The notes beneath the pieces were generated by a model, which saw only the letters and a program-made list of their open reading frames with translations, was not told where the DNA came from and searched no databases. DNA of 64,000 bases, from positions 434,001-498,000 of the forward strand of contig CANNDD010000001.1 in NCBI GenBank assembly GCA_947503285.1. The letters run 5' to 3'. Shown here piece after piece: positions 1-64,000 of this stretch. The translations under genes and the position numbers were made by a program. Each line of letters starts with the position of its first letter. Within the stretch, counting starts at the first letter, position 1. This DNA comes from an uncultured Croceitalea sp. (GTDB taxonomy: Bacteria; Bacteroidota; Bacteroidia; Flavobacteriales; Flavobacteriaceae).

Positions 1-2403
1 GAATTTCGCTTCGACCATGTGCTGTGAAACGCGATTATCAATGGTCTCAGTGTCATTGAGTTCATAATGGTATTTACCACTCTTATCCAAAACAAAGACA
101 CCAAGTTCATCATAATCAATTAAAGGTTTTATAGACCTGAAAATGACTTTGTACAATTCATCTTCATCGGTGACCGTGGTAAGTGCATTGGATACATTCA
201 GTAGGCGTTGTTTTTGTTCTTTTTCCAATAGAATGGCCTCCGTTGCCAAAATGTTCGAGACCACGACCGACAACTGTTCAAGAATATTACTGAACAACGG
301 GATGTCCTTTTGCGACCAGAAATCCTTTTGTTTGGATGTAAAACAGCACATTCCAATTTTAGTACCGCCAATTACCAAAGGGCCACCAATAAACTGTTTT
401 AAGCCCCCTTCAATCATATATTGATGTTGCGGATGTGAAGCTATTTTATCCAAATCTTCCATTGTAATCGCAATCGGGCCATTATCCATTAACCATGCCA
501 CTGAGGTGCCTTTATGCTTGTACCGGTTATGCGCCCCAAATTTTTCTTCGATTAAATATTGGGATACGGAGTTATCATAAACAGACCCATCGATAAGCTC
601 ATAGTGGTACGATTTATTTTTATCGAACACAAAAAGGCCTAATTCATCATAGGGAAAAATAGGCCTGATATTTTCAAAAATAACTTTGTAAAGCTTTTTC
701 GCATCCGTCACCGATACCAGGTGCTGTGTTATGTTCAATAGGCTATTGCTAAATTCCCGCTCACGAACTATGGATTCAGTATTCAGGATATTGGATACGG
801 CAATGGACAATTGTTCGGTAACGGATTTAAAGAGCGGGAAAGTCTCTTTTGAGAAAAAATCCTTTTCCGATGAATTGATACAAAACATCCCTAATACCTC
901 ATTGCCTATTTTAAAATTCGAGGCCAAACAGTCTCGGTATTCCAAACCGAGGGATTCCAGAACGGCCACTTGATAATAATCAGGAAATTTCTCGTTCAAT
1001 TGTTTAAAATCAAATAAGAACACGTTATCATTTTGTGCAACTTGCTGCATCATAAAATCAACTACAGAGCCTTTGTGTTTTACCCTATTGACACCTGTAT
1101 CCACTAAGGCCTCGTTCCAAGCTGAAGGACTGATATTTGGCTCCATTGCTGCCAAATCATAATGGTGTTCCTTATCTTCGGTCAGCAAAAAAACACCGAC
1201 ATCATGAAACTTGAAGATGGGCTTGAGCTCCTCCAAGGTAAATTTTAGAAAATCTGGAAGTGTTCTTATTTTTGAGACACTTTCCGTTATACCAAGTAAA
1301 GTCTCTTTGAATGCTTTTTCGTCTTGAAGTCGCTGGGTAGCTAAGATTGAATTGAGACAGACTGCCAATTGTTTACCGACTTCCCCGAAAAATTCAAGCT
1401 GTTCCGATTTAAAAAAGTTTTTTTCATTGAAGTTGATACTGAAAAGTCCGAGCAGTTCGCCTTGAAATTGAAGTAGCGTCACCACGGATACTTGAAGCCC
1501 CGACGCTTCAATGGTCTTCTTTTGCTCGTATCCGTACCACTCCATGATTTCATCGACGGCATAGATTTTTGGTGACCCGTTTTTATGCAAATCCTGAACA
1601 CCCCATTCGATAAAAGAATCTTTATAAGTAAACCACTCATCACCCAATGTAGAACTTAGACTATAATTTCGTTCGGAAGGGGATATGGTCGGGAAACGAA
1701 CCGTTAGGTCTTGATATTTTCCGTTTGCTATAAGTACAATACCTACGTCATCAAATTGAAATACATCCTTCAATTTATTCATCACGTACTCCAAGAAATC
1801 AGGAAGCGTCTTTATAGTCGATAACTGTTGACCAATAGCAAGCAGTTGGGTTTTTTGGCTTTCGTTATGTAAAATCTGTTCACGCTCAATGATATTGTTA
1901 AGAACAATACTTACTACCTCCGCAATTTGTTTTGCGATTTCTAGGTCTTTTTTTGAAAAACGACCTTTTTCATTGGACCATAAAAATAGTAACCCAAATT
2001 CCCTGTTCTCATAAATTAATGGTGTGCTTATGAACTCTTTTAACTCACTCTTTAAAACGAAATCCAAATGTGGATGCCCTTGAATTACTTTGGCAAAATC
2101 TTCAATAGATATAATTTCGGTCTTCCCTTTTAACCTAGTAATGCCTTTGTGGGATGCTAGAAAGCCTGTGATGTTGTTTTGGTTTAATTCTTTGGCCACC
2201 TTACCAAAGGTATAGTCATCTACCGCAAAATCACGGTGCCTACCGTCTTCAAGAACCTCAAAAAGCCCTAAGTCGTCTATTTTGAAAAATTCATTTATTT
2301 TATTGAACAAAAGCGGGATAATATTACTTCTATCCTCAACCTTAAGAAGTTGTCTTAGTAGATTGCTCAAATGCGCAGTATTTTTTGATGTAGCGTTTAC
2401 CAT
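1..2403 (-). CDS. Tandem GAF-domain sensory protein (partial, C-terminus beyond left edge)
   Basis: An open frame starts at the ATG read from 2403 (protein begins MVNATSKNTAHL) and stays open to base 1, so at least 800 residues lie in the window and the C-terminus is outside it. The protein is built of GAF-like units. The start of each is marked by an [FY]xD[DEV]xG[LVI] segment, near bases 2275, 1750, 1205, 650 and 110, so five units repeat about every 175-185 residues. Short helical linkers of the type E.EQ..LL.I join them. No signal peptide or membrane segment is visible. GAF domains bind small ligands or serve in signalling. The units resemble the GAF domain of the sigma-54 response regulator at 3640-5616, so a AAA+ or kinase output domain may follow outside the window; that is inference. 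It is divergent from the AraC gene at 2616. Confidence 0.85.
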   Translation of the reverse strand, partial: MVNATSKNTAHLSNLLRQLLKVEDRSNIIPLLFNKINEFFKIDDLGLFEVLEDGRHRDFAVDDYTFGKVAKELNQNNITGFLASHKGITRLKGKTEIISIEDFAKVIQGHPHLDFVLKSELKEFISTPLIYENREFGLLFLWSNEKGRFSKKDLEIAKQIAEVVSIVLNNIIEREQILHNESQKTQLLAIGQQLSTIKTLPDFLEYVMNKLKDVFQFDDVGIVLIANGKYQDLTVRFPTISPSERNYSLSSTLGDEWFTYKDSFIEWGVQDLHKNGSPKIYAVDEIMEWYGYEQKKTIEASGLQVSVVTLLQFQGELLGLFSINFNEKNFFKSEQLEFFGEVGKQLAVCLNSILATQRLQDEKAFKETLLGITESVSKIRTLPDFLKFTLEELKPIFKFHDVGVFLLTEDKEHHYDLAAMEPNISPSAWNEALVDTGVNRVKHKGSVVDFMMQQVAQNDNVFLFDFKQLNEKFPDYYQVAVLESLGLEYRDCLASNFKIGNEVLGMFCINSSEKDFFSKETFPLFKSVTEQLSIAVSNILNTESIVREREFSNSLLNITQHLVSVTDAKKLYKVIFENIRPIFPYDELGLFVFDKNKSYHYELIDGSVYDNSVSQYLIEEKFGAHNRYKHKGTSVAWLMDNGPIAITMEDLDKIASHPQHQYMIEGGLKQFIGGPLVIGGTKIGMCCFTSKQKDFWSQKDIPLFSNILEQLSVVVSNILATEAILLEKEQKQRLLNVSNALTTVTDEDELYKVIFRSIKPLIDYDELGVFVLDKSGKYHYELNDTETIDNRVSQHMVEAKF

Positions 2404-2454
2404 ATGTCTTGAAAGGTTGTACGAGAAAGTAATGGGATATATCAATATACTCAA

Positions 2455-2514
2455 AAATTCCCAAATAATATGGGAATTTCACGAAAATTATTCACAAATA
2501 ATTTGGGAATAATT
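2455..2514. promoter_or_regulatory. Dyads and direct repeats between divergent genes
   Basis: The spacer between the tandem-GAF gene and the AraC gene contains AATTCCC at 2456-2462 facing GGGAATT at 2472-2478. A 16-bp direct repeat (CAAATAATxTGGGAAT) lies at 2462-2477 and 2495-2510, a 33-bp period (about three helical turns), with one mismatch. A second dyad, AATTATTC / GAATAATT, lies at 2486-2493 and 2507-2514. The arrangement fits a shared operator for the divergent genes. The binding protein is unknown; the AraC regulator at 2616 is the nearest candidate. Confidence 0.5.
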
Positions 2515-2615
2515 ATTTCAAGTTGATTTTTATATTTTAAAATGTTGATATTCAGAATATTAAAATGAATCCTAATGTGGTATGATTTCAGCGTACTGTT
2601 ATGTAAAAAATAACG

Positions 2616-3590
2616 ATGACAACGAATCAGAAGCACATAGAACTATTGGACCTGAGTACCTTTATCGATTGTGTGGTGCCGGGGAAAAGCAATATGTCCG
2701 GTCAGCAAGAGGCACAGGAGAGGCGGGACTTCTTTATCGCCAACCTCTCCGACATCTACCCCGATGGACTTCTGGAGACACCGTATCTGTATGATTTCTT
2801 CACCATCTACTTTGTCAGGGTAGGTACCATCCATAAAATCAACCAACTAAAGAGCTTCGAAATAAAGTCGAACCAGATCTTCATCTCGAAACCCGGCGAG
2901 ATAAAGACATGGCAGCGGCTCGAAGGGGTAGAAGGGTACATGCTGGCCTTTACATTGGATTACCTGCTCCTGTTCGTTGACGATAAGGGCTTTATAGACA
3001 CTTTTGACTATCTTCTGCCCAATGCACAGCGCAGGTTCGGGCTGAACGAGGCACAAATGGCATTTTTCGGAACGGTGTTCGGCGAAATGGAAAAAGAGTT
3101 CAAGAAGCCGAAAAAGCACAGTGACGAACTGATCAAATTCTGGATCTTCGTCATCTTGATAAAGGCCAACAGGATGTACGCCGAGCAGTATGAGAAGGAT
3201 TTTCTGTCCGGCTATAAGAATTCCGCCCAACAGGTGTATGCGCGGTTCTTGATTGCGCTGGAGCGTGCCTTCAAGAAACTGGCACAGGGCGAAATCCCGC
3301 GTCCACCACGGGTATCGGAGTTTGCCGACGGCCTGAGTATAAACCCCACCTATCTGGGGGAGTGCGTACGAAAGGCAAGCGGCAAATCCACCAAGGCCAT
3401 TATCAACAAGCGCATCCTGTTGCTGGCCAAGTGCCAATTGTTGCACACGCACAACAATATCGCCGAAATAGGTTATCAACTAGGTTTCGAGAGCTCCGCC
3501 TACTTCATTCGGTTTTTCAAAAAATTTGAGCAGGTCACCCCTTTGGAATATCGCAAGCGCAATTCCGGCACTTTTTCCATTACTAATTAA
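2616..3590 (+). CDS. AraC-family transcriptional regulator (paralogue 1)
   Basis: A 324-aa DNA-binding regulator. Residues about 1-190 form an AraC-type sensing domain, with the PGEIKTWQRLEGVEGY segment near residue 92 typical of cupin-like arms. Residues about 225-320 hold the double helix-turn-helix: VSEFADGLSINPTYLGECVRK for the first HTH, then IAEIGYQLGFESSAYFIRFFKK and TPLEYRK for the second. The start MTTNQKHIELLDL matches the N-terminus of the paralogue at 8139, which supports it. By eye about two thirds of residues are shared with that paralogue, yet this copy is visibly richer in G+C. It lies divergent to the tandem-GAF gene and convergent with the two-component operon. A role in controlling the porin/hydrolase operon at 9434-24106 is possible but not shown. 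Confidence 0.9.
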   Translation: MTTNQKHIELLDLSTFIDCVVPGKSNMSGQQEAQERRDFFIANLSDIYPDGLLETPYLYDFFTIYFVRVGTIHKINQLKSFEIKSNQIFISKPGEIKTWQRLEGVEGYMLAFTLDYLLLFVDDKGFIDTFDYLLPNAQRRFGLNEAQMAFFGTVFGEMEKEFKKPKKHSDELIKFWIFVILIKANRMYAEQYEKDFLSGYKNSAQQVYARFLIALERAFKKLAQGEIPRPPRVSEFADGLSINPTYLGECVRKASGKSTKAIINKRILLLAKCQLLHTHNNIAEIGYQLGFESSAYFIRFFKKFEQVTPLEYRKRNSGTFSITN

Positions 3591-3639
3591 CCCGTTTGTT
3601 TCAGCGGATAAAAGTCATATAAGACCCTCCAAAAACGCA

Positions 3640-5616
3640 CTATCTGAGTCCTAATTTTTTTATACGGTACTCCAATGAAGTAGGTTTCATGTTCAGCAAT
3701 TTTGCCGCACCCTTATCGCCCCTTATGCGCCAATTGGTCTTTTTCAAGACGCTTAATAGTTTATTTCGCTCCAATGCTTCTTGCTCCTTTTTAATGGCCG
3801 CTATATCGAACTCAAGCGGTTTATGACTGTGTACCGGGGTAGTTTTTTTAGGTGCTTTGGCAACCAGTTCACGAGCCCACGATAATGCTTGTCCTTGATT
3901 AAGGATGCATGCTTGTTCCACCAGGTTTTCCAGTTCACGTACATTGCCGGGCCAATCATATTCCAATAATTCCTGTAAGGCCTTTTCTTTAATACCCTTA
4001 AAACGGGTATTGAATTTTCTACAATATTTTTGCGCAAAGTACGTGGCCAACAAGGGGATGTCCTCTTTTCTTTCCCTTAGGGCCGGAACCCTAATAGGAA
4101 AAACATTCAATCGATAATAGAGGTCCGACCTAAAATTACCCGTATCCACCTCTTCATTAAGGTTTCTATTGGTCGCAGCAATGATTCTAACATCTACGTT
4201 GATGACCTCTTTTCCCCCCAGCCGTTCAATTTCCTTTTCTTGTATGGCACGCAAAAGCTTCGCCTGTAGGTCCAATGGCATTTCCCCAATTTCATCAAGA
4301 AAAAGAGAGCCGTTGTGGGCTAGCTCAAACTTGCCAATTCTACGCTCAAAAGCACCGGTAAAACTTCCTTTTTCATGTCCGAAAAGTTCAGATTCAATAA
4401 GCTCTTTGGGCAAGGCCGCACAATTGACCTTAATGATGGGTTTATGTCTTCTGTTAGACCTATTGTGTATGGCGCGGGCTATCAGTTCTTTGCCTGTACC
4501 TGTTTCTCCTTCTACCAATACGGTGGCATCAGTGCCTGCTACCATCTCCACATTTTTGAATACTTCACGTAACAGGGCGCTGTTCCCAATGATCTCTTCA
4601 AAATTATGCTCCGTTTTTACCTCCTCGATCAAATAGTCCCGTTCTAGGCGTAACGCTTCGTTTAAACGGGAAATTTCTTCTTTGGCCATAATATTGCTCA
4701 CGGCTAAGGCGATTTGACATGCAATACCTTCAAACAATGGAAATTGTGTTGGTGCATAGCGCCCTCCCTCTAGGGAATTAAAGCTTAAGGTCCCTATGAT
4801 TTTGTTCCCCACCTTCAAAGGCGTCACCATGACTTCTTTGAAGCCGTGTTTTGCCATAATCGGAACCATAGGGTTGTCCTGAAATTTTGTTAGGATTTTT
4901 TCTATGGAAAGTATGTCCGTATTGCTCAAAGCATGATCCAACAGCGCATCTTTCTCCATAAATTGGCCTAGCCCCAGGGTGGTCAATTCTTTGTTGAATG
5001 CCGTTGTACGGTACTCATCGGATACCGCAAGGTCCCTCCATTTTTTGCTGGCCTCATCCAATACTACCAAACCCACGTCATCAAAGGGCAATACGTTATT
5101 TATTTTTTTGAAAATCAAAGTGAACAGCTCTTTCCTGTTCTTAACGGTAGCTATTGCCTCACTAATACTCAATAAGGTTTCACTACGCTGCTTCTCCTTT
5201 TTAATATCTTCATTCTCGGCCTTGTAGAGCGCAATCTCTATTGCGTTGTATAAAATCTGCTTTTGGATGGGTTTGGAAAGAAAGCCATAGGGTTTGGTCT
5301 TTTTGGCTTCCTCAAACTGACTCCCTGAGGTATGGGAGGTAATATATATAAAGGGAATAAATTCAGGATTCAAGACGGTGTTTGCCAGATCGCTTCCCTT
5401 TTCTTTGCCCAATTGAAAGTCCAATAACACCAAGTCCGGTTTTTGTTGGGCAATGGCCGCGCTGGCTTCGGTCAACGAAGTGGTTAGATCCTGAACATGA
5501 TATCCTAAGGCAAGCACCATATCCTTTATGGTGCAGCCCAGTATGTACTCATCCTCCACGATCAGGATGGAAGCCGTGTTCAAAGGGGTTTCTGTTGGTT
5601 TCGTATTGCCCATCAT
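3640..5616 (-). CDS. Sigma-54-dependent response regulator (REC-GAF-AAA+-Fis)
   Basis: A 658-aa NtrC-like activator. The receiver domain spans residues about 15-130, with the acidic pair near E21/D22, the phospho-acceptor D66 in LLDFQLG, and K115 in the FLSKP motif. A GAF domain follows at about 150-310 (FDDVGLVVLDE). The AAA+ sigma-54 interaction domain lies at about 340-570, with Walker A GETGTGKE, the sigma-54 contact loop GSFTGA, Walker B LFLDEIGE and the arginine-finger region of the family. A Fis-like HTH ends the protein (GAAKLLNMKPTSLEYRIKKLG). It drives transcription from -24/-12 promoters when phosphorylated. The kinase gene ends 15 bp upstream, so the two form an operon. A second in-frame ATG follows the first directly, so the start is uncertain by one codon. 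The target genes are unknown. Confidence 0.95.
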   Translation of the reverse strand: MMGNTKPTETPLNTASILIVEDEYILGCTIKDMVLALGYHVQDLTTSLTEASAAIAQQKPDLVLLDFQLGKEKGSDLANTVLNPEFIPFIYITSHTSGSQFEEAKKTKPYGFLSKPIQKQILYNAIEIALYKAENEDIKKEKQRSETLLSISEAIATVKNRKELFTLIFKKINNVLPFDDVGLVVLDEASKKWRDLAVSDEYRTTAFNKELTTLGLGQFMEKDALLDHALSNTDILSIEKILTKFQDNPMVPIMAKHGFKEVMVTPLKVGNKIIGTLSFNSLEGGRYAPTQFPLFEGIACQIALAVSNIMAKEEISRLNEALRLERDYLIEEVKTEHNFEEIIGNSALLREVFKNVEMVAGTDATVLVEGETGTGKELIARAIHNRSNRRHKPIIKVNCAALPKELIESELFGHEKGSFTGAFERRIGKFELAHNGSLFLDEIGEMPLDLQAKLLRAIQEKEIERLGGKEVINVDVRIIAATNRNLNEEVDTGNFRSDLYYRLNVFPIRVPALRERKEDIPLLATYFAQKYCRKFNTRFKGIKEKALQELLEYDWPGNVRELENLVEQACILNQGQALSWARELVAKAPKKTTPVHSHKPLEFDIAAIKKEQEALERNKLLSVLKKTNWRIRGDKGAAKLLNMKPTSLEYRIKKLGLR

Positions 5617-5631
5617 TGTAATCGGGGTTGT

Positions 5632-7740
5632 TTAAGCGGGTATCTCTATGCTGACCATAAATCCCTGTTGTTTGATAAAATTGATTGAACCGTGCAATTG
5701 CCTGGTGAGTCCCTTGACCAGTTCCAATCCAAAATACGAGGAGTTTTGCCTTGCCTTGGCGTCCTGTTCCTGGGTTTCGTTTATGCCATTGCCATTATCA
5801 CTTACTTCAAGCAAAAGGTTGTCTTTTTTCCGTTGAAAGGATATGGAAAGCTCACCTGAACTGTTCTTGGCAAAGGCGTATTTGATGCTGTTCGTAATCA
5901 ATTCATTCGTAATGAGCCCCAATGCCACAGCTTTTGTGGAGTCGACCACAATACCTTCTTCGATATTCTTATGTACTTTTATGTCTTTTAGCGCTTCCAT
6001 ATAATTCGTGAACATAGAATCAAAATAGTGTTTGATATTGACGGCATCGGGAATGTCCGACTCAAAGAGGTTCTGATGCAACAACGAGATGCTGTGAATG
6101 CGGTTGCGACTTTCTTCAATCAACGCTTTCGCTTTGTTGTCCTTGATGAGGTTTGCTTGTGCACGTAAAAGGTTTTCTATGGTAGAAAGGTTGTTTTTTG
6201 CCCGATGGTTAATTTCTTGTAGCAACATCTCCTTTTCGCTCAGCGCTTGGCTTATCTCCGTATTTTGTTCTTCAATGACCTCTTTTTGTTGTGTAAGTAA
6301 GGTGTTCGCTTTTTTTACCGATCTTGATTTGCGGTAGGTCTGTACCAGCGCAAAGGTGCCAAGGGCAAGGGCCGTAATAAAAAAATAGATTTGCGTCCGC
6401 TGATTGCTATTGGTGAGACTTACGATCTCGTTTTCTTTTTCAAGATTATCGATACGCTGCTGCTTCTGTTCGGTTTGGTATTTGGTTTCCAGATTGGCGA
6501 TTTGTTCGCTTTTGTCAAGATTGAACAGCGTATCCTTAAAGGCTACATGCCTTTTGTAATACGCAAGGCCTTGCGCGGGGTCGTTTAGTTTTTCATAGAT
6601 CTCGGAAATGAGCAATGCCGTGCTTTTGAGATTTATCTTAGATTTAATCCTATCCGAAATAGCATAGGCTTCCTTGGCTTTTTCCAAAGCCTTGTACGGA
6701 CGGTTTTGTTCTAAATCGATTTTGGCAAGATTGCTCAGGTTTTTAATTAGCCCCCTATTGTCCCGTGCTTTTCTGCTAATGTCCAAACTCCTATTAAAAG
6801 CTTTAGCGGCAAGCGTATATTTTTTTTGTTCAAGATAGGTTTCGCCAATTTTAATGGAATTGATGGTGATGCCCGGGGTAAGCCCCATTTCTTCTGCAAT
6901 TTGCAGGGATTTTTGATAGAGGTCCAGCGCATTGTCATGATCACCTTTTTTAAAATATACACCCCCAATGTTGGAAAGGCTCATGGCCAGGTAATTTTTA
7001 TGCCCTGCTCTTTCAGCCATATTCCTGGACTTATTAAGGTACTGTAAAGCCAAATCATACTCCTCCAATTGGTTGTATAAAGAACCTATACTATTCGTCG
7101 TTATGATGGTCGCAATCGTATCATTTCTTTCCTCTTCTATCTTTAGGGACTTCTGATAGGCATTAATTGCCAATTCATAATTTCCCATTAAATTATGGAT
7201 GCGTCCCGCCGCAAAATGGGTGGCGGCAACTTTCTTTGAATCTTTGAGCTTTATGGCCAAATCTCGTGCCTTAGCGTTGTAAAAGAGGGCACTGTCATTT
7301 TTATGGAGGTTTTTGAACAGTATTCCCGCATTGTAATACGATTGCATCAATCCCGGATCATAGTTGAGGTCTTTGGACAATCTTTCTGTTTTCTTGACCA
7401 TTTTAAGTGCTGTGTCAATGCTATCGTAGCGAAGTTCAAAACCAATGGCATTCAGGGTGTTGACATAGCTGGTATCTACTTTGTCAGGTGACAATGCACC
7501 ATAGAGGCTATCCAGTTTTTTTGGCACGCTCTGACCTATCCCCAAAAAAAAGGAAAAAAAGAACACCGCCGCGCAAATTCCTATACCGTATCCGTTTGTT
7601 TTTTTCAATGCATGGGCCTTCCCGTTCTTTTGTTTTGCATTTTCAAACACCTCCTTAAATGTCCTGTTCCATAGTGGAAATAAGCAATGAAAACTCATGG
7701 GACATCCCGGGGAGTGTAGTAATTTTTTTCGAAAAATCAT
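5632..7740 (-). CDS. TPR-containing sensor histidine kinase (HisKA_2 type)
   Basis: A 702-aa inner-membrane kinase. An N-terminal hydrophobic segment (about residues 50-68) probably serves as an export signal. About seven TPR units follow (residues about 90-390, e.g. YNAGILFKNLHKNDSALFYNAKA), likely periplasmic. A coiled coil then precedes a membrane helix (IYFFITALALGTFALVQTY) and the catalytic part. The H-box EINHRAKNNLSTIENLL identifies a HisKA_2 kinase, and the ATPase has NELITNSIKYAF (N box) and DNGNGI (G1 box). The first 45 residues before the signal are unusual (Cys- and Pro-containing), so the true start may lie downstream of the ATG at 7740. It is the likely partner of the sigma-54 response regulator encoded just downstream. 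The ligand is not evident. Confidence 0.93.
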   Translation of the reverse strand: MIFRKKLLHSPGCPMSFHCLFPLWNRTFKEVFENAKQKNGKAHALKKTNGYGIGICAAVFFFSFFLGIGQSVPKKLDSLYGALSPDKVDTSYVNTLNAIGFELRYDSIDTALKMVKKTERLSKDLNYDPGLMQSYYNAGILFKNLHKNDSALFYNAKARDLAIKLKDSKKVAATHFAAGRIHNLMGNYELAINAYQKSLKIEEERNDTIATIITTNSIGSLYNQLEEYDLALQYLNKSRNMAERAGHKNYLAMSLSNIGGVYFKKGDHDNALDLYQKSLQIAEEMGLTPGITINSIKIGETYLEQKKYTLAAKAFNRSLDISRKARDNRGLIKNLSNLAKIDLEQNRPYKALEKAKEAYAISDRIKSKINLKSTALLISEIYEKLNDPAQGLAYYKRHVAFKDTLFNLDKSEQIANLETKYQTEQKQQRIDNLEKENEIVSLTNSNQRTQIYFFITALALGTFALVQTYRKSRSVKKANTLLTQQKEVIEEQNTEISQALSEKEMLLQEINHRAKNNLSTIENLLRAQANLIKDNKAKALIEESRNRIHSISLLHQNLFESDIPDAVNIKHYFDSMFTNYMEALKDIKVHKNIEEGIVVDSTKAVALGLITNELITNSIKYAFAKNSSGELSISFQRKKDNLLLEVSDNGNGINETQEQDAKARQNSSYFGLELVKGLTRQLHGSINFIKQQGFMVSIEIPA

Positions 7741-8138
7741 TGGTGCGTTAATTAGTATTTAAAGGTAATTGAAAACTTCATAAAATCTCCAAATTTTTTA
7801 AACTAAAATGTATTTTTTTTGAACTTTTATTTGTGCTTTCCATTCTGATAGAAAGTATAACTAATTGATAATTAATATGTTGATTTTTTATCATGCCACA
7901 ATAGGTTTTATGGCACAATTATGGAAAAGTGTTGTCTGCCAAAGGGGATCATAGCATATATCATTTGCGATTTTGAGCATTTACCATGGTTCTTTTTTTG
8001 GCACCAACACAGTGTTATACCAGCTGAAAATTTGGTGTACCGACCATAAACTCTAGAAATTATAGCAAGGGAGATGAAACAGGTGCTGTTGACATCGAAG
8101 ATGCTCATTTAGTGTGCAATTTTAAAATAGAGTTACGT
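7741..8138. other. Intergenic region between divergent kinase operon and AraC gene
   Basis: About 400 bp of AT-rich spacer holding the promoters of the divergent kinase operon and the AraC gene. Two TGGCAC boxes (near 7914 and 8000) recall the -24 half of sigma-54 promoters, but neither has a convincing TTGC -12 half at the right distance. No coding capacity was recognised. Confidence 0.5.
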
Positions 8139-9155
8139 ATGACCGCAAATCAAAATTATATTAAGTTATTGGACCTCGCCTCTTTCAGGGCATGTATTGA
8201 AAATAATGGGCACAAAATGCCCAAGCAAACAGTAACCGCAAGAAAATGTGACTTTTTCATTTCCAGCATTGCCGATATTAAATTGGATGGGTTGATCGAT
8301 ACACCCTATCTGTCAGATTTTTTTGTCATCTATTATGTTACCCAAGGGTCCATAAACGGAATAAATCAGTTGAAGAGCCTACAAATAAAGACCGATCAAA
8401 TCTTCTTTTCCAAACCTGGTGAAATAAAGACCTGGCAACGCTTGAATGGGGTAGAAGGTTATATGGTTGCTTTTACACTGGAGTACCTACTACTTCAAAT
8501 TCAAAATAAGAACTTTATAAATACTTTTGATTACCTATTGCCCAAAGCACAACGTAAATTCGATTTGAATACCACCGAAGTGTTATTTTTCAATGGTATT
8601 TTTGAAGAGATGCTAAGGGAGTTCAAAAATCCAAAAAAGCATAGTATTGAACTTATAAAATCATGGATCTTCGTTATTTTGATTCGGGCCAACCGTATTT
8701 ATTCAGGGCAATATAAAAAGGAGTTTTTAACGGGATACAAAAATTCGGCACAACAAACCTACAGCAGATTTCTTATCGTATTGGAAGAATCGCTTAAAAA
8801 ATTGGCCCTAGGTGAAATAACCAAAATACCCAAGGTGAGCATGTTTGCCGAACAGCTCAATATCAATGCTACGTATTTGGGTGAATGTATACGTAAAGCC
8901 AGTGGAACATCTACAAAAACCATCATAAATAAACGGATCATGCTACTGGCCAAATGCCAGTTGCTGCACACAGGCAACAACATTTCTGAAATAGGATATC
9001 AGTTGGGGTTTGATAGCTCGGCGTATTTTATACGATTTTTTAAAAAATTTGAAAATGTGACTCCTTTGGAGTATCGTAAGCATAATTCGTATAATTATGC
9101 CATTACAGGTCAGTCTAAAGAGCAGAAAATTGCTCCCATGCATGCCATTTTGTAA
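8139..9155 (+). CDS. AraC-family transcriptional regulator (paralogue 2)
   Basis: A 338-aa regulator closely related to the one at 2616-3590: the same sensing-domain segments (LSDFFVIYYVTQGSI, KPGEIKTWQRLNGVEGY) and the same C-terminal double HTH (NINATYLGECIRKASG, ISEIGYQLGFDSSAYFIRFF). A GTG upstream at 8112 is possible, but the ATG at 8139 gives MTANQNYIKLLDL, which aligns with MTTNQKHIELLDL of the paralogue, so it is preferred. The tail extends about 15 residues beyond the paralogue. It sits between the two-component operon (divergent) and the 3'-end of the 17-gene operon (convergent), so it is a plausible but unproven regulator of that operon. Codon use is AT-richer than in paralogue 1. 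Confidence 0.9.
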   Translation: MTANQNYIKLLDLASFRACIENNGHKMPKQTVTARKCDFFISSIADIKLDGLIDTPYLSDFFVIYYVTQGSINGINQLKSLQIKTDQIFFSKPGEIKTWQRLNGVEGYMVAFTLEYLLLQIQNKNFINTFDYLLPKAQRKFDLNTTEVLFFNGIFEEMLREFKNPKKHSIELIKSWIFVILIRANRIYSGQYKKEFLTGYKNSAQQTYSRFLIVLEESLKKLALGEITKIPKVSMFAEQLNINATYLGECIRKASGTSTKTIINKRIMLLAKCQLLHTGNNISEIGYQLGFDSSAYFIRFFKKFENVTPLEYRKHNSYNYAITGQSKEQKIAPMHAIL

Positions 9156-9347
9156 GCAACACTTCATTGCTTTACGGGTATTCATTTTTTAAACAAGGTA
9201 TACGCTGGGTGCGACAGAGAAGAATACAAGGTTCCGTTGAGCATACATTGGCACCCCTTTAGGTTCCGGTTTGGTCCTTTCCATAGTCTATATTATAATC
9301 GGCTTCTCCCTTAAATCATAGGAGAACGCTGTTTATATACTAATAAA

Positions 9348-9370
9348 GCGGTAGCAAAAAATGCTACCGC
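9348..9370 (-). terminator. Hairpin terminator of the 17-gene operon
   Basis: A perfect 9-bp inverted repeat GCGGTAGCA / TGCTACCGC (9348-9356 and 9362-9370) with a 5-base loop, followed on the minus strand by a T-rich tail. It lies 63 bp beyond the stop of the last porin gene and may also stop transcription arriving from the AraC gene on the other strand. Confidence 0.8.
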
Positions 9371-9433
9371 CCTATAACCAACCTAACCAAACACTGCCGA
9401 CCAACTACCTCATCGGCAATATTATTATTATCT

Positions 9434-10780
9434 TTAAAAATTAACCTGTGTCGTCCACAGCACATAAAATAAGTTTTCATTAAATCCGGAAACATTTAAA
9501 AAACTACCCGGGTCAATGTAATTCACTTCAATATCACTGCTCAGGAAGCTGTTCCACCTATAATTTGCATGAAGCCCCCATTGCTTGGCTATAAATTTTT
9601 CACCACTATCATTGTTCGCCAACAATTGACCCGGCAAACTATGTATGCCATCCTCGTCCGAGAACCGCCAGAAGGAGTAAAAGTCCACTTCAAAGAGCAG
9701 TCTTTTATGCTGAAACATGATATAAGGGTGTACATCCATTAAGTTATAGGGGCCAAAAAAAGCGACCCTCCCAAAATAGGCACCTTTAGGGTACAATGGG
9801 TTAAAGGTGTTCAAGGTATTATCATTGGCATCCCTATCCCCGCTTATCAATTCCCCATTAAGGCCTAAAGAGAGGGTATTCGTCAATTGGTACAGACCGT
9901 TTATAGAGGCCGTCCATGCGCTTATATCTTGTTCGCCAACGCTGCCGAACTGATACAGGAATTCGTTGTTAAAGGATAAGCTGCCAAGCGTATGTATGGT
10001 TCTAAGCCCGAGACTATGCCGCGTTTCCTCGCCTTCTGCATTGTGATACCTTTCTAACTCGGCATCGTACCCTAGATAATAAAGCTCATAGTTGTTCTTG
10101 TCCGTTTTTGCACCTATCCAATTGTAGAGGCCCCAGACCAGTTCATCACCCAGTACAAAATCATTATCAAAGGCGCCTGGTTTATTCTTTACGGTCGAAT
10201 AGAACAATAGCTCACTTTTGGCCTGTGTCGTCCACCGGTAATTTATTCTGGCCCCATCAAAGGATTGCCTTACATTGGGCCCTTCACGAAAAGTGAGGAT
10301 CCTGCCGCTACCATAGTTCAGGTTCTCCCTTCCCAGAACAACCTCCAACGCATTACTGCGGTAGCGTACGAACCCTTGGTTTACGTGCCAGATATCCCTG
10401 TCTACAGGCCTGAACACTTCTCGACTTGCCGTATGGCTACTGCCCACTTCCAAGAAAAATTGCCATGTGTTGGCTATTCTTAGGTCGGAATGTAGAAATA
10501 ACCGCCCCAGATACCAGTTTTCATCGTTGGGGTCATTGCTCCCCAATGTCTGATTCGTAAAATGTTCCCATTGCGCCCTATAACTGCCCCCCAGGCCAAG
10601 TTTGACCGAATCGCCCAAAGAAAGCACCTTTAAAGTATTATAGGTTTCATATTCGGGATTATTGAACTGCTCAAAATCATCCAACTGTCTTAGAATAATG
10701 AAACGATAATCTTGCGCTTGCATTTGCGAGCTTAAAGCATAGATTATGATGCACACGACCGGTATAGAATAGTTTTTCAT
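9434..10780 (-). CDS. Alginate-export-family outer-membrane porin (copy 1)
   Basis: A 448-aa exported beta-barrel protein. A Sec signal (MKNYSIPVVCIIIYALSSQMQA) is followed by the family's conserved barrel segments: YRFIILRQLDDF, GLGGSYRAQWE, VLGRENLNYGSGRIL, REGPNVRQSFDGARI, NGELISGDRDANDNTLNTF, LYPKGAYFGR and a C-terminus ending in an aromatic (TTQVNF) as expected for barrel assembly. These are hallmarks of the Alginate_exp family (AlgE-like and DOMON-free porins used for export or uptake of small acids and polymers). It is the last gene of the 17-gene operon, 6 bp after the esterase. Two paralogues lie at 16741 and 19300. The substrate is unknown and need not be alginate. Confidence 0.88.
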   Translation of the reverse strand: MKNYSIPVVCIIIYALSSQMQAQDYRFIILRQLDDFEQFNNPEYETYNTLKVLSLGDSVKLGLGGSYRAQWEHFTNQTLGSNDPNDENWYLGRLFLHSDLRIANTWQFFLEVGSSHTASREVFRPVDRDIWHVNQGFVRYRSNALEVVLGRENLNYGSGRILTFREGPNVRQSFDGARINYRWTTQAKSELLFYSTVKNKPGAFDNDFVLGDELVWGLYNWIGAKTDKNNYELYYLGYDAELERYHNAEGEETRHSLGLRTIHTLGSLSFNNEFLYQFGSVGEQDISAWTASINGLYQLTNTLSLGLNGELISGDRDANDNTLNTFNPLYPKGAYFGRVAFFGPYNLMDVHPYIMFQHKRLLFEVDFYSFWRFSDEDGIHSLPGQLLANNDSGEKFIAKQWGLHANYRWNSFLSSDIEVNYIDPGSFLNVSGFNENLFYVLWTTQVNF

Positions 10781-10786
10781 AAGATG

Positions 10787-11740
10787 TTAGTTTTTGTTCC
10801 ATATTTTTAGATAGTCCGCCATACGGCTTATCAGTTCATCCCCTTGCGGTATTGCGGCCCCCAATTGTAAAAAACCATGGATCTGTCCTGGGTAATGCCA
10901 GTGGGCCACTGTCACTTCTGATGCCCTTAACCTGTCTGCATACTGCTCGCCTTCGGTATGTAAAGGGTCAAACCCCCCGGTAACGACCACCGCATCTGGT
11001 AAATCCTGAAGATTTTCCGCCTTTAAAGGAGATAGGTAAGCCTCAGCCAATGTTCGATTATCGGACACATACATTGCAATGTTGGATGCCATATCCGATC
11101 GGGTCAACACATAACCCTTGGTACCCAATTCTTGCCAAGATGTTGAATCCAAAGTCAGGTCGGTATTGGGGTAAATAAGAATTTGCCCTTGAATTCGAGG
11201 TCCGTTCCTATCCCTGGCCATCATTGCCGTTACGGTGGCAAGATTTCCCCCGGCACTATCACCTGCTATAACTATTTTGGTGCCATCCGTTCTTAAGGCC
11301 TTTGTGTTTTGCGACAGCCATTGCAAAACGGCATAACAATCATTGAGGCCCGCCGGAAAGGGGTGCTCCGGTGCAAGGCGATATTGCAATGCCGCCACGA
11401 GAAAACCACTTCTATTTGCCAAAGCCCGTAACGGCCTATCGTGTGTGTCAAGACTGCCGGCCGTAAATCCGCCACCGTGTATGTAGAAAAGTACGGGTAG
11501 GTCATTATTCGCTGTTGGCCTATATAACCGTATTGGGATGTTATTGCCATCAACACCTACAATTTCTTTATTTTCTATGGCATACACTTCTTCGGGCTCA
11601 CCGGCCATAGTGACCAACCCCTCATACCCCTCACGGGTCATGGCCAGCTTTTCTTTGGCATCCAGTTTGGAGAGGGTGGCCAGATTTTCGTTATACTGCC
11701 GTGCAAAATTTTCGACTACTGCCTTTGCTTCTTTATCCAT
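10787..11740 (-). CDS. Alpha/beta hydrolase, HSL-type esterase
   Basis: A 317-aa cytoplasmic esterase of lipolytic family IV. The oxyanion motif HGGGF is at residues 88-92 and the nucleophile elbow GDSAGG at 160-165 (Ser162). The acid and base are in GGFDPLHTEG and GQIHGFLQLG. It probably hydrolyses short acyl or carboxyl esters. It is translated in the operon between the F420-reductase-like gene (43 bp upstream) and porin copy 1 (6 bp downstream), suggesting action on the compound the operon handles. No signal peptide is seen. Confidence 0.92.
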   Translation of the reverse strand: MDKEAKAVVENFARQYNENLATLSKLDAKEKLAMTREGYEGLVTMAGEPEEVYAIENKEIVGVDGNNIPIRLYRPTANNDLPVLFYIHGGGFTAGSLDTHDRPLRALANRSGFLVAALQYRLAPEHPFPAGLNDCYAVLQWLSQNTKALRTDGTKIVIAGDSAGGNLATVTAMMARDRNGPRIQGQILIYPNTDLTLDSTSWQELGTKGYVLTRSDMASNIAMYVSDNRTLAEAYLSPLKAENLQDLPDAVVVTGGFDPLHTEGEQYADRLRASEVTVAHWHYPGQIHGFLQLGAAIPQGDELISRMADYLKIWNKN

Positions 11741-11783
11741 AGGTAAATAAATTTGATAGGGTATACATCCTTAATAATTCGCG

Positions 11784-12425
11784 TTATCGTAGTACTTTCA
11801 ACCCAACCTTAGGGAACAGGCCGCTGGCCACCGCAAACTGTACCCAGGCCGTGGCCAGGGTCTCTAAACTTCTGGCTACTTTCAGTTTTCCTGCATCAAC
11901 AGGGCTATAGCCTGCATCGTGAATCAAGCTTTTGGCTACATCTTTCGCCTGGGCATCATCTCCGCAATAAAAAATACTGGGGTGTTCGGCATCAAAATCC
12001 CTACTTGGCAATTGCAGGATTTCCGCAAAGGTTATATTGAAGGCCTCTACCACTTTGGCACCTGTCTTCCCTGCCAGGGTTTCTGCAACCGATTGTGCCA
12101 AGGTTGAAGGCAAGCCCACGGTATTGCCTTCAAAATCGGGCTTTAATCCGCTAGAGCAGCTGAGGACTATTTTTCCTTTTAGGTCGGTTCCCTCTAAGGC
12201 CTTATCCATCACATGGGGTGGCGCAGCAAAGAAGAATACATCGCCGAAGGAAACCACTTCACTTACGTCACCCGCCGATAAATTGGTCAGGGATGTTTGT
12301 TCCACTTTTTCTTTCAAGGCATTCAGATTTGTGGTAAAGCCCAATTTTACTTGATGGTTCTTTTGTGCCCAAACTTTACCCAATGCAAAACCCATATTTC
12401 CGGCACCTATAATTCCTATTTTCAT
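11784..12425 (-). CDS. NAD(P)-binding protein, F420-reductase-like
   Basis: A 213-aa Rossmann protein beginning MKIGIIGAGNMGFALGKVWAQ, with the dinucleotide motif GAGNMG at residues 7-12 and the family pattern of NADP:F420 oxidoreductase-like / 2-dehydropantoate-type enzymes (FFAAPPHVMDKAL, KGKIVLSCSSG, AKVVEAFNI, FYCGDDAQAKDVAKSLIHDAGYSPVDAG). In bacteria without F420 such proteins are NADP-linked reductases of unknown substrate. It lies in the operon 11 bp after the small GNAT gene. Confidence 0.85.
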   Translation of the reverse strand: MKIGIIGAGNMGFALGKVWAQKNHQVKLGFTTNLNALKEKVEQTSLTNLSAGDVSEVVSFGDVFFFAAPPHVMDKALEGTDLKGKIVLSCSSGLKPDFEGNTVGLPSTLAQSVAETLAGKTGAKVVEAFNITFAEILQLPSRDFDAEHPSIFYCGDDAQAKDVAKSLIHDAGYSPVDAGKLKVARSLETLATAWVQFAVASGLFPKVGLKVLR

Positions 12426-12436
12426 AGCTACTTGTT

Positions 12437-12757
12437 TTAATGCAACATATATTCAAATTCTGGCAATACCATATTACCGTATTCTTTGTGTCTTTTAATG
12501 AATGCCAACACATAGGGACACATGGGAACTATCTTGGTGCCCTCATCGTTCAGCTCATCAAGGGCCTCATTTACCAGAATACTGGCATAGCCTTTTCCCT
12601 GTAGGCTTGGCGGCACTTCCGTATGTGTCAAATATGCTACGTTTCCCTTCACCGTAAAATATTCCAGTATCGCTATTTGATCATCAATGTGAAGCTCGAA
12701 TCTCTTTTTGGCGCCGCCTACGTTCGTATTATTGATAAATTGATGTTCCATACTCAT
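12437..12757 (-). CDS. Small GNAT-fold N-acetyltransferase
   Basis: A 106-aa single-domain protein of the GNAT_acetyltr_2 (YjdJ-like) group. The acetyl-CoA loop PPSLQGKGYASILVNEALD and the terminal MCPYVLAFIKRHKEY match the family. The beta strands IAILEYFTVKGNVAYLTHTEV precede it. Its start abuts the stop of the 310-aa unknown gene, so the two are translationally coupled. Members of this group are cytoplasmic and mostly of unknown substrate. Confidence 0.85.
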   Translation of the reverse strand: MSMEHQFINNTNVGGAKKRFELHIDDQIAILEYFTVKGNVAYLTHTEVPPSLQGKGYASILVNEALDELNDEGTKIVPMCPYVLAFIKRHKEYGNMVLPEFEYMLH

Positions 12758-13690
12758 TTAGTATCTTGATTTTAGTACTGTATCAATGGCTTCCTTAACG
12801 GTCATTTGCTTTCTAATCCCCATGGTATATGCACGTGCATTTACTACGGAACAAATACCATCTTGATAGGTGCTCGTGGGACTTCCTATTTCTGCGGACA
12901 TTGCCGCTACCGCAACCGCGGCAATACCGGAGTCATTAAGGATATGCAGTCCTGCTACTCCAGAAGAATCCTTTGCGATACCTGCATCGTTGGCAAAAAT
13001 CAATTTTGGATTTACGGGCAAGGTGTATTCGGCCATTACCGCTCCGGAATGCGATGCTACGCAGAAAATAGCATTGGGGTGCTTTTCCTTGATCAATCCG
13101 ATGGACCAAACCGTGTACACTTTGGTATCGTTGTGCTCCTCTACAATTGTTATCTGATCATCATAGTCCAGCTGCTCCTCAACTTTGACCCCAGGCTTCG
13201 CATCTAGCATCAATTTAGCGGCATCCAAAGCTTTCATTCCCTTTGAAACACCCAATTTTTTAGCGGTTTCATTACATACGGAAACGATGCCTTCAGAAAC
13301 CGAAATGCCATCGCTTACTATCGCGGAATGTGTGGCCACTGCGGCAGCCGGTATGCCATGATGCTGGGCAAGGAAAACGCCTTCAATGGCCTTCTGGTTT
13401 TTGCCGACACCGCACTCGTGGGCGATGACGCCCTTAACACCCAGGGCGAGAACTGCCATAAATGTTGGTGTACCCGCAAACGATCCCCCTATGATAATGT
13501 CCTTATCGGTCACCGGATAGAAACCATACCGATCTTCATCATCTAAGTAGGTAAGTGAATTTGAAGCGATGATCCTCCCGCGTTCGTCCTCATATATTTT
13601 AATAACTTCTTTACGTTCCATTTTTAGATGGGCACCACTGAGCGATAGTACTACCAGTATGCTTGCTATTTTATTTTTAATGGGTTCCAT
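12758..13690 (-). CDS. Conserved protein of unknown function, 310 aa
   Basis: I do not recognise a named family. The protein is rich in small residues, with an alternating pattern suggesting an alpha/beta fold: IIIGGSFAGTPTFMAVLALG, VIAHECGVGKNQKAI, GIPAAAVATHSAIVSDGISV, ICSVVNARAYTMGI. Conserved-looking polar groups are HECGVG near residue 92 and ATHSAIVSDG near 119, both of which could form an active site. The first 20 residues are hydrophobic but lack a convincing cleavage site. Met24 (MERKEVIKIYEDERGR) is an alternative start that would give a cytoplasmic protein. The long form overlaps the upstream pirin gene by 14 bp; the short form would not. It sits in the middle of the 17-gene operon, coupled to a GNAT gene. 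Confidence 0.75.
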   Translation of the reverse strand: MEPIKNKIASILVVLSLSGAHLKMERKEVIKIYEDERGRIIASNSLTYLDDEDRYGFYPVTDKDIIIGGSFAGTPTFMAVLALGVKGVIAHECGVGKNQKAIEGVFLAQHHGIPAAAVATHSAIVSDGISVSEGIVSVCNETAKKLGVSKGMKALDAAKLMLDAKPGVKVEEQLDYDDQITIVEEHNDTKVYTVWSIGLIKEKHPNAIFCVASHSGAVMAEYTLPVNPKLIFANDAGIAKDSSGVAGLHILNDSGIAAVAVAAMSAEIGSPTSTYQDGICSVVNARAYTMGIRKQMTVKEAIDTVLKSRY

Positions 13691-14399
13691 TTAACGTTAC
13701 GGGCACTTCAATTATCAGAATATCACAGTCTTCAATACAATTAAAAGAGAGGCTAGGTGCACCGGAAACCGCCATGGCATCCTTTGTAAAAAGGCTATTT
13801 TCATGTAGCTGTAGTTCACCCGTAATGACCATTAGATAGATACCATTGCCTTCTTTTTTAACGGTATAATCCATTTCTCTCCCTTTTGCAAAGGCGCCCC
13901 TTGAAATATAGGCTTCCTGATATATCCTCAGAGTGAGGTCACCATCACCTTCAGGGCCAACCAAGGTTTTCCATTTTCCCGTCCAGTCTGCCGGGTCAAA
14001 GGATGCTATTTCTGAACGCGGCTCAACATTCATTTTGTTCGGTAGGATCCAAATCTGAAACTGCAACGCTTCATCTTCGCTTCTATTAAGGTCGGAATGT
14101 GTAACCCCTGTTCCCGCAGAAATTGCCTGAACCATATTTTCCCTAATATTTCTTGTTCCCGATACATCGGTATGTACTAGATCGCCTTGAAATTGAACCG
14201 TGATAATTTCAAAATTCTCGTGTGGATGTTCTGGAAAGCCCTTGCCCGGGGCTATACTGCTGTCATTGAGTACCCTTAATGCCCCGAAACCCATTCTTTT
14301 TGGATCGTGGTATTGCCCAAAACTAAACGAATACCGGGCTTTGAACCATCCAAAATCTGCTGCACCCCTTGAATCCGATCTTATTATTTGATATTCCAT
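13677..14399 (-). CDS. Pirin family protein (copy 1)
   Basis: A 240-aa bicupin. The metal site of pirins is visible in HPHENFEI (His58, His60) and GTGVTHSDLN (His101). The fourth ligand position, Glu in the classical enzyme, reads Asp103 here. Pirins of the YhhW type oxidise flavonols such as quercetin in vitro; others act as redox sensors. The gene starts 17 bp after the SMP-30-like gene and overlaps the start of the 310-aa gene. A second pirin is encoded at 15324 in the same operon. Confidence 0.93.
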   Translation of the reverse strand: MEYQIIRSDSRGAADFGWFKARYSFSFGQYHDPKRMGFGALRVLNDSSIAPGKGFPEHPHENFEIITVQFQGDLVHTDVSGTRNIRENMVQAISAGTGVTHSDLNRSEDEALQFQIWILPNKMNVEPRSEIASFDPADWTGKWKTLVGPEGDGDLTLRIYQEAYISRGAFAKGREMDYTVKKEGNGIYLMVITGELQLHENSLFTKDAMAVSGAPSLSFNCIEDCDILIIEVPVTLNGTH

Positions 14400-14416
14400 G
14401 GTCTAAATTGCTGCGT

Positions 14417-15322
14417 TTAGCTTTTTGGAAGTACGGTCACCTTAAAATCCGTAATCTTGGTATCGTCCTGACCCGCCTTATCCAATTGTGAGTTGAGCAC
14501 GTATATGGCATCTTTTCCAATGGCAACGGCCGTAGGAAAGGCAAGTCCCTCTTTTATAATGGATGATGTGCCGTTCGTAAAATCACTGTTCAACTCTACC
14601 TTCGCAAGCTTACCCGCGACATTAATGGCTACATACAGTGTATCACCATCTATGGCGATACCGTCCCCATTGCGCAAAGGGGCTCCTGAAACTTTAATTT
14701 TGGCAACCTTTTTGGTTTTTGTATCTATTCTGAACAATTCACCGGTATTGGTCTGTATTACGATTAAAAAGGCCTTGTTCTTTGTGAGTACTATACCATT
14801 TAGGTTATAGCCGCTTTGATATTTAATGACCGTATCATCTAAATTCAACCACTCGTGAAGTGCGTTTCCTTTTTCTTGATCAAATTCATAGATCATGGGT
14901 CTAAACGAATCGGTCACATACCCCTTGTTCGTATCCCATACCGCCACATCATTGATGAATATTTCTTTTTCGCCAAGGTCTTGTGGTACGGTAAACTCAT
15001 ATAGTTTTTGTCTGTAGGTTGAAGAAAACACCCCTACTGTGCCATTAGTACCGTTGGCCACGTACAGCCTATCGGTAAATGCTTTTATGCCAAGGGCCGA
15101 TGGGGGATTTTCCTTAACGGGCATAGCCTTAAAACCCTTCTCTTTGATGCCGGCCCTATATAGGGTTCCATGCATCATTGAACCGGTATACAAGGAATTG
15201 GTGTTAAAAGAGTATGCCAGCCCCTCGGGAAAAGCATTCTCAGCAGAAATTTTCAGGTCTTGGTTCTGGGCAAAGCCCATTTTAAGTAAACAAAGCGCTA
15301 GTACGGTGACTATGTGTTTCAT
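14417..15322 (-). CDS. Exported SMP-30/gluconolactonase-like beta-propeller protein
   Basis: A 301-aa protein with a Sec signal (MKHIVTVLALCLLKMGFAQ) followed by a six-bladed propeller of the SMP-30/NHL kind: FPEGLAYSFNTNSLYTGSM, FINDVAVWDTNKGYVTDS, YNLNGIVLTKNKAFLIVIQ, RNGDGIAIDGDTLYVAINV, FPTAVAIGKDAIYVLNS. The Glu in the first strand and the Asn/Asp later in the propeller match the usual metal-ligand positions of lactonases. It probably acts in the periplasm on a lactone or binds a small ligand. One base separates it from the upstream pirin gene at 15324. Confidence 0.82.
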   Translation of the reverse strand: MKHIVTVLALCLLKMGFAQNQDLKISAENAFPEGLAYSFNTNSLYTGSMMHGTLYRAGIKEKGFKAMPVKENPPSALGIKAFTDRLYVANGTNGTVGVFSSTYRQKLYEFTVPQDLGEKEIFINDVAVWDTNKGYVTDSFRPMIYEFDQEKGNALHEWLNLDDTVIKYQSGYNLNGIVLTKNKAFLIVIQTNTGELFRIDTKTKKVAKIKVSGAPLRNGDGIAIDGDTLYVAINVAGKLAKVELNSDFTNGTSSIIKEGLAFPTAVAIGKDAIYVLNSQLDKAGQDDTKITDFKVTVLPKS

Positions 15323-15323
15323 G

Positions 15324-16046
15324 TTAATTTATTTTAGGTACATCAATGATCAAAATATCGGTGTGTTGGTCAAATGCAATGGCCACCTCTGTAAATTCAT
15401 CGTCGGCTATTCCCAGACCATCCCTTCTGTTCAAGGTATTGTTCATTACCGTGGCTTGGCCCTCAATAACAAATAAGTAGATACTATTTCTTTCGGATCG
15501 TTTGTGATAGGCGAGGCTCTTGTTTTTATCAAAAGTGCCACGCCAGACCCAAACATTTTGGTTGATGACCAGGCTATTCCCTTCACCTTCGGGTGATGTA
15601 AGTAACTGTAACTTGTTTTTTCTATCTTCTGGATCGCTGACCATCGTCTGATATTTGGGTGTGATATTCTGTTTTTTGGGTAAAAACCAAATTTGAAGAT
15701 TGTCTATGGGTATGGTGGATGAATGGTTGTATTCGGAATGTTCTATTCCGGTTCCCGCCGAAATTAGCTGAATGGCATTTGCCACATTTACCCCTTCGTT
15801 ACCTGAGGTATCTGAATGTACCATTTCACCGCTGATGACTACGCTTAGAATTTCCATATTCTCGTGGGGATGCATGCCAAAACCTTTGCCCCCAGGTGCT
15901 ATTATGCCATTATCCAAGATGATCATGGCACCAAAGTGCCTTCGGTCAGGAGTAGGCGGATGCCCCGGGTTAAAGGATTGATACAATTCTATCCACCCCA
16001 TATTCCTGTGGCTCCTTGTCCTTTCCGGATGGTAAACTAATTCCAT
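15324..16046 (-). CDS. Pirin family protein (copy 2)
   Basis: A 240-aa bicupin with the complete pirin metal site: His59 and His61 in HPHENMEI, His103 and Glu105 in GTGIEHSEYN. It shares length and layout with the copy at 13677 but differs through much of its sequence and keeps the Glu ligand. It precedes the SMP-30-like gene by one base and follows the cysteine hydrolase gene after a 55-bp gap holding a hairpin. Confidence 0.93.
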   Translation of the reverse strand: MELVYHPERTRSHRNMGWIELYQSFNPGHPPTPDRRHFGAMIILDNGIIAPGGKGFGMHPHENMEILSVVISGEMVHSDTSGNEGVNVANAIQLISAGTGIEHSEYNHSSTIPIDNLQIWFLPKKQNITPKYQTMVSDPEDRKNKLQLLTSPEGEGNSLVINQNVWVWRGTFDKNKSLAYHKRSERNSIYLFVIEGQATVMNNTLNRRDGLGIADDEFTEVAIAFDQHTDILIIDVPKIN

Positions 16047-16061
16047 AGCTCTACGGTTTTT

Positions 16062-16088
16062 AACCCCCGAGCGTTATGCCCGAGGGTT
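16062..16088. terminator. Intra-operon hairpin
   Basis: AACCCCCGAGC (16062-16072) faces GCCCGAGGGTT (16078-16088) across a 5-base loop; 9 of 11 positions pair by Watson-Crick and the other two could be wobble pairs on one strand. It lies in the largest gap of the 17-gene operon (between the cysteine hydrolase and pirin copy 2). With no long U tract it may be an attenuator or a processing site, not a full terminator. Confidence 0.5.
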
Positions 16089-16101
16089 TTGCATAGGTTA
16101 C

Positions 16102-16716
16102 TTAACTTACGGTTTCTGGTTCTGCCTCTACTAGCGGGGCCAGTATTTCCTCATACATAATGCCCTGAATTTTGGCCCCGGTCTCATCGGCCCAATCAGA
16201 AGCCAATTCGGCCATCACCTGATTTGTTGAGGTGATGGTTACCCCGGCGTCCTTCATTCTTTGAATGGCCGTTTCATCTGCCGTCTGTGTCGGGGAACCA
16301 CCCCCATCTACAACTACCTGTACCTCGTACCCTTCTTCGACCATACTGATCGAAGGGAAGACAATGCATACATCATTGGTCAAGCCGGCCATAATAATTT
16401 TCTTTTTGCCGGTAGCTTCTACGGCCGTCCTAAAATCGGGATAATCCCAGGCGTCCACAATTCCAGGTCTTTTTACGCGATCGGCATAGGCTTCCGGTGC
16501 AATGTCTTGAATGTCTTGTAACAGCGGGCCCTGAAAACGATCTTCTTGACTGCTGGTCAGTACCAAGGGCATTCCGGTCTCTACGGCGGTACGTGCCAAA
16601 GCCCTGGTATTGTGCACAAGTTCTTTGTACGGTAAATTAACGGCTAGTTTAATGGTTCCTTGTTGATGGTCTATGAGCAGCATGGCTGCATTGTTGACCG
16701 TAAATTTGTTTTTCAT
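16102..16716 (-). CDS. Cysteine hydrolase, YcaC/isochorismatase-like (copy 1)
   Basis: A 204-aa cytoplasmic hydrolase of the isochorismatase superfamily. The catalytic Asp16 is in LLIDHQQG, the nucleophile Cys117 in GLTNDVCIVFP, and Lys82 in VKRPGIVDAW is a candidate third residue. The cis-peptide region before Cys (AGLTND) is typical. YcaC-like enzymes have no firm physiological substrate; relatives hydrolyse amides or isochorismate. It lies 24 bp after porin copy 2 in the operon. An exported relative is encoded at 23354, so the operon has one cytoplasmic and one exported version. Confidence 0.92.
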   Translation of the reverse strand: MKNKFTVNNAAMLLIDHQQGTIKLAVNLPYKELVHNTRALARTAVETGMPLVLTSSQEDRFQGPLLQDIQDIAPEAYADRVKRPGIVDAWDYPDFRTAVEATGKKKIIMAGLTNDVCIVFPSISMVEEGYEVQVVVDGGGSPTQTADETAIQRMKDAGVTITSTNQVMAELASDWADETGAKIQGIMYEEILAPLVEAEPETVS

Positions 16717-16740
16717 GATAAAATATTTAAATGTTACTAA

Positions 16741-18087
16741 TTAAAATGTAAATGTTGTTGTGAACAGCAGAAAGCTTAACGTACTGTTGCCGTCCTGTTC
16801 TTGTATAAAATTTTCGGGCAGTATGATATTGGTCTCCAGATCAGTGGCCAAAAACTTGTTCCAATGATATTTTACGGTAAACGCCAGTTGCTGCGCTACA
16901 AAACGTTCGTTGTTCACGGGTTGGAACAATAAAAACCCTCCACTACCATAAATCCCGTCTTCTAGGGAATACCTCCAAAAGGCGTAGTGCCCCAAGTCTA
17001 ACATCCAGTTATTTTTTCTGTATTGAAAGCTGTTGTGTAAGTCGATGAGGTTATAGGGGGCGAATCGTGCGGCCCGTCCAAAGTATGCCACATCGGGATA
17101 TAGGGGATTAAAGGTATTGAGCCTATCATCGCCCTGATCATTATCGCCACTTATCAATTCTGCATTGATCTCATATTCCAAGGATTCCGATATTTTATAT
17201 ACGGTCTTGAGCGACAGCGTCCATGCGCTTACATTCTGTGTCGCTACGTTTCCGAACTGATATACGAATTCATGATTAAAGCGTAACGGTCCCCACGGAA
17301 TTTCCATGCGCGTACCTAGACTATGCCTTACTTCGTTTCCTTGAACGGCCACGTAGGTCGAAAATTCTTGGCGCACCCTAAAGTAATAAAGCTCCAAAAG
17401 GGTGGTATCTGAGAATAACTTCAATGTATTGTAACTGCCCAGTACATAATCATTAAATTGATAGAATCCGTTGTGAAAAACACCCCTTTCTATGGGAACA
17501 AGGCTGAGGGCCAAAAGTTCACTGGAAAAATTGTTTTTCCCATATGCCGCCCTGAACGTATCAAAGGACAGGCGCACATTGGGTCCTTCCCGTATGGCGA
17601 ACAGTCTTCTAGATCCATAGTTTAAGTTCTCGCGGCCTATGGTCCAATTAAAATGTCCGGTTCGGAATTTGAAAAACAATTGGTTTACATAAAGGCGATC
17701 CCGGTCTAGAACACTCGGATTGTCTTTTGTGATACTATGCGAGCTCCCCAGTTCAAAGAAAAACTGAAATGCCTTACGGTCGCGTACATCCAAATGAAAC
17801 AACCCTCTTGTTAAAATACCGGTATTGTCTTGATCGGTGGGTTGAAACAGTGGTTGGTCCAACAGCTCAAATTGTGCCCTGGCACTACCACCAATAGATG
17901 CACTACCGCCCAAAAGGCCAAAATTCTTGACCTTTTCGTAAGCTGAATTATTGTTGGTAGGAACATAGGATTGCCACGTATCATATTGCCGCAACAATGA
18001 AAATTGAAGGGAGTCTTGCTGCGCATCGATTTGCATCGGCAAAATTACCAGCCAGATAAAAATGATATGTATCGCTCTTATGTTCAT
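16741..18087 (-). CDS. Alginate-export-family outer-membrane porin (copy 2)
   Basis: A 448-aa beta-barrel protein with a signal peptide (MNIRAIHIIFIWLVILPMQIDAQ). Family landmarks are SLLRQYDTW, IGGSARAQFE, TIGRENLNYGSRRLF, REGPNVRLSFD, NAELISGDNDQGDDRLNTF, LYPDVAYFGRAARF and the aromatic C-terminus TTTFTF. Its start overlaps the stop of the lipocalin-like gene (ATGA), showing translational coupling. It resembles the copies at 9434 and 19300 in length and layout but differs enough to suggest different cargo. Confidence 0.88.
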   Translation of the reverse strand: MNIRAIHIIFIWLVILPMQIDAQQDSLQFSLLRQYDTWQSYVPTNNNSAYEKVKNFGLLGGSASIGGSARAQFELLDQPLFQPTDQDNTGILTRGLFHLDVRDRKAFQFFFELGSSHSITKDNPSVLDRDRLYVNQLFFKFRTGHFNWTIGRENLNYGSRRLFAIREGPNVRLSFDTFRAAYGKNNFSSELLALSLVPIERGVFHNGFYQFNDYVLGSYNTLKLFSDTTLLELYYFRVRQEFSTYVAVQGNEVRHSLGTRMEIPWGPLRFNHEFVYQFGNVATQNVSAWTLSLKTVYKISESLEYEINAELISGDNDQGDDRLNTFNPLYPDVAYFGRAARFAPYNLIDLHNSFQYRKNNWMLDLGHYAFWRYSLEDGIYGSGGFLLFQPVNNERFVAQQLAFTVKYHWNKFLATDLETNIILPENFIQEQDGNSTLSFLLFTTTFTF

Positions 18088-18437
18088 TCTTCTTTTATGG
18101 AAATGGATACTACTGTTCGGGTTCCTGTTGGTGAACTAAATTTTAAAGGACGCTTTTCATGGGGCGCACTATGGCATATACTAAGGATATTACCCTCTAG
18201 CTTGATGATTCCCCGCAATAGTTCTCCTCTATAGGGGTCCGTTTGAGGATAAATATCCAATCGCTGTATGTCTTCGCCCGTAGGGATCAATTGAAAATCC
18301 CTTTTCCAGATATCACCTTGGGCAAGACGCTCGAATTTATTCGCTTTGAAGACAAGAAATGCCTCACCTTTCAATTCTTTTCCGCCGATTATTGCCTTTT
18401 GGATACGCCAAGTGCCTTCTAGACTCCCTATATCCAT
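18084..18437 (-). CDS. Lipocalin-like small protein (TIGR03067-like)
   Basis: A 117-aa protein starting MDIGSLEGTWRIQKAIIGGKEL. The LEGTW opening, the following GG, and ICHSAPHEKRPLKFSSP near the end match the small lipocalin-like domain called TIGR03067, which usually lies in exported or stress-related proteins. No signal peptide is seen. It is coupled on both sides: its ATG shares a base with the stop of the flavodoxin gene (TAATG) and its stop overlaps the start of porin copy 2. The function of the domain is unknown. Confidence 0.72.
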   Translation of the reverse strand: MDIGSLEGTWRIQKAIIGGKELKGEAFLVFKANKFERLAQGDIWKRDFQLIPTGEDIQRLDIYPQTDPYRGELLRGIIKLEGNILSICHSAPHEKRPLKFSSPTGTRTVVSISIKEE

Positions 18438-19261
18438 TATCCTGATGTAAACATCCGTAATACTTCCGGGGATGGTGAAACGTTACCGGCCGCAAATATT
18501 TGGTTTCCTTTAAGGGCTTTAGTAAGCCGGGCTACGTTGGCCCCGTGATGATAGGCGGCCTCCAACATCTCTGGTGCCAGCTTTTGTGGCATCATCTTTA
18601 TTCCGCCCGTACGACCGCTGGGGCCCCAATGGCTCAAGGCAAAATCCGCTCCCGGGGTAATTTTGGGAAAAGGTGTCAAAATCATACCGTTGGCCGCCAT
18701 TGCCGATAAAATGCTCAGTTGTGCCAGCTCACAACCGGCGCCGTTGTTACCATGGCCTCCACCAACGGAAAACACACCGCCTACCTTACCTACGAAATTA
18801 TCCGTTAGCCATCCTTTTTCCCAGACCCGTTCTATATATTCCTTCAATCGGGAATGCATATTTCTGTGCTTCATGGGTGAACCGGCAATGACACCATCGG
18901 CGGCAACGGTATCTTCCATAGTGGCGTCCGCGGCCATTTTTCGTACTACATTGACGCCTTCCACTGATTTTGCCCCTTCCTCTACCGCTTCCGACATGGT
19001 TCTTGTAGAACCAAAATCAGTAGTATAGACAATAAGCACATTGGCGTTGTCCTTATTCGGAAAACCTGCAAAAGCACCATTGCCCTCAGGAATGGGGTCC
19101 AGTTCCATCCCATAAAATGAAGTTTGGGTGGTAATGGCCAGGCCTGCCGCCACCAAGGAACTTTTTTTTACGAAATCCCTTCGGCTATCTTCTACTACAA
19201 GGTGTTCGTCCAATTTTTTTGCTTTGACCTTTGCGGTCTTCTCCTTTAACTTGCTTTCCAT
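18437..19261 (-). CDS. Tat-exported flavodoxin/WrbA-like NAD(P)H-quinone reductase
   Basis: A 274-aa protein. After a charged 26-residue lead, a twin-arginine signal appears (SRRDFVKKSSLVAAGLAITTQ, Arg27-Arg28). A flavodoxin-like domain follows, with phosphate loop YTTDFGSTRTMSEA, AAADGVIAGSPMKHRNMHSRLKEYIERVW, and GKVGGVFSVGGGHGNNGAG as in WrbA. WrbA enzymes reduce quinones by two electrons using FMN. A Tat signal means it is exported folded with its cofactor, so periplasmic quinone or flavin chemistry is implied. It precedes the lipocalin-like gene with a TAATG overlap. Confidence 0.85.
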   Translation of the reverse strand: MESKLKEKTAKVKAKKLDEHLVVEDSRRDFVKKSSLVAAGLAITTQTSFYGMELDPIPEGNGAFAGFPNKDNANVLIVYTTDFGSTRTMSEAVEEGAKSVEGVNVVRKMAADATMEDTVAADGVIAGSPMKHRNMHSRLKEYIERVWEKGWLTDNFVGKVGGVFSVGGGHGNNGAGCELAQLSILSAMAANGMILTPFPKITPGADFALSHWGPSGRTGGIKMMPQKLAPEMLEAAYHHGANVARLTKALKGNQIFAAGNVSPSPEVLRMFTSG

Positions 19262-19299
19262 TTCTTTTTATTTAATTGTTAAACTATAGCAATGCTTTA

Positions 19300-20679
19300 T
19301 TAAAACTTAAATTCCGTTGTGAACACGAAATGAAAGAGTGTATTGTCCAATCCGCCCTGTTCTAGAAAACCACCGGGGAGTATGACGTTACTCTCCGCTT
19401 CCAGCGCTATGTATGGCGACGGCGACCAATTGAGCACGGCACCATATTGATGGCCAATAAAACGCTCATCGTTTACATCGGGAAAATCGAGGATACCTGC
19501 TGCTCCATAAACACCATCTTGTACCGACTCTCGCCAGAAAGCAACATAGTCCAATTCCAATTTTAGCGTATTGAACGCTATGGAGAACTCTGGATGTACG
19601 TCTATAAGATTGGAAGGCCCAAATTGAGCCACTCGCCCAAAATAGGCACCTCTTGGATATAGGGCATTAAAGGTGTTCAATACATCATCATCGGGGTCAT
19701 TGTCCCCTGATATCAATTCACTTTTTAAGCCCACCTCATATTGCCAGTTTTTATTGCCAAAACCGTAGGCCGCGTGCAGGGATATGGTATATGCCCTAAT
19801 ATTGGCGGTTCCAAAATCCCCGAACTGGTATAGGGCTTCAAAATCATAGAATAAGCCCTTTGGTTCGCCAAAAACACGTAGGCCCAAGCTATGGCGCTCT
19901 TCATTTGCCACACCTTGTGAATACCCAATATCATCTATAACACGACCTATGTAATAAACATCCGCAAGGAATTCTTCTTTTTTGAAGGTTACGGTATTAT
20001 AGTTGCCCCAAAGAAATTCGCTGTCGTCTAAAAGGTCATTGTCAAAACCAAAAGGGGAAATCTGTACGGGGAAACTTAAAAAAGCCTCGGCGGTTATCTT
20101 GGTATCTGAAAAGGTTACTTTTACATTGTCAAAATAACGCCGAACATTGGGCCCTTCCCTCAGTGCCAATATCCTGCGCGCCCCATAATCTGGACTTTCC
20201 CTACCTATCAGAACGTTCCATTTGGCCCATGCATAGGTCATGAACAGTTGACTCACGGCAAATTCATCCCGGTCTACAGGGGATGGGAATTCTTTAGACC
20301 ATACAGAACTACTGTTTAATTCGGCGTACGCCTGAAAGTTGTTCCATTTCAGATGGGCATGTGCCATTACCCTATTCAACCACCAACCATCAGAATTTCC
20401 TTCCACGAAGGCTTCATTGTCAAAATATTCGAATTGCCCCCTATAGCTGCCTCCAAAGGACAGATAGGCATCCTCGCCCAATGTGCGGTACTTGAATTTG
20501 TCATAGGCCGCCTTACTTTCCTTTTCTTTGAAATACGAAATATTATCATTTTGACGAAGTAGGGCAAACCCGGGTTTGCCATCTTCTTCTTGTGCTGATA
20601 AAATTGCACAGGCCAAGAGACTAAAAACGAATGCCTTTAGATACCATTTTGACCCTTTTGTATATCTCGTTTTCATCAA
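19300..20679 (-). CDS. Alginate-export-family outer-membrane porin (copy 3)
   Basis: A 459-aa barrel with signal peptide (KWYLKAFVFSLLACAILSAQ; the ATG at 20679 or the next codon starts it). Landmarks: ALLRQNDNISYF, SFGGSYRGQFEYF, LIGRESPDYGARRIL, REGPNVRRYFDNV, KSELISGDNDPDDDVLNTF, LYPRGAYFGRVAQFGPSNLIDVHPE, C-terminal TTEFKF. It is the porin nearest the operon's promoter. The NTF2-like gene ends 20 bp upstream and the flavodoxin gene starts 38 bp downstream. Confidence 0.88.
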   Translation of the reverse strand: MMKTRYTKGSKWYLKAFVFSLLACAILSAQEEDGKPGFALLRQNDNISYFKEKESKAAYDKFKYRTLGEDAYLSFGGSYRGQFEYFDNEAFVEGNSDGWWLNRVMAHAHLKWNNFQAYAELNSSSVWSKEFPSPVDRDEFAVSQLFMTYAWAKWNVLIGRESPDYGARRILALREGPNVRRYFDNVKVTFSDTKITAEAFLSFPVQISPFGFDNDLLDDSEFLWGNYNTVTFKKEEFLADVYYIGRVIDDIGYSQGVANEERHSLGLRVFGEPKGLFYDFEALYQFGDFGTANIRAYTISLHAAYGFGNKNWQYEVGLKSELISGDNDPDDDVLNTFNALYPRGAYFGRVAQFGPSNLIDVHPEFSIAFNTLKLELDYVAFWRESVQDGVYGAAGILDFPDVNDERFIGHQYGAVLNWSPSPYIALEAESNVILPGGFLEQGGLDNTLFHFVFTTEFKF

Positions 20680-20699
20680 ATTGACCGGTTTTCCTTTTT

Positions 20700-21065
20700 T
20701 TAAGTGAACAATGGTGCGGCATCCATCACCATTCTAAAATCGTCTATTTTGCTATTTTTGGTTCTCAATATGCTTACTGCGGGTAGTATCACTTTTTCTC
20801 CATTCTTTTTTATGAACAACACATCTGCCTCAAAAACAGCACTGTCATCGGCTATCCAAATGCCTTTTTTATGGTGTTCCATGGTCTGCAGCATTTCATA
20901 AAACCCAATGAGTACTTCCAATATGGCCTGTGGACCTATTACCGCATTGGCATTGCCAAACTTGAACGATCCGTTTTCCCCGTAATATGAAGTGACTTTT
21001 TCTGGGTGCATGGTATCCACATCCTTGAAATAATCAATAACAAATTGTTCCGTTAATCTTTTCAT
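20700..21065 (-). CDS. NTF2-like (SnoaL-type) protein
   Basis: A 121-aa single-domain cone-fold protein: FVIDYFKDVDTMHPEKVTSYYGENGSFKFGNA followed by the strand-rich half SAVFEADVLFIKKNGEKVILPAVSILRTKNSKIDDFRMVMD matches SnoaL-like polyketide-cyclase/isomerase folds. Such proteins act on small hydrophobic ligands or as accessory subunits. No signal is seen. It is encoded between DoxX and porin copy 3. Confidence 0.82.
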   Translation of the reverse strand: MKRLTEQFVIDYFKDVDTMHPEKVTSYYGENGSFKFGNANAVIGPQAILEVLIGFYEMLQTMEHHKKGIWIADDSAVFEADVLFIKKNGEKVILPAVSILRTKNSKIDDFRMVMDAAPLFT

Positions 21066-21101
21066 CTTCGGTATTCCTTTACGTATATCCTTTCTTTGGT
21101 T

Positions 21102-21485
21102 CTAGGTAGTTTCCAGTTGCGTTATGGGTTTATATTTATGTTTGTTGGCCCAAAGTATCAAGCAGTTCATTGCCATTAAAATTGCCGCCATTACCACTCC
21201 ATTGGGCGCGAGAAAGGCGTTAAAAAGCAATATTCCGATAATAACGGGCGAGAGAACGATAGCTCCAAGCGCCTGTGTTCTGGGTATTGCCATAAGAATG
21301 CCCCCAATTATCTCGGCGATGCCTACCAAGGCCATGAGCCATCCGGATGCGATCATTGCGCCCATTAATTCCATACCCGCCTGGGGGAGTTCTGGTACCG
21401 GCATGTGACCGGTGAACTTTGAAATTCCCGAATTGGCCATGAATACTCCGAAGAGTACGGAGATGACAATTACTATTTTTTTCAT
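21102..21485 (-). CDS. DoxX-family membrane protein
   Basis: A 127-aa protein with four predicted membrane helices: KKIVIVISVLFGVFMANSGI, MLMGAMIASGWLMALVGIAE-like, LGAIVLSPVIIGILLFNAFL and MAAILMAMNCLILW. This is the DoxX fold. The ATG at 21485 (MKKIV) is chosen because it lies 7 bp after the amidohydrolase stop; the longer frame from 21515 would overlap that gene and add charged residues before the first helix. DoxX proteins associate with thiol and redox homeostasis in some bacteria. Another DoxX gene sits before nhaA at 31990. Confidence 0.83.
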   Translation of the reverse strand: MKKIVIVISVLFGVFMANSGISKFTGHMPVPELPQAGMELMGAMIASGWLMALVGIAEIIGGILMAIPRTQALGAIVLSPVIIGILLFNAFLAPNGVVMAAILMAMNCLILWANKHKYKPITQLETT

Positions 21486-21492
21486 ACGATGC

Positions 21493-23304
21493 TTAGTTTC
21501 TTTGATACCCGCCATAATATTTTACGGGGGACCAATCAGGTATAATTTCTGGTAGTTCGGGCGTTAAGGCCTCAAATTCCTCGGCTCCATAAACCACACT
21601 ACCGTCCACTACGGTAAGTACCGAAGAGAGGTCTTTTATTTTCTCTTCGGGAACGCTGAAATAATCATCCGATAAGATTGCAAAATCTGCAAACATCCCG
21701 TTTTCCAGAGTCCCTTTTACGTCTTCTTCCTTGGATACCCATGCACTGCCTTGTGTGTACAGATAAAGTGCTTCGGGCCTGCTCAAAATATTGGACGGTT
21801 CACTCAATTGCAGGCCACCTACGGTTTTTCCCGTGGTCAACCAGTAGAGCGCCGACCAAGGGTTGTAGCTTGCTACACGGGTACCATCGGTACCTGCACC
21901 TACGGGCAGTCCCATTTCCATCATCTTTTTTATGGGGGGTGCCGCTTTGGCTTTGTCCGCTCCATACCGTTCTACAAAGTACTCCCCGGCATAGGCCATT
22001 CTGGCTTGGATGGCGATACCGCCATTGAGCACCTTTATCCTTTGCAGCTCTTTTTCCTTGACCGTTTCCGCATGATCGATCAACCATCGTTGAGAGGCTA
22101 ATTTTCCATTGGTCTCTTCATTGACTTCCTCTATCACATCCATGATATTGGCAATGGTCTCCCCGTATGTGGCATGTATTCTAAAAGGCCACCCTTTGTC
22201 TACATGCATTCTGATGATTCTCTTGATATCCGACCTCCAAGTAGGTCTATCTTCAAGAAAGGGCTGTGGCGCCAAAAAGTTCTCAAAATCCCCGGCGCTC
22301 CAAGCTAAAAACTCACCACCACCTTCAAGTTCATACCCATGGTCTATGTGTATTTCCCCGTTATGACCTACTTCGTTATTGGCCATCCACTCTTGAAACT
22401 CTTCGTATTCGGCACCTTTGTTTTGTGGAAACAGGAAATACGACAATCTTATAGGCATCTGTCCATCTTCTGCCAGTGTTTTTGTGCCTACATAGTCTTT
22501 TGGAAATTTATGTCCGCCACCACCGGCATCAATACCGCTAGTAATACCCTGACTGTTGAGCTCCCTATAAAAATGCTTTGTGCCGTTCACCATTTGGGCT
22601 TCCGTAAGTGGCGGCAAACCTCCGATACGGGCATATAGAATAGTAGGATTTGGTTCGGCCAGCAATACCCCGGTCAACATTCCATTACTGTCTTTTTCAA
22701 ACCTAGAACCCTCGGGCGCCTTGGTATTTTCATCAATACCCATTGCTTTAAGCCCAGCTTTGTTCAACCAGGCACGGCTGTATAAAAACAGCACATAGGT
22801 AGGTACATCACCTGTGGCCTCATTGATTTCTTCGGGTGTTGGAAATCTGTTTTCCTCGAATTGAAAGGGACTCCAGCCCCCGATTACACGTACCCACTGG
22901 CCTTCTGGCGTTCGTTCTGCTTGTTCTTTAAGCATCTCCAGCGCTCTTTTAAGTGTTTTTACGCCATCCCATCGCAATTCGGCACTATAAAATCTTCCGC
23001 CTCTGGTCAAATGCAAATGGGAATCATTGAGTCCCGGAATAATGGTGCGGCCGCCAGCATCAATATGCTGTGTATCTTCACCCTTAAGCTTCAAGATATC
23101 ATCTGTAGTACCGGTTTGAAGAATTTTACCGTCTTTTACTGCTAGGGCATTGGCCATGGTATAACTTTTATCCATGACCGCCACCTTGGCATTGGTTACA
23201 ATCAAATCCGCTGTATCTTCCAACGACGCATTGCCCTCTTTGTTTTTGTCCTTACAGGCCAAAAAACCGATGCAGACCAATAGTGGGAATAATAAATTTT
23301 TCAT
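21493..23304 (-). CDS. YtcJ-like amidohydrolase, lipoprotein
   Basis: A 603-aa metal-dependent hydrolase of the amidohydrolase_3 group. A lipoprotein signal ends at Cys17 (PLLVCIGFLACKDKN), which anchors it to a membrane on the periplasmic side. The first metal motif is NDSHLHLTRGG. Later motifs are DHAETVKEKELQRIKVLNGG (His) and GAGTDGTRVASYNPW (Asp). Relatives include N-substituted formamide deformylase and YtcJ; the true substrate is unknown. The gene lies between the exported cysteine hydrolase and DoxX, so two exported amide-type hydrolases are made together. Confidence 0.92.
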   Translation of the reverse strand: MKNLLFPLLVCIGFLACKDKNKEGNASLEDTADLIVTNAKVAVMDKSYTMANALAVKDGKILQTGTTDDILKLKGEDTQHIDAGGRTIIPGLNDSHLHLTRGGRFYSAELRWDGVKTLKRALEMLKEQAERTPEGQWVRVIGGWSPFQFEENRFPTPEEINEATGDVPTYVLFLYSRAWLNKAGLKAMGIDENTKAPEGSRFEKDSNGMLTGVLLAEPNPTILYARIGGLPPLTEAQMVNGTKHFYRELNSQGITSGIDAGGGGHKFPKDYVGTKTLAEDGQMPIRLSYFLFPQNKGAEYEEFQEWMANNEVGHNGEIHIDHGYELEGGGEFLAWSAGDFENFLAPQPFLEDRPTWRSDIKRIIRMHVDKGWPFRIHATYGETIANIMDVIEEVNEETNGKLASQRWLIDHAETVKEKELQRIKVLNGGIAIQARMAYAGEYFVERYGADKAKAAPPIKKMMEMGLPVGAGTDGTRVASYNPWSALYWLTTGKTVGGLQLSEPSNILSRPEALYLYTQGSAWVSKEEDVKGTLENGMFADFAILSDDYFSVPEEKIKDLSSVLTVVDGSVVYGAEEFEALTPELPEIIPDWSPVKYYGGYQRN

Positions 23305-23353
23305 GTTGTTGTTTTTGGGTTCATCTTACGGCCTTTTACCATATGGTTATAGC

Positions 23354-24106
23354 CTAGTTTTTGGCATTATGCTCTTTTTCCCACTTGTCTAGGGTTTTCT
23401 TGTAATCGATACCCAATCCGTAGGCGCCGCCCCATCTTTTGGCAATTTCGTTCATCTTTACGTACATATCCGATCTTGCCCAGTCCCTATGGACTTCAAG
23501 GGCATATTGTAAAGAGGTCATTGGTTTGATGCCTGCTTGGACCATTCGCATTATGGACATGTCATGGGCCTCTTGTGAAACCCCGCCAGAGGCATCGGTA
23601 ATCACATAAACATCATACCCGTCTTCTTTTGCCGATAATGCAGCGGATAGTACGCAGACCTCCGTCCATAAGCCGGCTATGACCAGCTTTGGTTTTTTGT
23701 ACTCGCCTACTTTTGCGACCACTCTTATGTCTTCCCAAGAGTTCATGGTCGTGCGGTCTATATATGATTTTTCATCGGGAAAAAACTCCCTGATTTCTGG
23801 AAAGACCGGTCCACTAAAGGATTTCTCGGCTACCGTTGTCACCACTGTTGGTATTTCGTAGATAGTGGCAAGCTCGGAAATGAGCCCGGTGTTGTTCCTC
23901 AGCTCTTCAATAGGTTGTGACTCTACGGCGAAAGCCATTTGACTTTCGTGGTCGATCAACAGCAGGGTGTGATTGGTTGGATGCACCAATTCTTTGGATG
24001 CATTGGCAGGATCGTTATTGGGATTAGGATTGTACTGTTTCCATTGGGCACTGGCCAGGTTGATGGATAAAACGGCAAGCAGTACTGTAGTCGTCAACTT
24101 TTTCAT
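23354..24106 (-). CDS. Exported cysteine hydrolase, YcaC-like (copy 2)
   Basis: A 250-aa hydrolase with a Sec signal (MKKLTTTVLLAVLSINLASAQ). Asp52 in LLIDHESQM and Cys151 in AGLWTEVCVLSAAL are the expected catalytic Asp and nucleophile. The DASGGVSQEAHDMS segment is YcaC-typical. It is the first gene of the 17-gene operon. The Lys of the usual triad could not be assigned with confidence. It shares the fold with the gene at 16102 but is about 45 residues longer because of the signal and a C-terminal tail. Confidence 0.92.
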   Translation of the reverse strand: MKKLTTTVLLAVLSINLASAQWKQYNPNPNNDPANASKELVHPTNHTLLLIDHESQMAFAVESQPIEELRNNTGLISELATIYEIPTVVTTVAEKSFSGPVFPEIREFFPDEKSYIDRTTMNSWEDIRVVAKVGEYKKPKLVIAGLWTEVCVLSAALSAKEDGYDVYVITDASGGVSQEAHDMSIMRMVQAGIKPMTSLQYALEVHRDWARSDMYVKMNEIAKRWGGAYGLGIDYKKTLDKWEKEHNAKN

Positions 24107-24454
24107 CGGTATAAATTTTAATTGTTAATTCGTTTTGGGAATTGGAATGGTACATGATCGCACCAAGCTACTTTTACCCTATTGGCTAAATTAGGGGAAG
24201 GTGTTGCCTTGTCCATAGCATGATTACAAGGATATATTGAACATTTGACAGTTTAAGGCCTTTTAATGCAATTATTATACTGATTCGCAGCTAATTATAT
24301 TTTTCAAAATACCGGTGAACCCCAAAAAATGCTATCAATTCGCTGATAAGTACAATAGGAGTTCCGTAATATGGGCGAAATTGGTTGGGGGTTATATGAC
24401 TCCCTTGAAAATGGCTTTCCCATGCGTATATAAACCGTTGGGTAAATAAATTCA
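24107..24454. other. Promoter region of the 17-gene operon and of the zinc-finger gene
   Basis: About 350 bp between divergent genes. It holds the conserved block at 24228-24252 described separately. No other gene or hairpin is convincing; short frames here are AT-rich and not protein-like. Confidence 0.5.
24228..24252 (-). promoter_or_regulatory. Conserved upstream element shared with the doxX-nhaA operon
   Basis: About 125 bp upstream of the first operon gene, read on the minus strand as ACTGTCAAATGTTCAATATA then TCCTTG. A block differing at 3 of 23 positions lies at 32521-32543, about 105 bp upstream of the DoxX-NhaA operon in the same orientation. The end of the block (TATCCTTG) is one change from the Bacteroidota -7 box TAnnTTTG, so it may be promoter plus operator. 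Confidence 0.45.
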
Positions 24455-24742
24455 ATGAAAAGAATGAACAAAAATATTTGCAAACATCTTTCAGACCTAA
24501 AACCAAAAGGCAGTACCATAAACTATTGTGAGGCCTGCGTGAAGATCAATGATACTTGGGTGCATTTAAGGGTCTGCCAGACTTGTGGCGCGACCCTCTG
24601 CTGCGATTCCTCTAAAAATAAGCATGCTTCAAAGCATTTTGAGGAAACCGGCCATCCGGTGGTTATTTCAAACCTACCCAAACCTTGGTCTCAATTTGCA
24701 TGGTGTTATGTAGATAAAAAGAAGAAGCCCTTAGTGAGATGA
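24455..24742 (+). CDS. UBP-type zinc-finger protein
   Basis: A 95-aa single-domain protein: CKHLSDLKP, then CEACVK, VCQTCGATLCCDSSKNKHASKHFEETGHPVV and WCYVD reproduce the Cys/His spacing of zf-UBP, the domain that binds the C-terminal glycine of ubiquitin in eukaryotic deubiquitinases. Bacterial stand-alone versions exist with unknown partners. Alternative start: Met4 (ATG at 24464). It is divergent from the 17-gene operon and convergent with the DUF5706 gene. Confidence 0.88.
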   Translation: MKRMNKNICKHLSDLKPKGSTINYCEACVKINDTWVHLRVCQTCGATLCCDSSKNKHASKHFEETGHPVVISNLPKPWSQFAWCYVDKKKKPLVR

Positions 24743-24776
24743 CCTTATCTGTCACATTGTTGTAATTATGACATCG

Positions 24777-25370
24777 CTAGACAAAATTCACGACGTTTTC
24801 AGCTAAGAATGTGATGACAATGATAATAAACCCTACCATGAATATGACATAGGATAATTCAATTTGGCGAAAAGATTTATTGATGAATTTTTCAAACAAG
24901 TAAATGGTACGTACTTGATTGCCAATTTGATATTCTTGATTTTGCAAGATTTGATCAAAAGCCCGTTCATATTCTTCTAGGCTCACATTATGGGTAAGAC
25001 CGACTCCAAAAATATGTTCTTCCAGTTTTGTGTATTTATGGCTGGTACTATCACGCATGCGCTGAAAAAGACGAAACGTTTTGGGGCGTGATGCATTTAA
25101 GGCAAATATTAATGAACTAAAAGAACTCAATATCATGATAACCCCTATAAAGTGACCACATTTTAAGTCCTTCACACTATCAAAAAAAATAACAACGGCT
25201 GAAATAATTGCGGCATTGACCCTGATCATTATTGCCGCTTTTCTGTCTATCACATTAAAGGAGTTGACATACATTTTGTTTTGGTTCCGCATAAAAACGT
25301 CAAATCCCTTGCCGTCTTTCATATGGCCTTTATACAATTGCTTGTCTTCTTTTTTGGGATGTACACCCAT
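24777..25370 (-). CDS. DUF5706 / Pycsar-effector-like membrane protein
   Basis: A 197-aa protein with the DUF5706 (PycTM) layout: IDRKAAIMIRVNAAIISAVVIFF leading into the first helix pair, IVMILSSFSSLIFALNASRP-type end of helix 2, then HIFGVGLTHNVSLEEYERAF, the helical IGNQVRTIYLFEKFINKSFRQIELSY and a last helix FMVGFIIIVITFLAENV. In Pycsar anti-phage systems such proteins damage the membrane upon sensing cCMP or cUMP. No pyrimidine cyclase gene is adjacent here, so defence is only a possibility; many flavobacteria carry DUF5706 proteins outside known Pycsar loci. The gene follows the MBL-fold gene by 47 bp on the same strand. Confidence 0.82.
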   Translation of the reverse strand: MGVHPKKEDKQLYKGHMKDGKGFDVFMRNQNKMYVNSFNVIDRKAAIMIRVNAAIISAVVIFFDSVKDLKCGHFIGVIMILSSFSSLIFALNASRPKTFRLFQRMRDSTSHKYTKLEEHIFGVGLTHNVSLEEYERAFDQILQNQEYQIGNQVRTIYLFEKFINKSFRQIELSYVIFMVGFIIIVITFLAENVVNFV

Positions 25371-25417
25371 CTTTAAACCGTTTTTTTATCATTTTTCATT
25401 GTAGTTTCCGCCCTGTC

Positions 25418-26140
25418 TTATAGGGATAACGTTTCTTTTGGTCGCGATAGATCATTGCGAATACTACTAAAGCGTTCTGCCGTTATGCTTAACTCTGGTT
25501 TGCCATGCAAAGGCAAAATATTTGTGACTTTAAGGTCAAGATCACCCCAAACTTTGGCCAAACCGCGATCCATTTGGGAACTAGTGGGTATAGGCCTCTC
25601 AAAGTAATGTTCAGTCATGTCATACGGTGAGCCAACAGCATTGTCGCCACAAAAGAGCGTACCACCATTAATGGGTGAATAAAACGAAACGCTACCGTAG
25701 GTATGTCCGCCCATATGTATTACGTCAAGGTTAAAATCTTGCAATGCCTGTTCTTCATCAACAACGGAACGCATCATGGATAAATAGGGACTTATATCCG
25801 CAGGATGCATAAAAAGTGGGGCCCCACCAAATAGTTTGGATACGGAATACATATCAGAAAAGGCCTGGCCAATAAGATGGTTATGGGTCAATGATATGCC
25901 CCGTACCACATAACCGGAGCGCATCAAATTAAGTATCACTTGTTTTGCCTCTTCACGAACCGCATCGATCAAGAATATTTCTTTACGCTCGTCGTTCAAG
26001 AGAACATACATATTCGCAAAGCGATACTGGAATTTCTGCGCCTTGATGAGTATCGTTTTCGGCAGTACCTCAAATGCCTTGCCTATTGGTAAATTCCGCA
26101 ATGCTTCAATAGTTCCTTTGTTTTCTTCGGTTACATCCAT
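25418..26140 (-). CDS. Metallo-beta-lactamase-fold protein with degenerate metal motif
   Basis: A 240-aa MBL-fold protein. The usual HxHxDH motif reads THNHLIGQAF: both leading His are kept but Asp-His is replaced by Ile-Gly. Later fold landmarks persist: GGHTYGSVSFY, LFCGDNAVG and LPLHG. It may bind one metal or none, so catalysis is doubtful or altered. N-terminal region AFEVLPKTILIKAQKFQYRFANMYVLLND matches the opening strands of the fold. It is the first gene of a likely two-gene unit with the DUF5706 membrane protein. Confidence 0.78.
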   Translation of the reverse strand: MDVTEENKGTIEALRNLPIGKAFEVLPKTILIKAQKFQYRFANMYVLLNDERKEIFLIDAVREEAKQVILNLMRSGYVVRGISLTHNHLIGQAFSDMYSVSKLFGGAPLFMHPADISPYLSMMRSVVDEEQALQDFNLDVIHMGGHTYGSVSFYSPINGGTLFCGDNAVGSPYDMTEHYFERPIPTSSQMDRGLAKVWGDLDLKVTNILPLHGKPELSITAERFSSIRNDLSRPKETLSL

Positions 26141-26620
26141 ACCATTAGTTGTTTCGTTTTATAAAATTTAAATTTCTAAAAAAACGGATTGTGATGTATA
26201 GCCAAAAACGCAGAAATCATATTACTTTTTTTAGCAACTTAAGGGTGAATTACCTGGTATTCGTTCATTTCATTAACCCCGCTATACCATTGCCGGCTTT
26301 TACTCGATGATCTAGATTTAAATGCTCCGACGTCTTCGCCGAAATCTAAATTTAGGTTCCTGTATAGGCCCACGGGCCTGCCCTGGAGGTAGTTTACTTT
26401 AAACCGATATGGCTATTATTGGTTAAAATATAATGGATAGCATGGGCACATGACAATAAATGACCAAAACCGAAAAGAAATACAATATCACTTGAAGCGC
26501 GAAATACCACACCATTAGCCGGGTTTGTTGGCCGTACTTATGAAACGGGGCTGTTTTGGCAACGGGTCATGAAGAAGAACAAGTTGAATAAGACTTGTTC
26601 TTTTACAGTTATTCACCAGG
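26141..26620. other. Intergenic region with repeat copy
   Basis: A 480-bp spacer between two minus-strand operons. It holds repeat copy A (26313-26379) described separately. No credible reading frame is seen. The last 100 bp, before the dioxygenase stop, have no strong hairpin. Confidence 0.5.
26313..26379. repeat. Interspersed repeat, copy A
   Basis: The core GAAATCTAAATTTAGGTTCC at 26341-26360 matches copy B (28615-28634) with one difference. Arms TAGATTT (26313-26319) and AAATCTA (26342-26348) are inverted. AGGCCC-AC-GGGCCT at 26366-26379 is a perfect dyad. The structure suggests a REP- or MITE-like palindromic element. Confidence 0.55.
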
Positions 26621-27556
26621 CTAATAGGTCAGCTGAGGTAAACGTTTCTCCAATTCGGATCTCAAATGTTCATGCTGTGCAGGCAACTTTAAATCCCTCC
26701 CTAAATTTTCAAGGGCTTCATCTGCGGTGAATCCGGGATCTTCGGTGGCAATTTCAAAGAGAACTCCACCCGGCTCCCTAAAGTAGAGCGATTTAAAATA
26801 ATCCCTATCGATCTGCGGGGTTATGTGGAGCCCGTGCGCTTCTATTTTTTTGCGTACGTTCATTTGGGTTGCCGTATCCTTTACGCTAAAAGCAATGTGA
26901 TGTACGGTACCGCTGCCCATACCGGCAGCATTTTCATCGGGTAAATGGACAAGATCTATCACTGCTGCATTGGCATTGTTTTTAGACATATAGCGATGCC
27001 TATTTACATGGGTCTCTAGGTGTTCATAGCCCAATAAATCTGTAAGAACGGTCGCTGTTGCTTCATATGTACTAAGGGTCAGTGCGGTACCGTAGAAACC
27101 GCGTAGGGCATTTTCTTCGGAAATATCCCCTGTTATCCAAGGTGTTCTGTTATCATCGCCATTTGCTACCAATGCCAACTTTAGCCCATCTGGATCTTCA
27201 AAAACCAAATAGGTTTCATTGAACCGGGTGGACGGATTATTATAAATGATATTTTCTTTTTCAAAACGATTTTTCCAAAATTCCAGCGATCCCGGAGGAA
27301 CGGAAAACATGGTCTCTGTAGCCTGTCCTGCGCCCTTTGTTCCCCTAGGGATATTTTGCCAGGGAAAAAAAGTAAGTATCGTTCCGGGCTCCCCTTTTTC
27401 ATTTCCAAAATAGAAATGATAGGTTCCCGGATCGTCAAAGTTTACGGTCTTTTTTACAAAGCGTAAGCCTAGTATATTTTTATAAAAATCCAGATTTTTT
27501 TGTGCATCACCTGCAATGGCAGTTATGTGATGTAGTCCTTTTACCGTATCGCCCAT
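26621..27556 (-). CDS. Ring-cleaving dioxygenase, MhqO/LinE-type glyoxalase fold
   Basis: A 311-aa two-domain VOC enzyme. Domain 1 opens with GLHHITAIAGDAQKNLDFY and domain 2 has VHHIAFSVKDT (metal His). The last ligand lies in SLYFREPGGVLFEIATEDPG, with Glu in FEIA. The segment PGTILTFFPW is typical of the MhqO/MhqA group of hydroquinone-cleaving Fe(II) dioxygenases. In Bacillus, MhqO acts with MhqD in resistance to methylhydroquinone and other electrophiles. It is the third gene after the cupin and the MhqD-like hydrolase. Confidence 0.9.
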   Translation of the reverse strand: MGDTVKGLHHITAIAGDAQKNLDFYKNILGLRFVKKTVNFDDPGTYHFYFGNEKGEPGTILTFFPWQNIPRGTKGAGQATETMFSVPPGSLEFWKNRFEKENIIYNNPSTRFNETYLVFEDPDGLKLALVANGDDNRTPWITGDISEENALRGFYGTALTLSTYEATATVLTDLLGYEHLETHVNRHRYMSKNNANAAVIDLVHLPDENAAGMGSGTVHHIAFSVKDTATQMNVRKKIEAHGLHITPQIDRDYFKSLYFREPGGVLFEIATEDPGFTADEALENLGRDLKLPAQHEHLRSELEKRLPQLTY

Positions 27557-27583
27557 ACTGTTTATATATTATAAGAATGTTGT

Positions 27584-28216
27584 TTAAAGTGCGTCATTGA
27601 ATATTAAATTGGCCATGTTCATCTCATCTTGGTTAATGGTATGCCCCATATCCTTATATATCTTCTTTACCACATTGGCATTCATATCATTCAGGATTTT
27701 TACGGATTCTTCAATACGGGATTCCGGAACATGTGGGTCAAAATCACTGGAACCTATGAAAATTGGCGTCTTTTCAAAATTGCCCGAATACTTTGCCAAA
27801 TCCGGATGTTGACCAATGAGTCCGCCCGTCAGGGCAACTACACCCCCATATTTCTGGGCATTCCGTGCCACATATTCGAGCGTTAGGCAGGCCCCTTGCG
27901 AAAATCCCATAAAATAAATATCCTTGGGCTTTATATCCACTTCCCCTAAATTGCGTACCACTTCGGCAATACCATCCAAACTTGCATCCAACTGTGGTTG
28001 ATTTTGCGCTACAGGTGCCATAAAACCATGCGGATACCACGTGTTGTGTATTGCCTGAATAGCTAAGAATACAAAATCTGGCAAGTCATCAAGCTCATTG
28101 GTTATCTGAATAAATCCATCAGCTCTTGCACCTCTACCGTGTAGGAGTATAAGCGCTTTTTTTGCATCTTTTAATGAACTTCCGCCTGCTACAACTTCTT
28201 TGTTGTGAACTATCAT
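27584..28216 (-). CDS. Alpha/beta hydrolase, MhqD/phospholipase-carboxylesterase type
   Basis: A 210-aa hydrolase. LLHGRGARADGF near residue 28 is the oxyanion strand. GFSQGACLTLEY holds the nucleophile Ser, SSDFDPHVPESR the Asp and MGHTINQDEMN the His. This is the family of MhqD, encoded with MhqO in Firmicutes and linked to quinone resistance. It follows the cupin gene by 6 bp and precedes the dioxygenase by 27 bp. Confidence 0.92.
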   Translation of the reverse strand: MIVHNKEVVAGGSSLKDAKKALILLHGRGARADGFIQITNELDDLPDFVFLAIQAIHNTWYPHGFMAPVAQNQPQLDASLDGIAEVVRNLGEVDIKPKDIYFMGFSQGACLTLEYVARNAQKYGGVVALTGGLIGQHPDLAKYSGNFEKTPIFIGSSDFDPHVPESRIEESVKILNDMNANVVKKIYKDMGHTINQDEMNMANLIFNDAL

Positions 28217-28222
28217 ATTAGT

Positions 28223-28573
28223 TTATGGTATTGTTATAAATATTGATCTACGTACGATGTCATTAATGGCTTTGGTGCTATGCCCTTTTCCTTCAACATT
28301 TTCCATCAATAAAATGTCTCCTCCCTTAAAAATTCTCTTTTCGCCTAAACTGGACGCTATTTCTATTTGTCCATCCAACAATATGATAAACTGTTTCTGT
28401 GGGGCATTGTGAAAATCATAGTCGTACTCAGGGTCCGTTTCCCTAAAGAACAATTCTTTCACCCTGAACGGTTGCGATAGCTTCCCTATTTCACCATTAC
28501 TTTTAAGTGGGGCCTCCTCTTCGCAAAATTGCGTGTTACCATCTTTATCACTGTATATTCTAGTATATTTCAT
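28223..28573 (-). CDS. Cupin-domain protein
   Basis: A 116-aa small cupin: FHNAPQKQFIILLDGQIEIAS and FKGGDILLMENVEGKGHSTKA cover the two cupin motifs, with His in each (FHNAP, GHST). First gene of the cupin/MhqD/MhqO operon. It could bind a metal and act on a small aromatic or act as a sensor. No signal is seen. Confidence 0.85.
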   Translation of the reverse strand: MKYTRIYSDKDGNTQFCEEEAPLKSNGEIGKLSQPFRVKELFFRETDPEYDYDFHNAPQKQFIILLDGQIEIASSLGEKRIFKGGDILLMENVEGKGHSTKAINDIVRRSIFITIP

Positions 28574-28590
28574 GTTCTCGGTAATCGACG

Positions 28591-28645
28591 TTCAAAGGCT
28601 TCTAGGCTTACGCTGAAATCTAGATTTAGGTTCCTCACAGGCTTG
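28591..28645. repeat. Interspersed repeat, copy B
   Basis: The core GAAATCTAGATTTAGGTTCC at 28615-28634 matches copy A with one difference, and the following base also agrees. The difference makes AAATCTAGATTT a perfect 12-bp palindrome here. Flanking sequence (AGGCTTACGCT before, ACAGGCTTGCGCT after) is also partly repetitive. Copies A and B bracket the cupin/MhqD/MhqO operon in the same orientation. Confidence 0.55.
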
Positions 28646-28696
28646 CGCTAAGGGAGTTGACCAATGTGAATTCATCATTTAATCAGCACTAAAAAA

Positions 28697-28712
28697 TCCA
28701 TAGGTAGTGCCA
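28697..28712 (-). promoter_or_regulatory. Weak candidate sigma-54 promoter
   Basis: On the minus strand TGGCAC is followed after 4 bases by TATGGA. The -24 half is perfect. The -12 half keeps the G but lacks the usual TTGC. It lies about 125 bp upstream of the cupin start. The presence of a sigma-54 activator in the window makes it worth noting. Confidence 0.2.
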
Positions 28713-29206
28713 CAACATAAAATGGTTTACTTATTCTACTGTTCAAATACACGGCCAAATTGCTGGAATGGTAGCTTTAAATTACTCAAAACGTCACATT
28801 CTAGGGTATCGTGCAATATCTGAATTAATACGGTACGCTATATCAGACAAATTACAGTTATGATGATATAAATAGAAGGTGCACCAAGAATATTCAAATA
28901 TGGATTCCCTATACTGCGCTTTTCTAAATTGACAGAACGGTTTTATGGCGTTAATTGGTAAGCCAATCTTGATTTATCATTTTAGGGGCGATAGAAGAAA
29001 TTGGTTTTAAGGATGTGCGACAGTATGCCTAAAAATAACTACTGGTTTAACGGTATTGGCACACTTGTAAAAACACAATCATCTCTATGATTTGTGTTGC
29101 AAAGAAAGTAGGAATTAAAAGCATCTTTGGGTATTGATCTAGGCGTTCGCATTCTTGGACCGAAAAGAACGCACAAGATTTTTTATTCACCGTAACCACT
29201 ATATTT

Positions 29207-29670
29207 ATGGACTATGACATATTGACCTCATTAAAAAGCGACTTGATACACTACCTCATCAATGAACGAAAGCAAAAACTAAGATCGGATAGATCTGTAC
29301 AGCAAAAGCGGCTTAATGAGGCAAACACCCTAACGTCTGACAAGCAAAATTTATATGAAAGTCCTCTTGAATCTGAGATAGAAGCAGTAGAATTGAACGC
29401 AGGAAATTTGGATATACAGGCCGCAGAGCTCGGAACATTGAGAAGTATTCCTGAAAACAACGAAAAACAAGGGTGGCCTTTGGTGCGTTGGTGCGTACCA
29501 ATACCACATTCTTTTTAATAGCGGTTCCTTTTCCTGAAATTGTGTTTAAAGGCTATAGGATCAGGGGCATTAGCACACAGTCGCCACTATTTCAAAAGAT
29601 GGAAGGTTTTAAAGAGCATACGGAATTCCATTTAGGACGTATAGAATATGTCATATTCGAGATTGTATGA
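29207..29670 (+). pseudogene. GreA/GreB-like protein gene with a frameshift
   Basis: Frame 1 from ATG 29207 encodes the coiled-coil N-terminal half (LKSDLIHYLINERKQKLRS ... NAGNLDIQAAELGTLRSIP). It then leaves the family at base 29471. Another frame continues from about 29473 with VAFGALVRTNTTFFLIAVPF and ends FHLGRIEYVIFEIV at 29670, the expected C-terminal domain. Together they match the Gre-like flavobacterial protein often mislabelled 3-oxoacyl-ACP synthase. One missing base near 29463-29472 explains the break. It is either a pseudogene or a sequencing error; no -1 slippery heptamer is present. Confidence 0.75.
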
Positions 29671-29709
29671 CCATTAAAATGAAATGTAAACCGTGACTAC
29701 CTATAAAAA

Positions 29710-30303
29710 ATGAAGGACATCAAAGATAAAAATCCCTTGCAGCTAGAAATATTGGTTCAAGGTCCTGGTGAGGCCGAGAAAGATCTGATAATTGCAGGCT
29801 TTTTTGAATATGAAGAAAATGAACCGGAACTCATTGGTGGTGCCAAACAGCTCAATGATGGTCTTCAGGGTAAAGTCATGCATATTAGAAGAACAGCGAA
29901 AAGGTTTGTGGGCCAGTTGGGAGAAACATATTTATTCAGATCACCGGCCAATACCATTCCGGGAAAAAACGTTATGCTAGTAGGGCTTGGCCCCTTGAAA
30001 GATTTTAATGTAGAAACGGCAAAAGCGTTTGGCACCGCGGCGTTTCTAAGAGCGAACATGACCAACTTCACCGAAGTATGCCTGGCACCGGAAATTAAGG
30101 ACGCCGGGGTAAACCCATATGATGGACATGCAGTAACCATTGCCCTTATAGAAGGTATTATGCTGGGGTACCAAAAACGGTTGGCCAATAATGAGAAGAT
30201 AACTATAAAAAAGTTTTTTCTACTGGCCGGTAAGGCCAACGAAGAAAATGCCCGAAACGGCCTTAGGGATGGACTGCGCCATTTCTACCATACTAAGTAT
30301 TGA
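29710..30303 (+). CDS. Stand-alone leucyl aminopeptidase (M17) N-terminal domain protein
   Basis: A 197-aa protein matching the macro-like N-terminal domain of M17 aminopeptidases: GFFEYEENEPELIGGAKQLNDGL, TIPGKNVMLVGLGPLKDFNVETAKAFGTAA, ALIEGIMLGYQK and KKFFLLAGKANEENARNG. The catalytic C-terminal domain with the zinc ligands (NTDAEGR) is absent and the stop is clean. It therefore cannot be a peptidase; a ligand-binding or ADP-ribose-related role is only a guess. It follows the broken GreA-like gene. Confidence 0.85.
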   Translation: MKDIKDKNPLQLEILVQGPGEAEKDLIIAGFFEYEENEPELIGGAKQLNDGLQGKVMHIRRTAKRFVGQLGETYLFRSPANTIPGKNVMLVGLGPLKDFNVETAKAFGTAAFLRANMTNFTEVCLAPEIKDAGVNPYDGHAVTIALIEGIMLGYQKRLANNEKITIKKFFLLAGKANEENARNGLRDGLRHFYHTKY

Positions 30304-30314
30304 TTTAGGTCGTG

Positions 30315-30623
30315 TCATACCTTATATTTTAGCTTTTGGATCATGTCGTAGTTTAGGGAGTCTGAATACATACCATAAGCGTCTACCAATAAGCCCTTTA
30401 TCTTATAACTATCCGATGAAATTGCAAATAAAATAGAGGCATCATCCGGATTCGAATCCCCTTCAAAGCGATACATCTTATCTACTTCAAATTCATTCGC
30501 CAAAATTTTATAATCCAGTGCCCTACATTCTATACAGTCTTGTTTCAAATTAAAATCGTAGGTATATCCTGATTTTTGAAGGTCCGCTATAGCTTGGGAA
30601 AGGGTGTCGTAACTATTTTTCAT
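30315..30623 (-). CDS. Conserved Bacteroidota protein, often called phosphoribosylpyrophosphate synthetase
   Basis: A 102-aa protein with the hallmark segments YDTLSQAIADLQKSGYTYDF, LKQDCIECRALD, FEVDKMYRFEGDSNPDDASI and KIKGLLVDAYGMYSDSL. Databases commonly call this family phosphoribosylpyrophosphate synthetase, but it is far too short and lacks PRPP synthetase motifs, so the label is unsafe. Function unknown. It converges with the M17-like gene (11-bp gap). Confidence 0.85.
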   Translation of the reverse strand: MKNSYDTLSQAIADLQKSGYTYDFNLKQDCIECRALDYKILANEFEVDKMYRFEGDSNPDDASILFAISSDSYKIKGLLVDAYGMYSDSLNYDMIQKLKYKV

Positions 30624-30658
30624 ACTAGGATTTTCTAAAGGGTTATTATTGTTAAATA

Positions 30659-31978
30659 CTATTTATTTACGTGTTTTATCAAAAGAAACCAGATAAAACC
30701 AAGTGATGATGCCAGCAACGAGGCCGTGAGGATACCAACTTTTGCGATATCAAGTAAATCATCATTATCACGTATGGCAAGTTCGGCAATAAAAAGGGAC
30801 ATGGTAAAACCGATACCGGCAAAAAGGCCAACCCCAACAATACTTTTCCATGTTGAATCTTGGGGTTTGGTGGTAATTCCAGATTTTATCAATGCAAATG
30901 AGAATACGGTAATACCCAAGACCTTGCCCAAAACCAGGCCTGTAATAATTCCTAAACTTACAGGATGAAACAACATGGTCATAAATTCCCCTTCGATCCT
31001 TACCCCTGCATTGGCCAATGCAAATAGTGGCAATACCAAATAGTTTATAAATGGGGCCAATTTGAATTCAATACGCTGTAAAGGGGTGCCAGCACGTTTT
31101 GTATTGATGTATACCTTTCTCAATATTTCCGTTTGATGATTGGTAAGCAATCGGTCGGTAGTAGTGCAACTTTCATCAAACTCAGCTGCCCAAATCTTTA
31201 GTTTGTCGCGATATTCACTTTCTTTGATCTTTCGGGTCGCCGGTATCGCGAAAGCACCAAGAACCCCTGCCAAAGTTGCGTGAATACCCGATAGCAACAG
31301 TGCTATCCATAACCCCAAAATTCCAACAATAAGGTAAAACCACATATTTCTAACCCCCAAATAATTGGCCAAAACCATTACAAGTAAATAGACGCCACCG
31401 GCAATAGCACTAGCACTATCTATGGATGGGGTCAAAAAAAAGGTGATGACCAAGATGGCCCCAAGATCATCAACAGTGGCAAGCGCAGTCAAAAATACTT
31501 TTAGTTTTCTGGATACCGCAGTACCAACAAGGCCTATAAAACCCAAAGCAAACGCGATATCCGTTGCCATCGGAATACCCCAGGCATTTTGGGCTTCGTT
31601 TCCATAGTTGAAGGCGATGAAAATAAGTGCTGGAATGATCATACCGCCAAGTGCTGCGATAATGGGCAGCGATGCTTTCCGGAAAGTAGCGAGTTCACCT
31701 TCTAAAAATTCCTTCTTAATCTCAAGACCTATGCCAAAGAAAAAAACCGCCATTAACCCATCATTGATCCAAATATGCAGCGGTTCGGTCAAGGCAAAAG
31801 CTCTCCAGCCAATCGTAAATTCAGACTCAAAAATATGAACGTAGCTTTCATAAAATGGGGAATTGGCCCATATCAAAGCGATACATACCATTATTAAAAG
31901 TAACATCCCCTTTGCATAGCTAGCTTCAAAATAGGTGTTGACCTTAGATAACACCCTATCTGCAACGGTCTTGTCCAT
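30659..31978 (-). CDS. nhaA: Na+/H+ antiporter NhaA
   Basis: A 439-aa inner-membrane antiporter with about 11-12 helices. The functional core is visible: MAVFFFGIGLEIKKEFLEGEL, GMIIPALIFIAFN, WGIPMATDIAFALGFIGLVG and LTALATVDDLGAILVI, which include the two adjacent Asp of VDDLG and the Asp of ATDIAFALG needed for ion exchange. It exchanges Na+ for H+ at alkaline pH. A DoxX gene 11 bp upstream forms an operon with it. Confidence 0.96.
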   Translation of the reverse strand: MDKTVADRVLSKVNTYFEASYAKGMLLLIMVCIALIWANSPFYESYVHIFESEFTIGWRAFALTEPLHIWINDGLMAVFFFGIGLEIKKEFLEGELATFRKASLPIIAALGGMIIPALIFIAFNYGNEAQNAWGIPMATDIAFALGFIGLVGTAVSRKLKVFLTALATVDDLGAILVITFFLTPSIDSASAIAGGVYLLVMVLANYLGVRNMWFYLIVGILGLWIALLLSGIHATLAGVLGAFAIPATRKIKESEYRDKLKIWAAEFDESCTTTDRLLTNHQTEILRKVYINTKRAGTPLQRIEFKLAPFINYLVLPLFALANAGVRIEGEFMTMLFHPVSLGIITGLVLGKVLGITVFSFALIKSGITTKPQDSTWKSIVGVGLFAGIGFTMSLFIAELAIRDNDDLLDIAKVGILTASLLASSLGFIWFLLIKHVNK

Positions 31979-31989
31979 ATTAAGAATAT

Positions 31990-32418
31990 TTACTTAGCAA
32001 AAAGTCTATGGTCAAGGGAATATTTACCAGGACCCAAAAAGAAGAGCAATAAATAGGATAGTGAGTACATAAAAGGGACATCTTTTACTACCCAAGGGTC
32101 TGAGATATGTACGACCAAAAAGCCAACCAGTGTTATACCTAAAATCGGGATGATAGCCAATCTTGTATAGACACCAAGAATTACCATAATCGGACCAATG
32201 ATATTGCCTATGATGGCAATTGCTAAATTGACCTCCCCACCTAAACCAAAAGGATCCGGTATATGTTCGATTTCGTAAGGAATGTTCCTAATCTTTTTTA
32301 GACCATGTGTATTTATCATCGATACTGATAACAAGACCCTAAAAATGAGTAAGACGGTATCGTGTTCAAGAAATTTAGGGAATGGACTCCTAAGACTTTT
32401 CACTAATGAAATCTTCAT
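31990..32418 (-). CDS. DoxX-family membrane protein
   Basis: A 142-aa protein with four hydrophobic segments (VLLIFRVLLSVSMINTHGLK, LAIAIIGNIIGPIMVILGVY, LAIIPILGITLVGFLVVHI, MYSLSYLLLFFLGPGKYSLD). The C-terminal GPGKYSLDHR is a DoxX hallmark. First gene of the operon with nhaA. It is unlike the DoxX of the 17-gene operon in the loops but has the same fold. Confidence 0.88.
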   Translation of the reverse strand: MKISLVKSLRSPFPKFLEHDTVLLIFRVLLSVSMINTHGLKKIRNIPYEIEHIPDPFGLGGEVNLAIAIIGNIIGPIMVILGVYTRLAIIPILGITLVGFLVVHISDPWVVKDVPFMYSLSYLLLFFLGPGKYSLDHRLFAK

Positions 32419-32791
32419 AACTATAGTATTAAAAAACAGATGGATAGCGAACTTTATCTATCTCAAACTGACCATGGTAATGTAGCGCTATTAGTTTAAG
32501 GATGTATAGGAATTTTTAAAGGATAAATTGAACATTTAGCAGTCATGAAGCACGGTCAATATAAATTTTCAAATAGCCCATTATCCCCTTACGGGAATAA
32601 TTAACACCAAAGAACCCTACCCCACCCCATTGTACATTAGCCCGAGAGTTACCTGTGCCATTGGCGCCTACCGTTTTGCGCCCTGATTATATTGAAGTAC
32701 ATTTTGAGCAGGTTCATGTCGCAGAATATGCTGTTTTTTGCATTCCGGTTGTCACACTACGTACTTTTTAAATGTCTAACTTATAGAAGAT
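32419..32791. other. Divergent promoter region, doxX-nhaA versus ECF sigma
   Basis: About 370 bp. Besides the element at 32519-32543 it contains no reading frame of note. A GC-rich patch near 32630-32690 (GGCGCC) has no clear dyad. Confidence 0.45.
32519..32543 (-). promoter_or_regulatory. Conserved upstream element shared with the 17-gene operon
   Basis: Minus strand ACTGCTAAATGTTCAATTTA then TCCTTT, about 105 bp before the DoxX start. It differs at 3 of 23 positions from the block at 24230-24252. Common control of both DoxX-containing operons is the simplest reading. Confidence 0.45.
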
Positions 32792-33619
32792 ATGGAAGAC
32801 ACTCTGGAAATTTTGGTGCGGCAATCGAACTCTGGCGATAGAAAGGCTTTGGAATCAGTGGTATTGCATATACAGGATTATGTATACAATTTATCCTTAA
32901 AAATGCTTCTCTACCCTAAAGATGCCGAAGATGCCACCCAAGAAATATTGATCAAGATCATCACCCACTTAAGCACCTTTAACGGCGAAAGTAAATTTAC
33001 GACCTGGGTGTACCGTGTGGCCACAAATTACCTACTAACATACAAGGGCAAAATGACCAAGGCGTTTACCATGCCTTTTTCGAAGTATGCAGATCTAATA
33101 GATAGTGGCCATTCCAAAATCGTGAAATACGCTGTAAACGAAGGCGAACTTTCCCTTTTGGAAGAAGAAGTGAAGGTAAGTTGCACCCAAGGCCTACTAC
33201 TTTGCCTGACCCCAGCTGATAGAATGGTTTATATTCTATCTGAAATACTTGGGTTCACCGGTGTTGAAGGTGCAAAGATCATGGACATCACCCCTGTTAA
33301 TTTCAGGAAGAGACTATCGCGTTCGCGAACCAAGATCCGAAATTTCCTGAACCGTAAATGTGGTCTTTCAAATCCTGAAAATCCATGTCGTTGTCGACGA
33401 AAAATCGATTTTCTCATAGACCGGAAAATCATAGACCCAAAAGGTATAAGATTTGCCAATTTCTCTCAGCGCAGTATTGATTTGGTCCAAAAACTAGGTG
33501 AACTGGAAAAATCCATTGCAATTTACCGTTCCGTACCCATCATTGAAGCTCCTGAAACGCTTATGCGTACCATACGGCAAACATTAGCACTTGATTCATA
33601 TGATGGCAAAAAAATTTAA
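32792..33619 (+). CDS. ECF-type RNA polymerase sigma factor with Cys-rich extension
   Basis: A 275-aa protein. Region 2 spans about residues 15-90 (DYVYNLSLKMLLYPKDAEDATQEILIKI, FNGESKFTTWVYRVATNYLL). Region 4 spans about 125-190 (LTPADRMVYILSEILGFTGVEGAKIMDI, NFRKRLSRSRTKIRNFL). A C-terminal extension of about 85 residues begins with a CGLSNPENPCRCRRK cluster that could bind zinc or sense redox state. No anti-sigma gene is recognised next to it, so the extension may regulate activity. It heads the plus-strand gene run to 37215. Confidence 0.9.
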   Translation: MEDTLEILVRQSNSGDRKALESVVLHIQDYVYNLSLKMLLYPKDAEDATQEILIKIITHLSTFNGESKFTTWVYRVATNYLLTYKGKMTKAFTMPFSKYADLIDSGHSKIVKYAVNEGELSLLEEEVKVSCTQGLLLCLTPADRMVYILSEILGFTGVEGAKIMDITPVNFRKRLSRSRTKIRNFLNRKCGLSNPENPCRCRRKIDFLIDRKIIDPKGIRFANFSQRSIDLVQKLGELEKSIAIYRSVPIIEAPETLMRTIRQTLALDSYDGKKI

Positions 33620-34046
33620 GGGCAGGCATTTTATCGTTATAACCCTGTTGACCAGTATTTGGATCAATATTTCAGAAGTTTTTCGATACTTCGTGTTCGT
33701 AAGGCCTAGAATGAGATCATTCTTTGATAACAATCCCCATGTAGCGGATATGGATTGGGGTATTTTTACCATCTGGGGATTGTGGGACACCCTATTAAGC
33801 GGTGTACTGGTTTTTATCGTTTGGCTCTATTCGAGCGTATTTGGCCACTCCAATCGCACTGCCCTCATCACAGGTACGATAGTCTGGTTGGCGGTATTCC
33901 TTATTTTTTGGGTAGCCACGGCCAATATGGGTCTATGCGATTGGAACATGCTTTGGATTACCTTGCCTTTGAGCTGGCTAGAAATGGTCATTGGCGCATG
34001 GCTCGCTACTACACTCTATAAAAAATACGGGAATGAAAAAATCTAA
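33600..34046 (+). CDS. Four-helix membrane protein of unknown function
   Basis: A 148-aa protein with four predicted membrane segments (FIVITLLTSIWINISEVFRYFV, IWGLWDTLLSGVLVFIVWLY, LITGTIVWLAVFLIFWVATA, MLWITLPLSWLEMVIGAWLA). Start at 33600 (ATG ATG); the codons upstream are in the sigma gene. It overlaps the sigma gene by 20 bp and the next gene by 14 bp, so the three are coupled. No named family recognised with confidence. Confidence 0.75.
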   Translation: MMAKKFKGRHFIVITLLTSIWINISEVFRYFVFVRPRMRSFFDNNPHVADMDWGIFTIWGLWDTLLSGVLVFIVWLYSSVFGHSNRTALITGTIVWLAVFLIFWVATANMGLCDWNMLWITLPLSWLEMVIGAWLATTLYKKYGNEKI

Positions 34047-34449
34047 AATAGTGGACATTCCGTTCAAAATGGAAAAGTATTACGGTAAAGGCAAAATACT
34101 GCACCCCGCCATTGAAGAAATAGAAAGTCTTATAGAAAAAATACCAAATGGCAAAGTGGCTACTATAGATGCCATAGGAAAACGTTTGGCCAAAGATTTT
34201 GGTGCCGATGTAACCTGTCCGATGCGTATAGGAAACGCCATTAAGAAAATTGCCGAACGTCATTCCACTAAAAAAATTGACCTTCGACTTCCCTTCTGGC
34301 GGGTCATACGTTCTAATGAACACGTTATAAAATACAAGGACTTTGAATTTTGGGCCTCCCTTATTGAGGATGAAGGAATACCCTTGCGTTTTACGAGATC
34401 AGGAGCCATAAAAGTTGATTGCGATGCTACGCAAAGGTTTGTTTTTTAG
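34033..34449 (+). CDS. MGMT-like alkyltransferase-like protein (no catalytic Cys)
   Basis: A 138-aa protein related to the DNA-binding domain of O6-alkylguanine alkyltransferases. KMEKYYGKGKILHPAIEEIE and IPNGKVATIDAIGKRLAKDFG form the winged HTH, and CPMRIGNAIKKIAER corresponds to the recognition helix. The active-site motif PCHRV is replaced by PFWRVIRS, so the alkyl-accepting Cys is missing, as in alkyltransferase-like (ATL) proteins that flag lesions for repair. The ATG at 34033 is chosen; the longer frame lies inside the preceding gene. Confidence 0.82.
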   Translation: MKKSKIVDIPFKMEKYYGKGKILHPAIEEIESLIEKIPNGKVATIDAIGKRLAKDFGADVTCPMRIGNAIKKIAERHSTKKIDLRLPFWRVIRSNEHVIKYKDFEFWASLIEDEGIPLRFTRSGAIKVDCDATQRFVF

Positions 34450-34532
34450 CAATAAAGATAGCTGTACAGGATTTTTCAGGTAAAGGATTTTGGGTGGAAT
34501 ACGGTTCCACGAATTTCACTATTTTAGATATC

Positions 34533-35348
34533 ATGATTTTCATCCAACACCAAATTCCGAAAAATTTAGAACGCTATGTAGCCGCACTGCTTTATCACAA
34601 AGATTATTTTCCAGAACATAAAAAGGACAAATACCTTCCGGACGGCACCATTAATATCATTTTCGAACTCACGGGTAATCCAAAGTTCATATACCACAAC
34701 AACACGGGCGAAATTTCCCAAACGTGCAGCGATGTTTGGTTTTCAGGTGTATTGAAAGATTACATTACCATAAGCAGTCACCATGAAGAGATGATGGTAC
34801 TCGTCTTTAAACCGGGGGCGGGATTCCCCCTCATACACGGTTCAGTGGCGTTCTATACCAATCGCGTAGTACCCGCAGAAGAAATTTTTGGGCCAACTAT
34901 TTTGAACTTACTTCAAGAACTCAAGCAACCCACACCAGCCGAAGAAAAGTTTAGGGCCATTGAAAAATGGTTGGACCGGCAACTGAACGCAGATGATTTT
35001 TATCTTGAGGTCATCCGCTATGCGATTGAAGCCATTGAAAATTCGCCGACACAAATCAATTTGAGTAAACTTTCAGAAAAATTGGGGTATTCCCAAAAAC
35101 AATTTATCCAGCTTTTTAAAAAGTATGTGGGCCTGACACCGAAACAATTCCACCGTATTGTGCGCTTCAACGAAATACTGGCGGCTGTCGAAAACAAGGA
35201 AACCATTTCTTGGACCATGGTTGCCGCTGACTGTGGTTATTTTGACCAAGCGCATTTTATAAAGGATTTTCAGTCGTTCTCGGGCATCAACCCAAAAAAA
35301 TACCTGAGTGATATCGAAGACTATCCCAATTTTCTACCGGTAAAATGA
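34533..35348 (+). CDS. AraC-family regulator with DUF6597-type sensor domain
   Basis: A 271-aa regulator. The N-terminal region (YLPDGTINIIFELTG, VWFSGVLKDYITISS, MVLVFKPGAGFPLIHG) matches the DUF6597 sensor of AraC proteins. The C-terminal double HTH is INLSKLSEKLGYSQKQFIQLFKKYVGLTPKQFHRI and TMVAADCGYFDQAHFIKDFQ with GINPKKYL. ATG 34533 (MIFIQHQIPKNLERYV) is preferred; the upstream part of the frame overlaps the previous gene. It likely controls the following DUF1761, TolB-like and DUF3052 genes. Confidence 0.9.
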   Translation: MIFIQHQIPKNLERYVAALLYHKDYFPEHKKDKYLPDGTINIIFELTGNPKFIYHNNTGEISQTCSDVWFSGVLKDYITISSHHEEMMVLVFKPGAGFPLIHGSVAFYTNRVVPAEEIFGPTILNLLQELKQPTPAEEKFRAIEKWLDRQLNADDFYLEVIRYAIEAIENSPTQINLSKLSEKLGYSQKQFIQLFKKYVGLTPKQFHRIVRFNEILAAVENKETISWTMVAADCGYFDQAHFIKDFQSFSGINPKKYLSDIEDYPNFLPVK

Positions 35349-35454
35349 ACGATGGCGCTATTCAAATAAACCAAGGGGTAAATTTTTTACAATTTTAAGA
35401 ACAGTAGTTCCTATTTCTTTGTGGCGTATTAATCAGTTCACTAAACCAAAAATT

Positions 35455-35862
35455 ATGGAAACAATGTACATCAACCATCTCGCCGTCGTTTGCTGCGCGG
35501 TATTGAACTTAGTCGTGGGTGCGCTATGGTATAGCCCAGCGCTTTTTTACAAGGCCTGGAAAAAAGAGAACCACCTGACCGATGCTGATTTTGAAAATAC
35601 CAAAATGGGTAAACTTTACGGTATTAGCTTTGTGCTTGCGCTCATCATGTCGTATAATATGGCCTTCTTTCTGGGGGACGCCAATACCGATTGGATTTGG
35701 GGAACGTCCGCAGGCTTTTTCACGGGTTTTGGGTTTTGCGCCATGATCTTTACGGCGATTGCCCTATTTGAGAAAAAGTCGTGGCGGTATATTTTTATCA
35801 ACAGCGGATACATCATAATTTATTATACCCTTATCGGATTCGTTTTGGGAATCTGGAGGTAA
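35455..35862 (+). CDS. DUF1761 membrane protein
   Basis: A 135-aa protein with four membrane segments and the DUF1761 opening MYINHLAVVCCAVLNLVVGALWYSPALFYKAWKKE. The GALWYSP and W-K motif is diagnostic. Function unknown. Start at ATG 35455; translation from 35419 would add an unlikely leader. Confidence 0.9.
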   Translation: METMYINHLAVVCCAVLNLVVGALWYSPALFYKAWKKENHLTDADFENTKMGKLYGISFVLALIMSYNMAFFLGDANTDWIWGTSAGFFTGFGFCAMIFTAIALFEKKSWRYIFINSGYIIIYYTLIGFVLGIWR

Positions 35863-35879
35863 AACCTAAAAAATGAAAA

Positions 35880-36794
35880 ATGAAAAATACAATATACTCA
35901 TTAAGTTTAGTCTTTGTAGCCTTAGGTTGCCAAGCGCAACAAAAGATAGCCTATAATGTGCTCGAAGATGCCGCTGCTCAAGATTATGAAATATACGTAA
36001 TGGACGCAGATGGCAAGAACACAAAGAATATCACCAATTCAAAATCGGTCGATTGGGTCTATTACAGTTATGGCGAGAAGCTTTATTTTCTATCGGATAG
36101 AGGGGAATGTTTTCGATGCCTATACCTCTATGAAATGGATGACGAAGGAAATGACGTTCGAAAAATAACCGACTTCAAACTGGCGGATAGTTGGTTGGGT
36201 AGCCGAGCGAACGGCACGCAATTCATCGTTAAACCTGCAGCGTCGGATAGCACTGTTTTTTATATCATCGACCTCAAGGGTACTATTCTTGAAAAGGTAC
36301 CTATTGACCTTGCGTACGCAAACGACCCTACTTTTTCACCTGATGGTGACCGTATTGTTTTTCGTGGCAGTACCGTGTCGTCACCTCGTCAACCGGGTTT
36401 CACCGATGCCCTATACGTACTGGATCTGAAATCGAGTGAAATGGAAAAAATCACTGCGCATCAAGATGAAGGTGCAGGCAAACAATGGACAGGTTATTTG
36501 GCCGCCGCTCCCCGATGGCGGGCAGACAACAAGATTTCTTTCGCTTCTAAAAGAGCTGATAATTATGATATTTATAGTATGAACCCCGATGGCACCGAAA
36601 TGACATCAGTAACCCCCTTAAGCAACAATCAGGTCTACCACGATTGGAACCAAAAAGGCGAACTTATCTTTGAGGCCTCTATGAACAACCAATCGGGGTA
36701 CGAACTCTATAAGCGCACCGTTGATGGCAAGGTCATTCAATTGACCGATGATGACGTGGAACAGTACGCACCCGTATTTGTCAAATCAAAATAA
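35880..36794 (+). CDS. TolB-like PD40 beta-propeller protein, exported
   Basis: A 304-aa protein. The leader MKNTIYSLSLVFVALGCQAQ is either a lipoprotein signal (Cys17) or a Sec signal cleaved after AQ. PD40-type blades follow: DYEIYVMDADGKNTKNITNS, CLYLYEMDDEGNDVRKITDF, DPTFSPDGDRIVFRGS, NYDIYSMNPDGTEMTSVTP. Propellers of this type bind peptides or glycans in the periplasm. It lies between DUF1761 and DUF3052 genes, 17 bp and 7 bp apart. Confidence 0.85.
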   Translation: MKNTIYSLSLVFVALGCQAQQKIAYNVLEDAAAQDYEIYVMDADGKNTKNITNSKSVDWVYYSYGEKLYFLSDRGECFRCLYLYEMDDEGNDVRKITDFKLADSWLGSRANGTQFIVKPAASDSTVFYIIDLKGTILEKVPIDLAYANDPTFSPDGDRIVFRGSTVSSPRQPGFTDALYVLDLKSSEMEKITAHQDEGAGKQWTGYLAAAPRWRADNKISFASKRADNYDIYSMNPDGTEMTSVTPLSNNQVYHDWNQKGELIFEASMNNQSGYELYKRTVDGKVIQLTDDDVEQYAPVFVKSK

Positions 36795-36801
36795 CCCCAT
36801 T

Positions 36802-37215
36802 ATGGAAACTGCCGGATATTCAAAAACACCATTGGCTAAAAAATTGGGTATTAAAGAAGGTTTTGTAGTACTCTTCGTCAATGAACCTGAGCACTACATG
36901 AGCCTTTTCAGCGATTTCCCCAACGGTGTGGAACAAGGTAAAAAGCTGAATAGTGAGACCTATGACCTCATCCATATTTTTGTCCGCCACCATTCAGAAC
37001 TTGAACGTCTGGTGCAAATGGTAAAGCCGACGTTGAAGAAAACTGGAATCCTTTGGGTAAGTTGGCCGAAAGGGGCGTCAAAAATCCCTACCGATTTAAA
37101 ACGCGAACCGATTAGGGAACACTTGCTTAAAACAGGATTGGTCGATATCAAGGTCTGTGCGGTCGACAATGACTGGTCTGGACTCAAATTCATGTACCGC
37201 AAAGAAAATAGGTAA
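36802..37215 (+). CDS. DUF3052 family protein
   Basis: A 137-aa cytoplasmic protein. METAGYSKTPLAKKLGIKEGF, TYDLIHIFVRHHSELERLVQ, PTLKKTGILWVSWPKGASKI and DNDWSGLKFMYRKE are DUF3052 hallmarks. Function unknown. The ATG at 36802 is 7 bp after the upstream stop; the longer frame lies inside that gene. Confidence 0.9.
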   Translation: METAGYSKTPLAKKLGIKEGFVVLFVNEPEHYMSLFSDFPNGVEQGKKLNSETYDLIHIFVRHHSELERLVQMVKPTLKKTGILWVSWPKGASKIPTDLKREPIREHLLKTGLVDIKVCAVDNDWSGLKFMYRKENR

Positions 37216-37422
37216 GGCCATCTTATTGTTTCGAACAAAATTTTTGATAAAAGCCGTAATTGTTTAGACATACAAAAAGGTCACCTGAACCTACCCCTAA
37301 AATAGGATTCCGTTATTTAAGAAGGTTTGTACATAATAGTTGGGGCAAGAATCAAACCTCAAACTATTGAGGCCATGGCACGCTACAAATTAGCACGGAA
37401 CAATACAGGTATTTAGTTGCGC

Positions 37423-38913
37423 CTATTTTTTCCCTGTTTCTATTTCTAGTATTTCCCTACCGTAGCTCCCCAGGTATTGTATCAGTAGATCTTCATAAAT
37501 TTTATAACCATCGTCCACATTGGTGAAAATCAAAATTCCTTGTTTGGTTTTAGGAAAAATAAAAAAAATGGTCTGCACACCCTTATCAGCTCCCCCATGG
37601 GACATTGCAAAATTACCATCCTTGAAATCATACCTTTCAAACCCCAGTCCAAAATGCTTTCCTTTTTGGGATTGGACTTGGTTCGATTGCATTTCTTCAA
37701 CCAGCTCTTGAGACAATCCGTATCCATTTAGAACAGCGGTCAAAAATGTTCCGTACTCCTCAACGGTCGTAAGCAGGTCATCGGCTGCATTGGCATTGGT
37801 CCTCTTATGGGTTTCATAAACTTCACCGTTTTGAGCAATTCCAGGGGCCAAGCGTTGTTCGTGCATGGTATCGTCCCAAATGAACCGGGTATCGACCATA
37901 CCTAGTGGCTCAAAAATTAATTCGGTCGCCAACTGATCAAGGGGTTTTTTGAACTTGCTTTCCAATACCATCCTCAAATATTCAAAACCCTCGCCAGAAT
38001 ATTGATATGCAGTGCCTGGCGTAAATTGAAATTTCAAAGTTTTGTCCCGCCAATTCGGAAAACCGGTCTGATGGCTGAGTATATGTCTGGTCGTCAAGAG
38101 CCTGTGCCTTTTATCATCTTTTAAATCTGGATCGACCCAATAGTGGTAGACGGGTTCATCTAAATCCAATTTATTCGCACTTGCCAACATCAGGGCGATA
38201 TAGGCCGTAATAGGCTTGGTCAGGGAAGCAACGTTGAATATGGTATTAAGGGGTGCTTTCTTTTTTTTGTTCAGGTCACCGATTACTTTGATTTCTTCTA
38301 ATTCACCGTTATTGATTATCCCAAGTCCGAGAATGGGAATCTTATGTTCCCGCAACCAGTTTTTGAGTTTCGATGGTCTGTATAAATCAATAGGCGTTTC
38401 GGCCCGTTCATTTGTGTGATTGTAACTCAGGCTTCGTTTTAGTTTCCAATCAGCGTTCTCCAATATCCAGAGATGCGTGAAGTCTGCCGAACTTGCAAAC
38501 CGCTGCTCTTTATCATTTATCGTTTCAAAAAAGTGGTGTACCCCCGTTTGAATGGCACCATACAGATTTTCATTGGCATAAAGCGGGTAAATCTTGGTAG
38601 TGTTTTTCGATAGTACCCTTGTTGATTGATACTGTTCGGGTGATTTACACAATCCATTTCTAAGGGCATTTAAAAATTCCGCTTTGTCCTGTATGCCTCC
38701 CTTGTCATGGAAAAATTCAAAATCGGCCATCAAAATATGTTCAAACTGACCTATATCACAAGAATTAAAGCCTACTTGGAATAGCAGACTGTCTTTGCGC
38801 ATAATACTTTTAAATAATTCGGTTTGTTCCGTTACTTGGGCTTTCAAGCTAAATGCAGTTAGAAAGCATACGGTTATAGCAATAAATTTAAGTCTCATAA
38901 AGTAATTGGTCAC
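37423..38913 (-). CDS. DUF4440-beta-lactamase-like serine hydrolase fusion
   Basis: A 496-aa exported protein (start at 38913 or, more likely, the next Met at 38898, MRLKFIAITVCFLTAFSLKA, a Sec signal). Residues about 30-160 form a NTF2-like DUF4440 domain (FEHILMADFEFFHDKGGI, DFTHLWILENADWKLKRSL). Residues about 180-490 are a class-C beta-lactamase/PBP fold: NVASLTKPI (SxxK), YQYSGEGFEYL (YxG variant), MSHGGADKG (late HGG). It probably hydrolyses esters or peptides. It is related to the lipoprotein at 54178 (shared SGFPNWR and SGEGFEYL). Confidence 0.9.
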   Translation of the reverse strand: MTNYFMRLKFIAITVCFLTAFSLKAQVTEQTELFKSIMRKDSLLFQVGFNSCDIGQFEHILMADFEFFHDKGGIQDKAEFLNALRNGLCKSPEQYQSTRVLSKNTTKIYPLYANENLYGAIQTGVHHFFETINDKEQRFASSADFTHLWILENADWKLKRSLSYNHTNERAETPIDLYRPSKLKNWLREHKIPILGLGIINNGELEEIKVIGDLNKKKKAPLNTIFNVASLTKPITAYIALMLASANKLDLDEPVYHYWVDPDLKDDKRHRLLTTRHILSHQTGFPNWRDKTLKFQFTPGTAYQYSGEGFEYLRMVLESKFKKPLDQLATELIFEPLGMVDTRFIWDDTMHEQRLAPGIAQNGEVYETHKRTNANAADDLLTTVEEYGTFLTAVLNGYGLSQELVEEMQSNQVQSQKGKHFGLGFERYDFKDGNFAMSHGGADKGVQTIFFIFPKTKQGILIFTNVDDGYKIYEDLLIQYLGSYGREILEIETGKK

Positions 38914-39116
38914 TAAATTGGTTAGGCAGTCTGAAGCAAGTGGTCTTACCCACTTTGTTGATTAGCACACTAGACTTATTCTATAATTGGTACAATCGAT
39001 AGTATTTCGTAAGACGGCGAAAGGTACTAATTGTTACTTTCTATTTGAAAAAAATAAGTGCTGAGTGCAAATTGTTGCTTCTTATCTGTAAAAAGGATAG
39101 TCAACCACCAAAACTA

Positions 39117-39138
39117 AATGTCTCAAATTTGTGACATT
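39117..39138. promoter_or_regulatory. Palindromic operator, tetR upstream site
   Basis: AATGTC and GACATT surround TCAAATTTGT, itself mostly palindromic. It lies 27 bp before the TetR start. A second site follows the gene at 39737. Confidence 0.65.
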
Positions 39139-39164
39139 TTAAAAATTACGTTATTTTCGTACCC

Positions 39165-39722
39165 ATGCTTACCGAAACAAGATCCCGAATCATAGCATCG
39201 GCTATCGAAGTTTTTAATGAAGATTATTCCGCTCCGCTACAGAAAGTAGCCGATAATGCCCATGTTACAAGAAGGACGCTACATCGGCACTTTAAAGACC
39301 GAAATGAATTGGTCGCTGTTTGCGAACGTGAAATGGAAGTTAGCTGTAAAAAGGCCATGATCACCGCAATCAACTCTTCCAATGAACCTTTGGTGCAATT
39401 AAAGAATATGCTGTTGGCGGGTATCGATTGTGGGGCCAAGTATTCTTTCTTCCATAAATTGCACCAACGTGAAGGACATACGCATACGAAGAAAAATAAA
39501 GATTGTGCAGATTATGATTTCATATATAACAGTTTTACGAACATCATTACAGCGTTACAAAAAAGTGGTGTTATCAACGAAAAGATGACTGTTCAGTGGA
39601 TTCAAAACTTACACGCTGGAATCATTAATAGTACAGTAAATGTGAGTGACACCGGTAAAACATCAAAATCCAATATCAAAAATTTTGCTTGGAATTCCTT
39701 TATAAAAGGAATCGCACCTTAA
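39165..39722 (+). CDS. TetR/AcrR-family regulator
   Basis: A 185-aa repressor-type protein: HTH at residues about 5-50 (RIIASAIEVFNEDYSAPLQKVADNAHVTRRTLHRHFKDRNEL), then a helical ligand domain. It is flanked by two copies of an ATGTCTCAAAxxTGTGACAT palindrome, suggesting autoregulation and control of the downstream flavoprotein gene. Confidence 0.92.
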   Translation: MLTETRSRIIASAIEVFNEDYSAPLQKVADNAHVTRRTLHRHFKDRNELVAVCEREMEVSCKKAMITAINSSNEPLVQLKNMLLAGIDCGAKYSFFHKLHQREGHTHTKKNKDCADYDFIYNSFTNIITALQKSGVINEKMTVQWIQNLHAGIINSTVNVSDTGKTSKSNIKNFAWNSFIKGIAP

Positions 39723-39736
39723 AAAAATTTAAACCT

Positions 39737-39760
39737 ATATGTCTCAAAAATGTGACATAT
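39737..39760. promoter_or_regulatory. Palindromic operator, downstream site
   Basis: ATATGTC and GACATAT (perfect 7-bp arms) surround TCAAAAATGT. It is a near copy of the site at 39117 and lies about 220 bp before the flavoprotein start. Confidence 0.6.
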
Positions 39761-39790
39761 TTAATGAAAACTATGAAACGTAATGATTGA

Positions 39791-39970
39791 AACCTTAGAA
39801 TAAAACATAAAAAGTTGTTCCATAAATCCAATGGATTTAAAACACCTACAAATAGGAGTCCTGAATTCCAAATATACAGTGGTACTGATTTAAATGGTGA
39901 TGGAATTCTAAAAGGATATGGTAATTCTATAGAAGAAGCCATTAATGATCTACACCAAAGTTTACTCTGA
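39791..39970 (+). pseudogene. Reading-frame remnant between tetR and flavoprotein genes
   Basis: A 59-codon frame with no start codon is bounded by TGA stops. It reads protein-like at its end (FQIYSGTDLNGDGILKGYGN, SIEEAINDLH). It looks like the tail of a lost gene, with the flavoprotein gene starting just after. The parent family is not recognised. Confidence 0.35.
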
Positions 39971-39977
39971 GAACACA

Positions 39978-40988
39978 ATGGGAAACCGAAGAAAATTTAT
40001 AAAACAAAGTTTATTTGCGTCATCGGTAGTTATGCTACCCTTGCCGTTATCGGCTCTTAAAAAACTGGATATTATGACAAAAGAAACAAAATTTGATGTA
40101 CTGATTATAGGCGGTAGTTATGCAGGTCTCTCTGCAGCAATGGCTTTAGGAAGGTCACTTAGAAATGTACTTATCATCGATGCGGGAAATCCTTGCAACG
40201 AGCAAACCCCACATTCACATAACTTTATTACCCAAGATGGCGCTACCCCCGCATCTATCTCAGCTAAAGCAAAAGAACAGGTTTTGGAATATCCAACGGT
40301 ACAGTTTTTAAAGGATTTTGCAGTACAAGGAAAAAAAATAGAAAATGGTTTTGAAATTACAACGCAATCCTGTCAATCTTTTCAGGGCAGAAAACTTGTC
40401 TTCGCTACTGGTATAAAGGATATTCTACCCAAAATAGATGGCTTTGCCGAATGCTGGGGAATCACCGCAGTACATTGTCCCTATTGCCACGGTTATGAAG
40501 TGCGAAAAGTTAAAACCGGGATTCTCGCCAACGGGGAGGCTGCTTTCGAGACCGCAAAATTGATTTCAAACTGGACTGAAGAGCTATCCATTTACACCAA
40601 CGGAAAATCAGAATTGAATAAGGACCAGCTTAAGGAACTCAGCAAAAACAATATCCTTGTAATTGAAAAGCCAATCGCTTCTATTGAGCATACGGATGGT
40701 CATATTGAAAAACTAAAATTTAAGGATGGTACTATGGAAACCCTAAAGGCATTTTATGCACGAGTACCTTTTAAACAGCATTCAGCTATTCCTGAAACAT
40801 TGGGATGTGAACTAGACGAGAACGGATATATCGAAGTGGATATGTTTCAAAAAACATCGGTTCCTGGTGTATTTGCCTGTGGGGACAACACAACTTTTAT
40901 ACGTTCGGTTGCCCAAGCGGTCTATGCAGGCAATGTTGCGGCCTCAAGTTTAAACAAGGAGCTTATTGAAAGGGATTGGATTGCGTGA
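39978..40988 (+). CDS. Thioredoxin-reductase-like FAD/NAD(P) oxidoreductase
   Basis: A 336-aa flavoprotein. FAD motif VLIIGGSYAGLSAAMALGRS, redox-like CPYC at residues 167-170 (HCPYCHGYE), and FAD-contact GVFACGDNTTFIRSVAQAV. The N-terminus MGNRRKFIKQSLFASSVVML resembles a twin-arginine signal, so the protein may be exported with FAD; Met33 is an alternative cytoplasmic start. ATG 39978 is preferred over 39945 because it gives the signal without a leader. It is probably controlled by the TetR gene upstream. Confidence 0.88.
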   Translation: MGNRRKFIKQSLFASSVVMLPLPLSALKKLDIMTKETKFDVLIIGGSYAGLSAAMALGRSLRNVLIIDAGNPCNEQTPHSHNFITQDGATPASISAKAKEQVLEYPTVQFLKDFAVQGKKIENGFEITTQSCQSFQGRKLVFATGIKDILPKIDGFAECWGITAVHCPYCHGYEVRKVKTGILANGEAAFETAKLISNWTEELSIYTNGKSELNKDQLKELSKNNILVIEKPIASIEHTDGHIEKLKFKDGTMETLKAFYARVPFKQHSAIPETLGCELDENGYIEVDMFQKTSVPGVFACGDNTTFIRSVAQAVYAGNVAASSLNKELIERDWIA

Positions 40989-41087
40989 ATACTAAAACGT
41001 AGTCAGCATTCCATACCTGCCCTGCCCAAAGCTATATTACCGCGGGATAGGTATTGATTGACCAATCACTTGGATTGAGAACAGTCA

Positions 41088-41900
41088 CTAGTTTTCAATT
41101 TTCAAAATGATACGCTCCAATAGCTTATTCAAACTGTCTGGATTCTCAAGCATTGGGTAATGGCAAGTGCCGTCCATATGGTGCAATTCGTAATTTTCAC
41201 CCAAGTATTTTTTGAAAGGTTCCTCATTGGTGGGCGTATAGTTTACGTGAATGGAATATAACTTCAATTTCAGCCTTTTCAATAGCGCTACCGCTCTTTT
41301 GGGATAGTCAAACCCGTTTTGCAATAAAGGAATACCGAGCTCAGGATCCATTTGCTTATAATCCGCAAGTAATTTCGACACAATTTTCGGATCCGTGGCA
41401 TCGGTCAATAAGGCATGTTTGGCAAATTGCACACAAGTATGCTCAAAATCAGCGTGCAATCCCTGAACTATTTGGCTGACCGCTTCTCTTGGCAATTCCA
41501 TTCCCACATTTTTCATATGATCGATTTCAATTAAACCGCTAATATGGCTAGTACTGACCGTAACGGTCTCTAACATAACATCAGCACCGAAAGAGTGCCC
41601 TATGATAATTACGTCATGCAGATGCAATGCTTCAATGAACTTACCAATGTCCTTTCCAAATCTCTGTCCGGTCCACTCCCCTATGTTATGGGTAGATGCC
41701 CCATGACCAGGTAGGTCAACCGCTATCACCCGGTATTTTCTTGAAAAATACGACAACTGCCCAATCCAATATTCCTTTTTAATGAATGCACCGTGAAGAA
41801 ATAACAATGTCGTATTTCCTTTCCCCGTATCGTAATATGCCAAGCTTTCGCCATTGATATCGATTGTTTTTGTTTTGTTCATATATTCAATATTGTTCAT
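41088..41900 (-). CDS. Alpha/beta hydrolase
   Basis: A 270-aa hydrolase: TTLLFLHGAFIKKEYW (oxyanion), VIAVDLPGHGAS, IIGHSFGADVM (Ser nucleophile), HHMDGTCHYPMLENP (His). Cytoplasmic. It lies 35 bp after the TetR gene with a partial copy of its operator between them. Met7 is an alternative start. Confidence 0.9.
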   Translation of the reverse strand: MNNIEYMNKTKTIDINGESLAYYDTGKGNTTLLFLHGAFIKKEYWIGQLSYFSRKYRVIAVDLPGHGASTHNIGEWTGQRFGKDIGKFIEALHLHDVIIIGHSFGADVMLETVTVSTSHISGLIEIDHMKNVGMELPREAVSQIVQGLHADFEHTCVQFAKHALLTDATDPKIVSKLLADYKQMDPELGIPLLQNGFDYPKRAVALLKRLKLKLYSIHVNYTPTNEEPFKKYLGENYELHHMDGTCHYPMLENPDSLNKLLERIILKIEN

Positions 41901-41903
41901 TTA

Positions 41904-41917
41904 TGAATAAATATTCA
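41904..41917. promoter_or_regulatory. Palindromic site between tetR and hydrolase genes
   Basis: TGAATA-AA-TATTCA, overlapping the spacer before the hydrolase start. It closely resembles the 18-bp palindrome at 42518. Confidence 0.5.
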
Positions 41918-41935
41918 CTAAATGGTGAAAAAAAT

Positions 41936-42514
41936 TTATTTTTTAATGGCATTCCAACATAGGGCGAACGATTCATCTATGGCCCGTTCACTAAGATGGC
42001 CCTTGCGGTCGTTTACAAGATGCGTTGAAAAACTTCGTATAAAACCAATCATCAAGGCAATAAGCATATTGCTTTCCACATCTTTGATCAAATTTTTTGA
42101 CTTCCCTTGTTCCAGTAGCTGTTTCAGGTAGTTCTTGAATTCCATATCTATTTTTTTATTGGCCTCTGATATGTATGGCGAAATAATGAATTGTTCTAAA
42201 AAAACGATTCTCAGGTTATTCGCTACCAACCTTTTGAGGGCAATACTCCACATTTTATATAACTGGACATTGATTTCAAGATGGGTGATATCACGCACGA
42301 TTGCAGGGGCACTTTCTTTCTGTAATTTAAAGTATAGGGCATTCAACAACTCTTCTTTGTTCTTAAAATAGATATAGAGCGTACCGGTCGCTATGGATGC
42401 CTCTTTAGCGATGTTTGACATCTTCAAACCAGCGATTCCCACCTGTCCGGTAAGGCGAAGGGTCGCTTCAAAAATTTGTTCAAGACGTTTATTCTTTAAA
42501 TCAGGCATGCTCAA
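41936..42514 (-). CDS. TetR/AcrR-family regulator
   Basis: A 192-aa regulator: HTH in residues about 10-55 (EATLRLTGQVGIAGLKMSNIAKEA, TGTLYIYFKNKEELLNALY), helical ligand domain after. It precedes the alpha/beta hydrolase gene. A perfect palindrome lies 3 bp upstream of its start. Confidence 0.92.
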   Translation of the reverse strand: MSMPDLKNKRLEQIFEATLRLTGQVGIAGLKMSNIAKEASIATGTLYIYFKNKEELLNALYFKLQKESAPAIVRDITHLEINVQLYKMWSIALKRLVANNLRIVFLEQFIISPYISEANKKIDMEFKNYLKQLLEQGKSKNLIKDVESNMLIALMIGFIRSFSTHLVNDRKGHLSERAIDESFALCWNAIKK

Positions 42515-42517
42515 ATA

Positions 42518-42535
42518 TATGAATAATTATTCATA
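42518..42535. promoter_or_regulatory. Perfect 18-bp palindrome at tetR start
   Basis: TATGAATAATTATTCATA is perfectly self-complementary and ends 3 bp before the TetR start codon, a typical position for an autorepressor operator. Confidence 0.65.
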
Positions 42536-42596
42536 ATTGGATTTTGAATGATTAAATCAAGATGATTCAAAGCCGTATTCTAACCTGCCTGGAATT

Positions 42597-43169
42597 TTAA
42601 ACGATGCCCAATATCGAGGATAGGGCCGATGCCAATCCCAAAAAACTGAGAAAACCACAGATATCGGTTACCGTTGTAAGAATAATTGATGATGATGTTG
42701 CAGGATCTTGTCCTATTGCTTTCAATCCGATAGGTATGACCGCCCCTGCAAATCCGGCAATGACCATGGAAAGAATCATAGATATGCCTATAACCACCGC
42801 AATACCTAAGGAACCTGACCAGAAAAAAACGACGACACCGGTAGTTATAGCGACCGCTACGCCATTTATAAAACCAACCATCAGTTCTTTTTTTGCGACG
42901 CGCAGCCATTGCCCGATTCGAATCTCTTTCAAGGCCAAACCCCTAATGGTAACGGCCAAGGCCTGTGAACCCGTATTGCCCGATTGACCTGCAACAACGG
43001 GCAGGAATATGGCCAGAATAGTGATTTTTGCAATTGTATCCTCAAAAAAACCAACGACCATTGAAGCGAGAAATGCGGTCGCTAAATTGATTTGGAGCCA
43101 AGGTAGCCGTTTGCGTACGGCAAATGAGGTCTTAGAAAGCGCATGCTCTTCTTTACCGGCACCGAACAT
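42597..43169 (-). CDS. mgtE: MgtE magnesium transporter, C-terminal membrane half
   Basis: A 190-aa five-helix membrane domain: KRLPWLQINLATAFLASMVV, AIFLPVVAGQSGNTGSQALA (pore signature), LSMVIAGFAGAVIPIGLKAI, GQDPATSSSIILTTVTDICG. This is the MgtE channel domain. It lies in the same frame as the gene upstream; only the codons TAA-ACG separate the two halves. Confidence 0.88.
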   Translation of the reverse strand: MFGAGKEEHALSKTSFAVRKRLPWLQINLATAFLASMVVGFFEDTIAKITILAIFLPVVAGQSGNTGSQALAVTIRGLALKEIRIGQWLRVAKKELMVGFINGVAVAITTGVVVFFWSGSLGIAVVIGISMILSMVIAGFAGAVIPIGLKAIGQDPATSSSIILTTVTDICGFLSFLGLASALSSILGIV

Positions 43170-43172
43170 CGT

Positions 43173-43880
43173 TTATAAGTCGCCACTTGCCTCTTCGCGC
43201 GAGGCCGCAAGTACGGTGTCGTTTCTTATGATACCCAGCAAATGATTGTGGATGTCCACAACAGGAATCTGCAAAAGGGAATGTAATTGGATTTCGTTTA
43301 CCACTTCCTCCCTAGTAGCCATGGCCTGCACGCTATATGCTTGATACATCAGTTCATCAAGCTGCTGTTCAGGCTTAGCGATGGCAATATAATTTACGGG
43401 AACCCTACCTATAAGCTTATCTTCGTCATCAACAACATAAACCGTAAGGATCCTTCTATCCCCAAGTTGTCGCAGCTTGGTCAGTACGGCCCCTACCGTA
43501 TCTTCTTTAGAACAGCTGAATAAATTGGTTTCCATTAGGAAGCCGGCGGTATTTTCACTGTAATCCAGAAAATCCTTGATTTCACGTGAGGTGACTTTAG
43601 GAAGCAATGCCAGTTTTTTGTCAACGGCATCGCGATTCAGTCTTGACAGCACTCGCGCGGCCCTATGGGTATCGGTTTTAGTGAAGATTTTTTTAAACAT
43701 TTCATCGTTCATCACAGTAAAAATATCAACGATGACGTGCGTAGAAAGTTCAAAAAATACCTGTTGTGCGGTAGTCTTGGCGGCAGTTTCAAGAAACGAG
43801 AGTAACCCTTCATGACCTACATTTTCTAGGTCAGCGGCAATCTCCCGTGGTGTTTTGGATAAAAATTCGTTATTCAACAT
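43173..43880 (-). CDS. mgtE: MgtE magnesium transporter, N-terminal cytosolic half
   Basis: A 235-aa protein with the MgtE N domain (VFFELSTHVIVDIFTVMNDE, ARVLSRLNRDAVDKKLALLP) and two CBS domains (NTAGFLMETNLFSCSKEDTV, YSVQAMATREEVVNEIQLHS), which gate the channel by sensing Mg2+ and ATP. It ends at a TAA just before the linker to the channel domain. The rest follows in frame, so a full MgtE of about 427 residues would result if that stop were sense. Confidence 0.88.
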   Translation of the reverse strand: MLNNEFLSKTPREIAADLENVGHEGLLSFLETAAKTTAQQVFFELSTHVIVDIFTVMNDEMFKKIFTKTDTHRAARVLSRLNRDAVDKKLALLPKVTSREIKDFLDYSENTAGFLMETNLFSCSKEDTVGAVLTKLRQLGDRRILTVYVVDDEDKLIGRVPVNYIAIAKPEQQLDELMYQAYSVQAMATREEVVNEIQLHSLLQIPVVDIHNHLLGIIRNDTVLAASREEASGDL

Positions 43881-43882
43881 GG

Positions 43883-44431
43883 CTATGATAGTTCTTGACC
43901 ACTAGTTGGTTTATCTTTTTGTATATGGCCCAGATGACCGACTTTTCGGATGGTCTTTTGAATAAAAATGTTATTGGGCAAGGTTATCTCTTCATCAGAG
44001 GGAAACAATTTTATTTTGGTAAAAAATAGCCCTATGTTCAAAACTTCACCACTAATCTCATAATCTTTGGTTTCCATTATGGATATGGCATCGCCAATTT
44101 TTACCGAATGCCCGAAAAAGATAATGATACTTGAGGTGATATTTGATAATAATGACCATTGCGCAAAAAAGGCAACGCCTACGATGGTCAACAATGAACC
44201 AACAAAAACCGCCAATTCAGATTGTTTTACGCCCCAGATGACCATTAAAATGGTCAAGCCAACCAAAAACAAAATAAAGTGGATGGCCCTTTTTATAAGT
44301 TGAATCCTCGATTTTTGGACTACTTTGTCCGTAATGGTCTTGTTGATGAGCCTATTCGTAATGATTCGAATAACCACGAAAATGGTTATCACGACTATTG
44401 ATTCTATAATTTTAGTGTAATAAGGTTCCAT
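43883..44431 (-). CDS. Small MscS-like mechanosensitive channel
   Basis: A 182-aa protein. Three membrane segments end in the pore helix FVGSLLTIVGVAFFAQWSLL (MscS TM3 type), then the beta domain VKIGDAISI, EISGEVLNIGLFFTKI, TLPNNIFIQKTI. It lacks most of the large C-terminal vestibule. It opens a ion pore under membrane tension. It ends 2 bp before mgtE. Confidence 0.88.
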   Translation of the reverse strand: MEPYYTKIIESIVVITIFVVIRIITNRLINKTITDKVVQKSRIQLIKRAIHFILFLVGLTILMVIWGVKQSELAVFVGSLLTIVGVAFFAQWSLLSNITSSIIIFFGHSVKIGDAISIMETKDYEISGEVLNIGLFFTKIKLFPSDEEITLPNNIFIQKTIRKVGHLGHIQKDKPTSGQELS

Positions 44432-44529
44432 TGGTCTTGAGTTGAATTATATAATCGGTTTCTAAAGTTAAAAAGGTTGCTACTTATATTTTCTTTGGGC
44501 TTGGTATGGTTATCCATCAATATCCTAAA

Positions 44530-44559
44530 AAATCCCTACGACCAGAGCCGTAGGGATTT
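44530..44559 (-). terminator. Hairpin terminator after carbonic anhydrase gene
   Basis: AAATCCCTACG (44530-44540) faces CGTAGGGATTT (44549-44559): a perfect 11-bp stem with an 8-base loop. On the minus strand a T-rich run follows. It lies 23 bp after the carbonic anhydrase stop. Confidence 0.85.
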
Positions 44560-44581
44560 GGTACTTTAGGTAACCCACTAC

Positions 44582-45349
44582 TCAGTCTTTATTAAAGGCC
44601 ACTTTACCACTTTCCATATCGTATAAGGCGGAAACGATCATTATTTTTCCCTCATCCTCCATTTTTGCCATGGTAGGTGATTGCTCCCTTATATTCTTTA
44701 CGGTGCGCATCGCATTATTATTGATTACAAGATTCGTAAAGCCCGCATTTTTAGTGGTGCGCTCGCCCTCATATTCAGTTTCTTTGACCGCAGGCTGAAT
44801 CTCGTCAATAAGGTCGGCAAGTGAATTCATACCCAATGCTTTCGCGTCGACCTCGTCAATTGTCGATTTTACCGCTCCACAAGCCGTATGCCCCATAACG
44901 ATGACCAATTTAGAACCGGCAACGGCTGTGGCATATTCCATGGAACCTACAATATCCTCATTTTCTATGTTTCCTGCTACCCGTGCTACGAAAATATCAC
45001 CAATGCCCAGGTCGAATACATCTTCAACAGGCACCCTACTGTCTACGCATGATAGAACGATAGCCTTCGGAAATTGACCAATCATAGCTTTTCTGCGCTG
45101 TTCAGAGTGGTCTCGTTGGGTAAGGTTATTATTGATGAAATTTTCATTTCCTTTTTTTAGCCTTCCAACAATTTCCTGAGGTGTCAATTCAGCTTGCTCC
45201 TCGGCGGTCAATATACTTTTGACCACCCTTTCTTCAACCAGTTCCTTTTGATTGTCGAGGGTTACTGGTGCAGTGGTCTTGGTTTCTTGACAAGAGGTTA
45301 AAAATACTACCGTTGATAGCGCAACTAATCGTAATGTAAGCTTTCTCAT
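44582..45349 (-). CDS. Beta-class carbonic anhydrase, lipoprotein
   Basis: A 255-aa enzyme: CO2 + H2O to bicarbonate. Signal with lipobox LTSC (Cys20) places it on the periplasmic side. Zinc ligands and dyad are Cys101, Asp103 and Arg105 (SCVDSRVP), and His154 and Cys157 (GHTACGAV). It follows the DUF2490 gene by 25 bp. The strong terminator after it ends the operon. Confidence 0.95.
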   Translation of the reverse strand: MRKLTLRLVALSTVVFLTSCQETKTTAPVTLDNQKELVEERVVKSILTAEEQAELTPQEIVGRLKKGNENFINNNLTQRDHSEQRRKAMIGQFPKAIVLSCVDSRVPVEDVFDLGIGDIFVARVAGNIENEDIVGSMEYATAVAGSKLVIVMGHTACGAVKSTIDEVDAKALGMNSLADLIDEIQPAVKETEYEGERTTKNAGFTNLVINNNAMRTVKNIREQSPTMAKMEDEGKIMIVSALYDMESGKVAFNKD

Positions 45350-45374
45350 TTATTTAGATATTAAAGTTTAAAAA

Positions 45375-46073
45375 TTAAAAAGTATGGTGCAGGCTAAACT
45401 GCAATTGTCCTTTCTGCCAGTCGACGGTGGTCTGTTCCATCCATCCCAGCTGCACCCGCAGATTTTTCTTGATAGCGTACCCCAGCCCCAAATAGGTTCT
45501 ATTTCGGTCAAAGAATTGAACCGTTCGCCCGTTCCCTATTTGCCGTTCCCCATTGATGAAAATCTCATTGTAGAAAGCGAAATACGGCGTGCCTTTGTCC
45601 AATGAAGTGCCTTTGAAGGGGATATTCACAAAAAGATTGTAACGGTATCGTGTTCTGAAATCCTGTGTTTCGACCCACCTTTGTTCATAGCGAAACCTAT
45701 GGGTCAACAACAGTCTATTCAATAAGGTATTTGAAAACAACGCTTCTTGATAAATTCTGTTTTCCGATACCGGATTATCTACCTCCGTGCCGAACTGCCC
45801 CGTAGTGATGTTGGCAAACCCCACGGTAAACTTTACATCAGAACCCTTTGGGGTATAGGTAAGACCCGAACGCAACAACAATTGTTCTCGGTCACCTAGC
45901 CCACGCCAGTCACGATACTGTATGTCACCTTGAACCCCCCAATTTGATTCTTTGAAGGTAGTGCTGAAAAAATACATGTACCATGCACCCAATTGATCCT
46001 CATCAGGACCTTGGGCATTCGCATTGATGACACCTAACACGAAAAGTAAAATGAACAGATAGCGTTTTTGCAT
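45375..46073 (-). CDS. DUF2490 outer-membrane beta-barrel protein
   Basis: A 232-aa protein with a Sec signal (MQKRYLFILLFVLGVINANA). DUF2490 landmarks: EDQLGAWYMYFFSTTF, GDREQLLLRSGLTY, HRFRYEQRWVE, RYRYNLFVNIPF, and the aromatic end FSLHHTF. It is probably an outer-membrane barrel of unknown cargo. ATG 46073 is chosen because it starts at the signal; the frame from 46106 adds a non-signal leader. Confidence 0.88.
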   Translation of the reverse strand: MQKRYLFILLFVLGVINANAQGPDEDQLGAWYMYFFSTTFKESNWGVQGDIQYRDWRGLGDREQLLLRSGLTYTPKGSDVKFTVGFANITTGQFGTEVDNPVSENRIYQEALFSNTLLNRLLLTHRFRYEQRWVETQDFRTRYRYNLFVNIPFKGTSLDKGTPYFAFYNEIFINGERQIGNGRTVQFFDRNRTYLGLGYAIKKNLRVQLGWMEQTTVDWQKGQLQFSLHHTF

Positions 46074-46276
46074 TTTGTCTAACTTATGTAAAATATTATG
46101 AAACAAAAGTAGTGCCCATTTCTGATTGCCCCATTATACTTAACAAATATTTAATAGTAATACAATCATAAAAAAAAGTTTTACTTTTGATTATGCGTCT
46201 ACCCTATATCGCCGTTCCAATCCGGTATCTACCGAAATTCAAAACCACCTTCATTATAAGACAGCTGTTTTTTTAG

Positions 46277-46297
46277 GTTACCGAATCCGTAACCTAT
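46277..46297. promoter_or_regulatory. Inverted repeat upstream of AraC gene
   Basis: AGGTTAC and GTAACCT face each other across CGAATCC. Nearby GGATTCCGTA (46356-46365) resembles the direct repeats at 47375 and 47396, so the region may be an autoregulatory site for the AraC gene. Confidence 0.4.
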
Positions 46298-46387
46298 TTC
46301 CTTATTTTTACCGTCCGGACACCAAGGTACCTGATGTGAAATAGCTATTTTTGTAGGATTCCGTAGGTATATGTTGGGCAGTTTTCC

Positions 46388-47341
46388 ATGATATGCTTTC
46401 GTATTTTAATTAAAGAACCTTTTTTGAGTTTGGACCATTTTTCCACTTTAAAAGACTATTGCAAAGGCATCAATATTCCGCCGCCCAAATTAAAGGGGTT
46501 TGACATTCGTAGTTTTGAGGAAAATATGAAGACAGTGCACCACAAGATGGCTCCCTTTAAGCACGAATTCTATGCAATTGCCATAAAGCTAGATGGGGGT
46601 GGATATGCCAAAACGGGCAATTACAGTACGGCGGACAAAAAAGCGACCTTATTTTTTAATTCACCCTACCAAATACTTCAGTGGGACATTGCGCCAGATT
46701 GGAAAGGCTTCTACATCATTTTTTCCGAGGATTTTTATCGCGGGCCCCTTTCCAGAAAACGTATCACAGAGCAATTCCCATATCTCTTGATAGACAATAC
46801 CGTTCCTATGGATATTGATGAGGAAGATGCGCTGGCATTTGCCAAAGTTTTTGAGGATATTTATAAGGAACACCAATCGTATAAGGCAAATGCCGAAGAA
46901 ATCATAAGGCATTACGTGCATATTGCCTTACACAAGGTAGCGCGCCTATATGACTATTCAAAAGATAAGCTCGAAGTCACCACTTCGCAAAGATCCCTGG
47001 ATCTACATATCGTAAGCAGGTTCAAATCGCTACTTGAATTGGCGTTCCACCCCGGTCAAAGCTATTCTGAAACCTACCCCAACCAAGTACAGCATTATGC
47101 CAATAAGCTGAATCTACACCCCAATCATTTCAACGCCATCGTAAAACGCATCACCGATAATGCCGCTTCTGAGATCATATACGGTCATATTTTGAATCTT
47201 GCCAAATCCAAACTTTCCAATTCCGATAAAAGCGTTAAGGAAATTGCTTTTGAGTTGTATTACAACTATCCCAATCACTTTGCAAACTTCTTTAAAAGTA
47301 GAATGAAAATGACGCCTTCACAGTATCGAAAGTCCCTTTAA
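46388..47341 (+). CDS. AraC-family transcriptional regulator
   Basis: A 317-aa regulator. N-terminal cupin-like arm (YAIAIKLDGGGYAKTGNYST, LFFNSPYQILQWDIAPDWKGF), linker helices, and C-terminal double HTH (VQHYANKLNLHPNHFNAIVK, VKEIAFELYYNYPNHFANFF, MTPSQYRKSL). It precedes the hydrolase, aldo/keto reductase and SDR genes on the same strand and is their likely activator. The first 25 residues may be non-genuine if a later Met is used. Confidence 0.88.
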   Translation: MICFRILIKEPFLSLDHFSTLKDYCKGINIPPPKLKGFDIRSFEENMKTVHHKMAPFKHEFYAIAIKLDGGGYAKTGNYSTADKKATLFFNSPYQILQWDIAPDWKGFYIIFSEDFYRGPLSRKRITEQFPYLLIDNTVPMDIDEEDALAFAKVFEDIYKEHQSYKANAEEIIRHYVHIALHKVARLYDYSKDKLEVTTSQRSLDLHIVSRFKSLLELAFHPGQSYSETYPNQVQHYANKLNLHPNHFNAIVKRITDNAASEIIYGHILNLAKSKLSNSDKSVKEIAFELYYNYPNHFANFFKSRMKMTPSQYRKSL

Positions 47342-47374
47342 AACCTGAAAACAGCCTTATTTTTCGTCCTTATT

Positions 47375-47406
47375 TGAATTCCGTACTTCCTACTATGAAT
47401 TCCGTA
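47375..47406. promoter_or_regulatory. Direct repeats, likely AraC operator
   Basis: TGAATTCCGTA occurs perfectly at 47375-47385 and 47396-47406. The 21-bp period (two helical turns) is the classical arrangement of AraC half-sites. It ends 23 bp before the -7 box at 47430. Confidence 0.7.
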
Positions 47407-47429
47407 GCTAGGTAGCCTTCTCATGCCCG

Positions 47430-47437
47430 TAGTTTTG
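47430..47437 (+). promoter_or_regulatory. Candidate -7 promoter box
   Basis: TAGTTTTG matches the Bacteroidota -7 consensus TAnnTTTG, 160 bp before the start of the lipoprotein hydrolase gene. No good TTG -33 element is present at the usual distance, as expected for an activator-dependent promoter. Confidence 0.5.
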
Positions 47438-47596
47438 TTGTATCAAAATTAAAGAACTATAAAAACGACTGTTATGGCCTTCTGTCCTTTCTCATATAAA
47501 AATGCGCAAAGTGCCAATACCATCTTGAACAACCTTTATGCTCAAGGTTTGCCTATACGTCAAAATGAAATATTAAAATTTAAAATTAATAATACT

Positions 47597-49513
47597 ATGA
47601 AAAAATTAGGAATCGCAGCTGCCCTTCTAGTAACACTGGCGGCCTGTAAAAACGGAAATCAAAAAAACAACATTACAACCAAAACAGCTATGAATACTTT
47701 AGAATTAAATGCCGTTACCCAAGAAAGGGAAACGATACAAAATGTTGCCGAAACGCTATTTAAGGAAACGGACAAAAGAAACTGGAATGCTGTTCAAGCT
47801 ATTATGACAGATTCAGTCTATGTAGATTATACATCCTTAGGCGGTGATGCTGGTTTCAAAACCCCAGAAACCATTGTTACAGGTTGGCAACAGGTCTTAC
47901 CAGGTTTTGAAAGAACGGTACACCAAGTGCATAATTTCGCCATTTGGCCTGTTGGCGACCGTGCCACAGCAACTTTTGATGGCATTGCCACACATTATTT
48001 AGACCGTAAAGAATGGACGGTCTTTGTAGGGTACGACACCGAATACATTAAAGAAAACGGGCAATGGAAACTCGCTCGTATCGATGCATCTTTATATAGC
48101 CAGTCAGGCGACACTTCGTTACCACTTACAGCTATACAACGTGTTACCGATGGTGCCGTTACAGCTTTCGCAAAAGCGGACATCAATAAAACAGCAATAA
48201 TCGATGGTTTTTTTGAAGCCTTGGAAAACCGAAAACTTGAAAATGTTCTGGCCTCTTTTACCAATGATGCCAGACAAGAAATGCCACTTTCGCCAGAAAA
48301 TTTTCCAAAAACACTCAACGGAATTACTGAAATTAAAAATCAATATTCAGGTGTAATGAACTATGTTCAAAACTATGAAGTTGAGCATTTTTCCACTCAA
48401 AACCCAAATGTATATATCACCAAATATGCAGGCACTATAACCACGCAGCAAGGCAAGCCGTATAACAATAGTTATGTAGGCATCTTTACCATAGAAGGCG
48501 ATAAAATTTCAAATTTTGTAGAGTATTTTAATCCCAATATTCTAGTGAACAGTTGGCCTGGACTTCAACCAGCACATTATTCAATGCACAAAGCGGGGGC
48601 CAGTATCGATAGCGGCATACAACTTCAAGAAGTAAGCTTTAACAGTAATGGTGTGAATCTAAAGGGGCACCTCTTCTTACCGCCGAATTTTGATAAGTCA
48701 AAGCGCTATCCAGCCTCAATAGTGACCGGCAGTTGGACCAGTATTAAAGAACAAATGCCAGATGAATATGCAAGCGTAATGGCAAAAGATGGATTCATTA
48801 CATTGACCTTTGATTTTACAGGATTTGGAGAAAGTGAAGGACAGCCTAGACAAGTAGAGGATCATCGATTAAAGATTGCGGATATCAAAGCTGCCGTAGA
48901 CTATTTGGAAACACACCCTAATGTGGCAATGGACGAGCTTTCTGCCCTAGGCGTATGCGCAAGCTCAGGATATATGGCCCACGCCACCGCCCAAGACGAC
49001 CGAATCAAAAAGTTAGTCTTGGTAGCCCCTTGGTTGCACAATCCGGAAATAGCAAAGAACATTTACGACATGCGACCCGGTGGTACCAAAGGGTTGTTGC
49101 TGGCCGCTCAAGAAGCCAAGGAAAAATATGCCGAAACCGGGGAAATGAACTATGTATTGGCCGCCAGTGAGCTTGACCCATTAAGCGCAATGTATGTACC
49201 TGAAAATGTATTTGATTATTACTTAAATCCTTCAAAAGCAGCTGGTCAATTGTATGACAATCGCTTTGCAGTAAGTAGTTGGGAACCTTGGTTAACCTTT
49301 GATGGCATTACTATAGGGCAAGAAATTTCGCAGCCCGTATTCATAGTGCATAGTGAAAGTGGCGCCGTACCCCAGGGCACCAAAGATTTCTACGAATTAT
49401 TGAAAGGGGAAAAAGATATCGTCTGGTTAAATCAATTCAACCAACAACAACTTTACTTCGAAAAAGAAGCGGTAAACGCAGCAATGGATGAAGTAATAAA
49501 TTACTTAAGATAA
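47597..49513 (+). CDS. Lipoprotein with two NTF2-like domains and an alpha/beta hydrolase domain
   Basis: A 638-aa three-domain lipoprotein. The signal MKKLGIAAALLVTLAACKNG sets the start at 47597 (lipobox LAAC). Domain 1 (about 40-160) and domain 2 (about 185-315) are NTF2/SnoaL folds (DKRNWNAVQAIMTDSVYVDY; FEALENRKLENVLASFTNDA). The rest is an alpha/beta hydrolase (VTGSWTSIKEQMPDEYA, LTFDFTGFGESEG). The elbow LGVCASSG has Cys in the nucleophile place as in dienelactone hydrolases. The usual His position near the end reads FNQQQLYFE, without His. The enzyme may be altered or use another base. First gene of a module with AKR and SDR genes. Confidence 0.85.
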   Translation: MKKLGIAAALLVTLAACKNGNQKNNITTKTAMNTLELNAVTQERETIQNVAETLFKETDKRNWNAVQAIMTDSVYVDYTSLGGDAGFKTPETIVTGWQQVLPGFERTVHQVHNFAIWPVGDRATATFDGIATHYLDRKEWTVFVGYDTEYIKENGQWKLARIDASLYSQSGDTSLPLTAIQRVTDGAVTAFAKADINKTAIIDGFFEALENRKLENVLASFTNDARQEMPLSPENFPKTLNGITEIKNQYSGVMNYVQNYEVEHFSTQNPNVYITKYAGTITTQQGKPYNNSYVGIFTIEGDKISNFVEYFNPNILVNSWPGLQPAHYSMHKAGASIDSGIQLQEVSFNSNGVNLKGHLFLPPNFDKSKRYPASIVTGSWTSIKEQMPDEYASVMAKDGFITLTFDFTGFGESEGQPRQVEDHRLKIADIKAAVDYLETHPNVAMDELSALGVCASSGYMAHATAQDDRIKKLVLVAPWLHNPEIAKNIYDMRPGGTKGLLLAAQEAKEKYAETGEMNYVLAASELDPLSAMYVPENVFDYYLNPSKAAGQLYDNRFAVSSWEPWLTFDGITIGQEISQPVFIVHSESGAVPQGTKDFYELLKGEKDIVWLNQFNQQQLYFEKEAVNAAMDEVINYLR

Positions 49514-49542
49514 AAAACAATAACAATTAAAACATAGAAACG

Positions 49543-50577
49543 ATGAACTATAGATTATTAGGAAATACAGGATTAAGAGTGAGTGAAATGGCCTTGGGCA
49601 CAATGACGTTTGGTACCGAGGCCGGATGGGGAGCCGACAAGGAAACCAGTAAGAAAATGTACGATGCTTATAGAAAAGCAGGTGGAAACTTTATTGACAC
49701 TGCCAATGAGATCTACACAGGCGGAACAAGCGAAAAATTCGTAGGTGAATTCATAAAAAGTGAGCGTGATGCCATTGTTTTGGGAACGAAGTACACAGAT
49801 GCAATGCCAGGTGCCGACCCCAATATGGCCGGAAACAGTAGAAAAAGTATGATGCAATCGTTGCACCGTAGTTTAAAAAGGCTGAATACGGACTATATAG
49901 ATATCTTTTGGGTGCACTCATGGGATTTTATGTCACCTGTAGAAGAGGTTATGCGCTCACTGGACGATATGGTAAGCCAAGGAAAAGTATTGTATCTAGG
50001 AATTTCAGATGCGCCGGCTTGGGTCATTAGCAAAGCCAATATGTATGCCCGTCAAAATGGATTGACCCCTTTTGAAGCCTCACAGATAGAATACAGTTTG
50101 ATTCAACGTACCGGCGAACGTGAATTGTTACCTATGGCCAAAGATGAAGGAATGACGACCCTAGGATGGTCGCCGCTGTCTTCAGGCATCTTAACTGGTA
50201 AGTACAACACTGATGACGGTAAGGGAAATCGAAGGCTCGACGTATCAGAATTCGCGGCGCTTTCAGAACGTAATTTAGGTATTGCGGCCAAAGTAATCGA
50301 GGTGGCGGCTAAATATGACGTCAGCCCTGCCACGGTAGCGATTGGTTTCGTAAAACAACAGGGAATCGTCCCTATTTTGGGCGGAACGAAACTGAGTCAT
50401 ATCGAGTCTAACCTTAGGGGTGCGGATTTTACCCTTTCAGACGACGATATGAACGTGCTTAAACAAGCAAGTACCATTGAACTTGGCTTTCCGCATGACT
50501 TTTTAAAGTCTACCCAAGCGGTGACCTATGGCGGTCAATTAGAAAATATCGTGCACAACAGACCAAATATTTATTAA
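49543..50577 (+). CDS. Aldo/keto reductase
   Basis: A 344-aa NADPH-dependent carbonyl reductase with the (beta/alpha)8 fold. Tetrad: Asp in FIDTANEIYTGG, Tyr in the same segment, Lys in LGTKYTDAM, His in FWVHSWD. Cofactor segments GWSPLSSGILTGKY and VPILGGTKLSHIESNL are present. It reads into the SDR gene with a TAATG overlap. Confidence 0.95.
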   Translation: MNYRLLGNTGLRVSEMALGTMTFGTEAGWGADKETSKKMYDAYRKAGGNFIDTANEIYTGGTSEKFVGEFIKSERDAIVLGTKYTDAMPGADPNMAGNSRKSMMQSLHRSLKRLNTDYIDIFWVHSWDFMSPVEEVMRSLDDMVSQGKVLYLGISDAPAWVISKANMYARQNGLTPFEASQIEYSLIQRTGERELLPMAKDEGMTTLGWSPLSSGILTGKYNTDDGKGNRRLDVSEFAALSERNLGIAAKVIEVAAKYDVSPATVAIGFVKQQGIVPILGGTKLSHIESNLRGADFTLSDDDMNVLKQASTIELGFPHDFLKSTQAVTYGGQLENIVHNRPNIY

Positions 50578-51302
50578 TGGAAACTACATCAAAAATAGCC
50601 CTTGTAACCGGTGCCAATCGTGGTATCGGTTATGCTGTGGCACAAAGTCTTTTAGAAAAAGGGATTACCGTTATTGCGACAAGTCGTAATCCAGATTCAA
50701 GTAAGAAAGACATTGATAGACTAAGTGTTTATGGCAATGTTGTCTATCATCAGTTGGATGTGACGGATGCAAAAAGTATCAACCTGCTGTACGCTTTCCT
50801 GTCTACCGAACAGGCAGGCGCGGAAACGAAATTTGGAAAACTCGATATCCTGATAAATAATGCGGGAATTAATTATGATACCTATCAAAATATTGAAAAT
50901 GCCAACCTTGAAGACGTAAAAGATACCTTTGAGACCAACACCTTCGCACCTTGGCAAATGATTCAGAAGTTCCTTCCACTACTGCGGCAAAGCCAGGCTG
51001 CACGAGTAGTAAATGTATCTAGCGGTGCTGGAGCCTTGAATAGTCAAAACGGTTCCACACCCGGGTATAGCTTATCAAAACTAGCTCTTAACGGACTTAC
51101 TAGGGCATTTGCAGACCAATTAAAAAATGACGGCATTGCGGTCAATGCAGTATGTCCAGGTTGGGTGCGAACCGATATGGGTGGCAGCGGTGCCACGAAA
51201 AGCCCCAATGAAGGTGCTGAAACCATAGTTTGGGCGGCACTATTGGAAGATAGTACAATGAGTGGAAAGTTTTTTAGGGATAAGCGGGAGATCGAGTGGT
51301 AA
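50577..51302 (+). CDS. Short-chain dehydrogenase/reductase (SDR)
   Basis: A 241-aa classical SDR. Cofactor motif VTGANRGIGYA, INNAGINYD, catalytic Ser in VNVSSGAG, YxxxK in GYSLSKLAL, and the PGWVRTDMGG segment. Its start shares a base with the AKR stop. With the AKR it probably interconverts carbonyl and alcohol groups of one substrate. Confidence 0.94.
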   Translation: METTSKIALVTGANRGIGYAVAQSLLEKGITVIATSRNPDSSKKDIDRLSVYGNVVYHQLDVTDAKSINLLYAFLSTEQAGAETKFGKLDILINNAGINYDTYQNIENANLEDVKDTFETNTFAPWQMIQKFLPLLRQSQAARVVNVSSGAGALNSQNGSTPGYSLSKLALNGLTRAFADQLKNDGIAVNAVCPGWVRTDMGGSGATKSPNEGAETIVWAALLEDSTMSGKFFRDKREIEW

Positions 51303-51480
51303 GACCAGAGCCGAAAGGCAATTTAATGAAGGTATTGTACGAGTTTCTAAGACAAAAAACTAGATCTTATATCCAAAATCTCCATGATTTTCTCGTGATT
51401 TGATTCTAATCTATGTATCTTAATAAAAGTAAGCTTCTATAAAATTAATTCTACCAGGTGTTGTAACTGACTTTGTCAAC

Positions 51481-52788
51481 CTATTTGCTGAGTCTTTCAA
51501 TAATCATTGATGAGAAAAAGTTAACTCCGGTTTTTAAACAACTTTCGTCAATCGCAAAGTTTGGGGTATGCGGCATTGAAATGAGACCTTTTTCAAAATT
51601 TGAACCTCCCAATAAAAAATAAACTCCCGGAATTTGTTTTTGAAAAAGTGCAAAATCATCACTTCTCCCATCTGGTATTGCACCGTACAGACTAAAAACA
51701 TTCTCATTTCCATAAATATTAGAAAGACTTCTCATTGTTTTTATAGTCAAATCTTTGTTGTTATTAATTGTAGGAAATTCGTCATTATAGCTAACATTGA
51801 TTAATTTTTTTGAATACTTTGAACTACCAATTCTTTCTTTTAGAGCAGAAGTAATCGAGTCCATTATCACTTCGTTACTTGAGCTTATAAAAGTACTTAT
51901 TGACACTTGCTGGTCGGTTTCCGTGATTTTAAAATCTTGATTTACAGTCGTGAAATTTTTGTAAATGGTATTCGGGTTCGCTAGACCTATATTTGGATCT
52001 AAGAGATTTCTGTTATCCCAAAATTTGCTCTCTGACTTGATATTCTTTAGGCTTAACATTAGTTTTTGGGTGTAGGAAACTATTGAATCATTTTCATTAG
52101 AATTTTTGAAAGATACTTTTAGGGATTTATAACCCGCAAAAACCCAATTTGGTTTGGTGCTCATCAATCCCGTTGGCATCGGTGTGATGTGTAGCGCATA
52201 AATTTCTTCTGGATTAATAATATCAAACAAACCATCATCGATCATAGCTTTTGCCCCGCTTAAATTTTCTTCAGCAGGTTGAAAAACAAAATAAATGGTT
52301 CCAGTTAAATACTTTTTTTGGCTAACTAACACATCGACTATTCCCAGAGCAATAGTAATATGAACATCGTGACCACAAATATGACGCACACCTTTATTCT
52401 GTGAACGGAAGTCCGTAACGCCTAGACTATCTGATGCCAGTGCATCAATGTCTGCTCGCCAAGCAATTCGTTTACCCTTTTTATTAGTCCTTAAAACACC
52501 TATCACACCATAACCCCCGATATTGCTATGTACTTCCAATCCAAGTCCTAAAAGATATTTGGTTATTTTTTCCGAAGTTATTTTTTCTTTACCTGAGAGT
52601 TCTGGATAGCTATGAAAGTCTCTACGGATTTTTACAAGGCTGTCGAAAATTTGATTGGTTCGTTCTTGTACATTACTATGTATGAAAGGTTTAGCCGTCG
52701 TGTTCTGTCCAAATGAGACCAGTCCAAAAAACAGGAAATTTATGGTTAATGACAGGGCAATTTTTATGGTTTTTTTATTTGAAATCAA
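51481..52788 (-). CDS. Exported M20-family amidohydrolase
   Basis: A 435-aa metallohydrolase of the M20D (hippuricase / IAA-amino-acid hydrolase) group with a Sec signal (TIKIALSLTINFLFFGLVSFG). Active-site segments: RRDFHSYPELSGKE, RADIDALASD, HICGHDVHITIALG, FQPAEENLSGAKAMIDDGLF, and MPHTPNFAIDE with the last His. It cleaves N-acyl amino acids or related amides in the periplasm. It follows the Crp-like gene, with a palindrome between them. Confidence 0.92.
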   Translation of the reverse strand: MISNKKTIKIALSLTINFLFFGLVSFGQNTTAKPFIHSNVQERTNQIFDSLVKIRRDFHSYPELSGKEKITSEKITKYLLGLGLEVHSNIGGYGVIGVLRTNKKGKRIAWRADIDALASDSLGVTDFRSQNKGVRHICGHDVHITIALGIVDVLVSQKKYLTGTIYFVFQPAEENLSGAKAMIDDGLFDIINPEEIYALHITPMPTGLMSTKPNWVFAGYKSLKVSFKNSNENDSIVSYTQKLMLSLKNIKSESKFWDNRNLLDPNIGLANPNTIYKNFTTVNQDFKITETDQQVSISTFISSSNEVIMDSITSALKERIGSSKYSKKLINVSYNDEFPTINNNKDLTIKTMRSLSNIYGNENVFSLYGAIPDGRSDDFALFQKQIPGVYFLLGGSNFEKGLISMPHTPNFAIDESCLKTGVNFFSSMIIERLSK

Positions 52789-52846
52789 TTCCTACAATAA
52801 TTTAAAATTAATATTGTAAAAATGTGATATAATATTGTTGTTTACC

Positions 52847-52862
52847 TGTCACATTTGTGACA
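52847..52862. promoter_or_regulatory. Palindrome before M20 hydrolase gene
   Basis: TGTCACA-TT-TGTGACA: arms of 7 bp, 59 bp before the M20 start. It lies 3 bp past the end of the Crp/Fnr-type gene and is a plausible binding site of that regulator. Confidence 0.6.
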
Positions 52863-52865
52863 AAG

Positions 52866-53468
52866 TTATTTTTTGGCAATTTTACTCCTTATTCTACTCA
52901 ATGATTGTCGTTCGATTCCTAAATAGGATGCTAAATGTGATAAGCTTACTCTATTGATAATATCCTTATTTTGGTCTATAAATTTCAGATATCTTTCTTC
53001 AGCATTTTCAAATAAAAAGCTTTCCACTCTATCGGTCTGAACGGTCAACACCCATTCAGCAATGAGCCTACCATACATTTCGATGGCCTTGAACTTAGTA
53101 TACCCTTCTTGAATTTTGTTGTAAGGAAATTTTATAATTACAGATGGCTCAAGGCATTCAATGAAATACTTCGAGGGCTTTTGCCTTATGAACGATGGAT
53201 AATCTGTGGCGTAGTTATTCTCATTTATAAAACCTGTTGTTATTTTATTCCCTTTTTCATTGATGTAGTATCTTCGTAAAAATCCTTTGCAAACAAACCC
53301 TACCTCTTTTTGAACCATTCCACTTTCAAATAAAAACTCCTTTTTGTTATACTTTCTTATGCTCAAAGATGAGTTTATAAAAGATAACTCGTCTGAGTTT
53401 AAATCGACAAATGTTTTAAGATAGGAATCAATATATTCTTTAAACTCCTGTTCCATTTTGTTTTTCAA
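52866..53468 (-). CDS. Crp/Fnr-family transcriptional regulator
   Basis: A 200-aa Crp-like protein. N-terminal cyclic-nucleotide-binding-like fold (KYNKKEFLFESGMVQKEVGF, VCKGFLRRYYINEKGNKITT), long helix (YGRLIAEWVLTVQTDRVESFLF) and winged HTH (VSLSHLASYLGIERQSLSRIRSKIAKK). No clear cAMP or Fe-S residues. It probably controls the M20 hydrolase gene downstream. Confidence 0.92.
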   Translation of the reverse strand: MKNKMEQEFKEYIDSYLKTFVDLNSDELSFINSSLSIRKYNKKEFLFESGMVQKEVGFVCKGFLRRYYINEKGNKITTGFINENNYATDYPSFIRQKPSKYFIECLEPSVIIKFPYNKIQEGYTKFKAIEMYGRLIAEWVLTVQTDRVESFLFENAEERYLKFIDQNKDIINRVSLSHLASYLGIERQSLSRIRSKIAKK

Positions 53469-54177
53469 CTAGCTGCAAACTTATTCAGTTTAACAATACA
53501 TAAACCATCTTACCTATGAGAATATAACGATTAAATACTATTTGGTTTATTTTAAATTTAGTACGTAAAAGTATAGCATTCTCGAAAAACCGAAGGTTAT
53601 AGAATAATGATAGTGCTTTACGATAATTTCAAACGGACTTAATTCACAATCTCGGGTAGGGAGGGATTAATACAACGGAAAGCTAAAATCGAAGATTTGG
53701 TCCAAGATATTTGCAATGAAGCTCTTTTCCCGACATGCAGGGACACGAAATGTAGGGAAATGTGCTGAGCGGTTAAAACAAATTAAGTTATTGTGTAGTA
53801 CCTATATGTTAAACAACCAATCCTTGGGCGCAAGCAGACGTTATTCCAATTCCTTCAAAATATACTCAAGTATCGCCCTTCTTGGCAGAGCACTTTTATC
53901 ATAAATAGCATGTGAATTAGAATTACCAGCAGTGAAAATTGTTATATCATATCCGACTTGAGCCAAATCATTGCTTAACCGAACCGATTTTAGTATCTAA
54001 GCAGTTGTATATGGAATAGGTTACCAAGAGGCTACAAACTTTAATGATTCTTCAAAAGGGCAACTAATCTACTTCAGCTCAATCTAAAGAATTGAATGGC
54101 CTTTGAACAGATTAGCACCGTATAGCACTTAATCTTTATAAAGACCACTCGATAGAAATTCTATTTGAAGAATACTT
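53469..54177. other. Gene-poor spacer with degraded sequence
   Basis: A 709-bp AT-rich spacer with many stops. Only the fragment at 53841-53996 (minus) reads like protein. A frame around 53650-53768 (plus) encodes KAKIEDLVQDICNEALFPTC but has no start and no recognised match. Confidence 0.5.
53841..53996 (-). pseudogene. C-terminal gene fragment
   Basis: A 51-codon frame without start codon, reading LSNDLAQVGYDITIFTAGNS then SHAIYDKSALPRRAILEYIL. The first part recalls isochorismatase-type cysteine hydrolases after the Cys, but the match is weak. It probably is a leftover of a deleted gene. Confidence 0.3.
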
Positions 54178-55308
54178 TTATTCTTTCATGAAAAGAGCCA
54201 ATAGTTCTTTTTCAAATTCAGATGAAAATTCTGAATTTGTATAAAATACGTAGCCTATTTTTTTGTCTCTTAAAAATCTATACTCACAAGTAAAACTCAA
54301 ATTACCTCCACTATGGCCGTAAAGTGGACCATATTTCGTTGGTTTTGCGTTTATTCCTAAGGCCCAAGAACGATTATCCTCTTCAACAACCTCTTCATCT
54401 TCATCATATTCTTCTTCAGGGTTTTCTACGTGTATCTTAAACATTTCATCAAAGGTGTCTTTTTCTAAACCTTTTTCTTCCATTAACCCAATTATGAAAT
54501 GCGCATAGCTTATTGCCTCTGATTGTAGACTGTAAGATGCCCTAAAGTTTGGTTTTTCTTTATTAGCACCCCAGCCTGGATTTACCTTACCTTCGTAATG
54601 TCCAGAGACCCTATTTTCGGTCACATAATCGGTCCAAGTGTAATAGGCATTTTCCATCCCTAAAGGATTTGCAACCTCTTCTTCAAAAACTTTTTGCAAA
54701 TCATTTCTTTCTGTGCCCTTTAAATGAGCTATGACATCTGCTAAATATTCAAAACCTTCACCAGAATATTTAAATCCAGTACCCGGCGTAAATTTGATAT
54801 CCAATTTTCCATCTTCGTTAAAAAATCTCCAATTCGGAAAACCAGAGGTATGACTTAGCACCATACGGGCAGTAATCAACTTATAACGTTCATCATGTTC
54901 AATATCGGGGTAGGCCAAATAGGTGTGAAGTGGTGTGTCTAAATCTAAAACCCCTTGATCTACCATTCTTAATACCATATAAGCAAAAGGGGTTTTAGAG
55001 GTAGATCCTGCATCAAAAAGTGATTTTTCATCTAAACTTTCTTGGGTGTCAATATCTTTTAAACCAATATTGCTGTGGTAAACAATTTTAGCATCATTGA
55101 TAATGGCAATAGAAATTCCCGGGAGCCCAATCGAATCCATTTTCAATCTAAGGAACTGATCGAGTTCTTCAAAAGGAATAGTTTGATTACTAAATGTAGT
55201 AATTCCTTTTTCTTCAATTTTAGTTGTTTTGTTTTTACAGGAGGAAATACTAAAAACTAGTATAATTGCGAATAGAAGATTGATTTGTTTTTTTAAAATA
55301 AAGTTCAT
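54178..55308 (-). CDS. Class-C beta-lactamase-like serine hydrolase, lipoprotein
   Basis: A 376-aa hydrolase with lipobox SISSC (about Cys24). SxxK is in GSTSKTPFAY, and the YxG-type motif in FKYSGEGFEYL. The late motif is GHSGGNLSF. An unusual acidic stretch (EEEYDEDEEVVEEDN) near residue 300 may bind Ca2+ or be a surface loop. It shares SGFPNW and SGEGFEYL with the fusion protein at 37423. The substrate is unknown; such proteins may be esterases or D-aminopeptidases. Confidence 0.9.
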   Translation of the reverse strand: MNFILKKQINLLFAIILVFSISSCKNKTTKIEEKGITTFSNQTIPFEELDQFLRLKMDSIGLPGISIAIINDAKIVYHSNIGLKDIDTQESLDEKSLFDAGSTSKTPFAYMVLRMVDQGVLDLDTPLHTYLAYPDIEHDERYKLITARMVLSHTSGFPNWRFFNEDGKLDIKFTPGTGFKYSGEGFEYLADVIAHLKGTERNDLQKVFEEEVANPLGMENAYYTWTDYVTENRVSGHYEGKVNPGWGANKEKPNFRASYSLQSEAISYAHFIIGLMEEKGLEKDTFDEMFKIHVENPEEEYDEDEEVVEEDNRSWALGINAKPTKYGPLYGHSGGNLSFTCEYRFLRDKKIGYVFYTNSEFSSEFEKELLALFMKE

Positions 55309-55382
55309 TTGTTGGTTTTTTAAGTTGTAAAAGAGATTACCGTAATTCGCTATTGTTACAGTTTTAAAAATGAATAGTTCCT

Positions 55383-55496
55383 TTAATCATGGCCATAGTT
55401 TATCTCAAGCCCGGTTAAAGAATCGAACATTCTTTCATTTTCGCCATAATCACTTTGAAACTTGTTGCGATAATCTACATCTTCTATGTGGGGATT
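55383..55496 (-). pseudogene. C-terminal gene fragment
   Basis: A 37-codon frame with NPHIEDVDYRNKFQSDYGEN then ERMFDSLTGLEINYGHD and a stop. It has protein-like composition but no start. Family unknown. Confidence 0.3.
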
Positions 55497-55877
55497 TTAC
55501 AGTAACATTTAAAGCAATCCTAAAATGAAAAGAGAAAATGTATTCGTGGTTCTTTTCTTTAAAGGAATGACCTTTCTGTACTCAAGTTCTAAACTTTGAG
55601 CTTGGTTTGATTTCCATTTACTTTAGAAACCACAGCTATCTTGCTCAACTTTTTTTATTAGTGGCACTTGCTTTTGTTGTCATATAGCTCAAATTCTTGG
55701 TTTGACAATATTTTGAGCGGAAACCCAACGGAAGGTAAAATGCAAGCTCAAAAAGAAATGGAATAAATGAGGAAGGGAATAAACGTTTGCTTTATGTATT
55801 CGCCTTTTATAAAAGTATGGTACGAGTTTAGATGCAAGTATGGTATGTATGGAATCCATTCCCATAGGTAGATTTAA

Positions 55878-55970
55878 TTACAATTCCAGTCTGGTAATGC
55901 AAAAGAATGGGTAAACGATTTCAGCAAACTGATACCAATAGGTCAGTATAAAATCGTTACGTTGAAATAA
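55878..55970 (+). pseudogene. C-terminal gene fragment
   Basis: A 30-codon frame containing NAKEWVNDFSKLIPIGQYKI and ending at a TAA. It has no start codon. It may be the tail of a deleted gene. The frame at 55680-55766 (FDNILSGNPTEGKMQAQKEM) just before it may belong to the same remnant. Confidence 0.25.
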
Positions 55971-56341
55971 TGAAATGTAAGACTGATGAAAAAAATGAAT
56001 AGTAACCCATTATACCGGAGTATTCGTGAAGCAATCATCCTGACCATGGTCTTTTCATTTTTGCCTTAGGGCCTAATTTCACTAAGGGTTTAAATCGACC
56101 AGAATTCAAAATAAAGAATGATTCCGTAGAGCTTTATGTCTTTGTCGTAGTAAAAGTCAACCGATATCCCTTAATTTTAGTAATCGTTGCAACTCTACCG
56201 TAGGCAAAACAATGGATAATTTATTATCTTGATGGTACTTTTGAGGCTGATTTGATCTTCGTATTCTTTTTTGCTTTGTAAGTGCTAAAGTTTCACGGGA
56301 ACTGATTAAAACAATCACCTGTAAACCAAATCTTTTTAACT

Positions 56342-57250
56342 ATGATAACCCCGCATACCATATCTGATTTGTACCATACACTAAGTATGCCTGTCGAAGA
56401 GGAAATTAACTTCACGATTTTAAGTGTTCCTGATATACACCCAGAAATTCCTTTTAAATCGCCAGTGTTAAGAGCGGAGTATTTCTCATTTATATTGACT
56501 AAGGAAGGTTCGGGGGTATATAACCTTGATGACCATAAATTCCCTTTCGGTGATAGGTCAATTTATTTCACAAATCCGGGTCATGTAAAATCGTATGAGT
56601 TATTTTCTTCAAAGGAAGCACAGATCATTATGCTGACTGAAAAGTTTCTTCAAGAAAACGTACATCCTGAGATATACAGTGAATTTCCTTTTCTATTGGC
56701 CGAGATTGTTCCCCCAAACGATCAGACCGCGGCCGAATTTGAAGAATTTGAACTCCTTTTCAATCAGATCGGTTTTGAGTTCAAAAACGATTCAAAGTAC
56801 AAGAACAAGATTATCGGTAATATGATATTGGTATTACTCATGAAAATCAAAGAACGGTTTTGGGCCAATTACAATCCCCTTATTGAGGGTGAGCACAATT
56901 CTAGAATCGTTAAATCCTTCAAGAGAATACTGGAGTCGGAGTTCAAAAAATTGTTGGGTGAAAAACGGGGACAGATAAAACTTCAGGCCCAACACTTTGC
57001 CGAACAATTAAACCTACATCCCAATTACCTCAATGCTGTCTTAAAAAGTAAGACAGGCAGAACGTTAAGTGACTGGATATCGCAACGCACCCTTCTCACA
57101 TCCAAATCCCTTTTGGTCGATTCTTCTTTGTCCCTCAAAGAAATTTCCTATCTATTGGGATATAGCGAACCGACACACTTCAGCAGATTCTTCAAAAAGA
57201 ACACGCAATTATCCCCCAGGGCCTTTAGGGCAGCCAACAAAAGTATGTAA
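56342..57250 (+). CDS. AraC-family transcriptional regulator
   Basis: A 302-aa regulator. Sensing arm (YFSFILTKEGSGVYNLDDHK, IYFTNPGHVKSYELFSS), linker helices, and C-terminal HTH pair (QHFAEQLNLHPNYLNAVLKS, LKEISYLLGYSEPTHFSRFF, QLSPRAFRAAN). It precedes the aldo/keto reductase at 57353 by about 100 bp and is its likely regulator. It resembles the AraC at 46388 in organisation and in the LNLHPN segment. Confidence 0.9.
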   Translation: MITPHTISDLYHTLSMPVEEEINFTILSVPDIHPEIPFKSPVLRAEYFSFILTKEGSGVYNLDDHKFPFGDRSIYFTNPGHVKSYELFSSKEAQIIMLTEKFLQENVHPEIYSEFPFLLAEIVPPNDQTAAEFEEFELLFNQIGFEFKNDSKYKNKIIGNMILVLLMKIKERFWANYNPLIEGEHNSRIVKSFKRILESEFKKLLGEKRGQIKLQAQHFAEQLNLHPNYLNAVLKSKTGRTLSDWISQRTLLTSKSLLVDSSLSLKEISYLLGYSEPTHFSRFFKKNTQLSPRAFRAANKSM

Positions 57251-57283
57251 TCTTTGAAATTGGTCAGTTTTCGTTTGAACGGG

Positions 57284-57311
57284 GTTCGCTAGCAGCCTTC
57301 GTTCGTTAGCA
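57284..57311. promoter_or_regulatory. Direct repeats before aldo/keto reductase gene
   Basis: GTTCGCTAGCA (57284-57294) and GTTCGTTAGCA (57301-57311) repeat at a 17-bp period with one difference. CATCTTTG at 57310-57317 is one change from the -7 box TAnnTTTG. They may be half-sites for the AraC regulator just upstream. Confidence 0.45.
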
Positions 57312-57352
57312 TCTTTGTATCAAATAATTACAAACAATAAAAACGAAAAAAA

Positions 57353-58267
57353 ATGACTGATTTAAGTACGACATCAAAAAATGAATTGAATATGCCACTG
57401 GTTGGTTTTGGCACGTACCAACTATCAACCGAAGAGGCGGAATTTAGTGTAGCAGAAGCTTTGAAAGCTGGATATAGACAGATAGATTCCGCAGAGGGCT
57501 ACAATAACGAAAAAGGAACCGGTAATGCCATTAAAAACTCCGGTATCGCAAGGGAAGAGATTTTTTTGACCACCAAGCTTTTTCCTGGCAATACACAATG
57601 GGGTGTTCAAGAAAAGACCTATGAATCAACTATTGTCACCCTTAAAAACCAGTTAAAGGAACTTCAAGTCGATTATGTTGACCTTTATCTCATACACGCC
57701 CCCTTGGCAACATTGCGATTGGAACAATGGAAAGCACTCATTGAACTGAAAAAGCAGGGATTGACCAAACATATCGGGGTATCCAACTACAATGAGGAAG
57801 CCATCAATGAAATTTTAGATGCGGGTCTGGAAAAGCCTGAACTGAATCAAATTGAATTCCATCCACTTTGCGCACAATCCGATTTGACCCAATACCTAAA
57901 AGAAAACGGTATTGCACGAACGGCCTATAGTTCCCTGGCACCGTTATCCACTTGGAGAACAGCGGAAGGGCAAGGAGGCGAGGTACTGGCTGACAAAAAA
58001 GAGGATGCGCAATCCACCTTGAAGGAAATTGCCAATCAACTGAATGTTTCAGAAGCGAAGCTATTATTACGATGGGGATTACAAAATGGGTACAGCGTAC
58101 TGACACGCAGTTCAAAACCCGAACGTATCAAAGCGAATATAGACCTATTTGATTTCAGTATTCCTGACAATCAGATGCAACAACTAAATCAGTTGAATCA
58201 AAACCAAGCTTTTGCTTGGGCGGCCAATGGTCTAAACCCTATGGAATCAGCCCCTGACTTGAAATAG
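57353..58267 (+). CDS. Aldo/keto reductase (AKR5-like)
   Basis: A 304-aa NADPH-linked reductase. MPLVGFGTYQLST opens the barrel. Tetrad: Asp and Tyr in QIDSAEGYNNEKGTG, Lys in LTTKLFPGN, His in LYLIHAPLA. The cofactor end is SVLTRSSKPERIKANIDLFD. It resembles 2,5-diketogluconate-reductase-type enzymes. It differs from the AKR at 49543 in family. Confidence 0.94.
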   Translation: MTDLSTTSKNELNMPLVGFGTYQLSTEEAEFSVAEALKAGYRQIDSAEGYNNEKGTGNAIKNSGIAREEIFLTTKLFPGNTQWGVQEKTYESTIVTLKNQLKELQVDYVDLYLIHAPLATLRLEQWKALIELKKQGLTKHIGVSNYNEEAINEILDAGLEKPELNQIEFHPLCAQSDLTQYLKENGIARTAYSSLAPLSTWRTAEGQGGEVLADKKEDAQSTLKEIANQLNVSEAKLLLRWGLQNGYSVLTRSSKPERIKANIDLFDFSIPDNQMQQLNQLNQNQAFAWAANGLNPMESAPDLK

Positions 58268-58324
58268 ACTGCTCACCGAATACCACTGAAAAAATCGAAT
58301 TAGTACTATCTAAAATCTTACACC

Positions 58325-58561
58325 ATGGAAATAACAGGAACAACGTATCGCCCAAATACAACAGGAATCAATAAGTCTGCGAAATCAATAGTCGCAAAAT
58401 ACATTAGCATCAATCCTTTGGGTATAGGTTTCCTGTTAAGTGGTGAAGGCAGAAGAAATAATTCAAATAGCAAGGGTGATAGCTATAAGAATACACCTTT
58501 TATGAATGAAACCATTAACATGGGTTATCTACCATCAGACCTAGTTTCAAGATGGGATTGA
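58325..58561 (+). CDS. Small hypothetical protein
   Basis: A 78-aa frame between the AKR and SDR genes, polar and Asn/Ser-rich (GRRNNSNSKGDSYKN). It has no signal or membrane segment and matches nothing I know. Its position and spacing allow translation in the operon, but it may be non-coding. Confidence 0.35.
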   Translation: MEITGTTYRPNTTGINKSAKSIVAKYISINPLGIGFLLSGEGRRNNSNSKGDSYKNTPFMNETINMGYLPSDLVSRWD

Positions 58562-58587
58562 ATATAACCTGATAAAATAATAACAAA

Positions 58588-59559
58588 ATGAAAAATACAC
58601 AGAAAATGAGTCGTAGAGAAATTTTAAAGAAGGGTACGTTAGGGGCATCAGCCCTTGCAGCTTCCACATTTATGGGAGGAAATACCTTATTGGCCCAAGA
58701 AGAAAATAGAAAAGTATTCACCTCTCAATTGGCAGCGAAGACTGCATTTATTACAGGAGGTGCCAGGGGGATTGGCCTAGCCACTGCCGAAGAGCTCGCC
58801 AAAGCCGGAATCAATATTGTCCTTTTTGATATTGCCACGGAAGATATTCCACATGTAGGCTACAAATTATCCTCAGAAGATGACTTGGAAAATGCGAAGG
58901 AAAAAATAGAGTCCTTTAACGTAAAATGTTTGGCCATCAAAGGAGATGTGAGAAATCTTGACGATCTCAAGGGCGCAATGCAACAGACGGTTTCAACATT
59001 CGGTAGTCTAGACATTGTTGTGGCAAACGCCGGAGTGACCCAAGTAGGTGCCATTGAAGCCTTTAGTGCTAAAGAAATAGAAGTTGTCTACGATATCAAT
59101 GTCGCTGGTGTCATTAAGACTACCCAGGCAGCTGCCCCTTTTATGAAAAAACAGCAATCGGGTCGAATGGTTTTTCTATCTTCAGCTTTAGGTCGTATGG
59201 GCAACGAACTCTTCCCAGTCTATGCCTCCACCAAATGGGCAATTATCGGTTTTGCAAAAAGTGCCGCTTTGACCTATGGTAAAGACAACATTATGTGCAA
59301 CGTGGTAGCCCCCGGATTGGTACGTACCAAATTAGCTGACAATCCTTATGTATTAGGGAAAATGATGCCCAACAACCCCGATGCGACCTTCGAAAGCGTT
59401 TCTGAAATGCTTAAGCCAGGTAACCCAATACCTGTAGGGCACCTTGAGCCCGAAGACGTGGCAAAAGCAATAGCCTTTTTCACTTCTGATGCTACCAGCA
59501 AGGTCACGGGAGAAGTTTTTGATGTTAGTTATGGCTCATTATCAAGAAGTATAGCCTAG
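58588..59559 (+). CDS. Tat-exported SDR oxidoreductase
   Basis: A 323-aa SDR. A twin-arginine signal MSRREILKKGTLGASALAA (Arg9-Arg10) precedes the Rossmann motif ITGGARGIGLA, NAGVT, Ser in FLSSALGRM, YxxxK in YASTKWAI and VAPGLVRTKLA. A Tat signal on an SDR implies the NAD(P)-loaded enzyme works in the periplasm, which is unusual. It belongs to the second AraC/AKR/SDR module. Confidence 0.9.
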   Translation: MKNTQKMSRREILKKGTLGASALAASTFMGGNTLLAQEENRKVFTSQLAAKTAFITGGARGIGLATAEELAKAGINIVLFDIATEDIPHVGYKLSSEDDLENAKEKIESFNVKCLAIKGDVRNLDDLKGAMQQTVSTFGSLDIVVANAGVTQVGAIEAFSAKEIEVVYDINVAGVIKTTQAAAPFMKKQQSGRMVFLSSALGRMGNELFPVYASTKWAIIGFAKSAALTYGKDNIMCNVVAPGLVRTKLADNPYVLGKMMPNNPDATFESVSEMLKPGNPIPVGHLEPEDVAKAIAFFTSDATSKVTGEVFDVSYGSLSRSIA

Positions 59560-59906
59560 TCTCTATAATTGGGATAGCGCTTTATCAATACTGCTGCCAT
59601 TAGCATACGTTGTTGCCATTCTTGAAGATCCCAGGGCATTGAATGGTAATAACGTATTTTTTTTAATGCACGTATACACTATCGGAATAACGCTATTCTA
59701 AAAGCGAAACAATCCAGTTGGTCATCACCATATATAGTTCGAATAGAGATAAAAGCTATTCAGCCCATATAGAGCCCAATCTTCTCATCAGAAAAAATAG
59801 AATCAAAAGCTGTGAAGTAAACCCTTTTGTCATTAAGACTCACGAACAGATATAACTCCTCATTTTTCCTTCCGTTGGTAATATTTGCTCTTTTAACGGG
59901 AGTCCA
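59560..59906. other. Convergent spacer
   Basis: About 350 bp between the SDR gene and the convergent truncated lipoprotein gene. It should hold the tail of the PD40 protein if that gene had decayed, but no in-frame PD40 blade could be read on the minus strand. No strong hairpin is seen. Confidence 0.45.
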
Positions 59907-60203
59907 TTAATTACTTTTAAGTTTTGAGAGATAGATAGATGATGTTTCTCCATTTTTTGTTTGGGCTGAAAAATACATTTCATCTAAATCAGGGGAAAAT
60001 GAAATACTCGAGGCATTTTTTCCTTTGATTGAAACAATTTCAGGAGCCAAGATTTCAGGTGTCAAACTAGGCGGTTTTTGCCCGAGATAAGATTCTTGTT
60101 TTGTAGTTGAATTATCCTCTTTTGAGTTCGGTTTTTTAGTAGTACAAGCACCAAACAATATTAATAATACCAGTACTGAGAATTTAACTATGTGGTTTCT
60201 CAC
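59907..60203 (-). CDS. Truncated PD40-type lipoprotein
   Basis: A 98-aa protein with lipobox FGACTTKK (about Cys20). The segment GQKPPSLTPEILAPEIV is the usual opening of PD40 propeller lipoproteins of 250-300 residues, and SSISFSPDLDEMYFSAQTKNG is one blade. It then stops, so at least four blades are missing. It may be a decayed gene or a small adaptor. It follows the hydrolase gene by 11 bp. Confidence 0.6.
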   Translation of the reverse strand: MRNHIVKFSVLVLLILFGACTTKKPNSKEDNSTTKQESYLGQKPPSLTPEILAPEIVSIKGKNASSISFSPDLDEMYFSAQTKNGETSSIYLSKLKSN

Positions 60204-60214
60204 AGTTGAATTTG

Positions 60215-61543
60215 TTATTTAATTAAATCAAGAAATGTCGTAATGGCCTCCCAATATTCTTCTGCACCTTTTTGTCCTGTCCATAAGGCTCTTGAACCAT
60301 GAAACCCATCAGATTCTGGAATAAATTGTGATTGGTTTTCTTTTAATTTCATAGTTCCCATCAAAGTAGTCAATGCTGAAGCTTCTGTCTTGGATGAGGT
60401 TACCAAAAAGGGTTTATCCGCTTTTGCAAAAGCAGTACTTAAAGAGGGTGCCGCATCACCAAAATAATCACCCGGACTAAAAGCAATGATGGCTTTGACC
60501 TTTTTATTTGAAACGCCTTCAAGCAAGGCCAAACTTGATGAATATGAACTACCCCAAACAATTATTTTTTGCTCGTATTTCTCGTTCAGAAAATCAATTG
60601 CAGCTTTGATATCTGCACGGGCATCTATCATTTCACTAGGCAATCCTTTTTCTTTGGCTCTTTCGGCAGTTATATTTGGTTTTCCAGCAAAATTTCCTCC
60701 TGAACGTTGGTCAATGACAAGGCAGTTGTAACCCATTTCGTTAAGTTTGGGCGCAATGTCTGCGTATTCGATACGATTATAGCCTGCTTGGTGGCAGAGC
60801 AAAATTGTTAGTTTGCCTTTGTCAACCGCATATAGATTTCCATTTATCGAAAGCCCATCGGCCGCATTAAACTCAACCTTCTTTGGCTGGTATTTATCAC
60901 CTAAAGTTCCTGGATTTGGAAGCTGTACACTTTCCTTCATTTTTTTCTGGGCTTCCAATTCCATTTTAATGAGGTTTTCTATAAGCTCAATACGTGTGAA
61001 TTTACCTTCGTCGTCAAAATGAACGTACGATTCGCGCACGCCCAAACCAACAAAGTCATACTTTATTTTTGCTTTTCCTTCTGAGCTTTCCAAAATAGCC
61101 ATTGAATTCAATTTTGGTAGATTGGAAACGATATTGGCAAGTATAGCTGGTGTATTCGCAACAGGAATCGGGTCAAATTTCAATTCTGCACTTACATAAT
61201 CCTTTAAAGGGGTAACCGATTTTTCAGCGAAACCCTTTTCAAATGCTGTAATTTGCTTTGAATAATCTTGGGCTATGGCATTAAGACTTATTGTTAATGT
61301 TATGAGTAAAATTGATGTTTTCTTCGAAATATTTTGACCTTTGATTCTTTTCGAAATATAGGGCAATAGCATCAGAAATCCACCGAACAGAAAAATATAG
61401 TTGGGCAAATCTTCCGCAACAAAATGATTGATGTTGAGAAGGTCTAACATCTTGACAAGCGTCAGCGCGCCCGCAATGATAATAAGTGTGATTCCTATCT
61501 TTTGAATTGCATTGTAGTCTTTAAATTTTGTGGAAGTTTTCAT
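60215..61543 (-). CDS. Membrane-anchored alpha/beta hydrolase with DUF3887-like domain
   Basis: A 442-aa protein. Two N-terminal helices (IGITLIIIAGALTLVKMLDL, LPNYIFLFGGFLMLLPYI) and a third hydrophobic stretch ending SLNAIAQDY anchor it. A NTF2-like DUF3887 domain (YSKQITAFEKGFAEKSVTPL) precedes the hydrolase: LTILLCHQAGYNRIEYADIA, VIDQRSGGNF, IIVWGSSYSSSLALLEG (Ser) and PESDGFHGSRAL (His). It shares a base with the stop of the small membrane protein gene (TAATG). It belongs to the ECF sigma operon. Confidence 0.85.
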   Translation of the reverse strand: MKTSTKFKDYNAIQKIGITLIIIAGALTLVKMLDLLNINHFVAEDLPNYIFLFGGFLMLLPYISKRIKGQNISKKTSILLITLTISLNAIAQDYSKQITAFEKGFAEKSVTPLKDYVSAELKFDPIPVANTPAILANIVSNLPKLNSMAILESSEGKAKIKYDFVGLGVRESYVHFDDEGKFTRIELIENLIKMELEAQKKMKESVQLPNPGTLGDKYQPKKVEFNAADGLSINGNLYAVDKGKLTILLCHQAGYNRIEYADIAPKLNEMGYNCLVIDQRSGGNFAGKPNITAERAKEKGLPSEMIDARADIKAAIDFLNEKYEQKIIVWGSSYSSSLALLEGVSNKKVKAIIAFSPGDYFGDAAPSLSTAFAKADKPFLVTSSKTEASALTTLMGTMKLKENQSQFIPESDGFHGSRALWTGQKGAEEYWEAITTFLDLIK

Positions 61544-61743
61544 TATTGTGGTGTTTGAGATTTAGTGAAACCCAATTCTTTCTTAAGCTTGTTCCATTTC
61601 GTGGCCAGTAAAAAAATCAGTCCCGTATTAAAAAGTACCATTTCATAATACCATGGATAATGGTCCGGTATTATCGGAAAAGCAATCAGCATTATTGCCA
61701 CGCCCAAGATCTTCAGAATTTTAAGTTGATACTCCTTTTTCAT
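61543..61743 (-). CDS. Small two-helix membrane protein
   Basis: A 66-aa protein with two membrane segments (ILGVAIMLIAFPIIPDHY, YYEMVLFNTGLIFLLATKW). Start at ATG 61743 (MKKEYQLKIL) is preferred to the frame from 61770. It couples to the hydrolase gene by TAATG. Function unknown. Confidence 0.7.
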   Translation of the reverse strand: MKKEYQLKILKILGVAIMLIAFPIIPDHYPWYYEMVLFNTGLIFLLATKWNKLKKELGFTKSQTPQ

Positions 61744-61812
61744 ACGTATGGAATTTTTTGGTATTCGCACAGTATGTTACAGGATTGACTTAAGAATTAC
61801 ACTTTTGAGGAT

Positions 61813-62463
61813 TTATTTTTCCTGAAGGTCTTTTAAATTGGATTTTAACTGGTTCAAATAGTTGCCAAATTTGATTTTTTGTTCAAATCGGGATAGATGA
61901 AAGAAAACCACGGCACCAATGATAATTGCAGCAAGAACCAGAAGTGTGATTTCCATTGTGCCTTCAACAAATCCCTTGCGGTTGTTCAACAAATAACTTA
62001 CCCAACCGAGCGCTATGGAATTGAATGCTACGCCAGAATGGATATTGAGCTTAATGGTGCGACCCATAATGCCAATAAAGCGCTTTAAAGATTCCTTGAC
62101 GGTAGCCGTACTGGTTTCAAAATAGGTTATTTCTCGAAATGCCTTAAAGTTCCAAGACAACATCGCTGCCATAAAAAGTATGACTGTTGCCAAGAAAATT
62201 CGATTGTCCATCACATCAAAAATAGCCTCATAGAAAGCAAATTTTGTTGGGTTTACAAACGAGCCTATGAGCATCACTATGCAAATGACCAAAGACAGGC
62301 TACCCAATGAAAACTTGAAATACATCACTCGTTTTATTTTGGCCAATACCGATTTTGAATCTTTTTTGATGGATTTTTCAACCACAAATCCGTCCATTCG
62401 TTCTTTTGAGATGGTGTCATCCACCACCACGTCCCAAACTGATTTTAATTCCAGTAGTTCCAT
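61813..62463 (-). CDS. Four-helix membrane protein, candidate anti-sigma factor
   Basis: A 216-aa protein: soluble N-terminal 45 residues (MELLELKSVWDVVVDDTISK), then four membrane segments (FSLGSLSLVICIVMLIGSFV, LATVILFMAAMLSWNF, GVAFNSIALGWVSYLL, ITLLVLAAIIIGAVVFF) and a cytosolic tail. It starts one base after the ECF sigma stop, which is the usual place of an anti-sigma gene. No anti-sigma motif is visible, so the role is inference. Confidence 0.7.
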   Translation of the reverse strand: MELLELKSVWDVVVDDTISKERMDGFVVEKSIKKDSKSVLAKIKRVMYFKFSLGSLSLVICIVMLIGSFVNPTKFAFYEAIFDVMDNRIFLATVILFMAAMLSWNFKAFREITYFETSTATVKESLKRFIGIMGRTIKLNIHSGVAFNSIALGWVSYLLNNRKGFVEGTMEITLLVLAAIIIGAVVFFHLSRFEQKIKFGNYLNQLKSNLKDLQEK

Positions 62464-62464
62464 C

Positions 62465-62965
62465 TTAGTTTTTCTTTACTGTTTTTGACAATTTCGTTTT
62501 TATACGGTTCATTTTTACGCGAACATAGTTTTGTGTAATCCCTACTATATCCGCTATCTCTTCATTTGATTTTTCTTCCAAATGCAACATCACTATGGCC
62601 TTTTCAACTTTGTTCAAACCTGAAATAGCCATATGCATCAATTTTAATTTTTCATCGATAGCCTCAGATTTTTGCTCTACCGAAGCATCTTTAAATTGAT
62701 TGGTCTGAAAAAAGAGTTGTTGTTTCTTCTTGGTCTTTCGTAAATCCTGAATGGCCACATTAATGGCCACACGGTACATCCAAGTAGAAAATTTGGAATC
62801 CCCTTTAAAGGATGGGTAAGATTTCCAGAGCTGTATCAGTATTTCCTGGAATAGATCTTTCCGATGCTCTTCATTGTCACAGTACATCCTACATACTTTA
62901 TGGATGATACCCTGTGATTCTTCTATCCGTTTGGAAAATTCTATTTCAAGTTGTTCGTTGCCCAA
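62465..62965 (-). CDS. ECF RNA polymerase sigma factor
   Basis: A 166-aa ECF sigma factor. Region 2: IIHKVCRMYCDNEEHRKDLFQEILIQLW and FKGDSKFSTWMYRVAINVAI. Region 4: LNKVEKAIVMLHLEEKSNEEIADIVGITQNYVRVKMNRIKTKL. It is likely held by the membrane protein encoded one base downstream. It follows the DUF6090 gene by 4 bp. Confidence 0.93.
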   Translation of the reverse strand: MGNEQLEIEFSKRIEESQGIIHKVCRMYCDNEEHRKDLFQEILIQLWKSYPSFKGDSKFSTWMYRVAINVAIQDLRKTKKKQQLFFQTNQFKDASVEQKSEAIDEKLKLMHMAISGLNKVEKAIVMLHLEEKSNEEIADIVGITQNYVRVKMNRIKTKLSKTVKKN

Positions 62966-62969
62966 TAGA

Positions 62970-63707
62970 TTATTCGGTTTGTTTGTTCAGTCGTTTTTGC
63001 AAAGCGGTCGTCTCCTCACTCAAGGTTCCATAAAGTCTTTCTTGAAAATCGTACAGTTTTAAACTTTCGGCAAGGGTATTGTTGAGTACCAAAAATTGAT
63101 CTGAGTCTAAATTATTTCGCCAATTTGCAACTGACCGATGTTGTTTGTCGGAATATCCGTTCAAGTGCAATAAATCGGTGTTCTTTTTAAGTTCTAAATC
63201 GTATCGTGCTATGTTCTCGATAGTCTGGGTTTCATAAGTAAAATAACGTTCCTGAAGATTTTTCAATTTAAGGATGGCCTCCTTTATATTTTTTGGAAAC
63301 AAGGAAAGATTACCCGTGGCAATAAGGTCTTCAATGGTGTAAGTACCTGTGTAGAAAGCACTCTTGGATGTGTTGACACTATCCAATCGTTCAAGCAGAA
63401 TCGTTGTTTCCGGATTTTCAATATTATAGTAATCTAAATAGTAATTAATCGATTTTCGCTTTCGCGAAAGCGATTCCTTTGATTTGTTCAGATTGATGAT
63501 GTCTTGTTGCAATTCTTGCGTAAGACTTGTTAGGTAGGCATCTAAAAGAGCATCACGTTTTTTCTGCTCGTTACTATTATTGATGGCAACCGCAATTAGG
63601 ATTCCGATAACGACCAATAAGATTTCGCCTATGGCGTAAAGCAGGTATTTACCTATTCTATTCTTGCCCAAGTGTTGACGCCGTATCTTCTTGAATAACT
63701 GAATCAT
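62970..63707 (-). CDS. DUF6090 family membrane protein
   Basis: A 245-aa protein: N-terminal basic helix MIQLFKKIRRQHLGKNRIGK, one membrane segment (YLLYAIGEILLVVIGILIAVAIN), then a long helical domain (about 60-245) rich in coiled-coil heptads. This matches DUF6090, widespread in flavobacteria, function unknown. First gene of the sigma operon. Confidence 0.88.
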   Translation of the reverse strand: MIQLFKKIRRQHLGKNRIGKYLLYAIGEILLVVIGILIAVAINNSNEQKKRDALLDAYLTSLTQELQQDIINLNKSKESLSRKRKSINYYLDYYNIENPETTILLERLDSVNTSKSAFYTGTYTIEDLIATGNLSLFPKNIKEAILKLKNLQERYFTYETQTIENIARYDLELKKNTDLLHLNGYSDKQHRSVANWRNNLDSDQFLVLNNTLAESLKLYDFQERLYGTLSEETTALQKRLNKQTE

Positions 63708-64000
63708 AGTATAGGGATTGGTTTAAGTAACCCCTTAATATGTTAAAAAATTCAGTTAATAATTACATTTTTGGTTGAATATTTTTTCATCATTATCTAC
63801 TTTCATAAGTAGTCGTGTTTATGTGTATGTGTCCAAGAAATTTATAGTGAAGCGCTTTCTCCTGAAATGTAGTCCTTTGACTGCGCTCAGGACAGGCTTT
63901 TTTTGAAAAATGAAAGGGAATGTTCAGAGAGGATTATGGATTAAATGGTACTCTAAAATAAAGATTAGCAATCCATCTTATTAATATAAAATCTCACAAA
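63708..64000. other. Right-edge spacer
   Basis: About 290 bp upstream of the DUF6090 gene with no recognised gene. It holds the short repeat at 63873-63898. Confidence 0.5.
63873..63898. repeat. Short intergenic repeat motif (single copy seen)
   Basis: The core TTTGACTGCGCTCAGGACAG, preceded by TCC, resembles a repeat scattered through intergenic regions of many Flavobacteriia (from memory, not checked). TCCT and AGGA at its ends form a small dyad. Only one copy is seen in this window. Confidence 0.3.

Follow-up and report, generated by a model that had tools for sequence, protein, structure and literature searches.

MhqO-type dioxygenases and MhqD are members of quinone-detoxification regulons in Bacillus and Staphylococcus, as described in PMC6798810. 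A related gene set is described for P. fluorescens In5 confronted with Rhizoctonia solani, where an alpha/beta hydrolase, a second hydrolase, pirins/quercetinases, azoreductases, a hydroquinone reductase, and DoxX are co-induced; the second hydrolase is described there as a distant phosphoesterase relative and not an isochorismatase (PMC5557065). In P. aeruginosa YcaC the active site comprises Asp19, Arg84, and Cys118 (PMC4519933).

Here we describe a predicted operon of 17 genes (g01 to g17; Table 1) within the window, by which we mean the whole 64,000-nucleotide stretch of Croceitalea DNA that was analysed. A literature search of open-licence PMC papers yielded no publication on this operon, which does not prove its absence from print. 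The sequence-only reading had proposed a run of 17 same-strand genes with gaps of at most 55 bp and five tight couplings, and the recomputed ORF coordinates and spacings agree: all 17 lie on the minus strand from 24106 down to 9434, the couplings (TAATG, ATGA, a 14-bp overlap, 0 bp, and 1 bp) are correct, and the gaps from g01 to g17 are 49, -23, 36, 20, 38, -1, -4, 24, 55, 1, 17, -14, 0, 11, 43, and 6 bp, the value of -23 between the YtcJ and DoxX genes depending on the DoxX start codon chosen. The proposed "perfect terminator" held in part. For a 76-nt stretch 3′ of g17 the predicted folding energy is -25.4 kcal/mol, compared with an average of -15.0 for shuffled versions (z -4.0, with equally good folds in 1 of 200 shuffles), but the T tail of this hairpin is weak and it was passed over by a simple terminator scan. 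Likewise, most of the proposed family labels were confirmed by profile matches, but those for DoxX and the lipocalin-like protein are weak, and the 310-aa protein that had been called unknown matches DUF1805.

Table 1. Predicted operon genes and flanking features of the window, with the match that supports each assignment.
Feature	Coordinates	Strand	Supporting evidence
AraC regulator	8112..9155	+	Convergent with operon; HTH_18 66 bits
TPR sensor histidine kinase	5632..7740	-	Domain scan
GAF + sigma-54-activator response regulator	3640..5616	-	Sigma54_activat 248.8 bits
Terminator hairpin	9343..9375	-	14-bp stem, predicted fold
g17 alginate-export-type outer-membrane barrel C	9434..10780	-	PF13372 147.6 bits
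g16 hormone-sensitive-lipase-type esterase	10787..11740	-	Abhydrolase_3 237.6 bits; LipP1 330, cut-off 350
g15 F420-reductase-like NAD(P)-binding protein	11784..12425	-	F420_oxidored 58.5 bits
g14 small GNAT-like protein	12437..12757	-	Acetyltransf_CG 91 bits
g13 310-aa exported protein, two tandem DUF1805-like repeats	12758..13690	-	DUF1805 32.2 bits, cut-off 29.5
g12 pirin B	13677..14399	-	Pirin 76.1 + Pirin_C_2 59.9 bits
g11 exported SMP-30-like protein	14417..15322	-	SGL 28.6 bits, cut-off 26.3; signal-like N-terminus
g10 pirin A (YhhW-like)	15324..16046	-	Pirin 76.7 + Pirin_C_2 75.1 bits
g09 YcaC-like cysteine hydrolase without export signal	16102..16716	-	Isochorismatase 69.6 bits
g08 alginate-export-type outer-membrane barrel B	16741..18087	-	PF13372 140 bits
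g07 lipocalin-like (TIGR03067-like) small protein	18084..18437	-	TIGR03067 39.1 bits, just below cut-off 40.15
g06 Tat-type exported WrbA-like flavoprotein (module B)	18437..19261	-	Tat signal 19.2 bits, cut-off 16.7
g05 alginate-export-type outer-membrane barrel A	19300..20679	-	PF13372 163 bits
g04 NTF2/SnoaL-like protein	20700..21065	-	Pfam SnoaL_2 29.6 bits, cut-off 27
g03 DoxX-like small membrane protein	21102..21515	-	Pfam DoxX 23.1 bits, just below cut-off 23.6
g02 YtcJ-type amidohydrolase (module A)	21493..23304	-	Pfam Amidohydro_3 367 bits
g01 exported YcaC-like cysteine hydrolase, eYcaC (module A)	23354..24106	-	Pfam Isochorismatase 79.3 bits
Small cysteine/histidine-rich protein (presumably a UBP-type zinc finger)	24455..24742	+	76% relative at equivalent position in L040
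MhqO-like ring-cleaving dioxygenase	26621..27556	-	3oaj MhqO, E 1.8e-84
Phospholipase/carboxylesterase-type hydrolase (MhqD-like, putative)	27584..28216	-	Abhydrolase_2 86.8 bits

Gene order in relatives, which had been set beforehand as the check that could refute the unit, argues for a conserved unit: 12 of the 17 genes occur in identical order in an uncultured Aquimarina genome, where an AraC gene follows the shared genes and MhqO-like and hydrolase genes precede them, as in the window. We therefore reject a chance run of genes. A single pathway was not borne out by the same comparison, and the predicted operon is two separately conserved modules that have been joined. Module A comprises the exported YcaC-like hydrolase (eYcaC), the YtcJ amidohydrolase, DoxX, and a barrel; module B comprises the Tat WrbA-like flavoprotein, a barrel, YcaC, two pirins, SMP-30, the tandem-DUF1805 protein, the esterase, and another barrel. 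The modules lie 11-16 kb apart in Aquimarina genomes G704 and G705 and are adjacent in Aquimarina loci L041 and L042 (about 0.2 kb beyond two additional small genes).

Relatives of module A were found in 12 of 298 other family genomes searched, usually accompanied by pirin, YceI, and a sigma-54 activator and at times by an exported tyrosinase. In the 14 stretches fetched, every eYcaC relative (15 of 15) has a YtcJ relative within 8 kb, and full-length pirin and YceI are each present in 11; an azoreductase-like gene occurs in the L087 stretch. Tyrosinases with an RR leader, together with SCO1, are encoded in L081, L082, and G704, and sister loci also carry the small putative exporter YdcZ. With a real tyrosinase as query and genomes known to carry one as controls, no relative turned up in G705 or in the genome from which the window comes. 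Just two of the 14 family stretches include a tyrosinase, which is therefore not essential. The YcaC-YtcJ pair is also plasmid-borne in Proteobacteria and Bacillota. Module B is rare, being found in four Aquimarina loci and in parts in Parvularcula. A Sulfitobacter plasmid carries a tyrosinase gene flanked by its WrbA-like gene and its barrel gene, and relatives of the 310-aa protein occur amid catabolic genes on several plasmids. Two pattern-limited scans of viral contigs gave no confirmed relative of either the WrbA-like protein or the 310-aa protein.

Within module A, Asp52, Arg118, and Cys151 of g01 are invariant in six of six aligned sequences (window copy counted) and align by eye with the Asp19, Arg84, and Cys118 active-site residues of P. 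aeruginosa YcaC. The position equivalent to Ser59 of that protein is occupied by Val92 in all six eYcaC sequences, and serine is retained in g09. Both proteins score below the NF041461 YcaC equivalog cut-off of 310 bits (g01, 135.8; g09, 152), and g09 matches P. aeruginosa YcaC (4wgf) with an E value of 3.7e-35. Similarly, g06 falls below the TIGR01755 WrbA equivalog cut-off (50.6 versus 132.5 bits) and g15 below that for NpdG (TIGR01915; 49.3 versus 149.8 bits). Both pirins carry Pirin and C-terminal cupin domains above cut-off, as in Pirin/quercetinase proteins, and the top match of pirin A among solved structures is yhhW (1tq5, E 3e-40). A Pfam profile search gave no match for g07. The two halves of g13 align to each other (hhalign E 8.1e-34); its AlphaFold model, made from an alignment of three sequences, is poor (mean pLDDT 56.8). 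The three barrels are the only PF13372 matches in their genome (140-163 bits), and barrel A is 68% identical to its L040 counterpart and 37-38% identical to both window paralogues. Identity to L040 counterparts is 75% for barrel C and 94% for g09.

The suggestion that processing occurs in both periplasm and cytoplasm is plausible, since export signals recur in most relatives, with exceptions. Leaders were judged by a crude scan of N-termini. Those of the YtcJ proteins vary, being lipoprotein-like (as g02 appears by eye), Tat-type with an RR motif (L082, L083, G706, and W01), or Sec-like (L090 and L092), and the scan detected none in the YtcJ relatives of L094 and the second W01 copy or in the eYcaC relatives of L090, L092, L094, and W01. 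WrbA-like homologues have the RR motif in G704, G705, and G706; in W01 the motif is absent and no export leader was detected by the same scan. The g13 leader is hydrophobic or lipoprotein-like, as in the G704 and G705 copies.

Several flanking genes have relatives at related loci. The AraC gene is likewise convergent and 3′ of barrel C in L040. In L041-L043 a 31-33% relative of the TPR kinase adjoins the WrbA-like gene, and a 51% relative of the response regulator adjoins that kinase relative, with domains scanned in L041 only. The MhqO-like gene, which lies outside the 17-gene run, encodes a protein with the features of an MhqO/MhqE-type hydroquinone dioxygenase: its match 3oaj is B. subtilis MhqO, and it also matches the dichlorohydroquinone dioxygenase 4huz (E 1.5e-56). 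A 74% relative lies upstream of the L040 cluster, so that the linkage is kept, and the adjoining hydrolase has a 69% relative in L040. No above-chance sigma-54 or Bacteroidota-type promoter was found upstream of g01. In one of the promoter scans, 30 regions were scored on the operon-facing strand with a custom rule and base-composition-only shuffles. The five window regions scored 7, 8, 8, 3, and 8, and none reached 10, a score attained by 9 of 25 regions from relatives. Eight of these nine precede operons (L084 twice, L086, L087, L088, L093, and WrbA of G705 and of L041); the ninth lies between convergent genes in G704, and thus the rule also yields false hits. A sigma-54 link is suggested for the relatives only and not for the window.

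Taken together, the observed gene order and its conservation, along with the family matches, the export signals, and the neighbours, lead us to propose, with a probability of about 0.5, that the composite operon detoxifies or scavenges reactive phenols and quinones, or conjugates of these, in both the periplasm and the cytoplasm; its substrate, transport direction, individual catalytic steps, and control are inferred. The three non-redundant barrels would allow small phenolic compounds to pass the outer membrane. In the periplasm, the YtcJ amidohydrolase, eYcaC, SMP-30-like, and tandem-DUF1805 proteins might cleave or trap conjugates, and the Tat-exported WrbA-like flavoprotein might work on the quinone form. 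The two pirins, the g09 hydrolase, the esterase, and the small cyclase-like and reductase-like proteins would complete the conversion in the cytoplasm, where the MhqO/MhqD-like pair could open hydroquinone rings, and DoxX may connect these reactions with the respiratory quinone pool. The MhqO-like gene adjoining the operon, linked in L040 too, strengthens this reading, as do the pirin, YceI, azoreductase-like, and tyrosinase neighbours of module A, the tyrosinase on the Sulfitobacter plasmid, and the co-induced In5 gene set. The aromatic and quinone theme of the sequence-only reading thus gains support, but its amide or ester substrate, its acidic or uronic acid option, and its import or export direction were not borne out. 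The phenol/quinone reading is weakened because export leaders are not universal among relatives and because the scan of operon and flank genes turned up neither an azoreductase nor a MarR-type sensor, the regulators in those flanks being AraC and the two-component pair. It also counts against this reading that the window's genome has no tyrosinase relative, that pirin, YcaC, and DoxX represent broad families connected with quinones only indirectly, that the second In5 hydrolase is described as phosphoesterase-related, and that a periplasmic WrbA-like protein would be without NAD(P)H.

Among the alternatives, a catabolic operon for which one aromatic or cyclic amide, ester, or lactone would serve as carbon or nitrogen source seems rather unlikely. 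Such a route would run from import by the barrels through opening by periplasmic hydrolases and a lactonase to cytosolic enzymes that feed central metabolism, and the three barrels, two amidase-type hydrolases, and lactonase-like and esterase genes would suit it, as would the catabolic plasmid surroundings of the 310-aa protein relatives. However, a CoA ligase, a ring-cleavage route leading to central metabolites, and an inner-membrane importer are all missing from the 17 genes, and the distribution is sporadic with variable accessory genes. We consider improbable a general response to oxidants or electrophiles (e.g. hypochlorite or peroxide) that is not specific for quinones. YceI, DoxX, pirin, and YcaC are generally known from many stress settings, and two-component and AraC regulators adjoin the operon, but none of the 17 genes matched a peroxidase, a thioredoxin, or a methionine sulfoxide reductase, and the nearby MhqO-like dioxygenase and the tyrosinases of some sister loci point to phenols.

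Those tyrosinases could instead be makers of a phenolic product, such as a melanin-like polymer, pigment, or weapon, that the locus would synthesise, mature, or export. The RR-leader tyrosinase, SCO1, and YdcZ of sister loci and the alginate-export type of the barrels fit this idea, which we judge very improbable; biosynthetic assembly genes are absent from the 17, and the window's genome and G705 lack a tyrosinase relative. Export of alginate or uronate, as the barrel name and three PF13372 matches would imply, is rejected as exceedingly improbable because no alginate polymerase, epimerase, lyase, or other polymerisation or modification gene was matched among the 17 genes or the scanned flanks.

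A bolder form of the phenol/quinone reading is speculative and quite unlikely in full. Quinones and conjugates would enter an envelope-spanning system via dedicated barrels, and hydrolysis and reduction would follow in the periplasm, the latter by the WrbA-like protein with electrons drawn from the membrane quinone pool via DoxX; the tandem-DUF1805 protein would be an enzyme or binding protein of a new kind in the periplasm, and cytosolic pirins and the MhqO arm would finish the process. YcaC, pirins, YtcJ amidohydrolases, YceI, and DoxX are widespread yet poorly understood, and in Flavobacteriaceae-like genomes this locus and its relatives unite them in one conserved set that acts largely outside the cytoplasm. 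With its YcaC-YtcJ core recurring in Proteobacteria and Bacillota, the set offers testable substrate guesses for several families at once. If the proposal were true for algal phenolics, it would bear on marine flavobacterial life on algae.

Compared with known systems, the window shares its barrel family with alginate export porins (PF13372), but its scanned neighbours lack alginate genes. The In5 response is alike in its alpha/beta hydrolase, hydrolase, pirin/quercetinase, and DoxX, but has scattered locus tags rather than a single operon, and employs azoreductases and a hydroquinone reductase where the window has an exported WrbA-like protein (PMC5557065). Plasmid clusters of Pantoea, Cronobacter, and Niveispirillum (hydrolase, DUF1427, amidohydrolase, DoxX, and MFS) likewise have a YcaC-like hydrolase (42-53%) adjoining YtcJ (49-50%), with DoxX immediately 3′ of YtcJ, whereas the stretches read contain an MFS transporter and DUF1427 instead of barrel, WrbA-like, or 310-aa genes. 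DoxX is linked to mhqP and catD, and the YodB/MhqR/QsrR regulons resemble the locus in this protein, in a flavoprotein related to quinone reductases, and in an MhqO-like dioxygenase adjoining a phospholipase/carboxylesterase-type hydrolase. Where those regulons have MarR repressors, the window has AraC and two-component regulators, and it adds a large arm in the periplasm and outer membrane, along with two pirins and amidohydrolases.

An ORF reading of the window places 17 ORFs in one minus-strand run, a predicted operon, and recomputation reproduced the gaps and overlaps between them that the sequence-only reading had described; a strong hairpin lies 3′ of the run. Family labels rest on profile (Pfam and NCBIfam) or blastp matches. 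Because no operon protein reaches the NCBIfam equivalog cut-offs for WrbA, YcaC, or NpdG, the proteins so named are relatives, not members, of these families. Their own genome has no PF13372 match beyond the three barrels, and two of its five pirins are those of the operon.

Features of the predicted operon, its flanks, and related Aquimarina loci
Feature	Position	Label or basis
Operon, 17 ORFs	24106–9434, minus strand	ORF reading of window
g01	operon	isochorismatase-fold hydrolase, exported (eYcaC); Pfam/NCBIfam
g02	operon	Amidohydro_3 amidohydrolase (YtcJ); Pfam/NCBIfam
g03	operon	DoxX-like; Pfam/NCBIfam
g04	operon	SnoaL_2/NTF2-like; Pfam/NCBIfam
g05, g08, g17	operon	PF13372 barrels A, B, C (n = 3); Pfam/NCBIfam
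g06	operon	WrbA-like flavoprotein, Tat-exported; Pfam/NCBIfam
g07	operon	TIGR03067-like; Pfam/NCBIfam
g09	operon	second isochorismatase-fold hydrolase; Pfam/NCBIfam
g10, g12	operon	pirins A, B (n = 2); Pfam/NCBIfam
g11	operon	SMP-30-like; Pfam/NCBIfam
g13 (310 aa)	12758–13690	DUF1805-like; Pfam/NCBIfam
g14	operon	small GNAT; Pfam/NCBIfam
g15	operon	F420-reductase-like; Pfam/NCBIfam
g16	operon	HSL-type esterase; Pfam/NCBIfam
AraC gene, convergent	downstream
TPR histidine kinase	downstream
GAF/sigma-54 response regulator	downstream
Second AraC gene	downstream
Small cysteine-rich gene	upstream
Pycsar-effector-like membrane protein	24777–25370, between operon and MhqO-like gene	PycTM, 31.3 bits (cut-off 27.2)
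Metallo-beta-lactamase-like hydrolase	upstream
MhqO-like dioxygenase	upstream	3oaj, E 1.8e-84
Abhydrolase_2 gene	upstream
L040, eYcaC- and DoxX-resembling fragments	4898–5185; 7869–8081
L041/L042, two small genes (192, 137 aa)	15339–16577	bridge modules B and A

Eight of the 17 products look exported (the three barrels, g01, g02, g06, g11, and g13), as judged by a crude hydrophobicity scan, an NCBIfam Tat match (g06), and a lipobox-like sequence seen by eye (g02). The same crude scan recovered the leaders in relatives, with exceptions: it gave none for eYcaC of L090, L092, L094, and W01 (a locus with two YtcJ copies), for the YtcJ of L094, for one of the two YtcJ copies of W01, or for the WrbA-like protein of W01. 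YtcJ carries a Tat-type RR leader in L082, L083, L044, and L008 and a lipoprotein-type signal in most other family stretches; judging by these leaders, YtcJ relatives appear to use different export routes.

When genome contigs were scanned for the WrbA-like protein, 69 sequences matched the pattern, and six of them were confirmed as relatives, at five distinct loci in four uncultured Aquimarina and Parvularcula maris. Locus L040 (Aquimarina) repeats the order of the window: NTF2, barrel A, WrbA-like, lipocalin-like, barrel B, YcaC, and pirin A, followed by SMP-30, pirin B, 310-aa protein, esterase, and barrel C. Compared with the window, it is missing GNAT and the F420-like gene inside the cluster; ahead of NTF2 it has neither eYcaC nor YtcJ, and no intact DoxX. 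Short fragments resembling eYcaC and DoxX persist where the window has the intact genes, which suggests that this stretch was lost from L040. MhqD-like, MhqO-like, and cysteine-rich genes stand immediately ahead of the cluster and a convergent AraC gene immediately behind it. L041 and L042 retain the WrbA-like gene, barrel B, YcaC, both pirins, and the esterase; the L043 set also includes SMP-30, GNAT, and the gene for the 310-aa protein. The L040 barrels are 68, 69, and 75% identical to window barrels A, B, and C but 36 to 43% to the non-matching ones; likewise, its pirins are 75 and 71% identical to their counterparts and 35 to 37% to the other pirin. Since identity across clusters exceeds that between mismatched kinds, the three barrel kinds, and likewise the two pirin kinds, predate the divergence of the two clusters.

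The gene set from the WrbA-like gene to barrel C (module B) is separable from eYcaC, YtcJ, DoxX, and a barrel (module A). In Aquimarina genomes G704 and G705, eYcaC and YtcJ belong to a separate gene run that has its own barrel and pirin and lies 16 kb (G704) or 11 kb (G705) onward, and in L041 and L042 such a run lies directly behind module B, past a pair of small genes and a ~0.2-kb gap. The L043 counterpart of the 137-aa linker gene matches AtaL (PF08982). At E ≤ 1e-40, eYcaC was found in 13 of 299 genomes of the family, own genome counted; the 14 stretches examined cover all 15 matches of the other 12 genomes, and their neighbors were called from blastp comparisons with proteins of the window and of Aquimarina. 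All 15 matches have a YtcJ relative (41 to 79% identity) within 8 kb. Barrels lie within 8 kb in 11 of the 14 stretches, slightly beyond in L090 and L092, and nowhere within stretch L085. Full-length pirins and YceI each occur in 11 stretches, and a sigma-54-activator relative in 13 (L092 ends at a contig edge), with PAS/sigma-54 architecture in both activators given a Pfam scan. Tyrosinase relatives occur in two of the 14 and also in G704. In L081, L082, and L055 (Aquimarina G704), an RR-leader tyrosinase and SCO1 sit between YceI and the YdcZ/barrel genes of module A. A strong YtcJ relative (E ≤ 1e-150) was found in 14 of 395 phylum genomes, own counted; this and the other group counts are based on genomes sampled evenly from bigger groups.

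Module A also has plasmid relatives: among 72,556 plasmid records, 434 hold eYcaC relatives (E ≤ 1e-30) and 365 YtcJ relatives (E ≤ 1e-80). Eight plasmid stretches were chosen by hand, five via the YtcJ list and three via the YcaC list, and their labels checked by blastp. The two genes are adjacent or one gene apart in five (Cronobacter, Priestia, Acinetobacter, Pantoea, and Niveispirillum) and within 5 kb in Azotobacter; the pair is missing from the Rahnella and Rhizobium stretches. An annotated DoxX gene immediately follows YtcJ in three, and blastp found no barrels in the eight. On a Sulfitobacter plasmid, a WrbA-like gene, tyrosinase, barrel, and YtcJ are consecutive, with a hydrolase–amidohydrolase pair further on, beyond AraC genes.

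Module B is rarer. The 310-aa protein had no match in the remaining 396 of 397 family genomes, nor the WrbA-like protein in the remaining 58 of 59 relatives. Weaker WrbA-like matches occur in 31 of 295 other phylum genomes, at ≤39% identity among the matches listed, and within the genus of G704 the protein is present in two of 66 genomes (a set that leaves out those of L041 and L042), both known beforehand. The operon has 44.8% G+C versus 39.3% for the remainder of the window, and a GC3 of 0.456 versus 0.408 for 28 hand-picked flank ORFs (Mann–Whitney p 0.001). The raised G+C and the patchy distribution suggest that the operon was gained by transfer; a different constraint could also produce the G+C offset.

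In hhalign, one half of the 310-aa protein aligns with the other at probability 99.9 and E 8.1e-34, and half-versus-half blastp matches were obtained in all eight aligned sequences (E 4e-7 to 3e-21). The protein reads as an exported one of two DUF1805-like repeats, and plasmid relatives from a haloarchaeon and Rhodococcus have the same duplication. The window, G704, and G705 copies share a hydrophobic or lipoprotein-like N-terminal leader, which supports the start codon and 14-bp overlap originally chosen. Of the 13 plasmid records with relatives of 25 to 35% identity, 12 label them hypothetical and one has no annotation. Six contexts were inspected: those of Aminobacter, Natronosalvus, Rhodococcus, and Rhizobium hold breakdown-type genes, that of Methylovirgula dehydrogenases and a transposase, and the Ponticoccus gene adjoins replication genes. 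No related solved structure was found by sequence up to E 10.

In L041 to L043, relatives of the window's kinase (31–33%) and sigma-54 regulator (51%) adjoin the WrbA-like gene divergently, with domains scanned in L041 only. Candidate sigma-54-like sites (TGGCAY-N5-TNGC) occur upstream of the operons in L084, L086, L087, L088, and L093 and before the WrbA-like gene in G705 and L041, consistent with sigma-54 activators close by; none was found before g01 of the window.

We assign a probability of about one half to a role for the operon in phenol and quinone handling, a reading based on the fit of its gene kit. Phenol oxidation is tied to this kit through the tyrosinases of some sister loci, alongside SCO1 in three; no tyrosinase relative was found in the operon's own genome. 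The exported YcaC form retains the Asp-Arg-Cys site and has Val at the Ser59 position, and the part of the YcaC report consulted names no substrate (PMC4519933). MhqO-type dioxygenases and MhqD are members of quinone-detoxification regulons (PMC6798810). Pirins are capable of quercetinase activity, and in P. fluorescens a comparable set of genes was induced together (PMC5557065).
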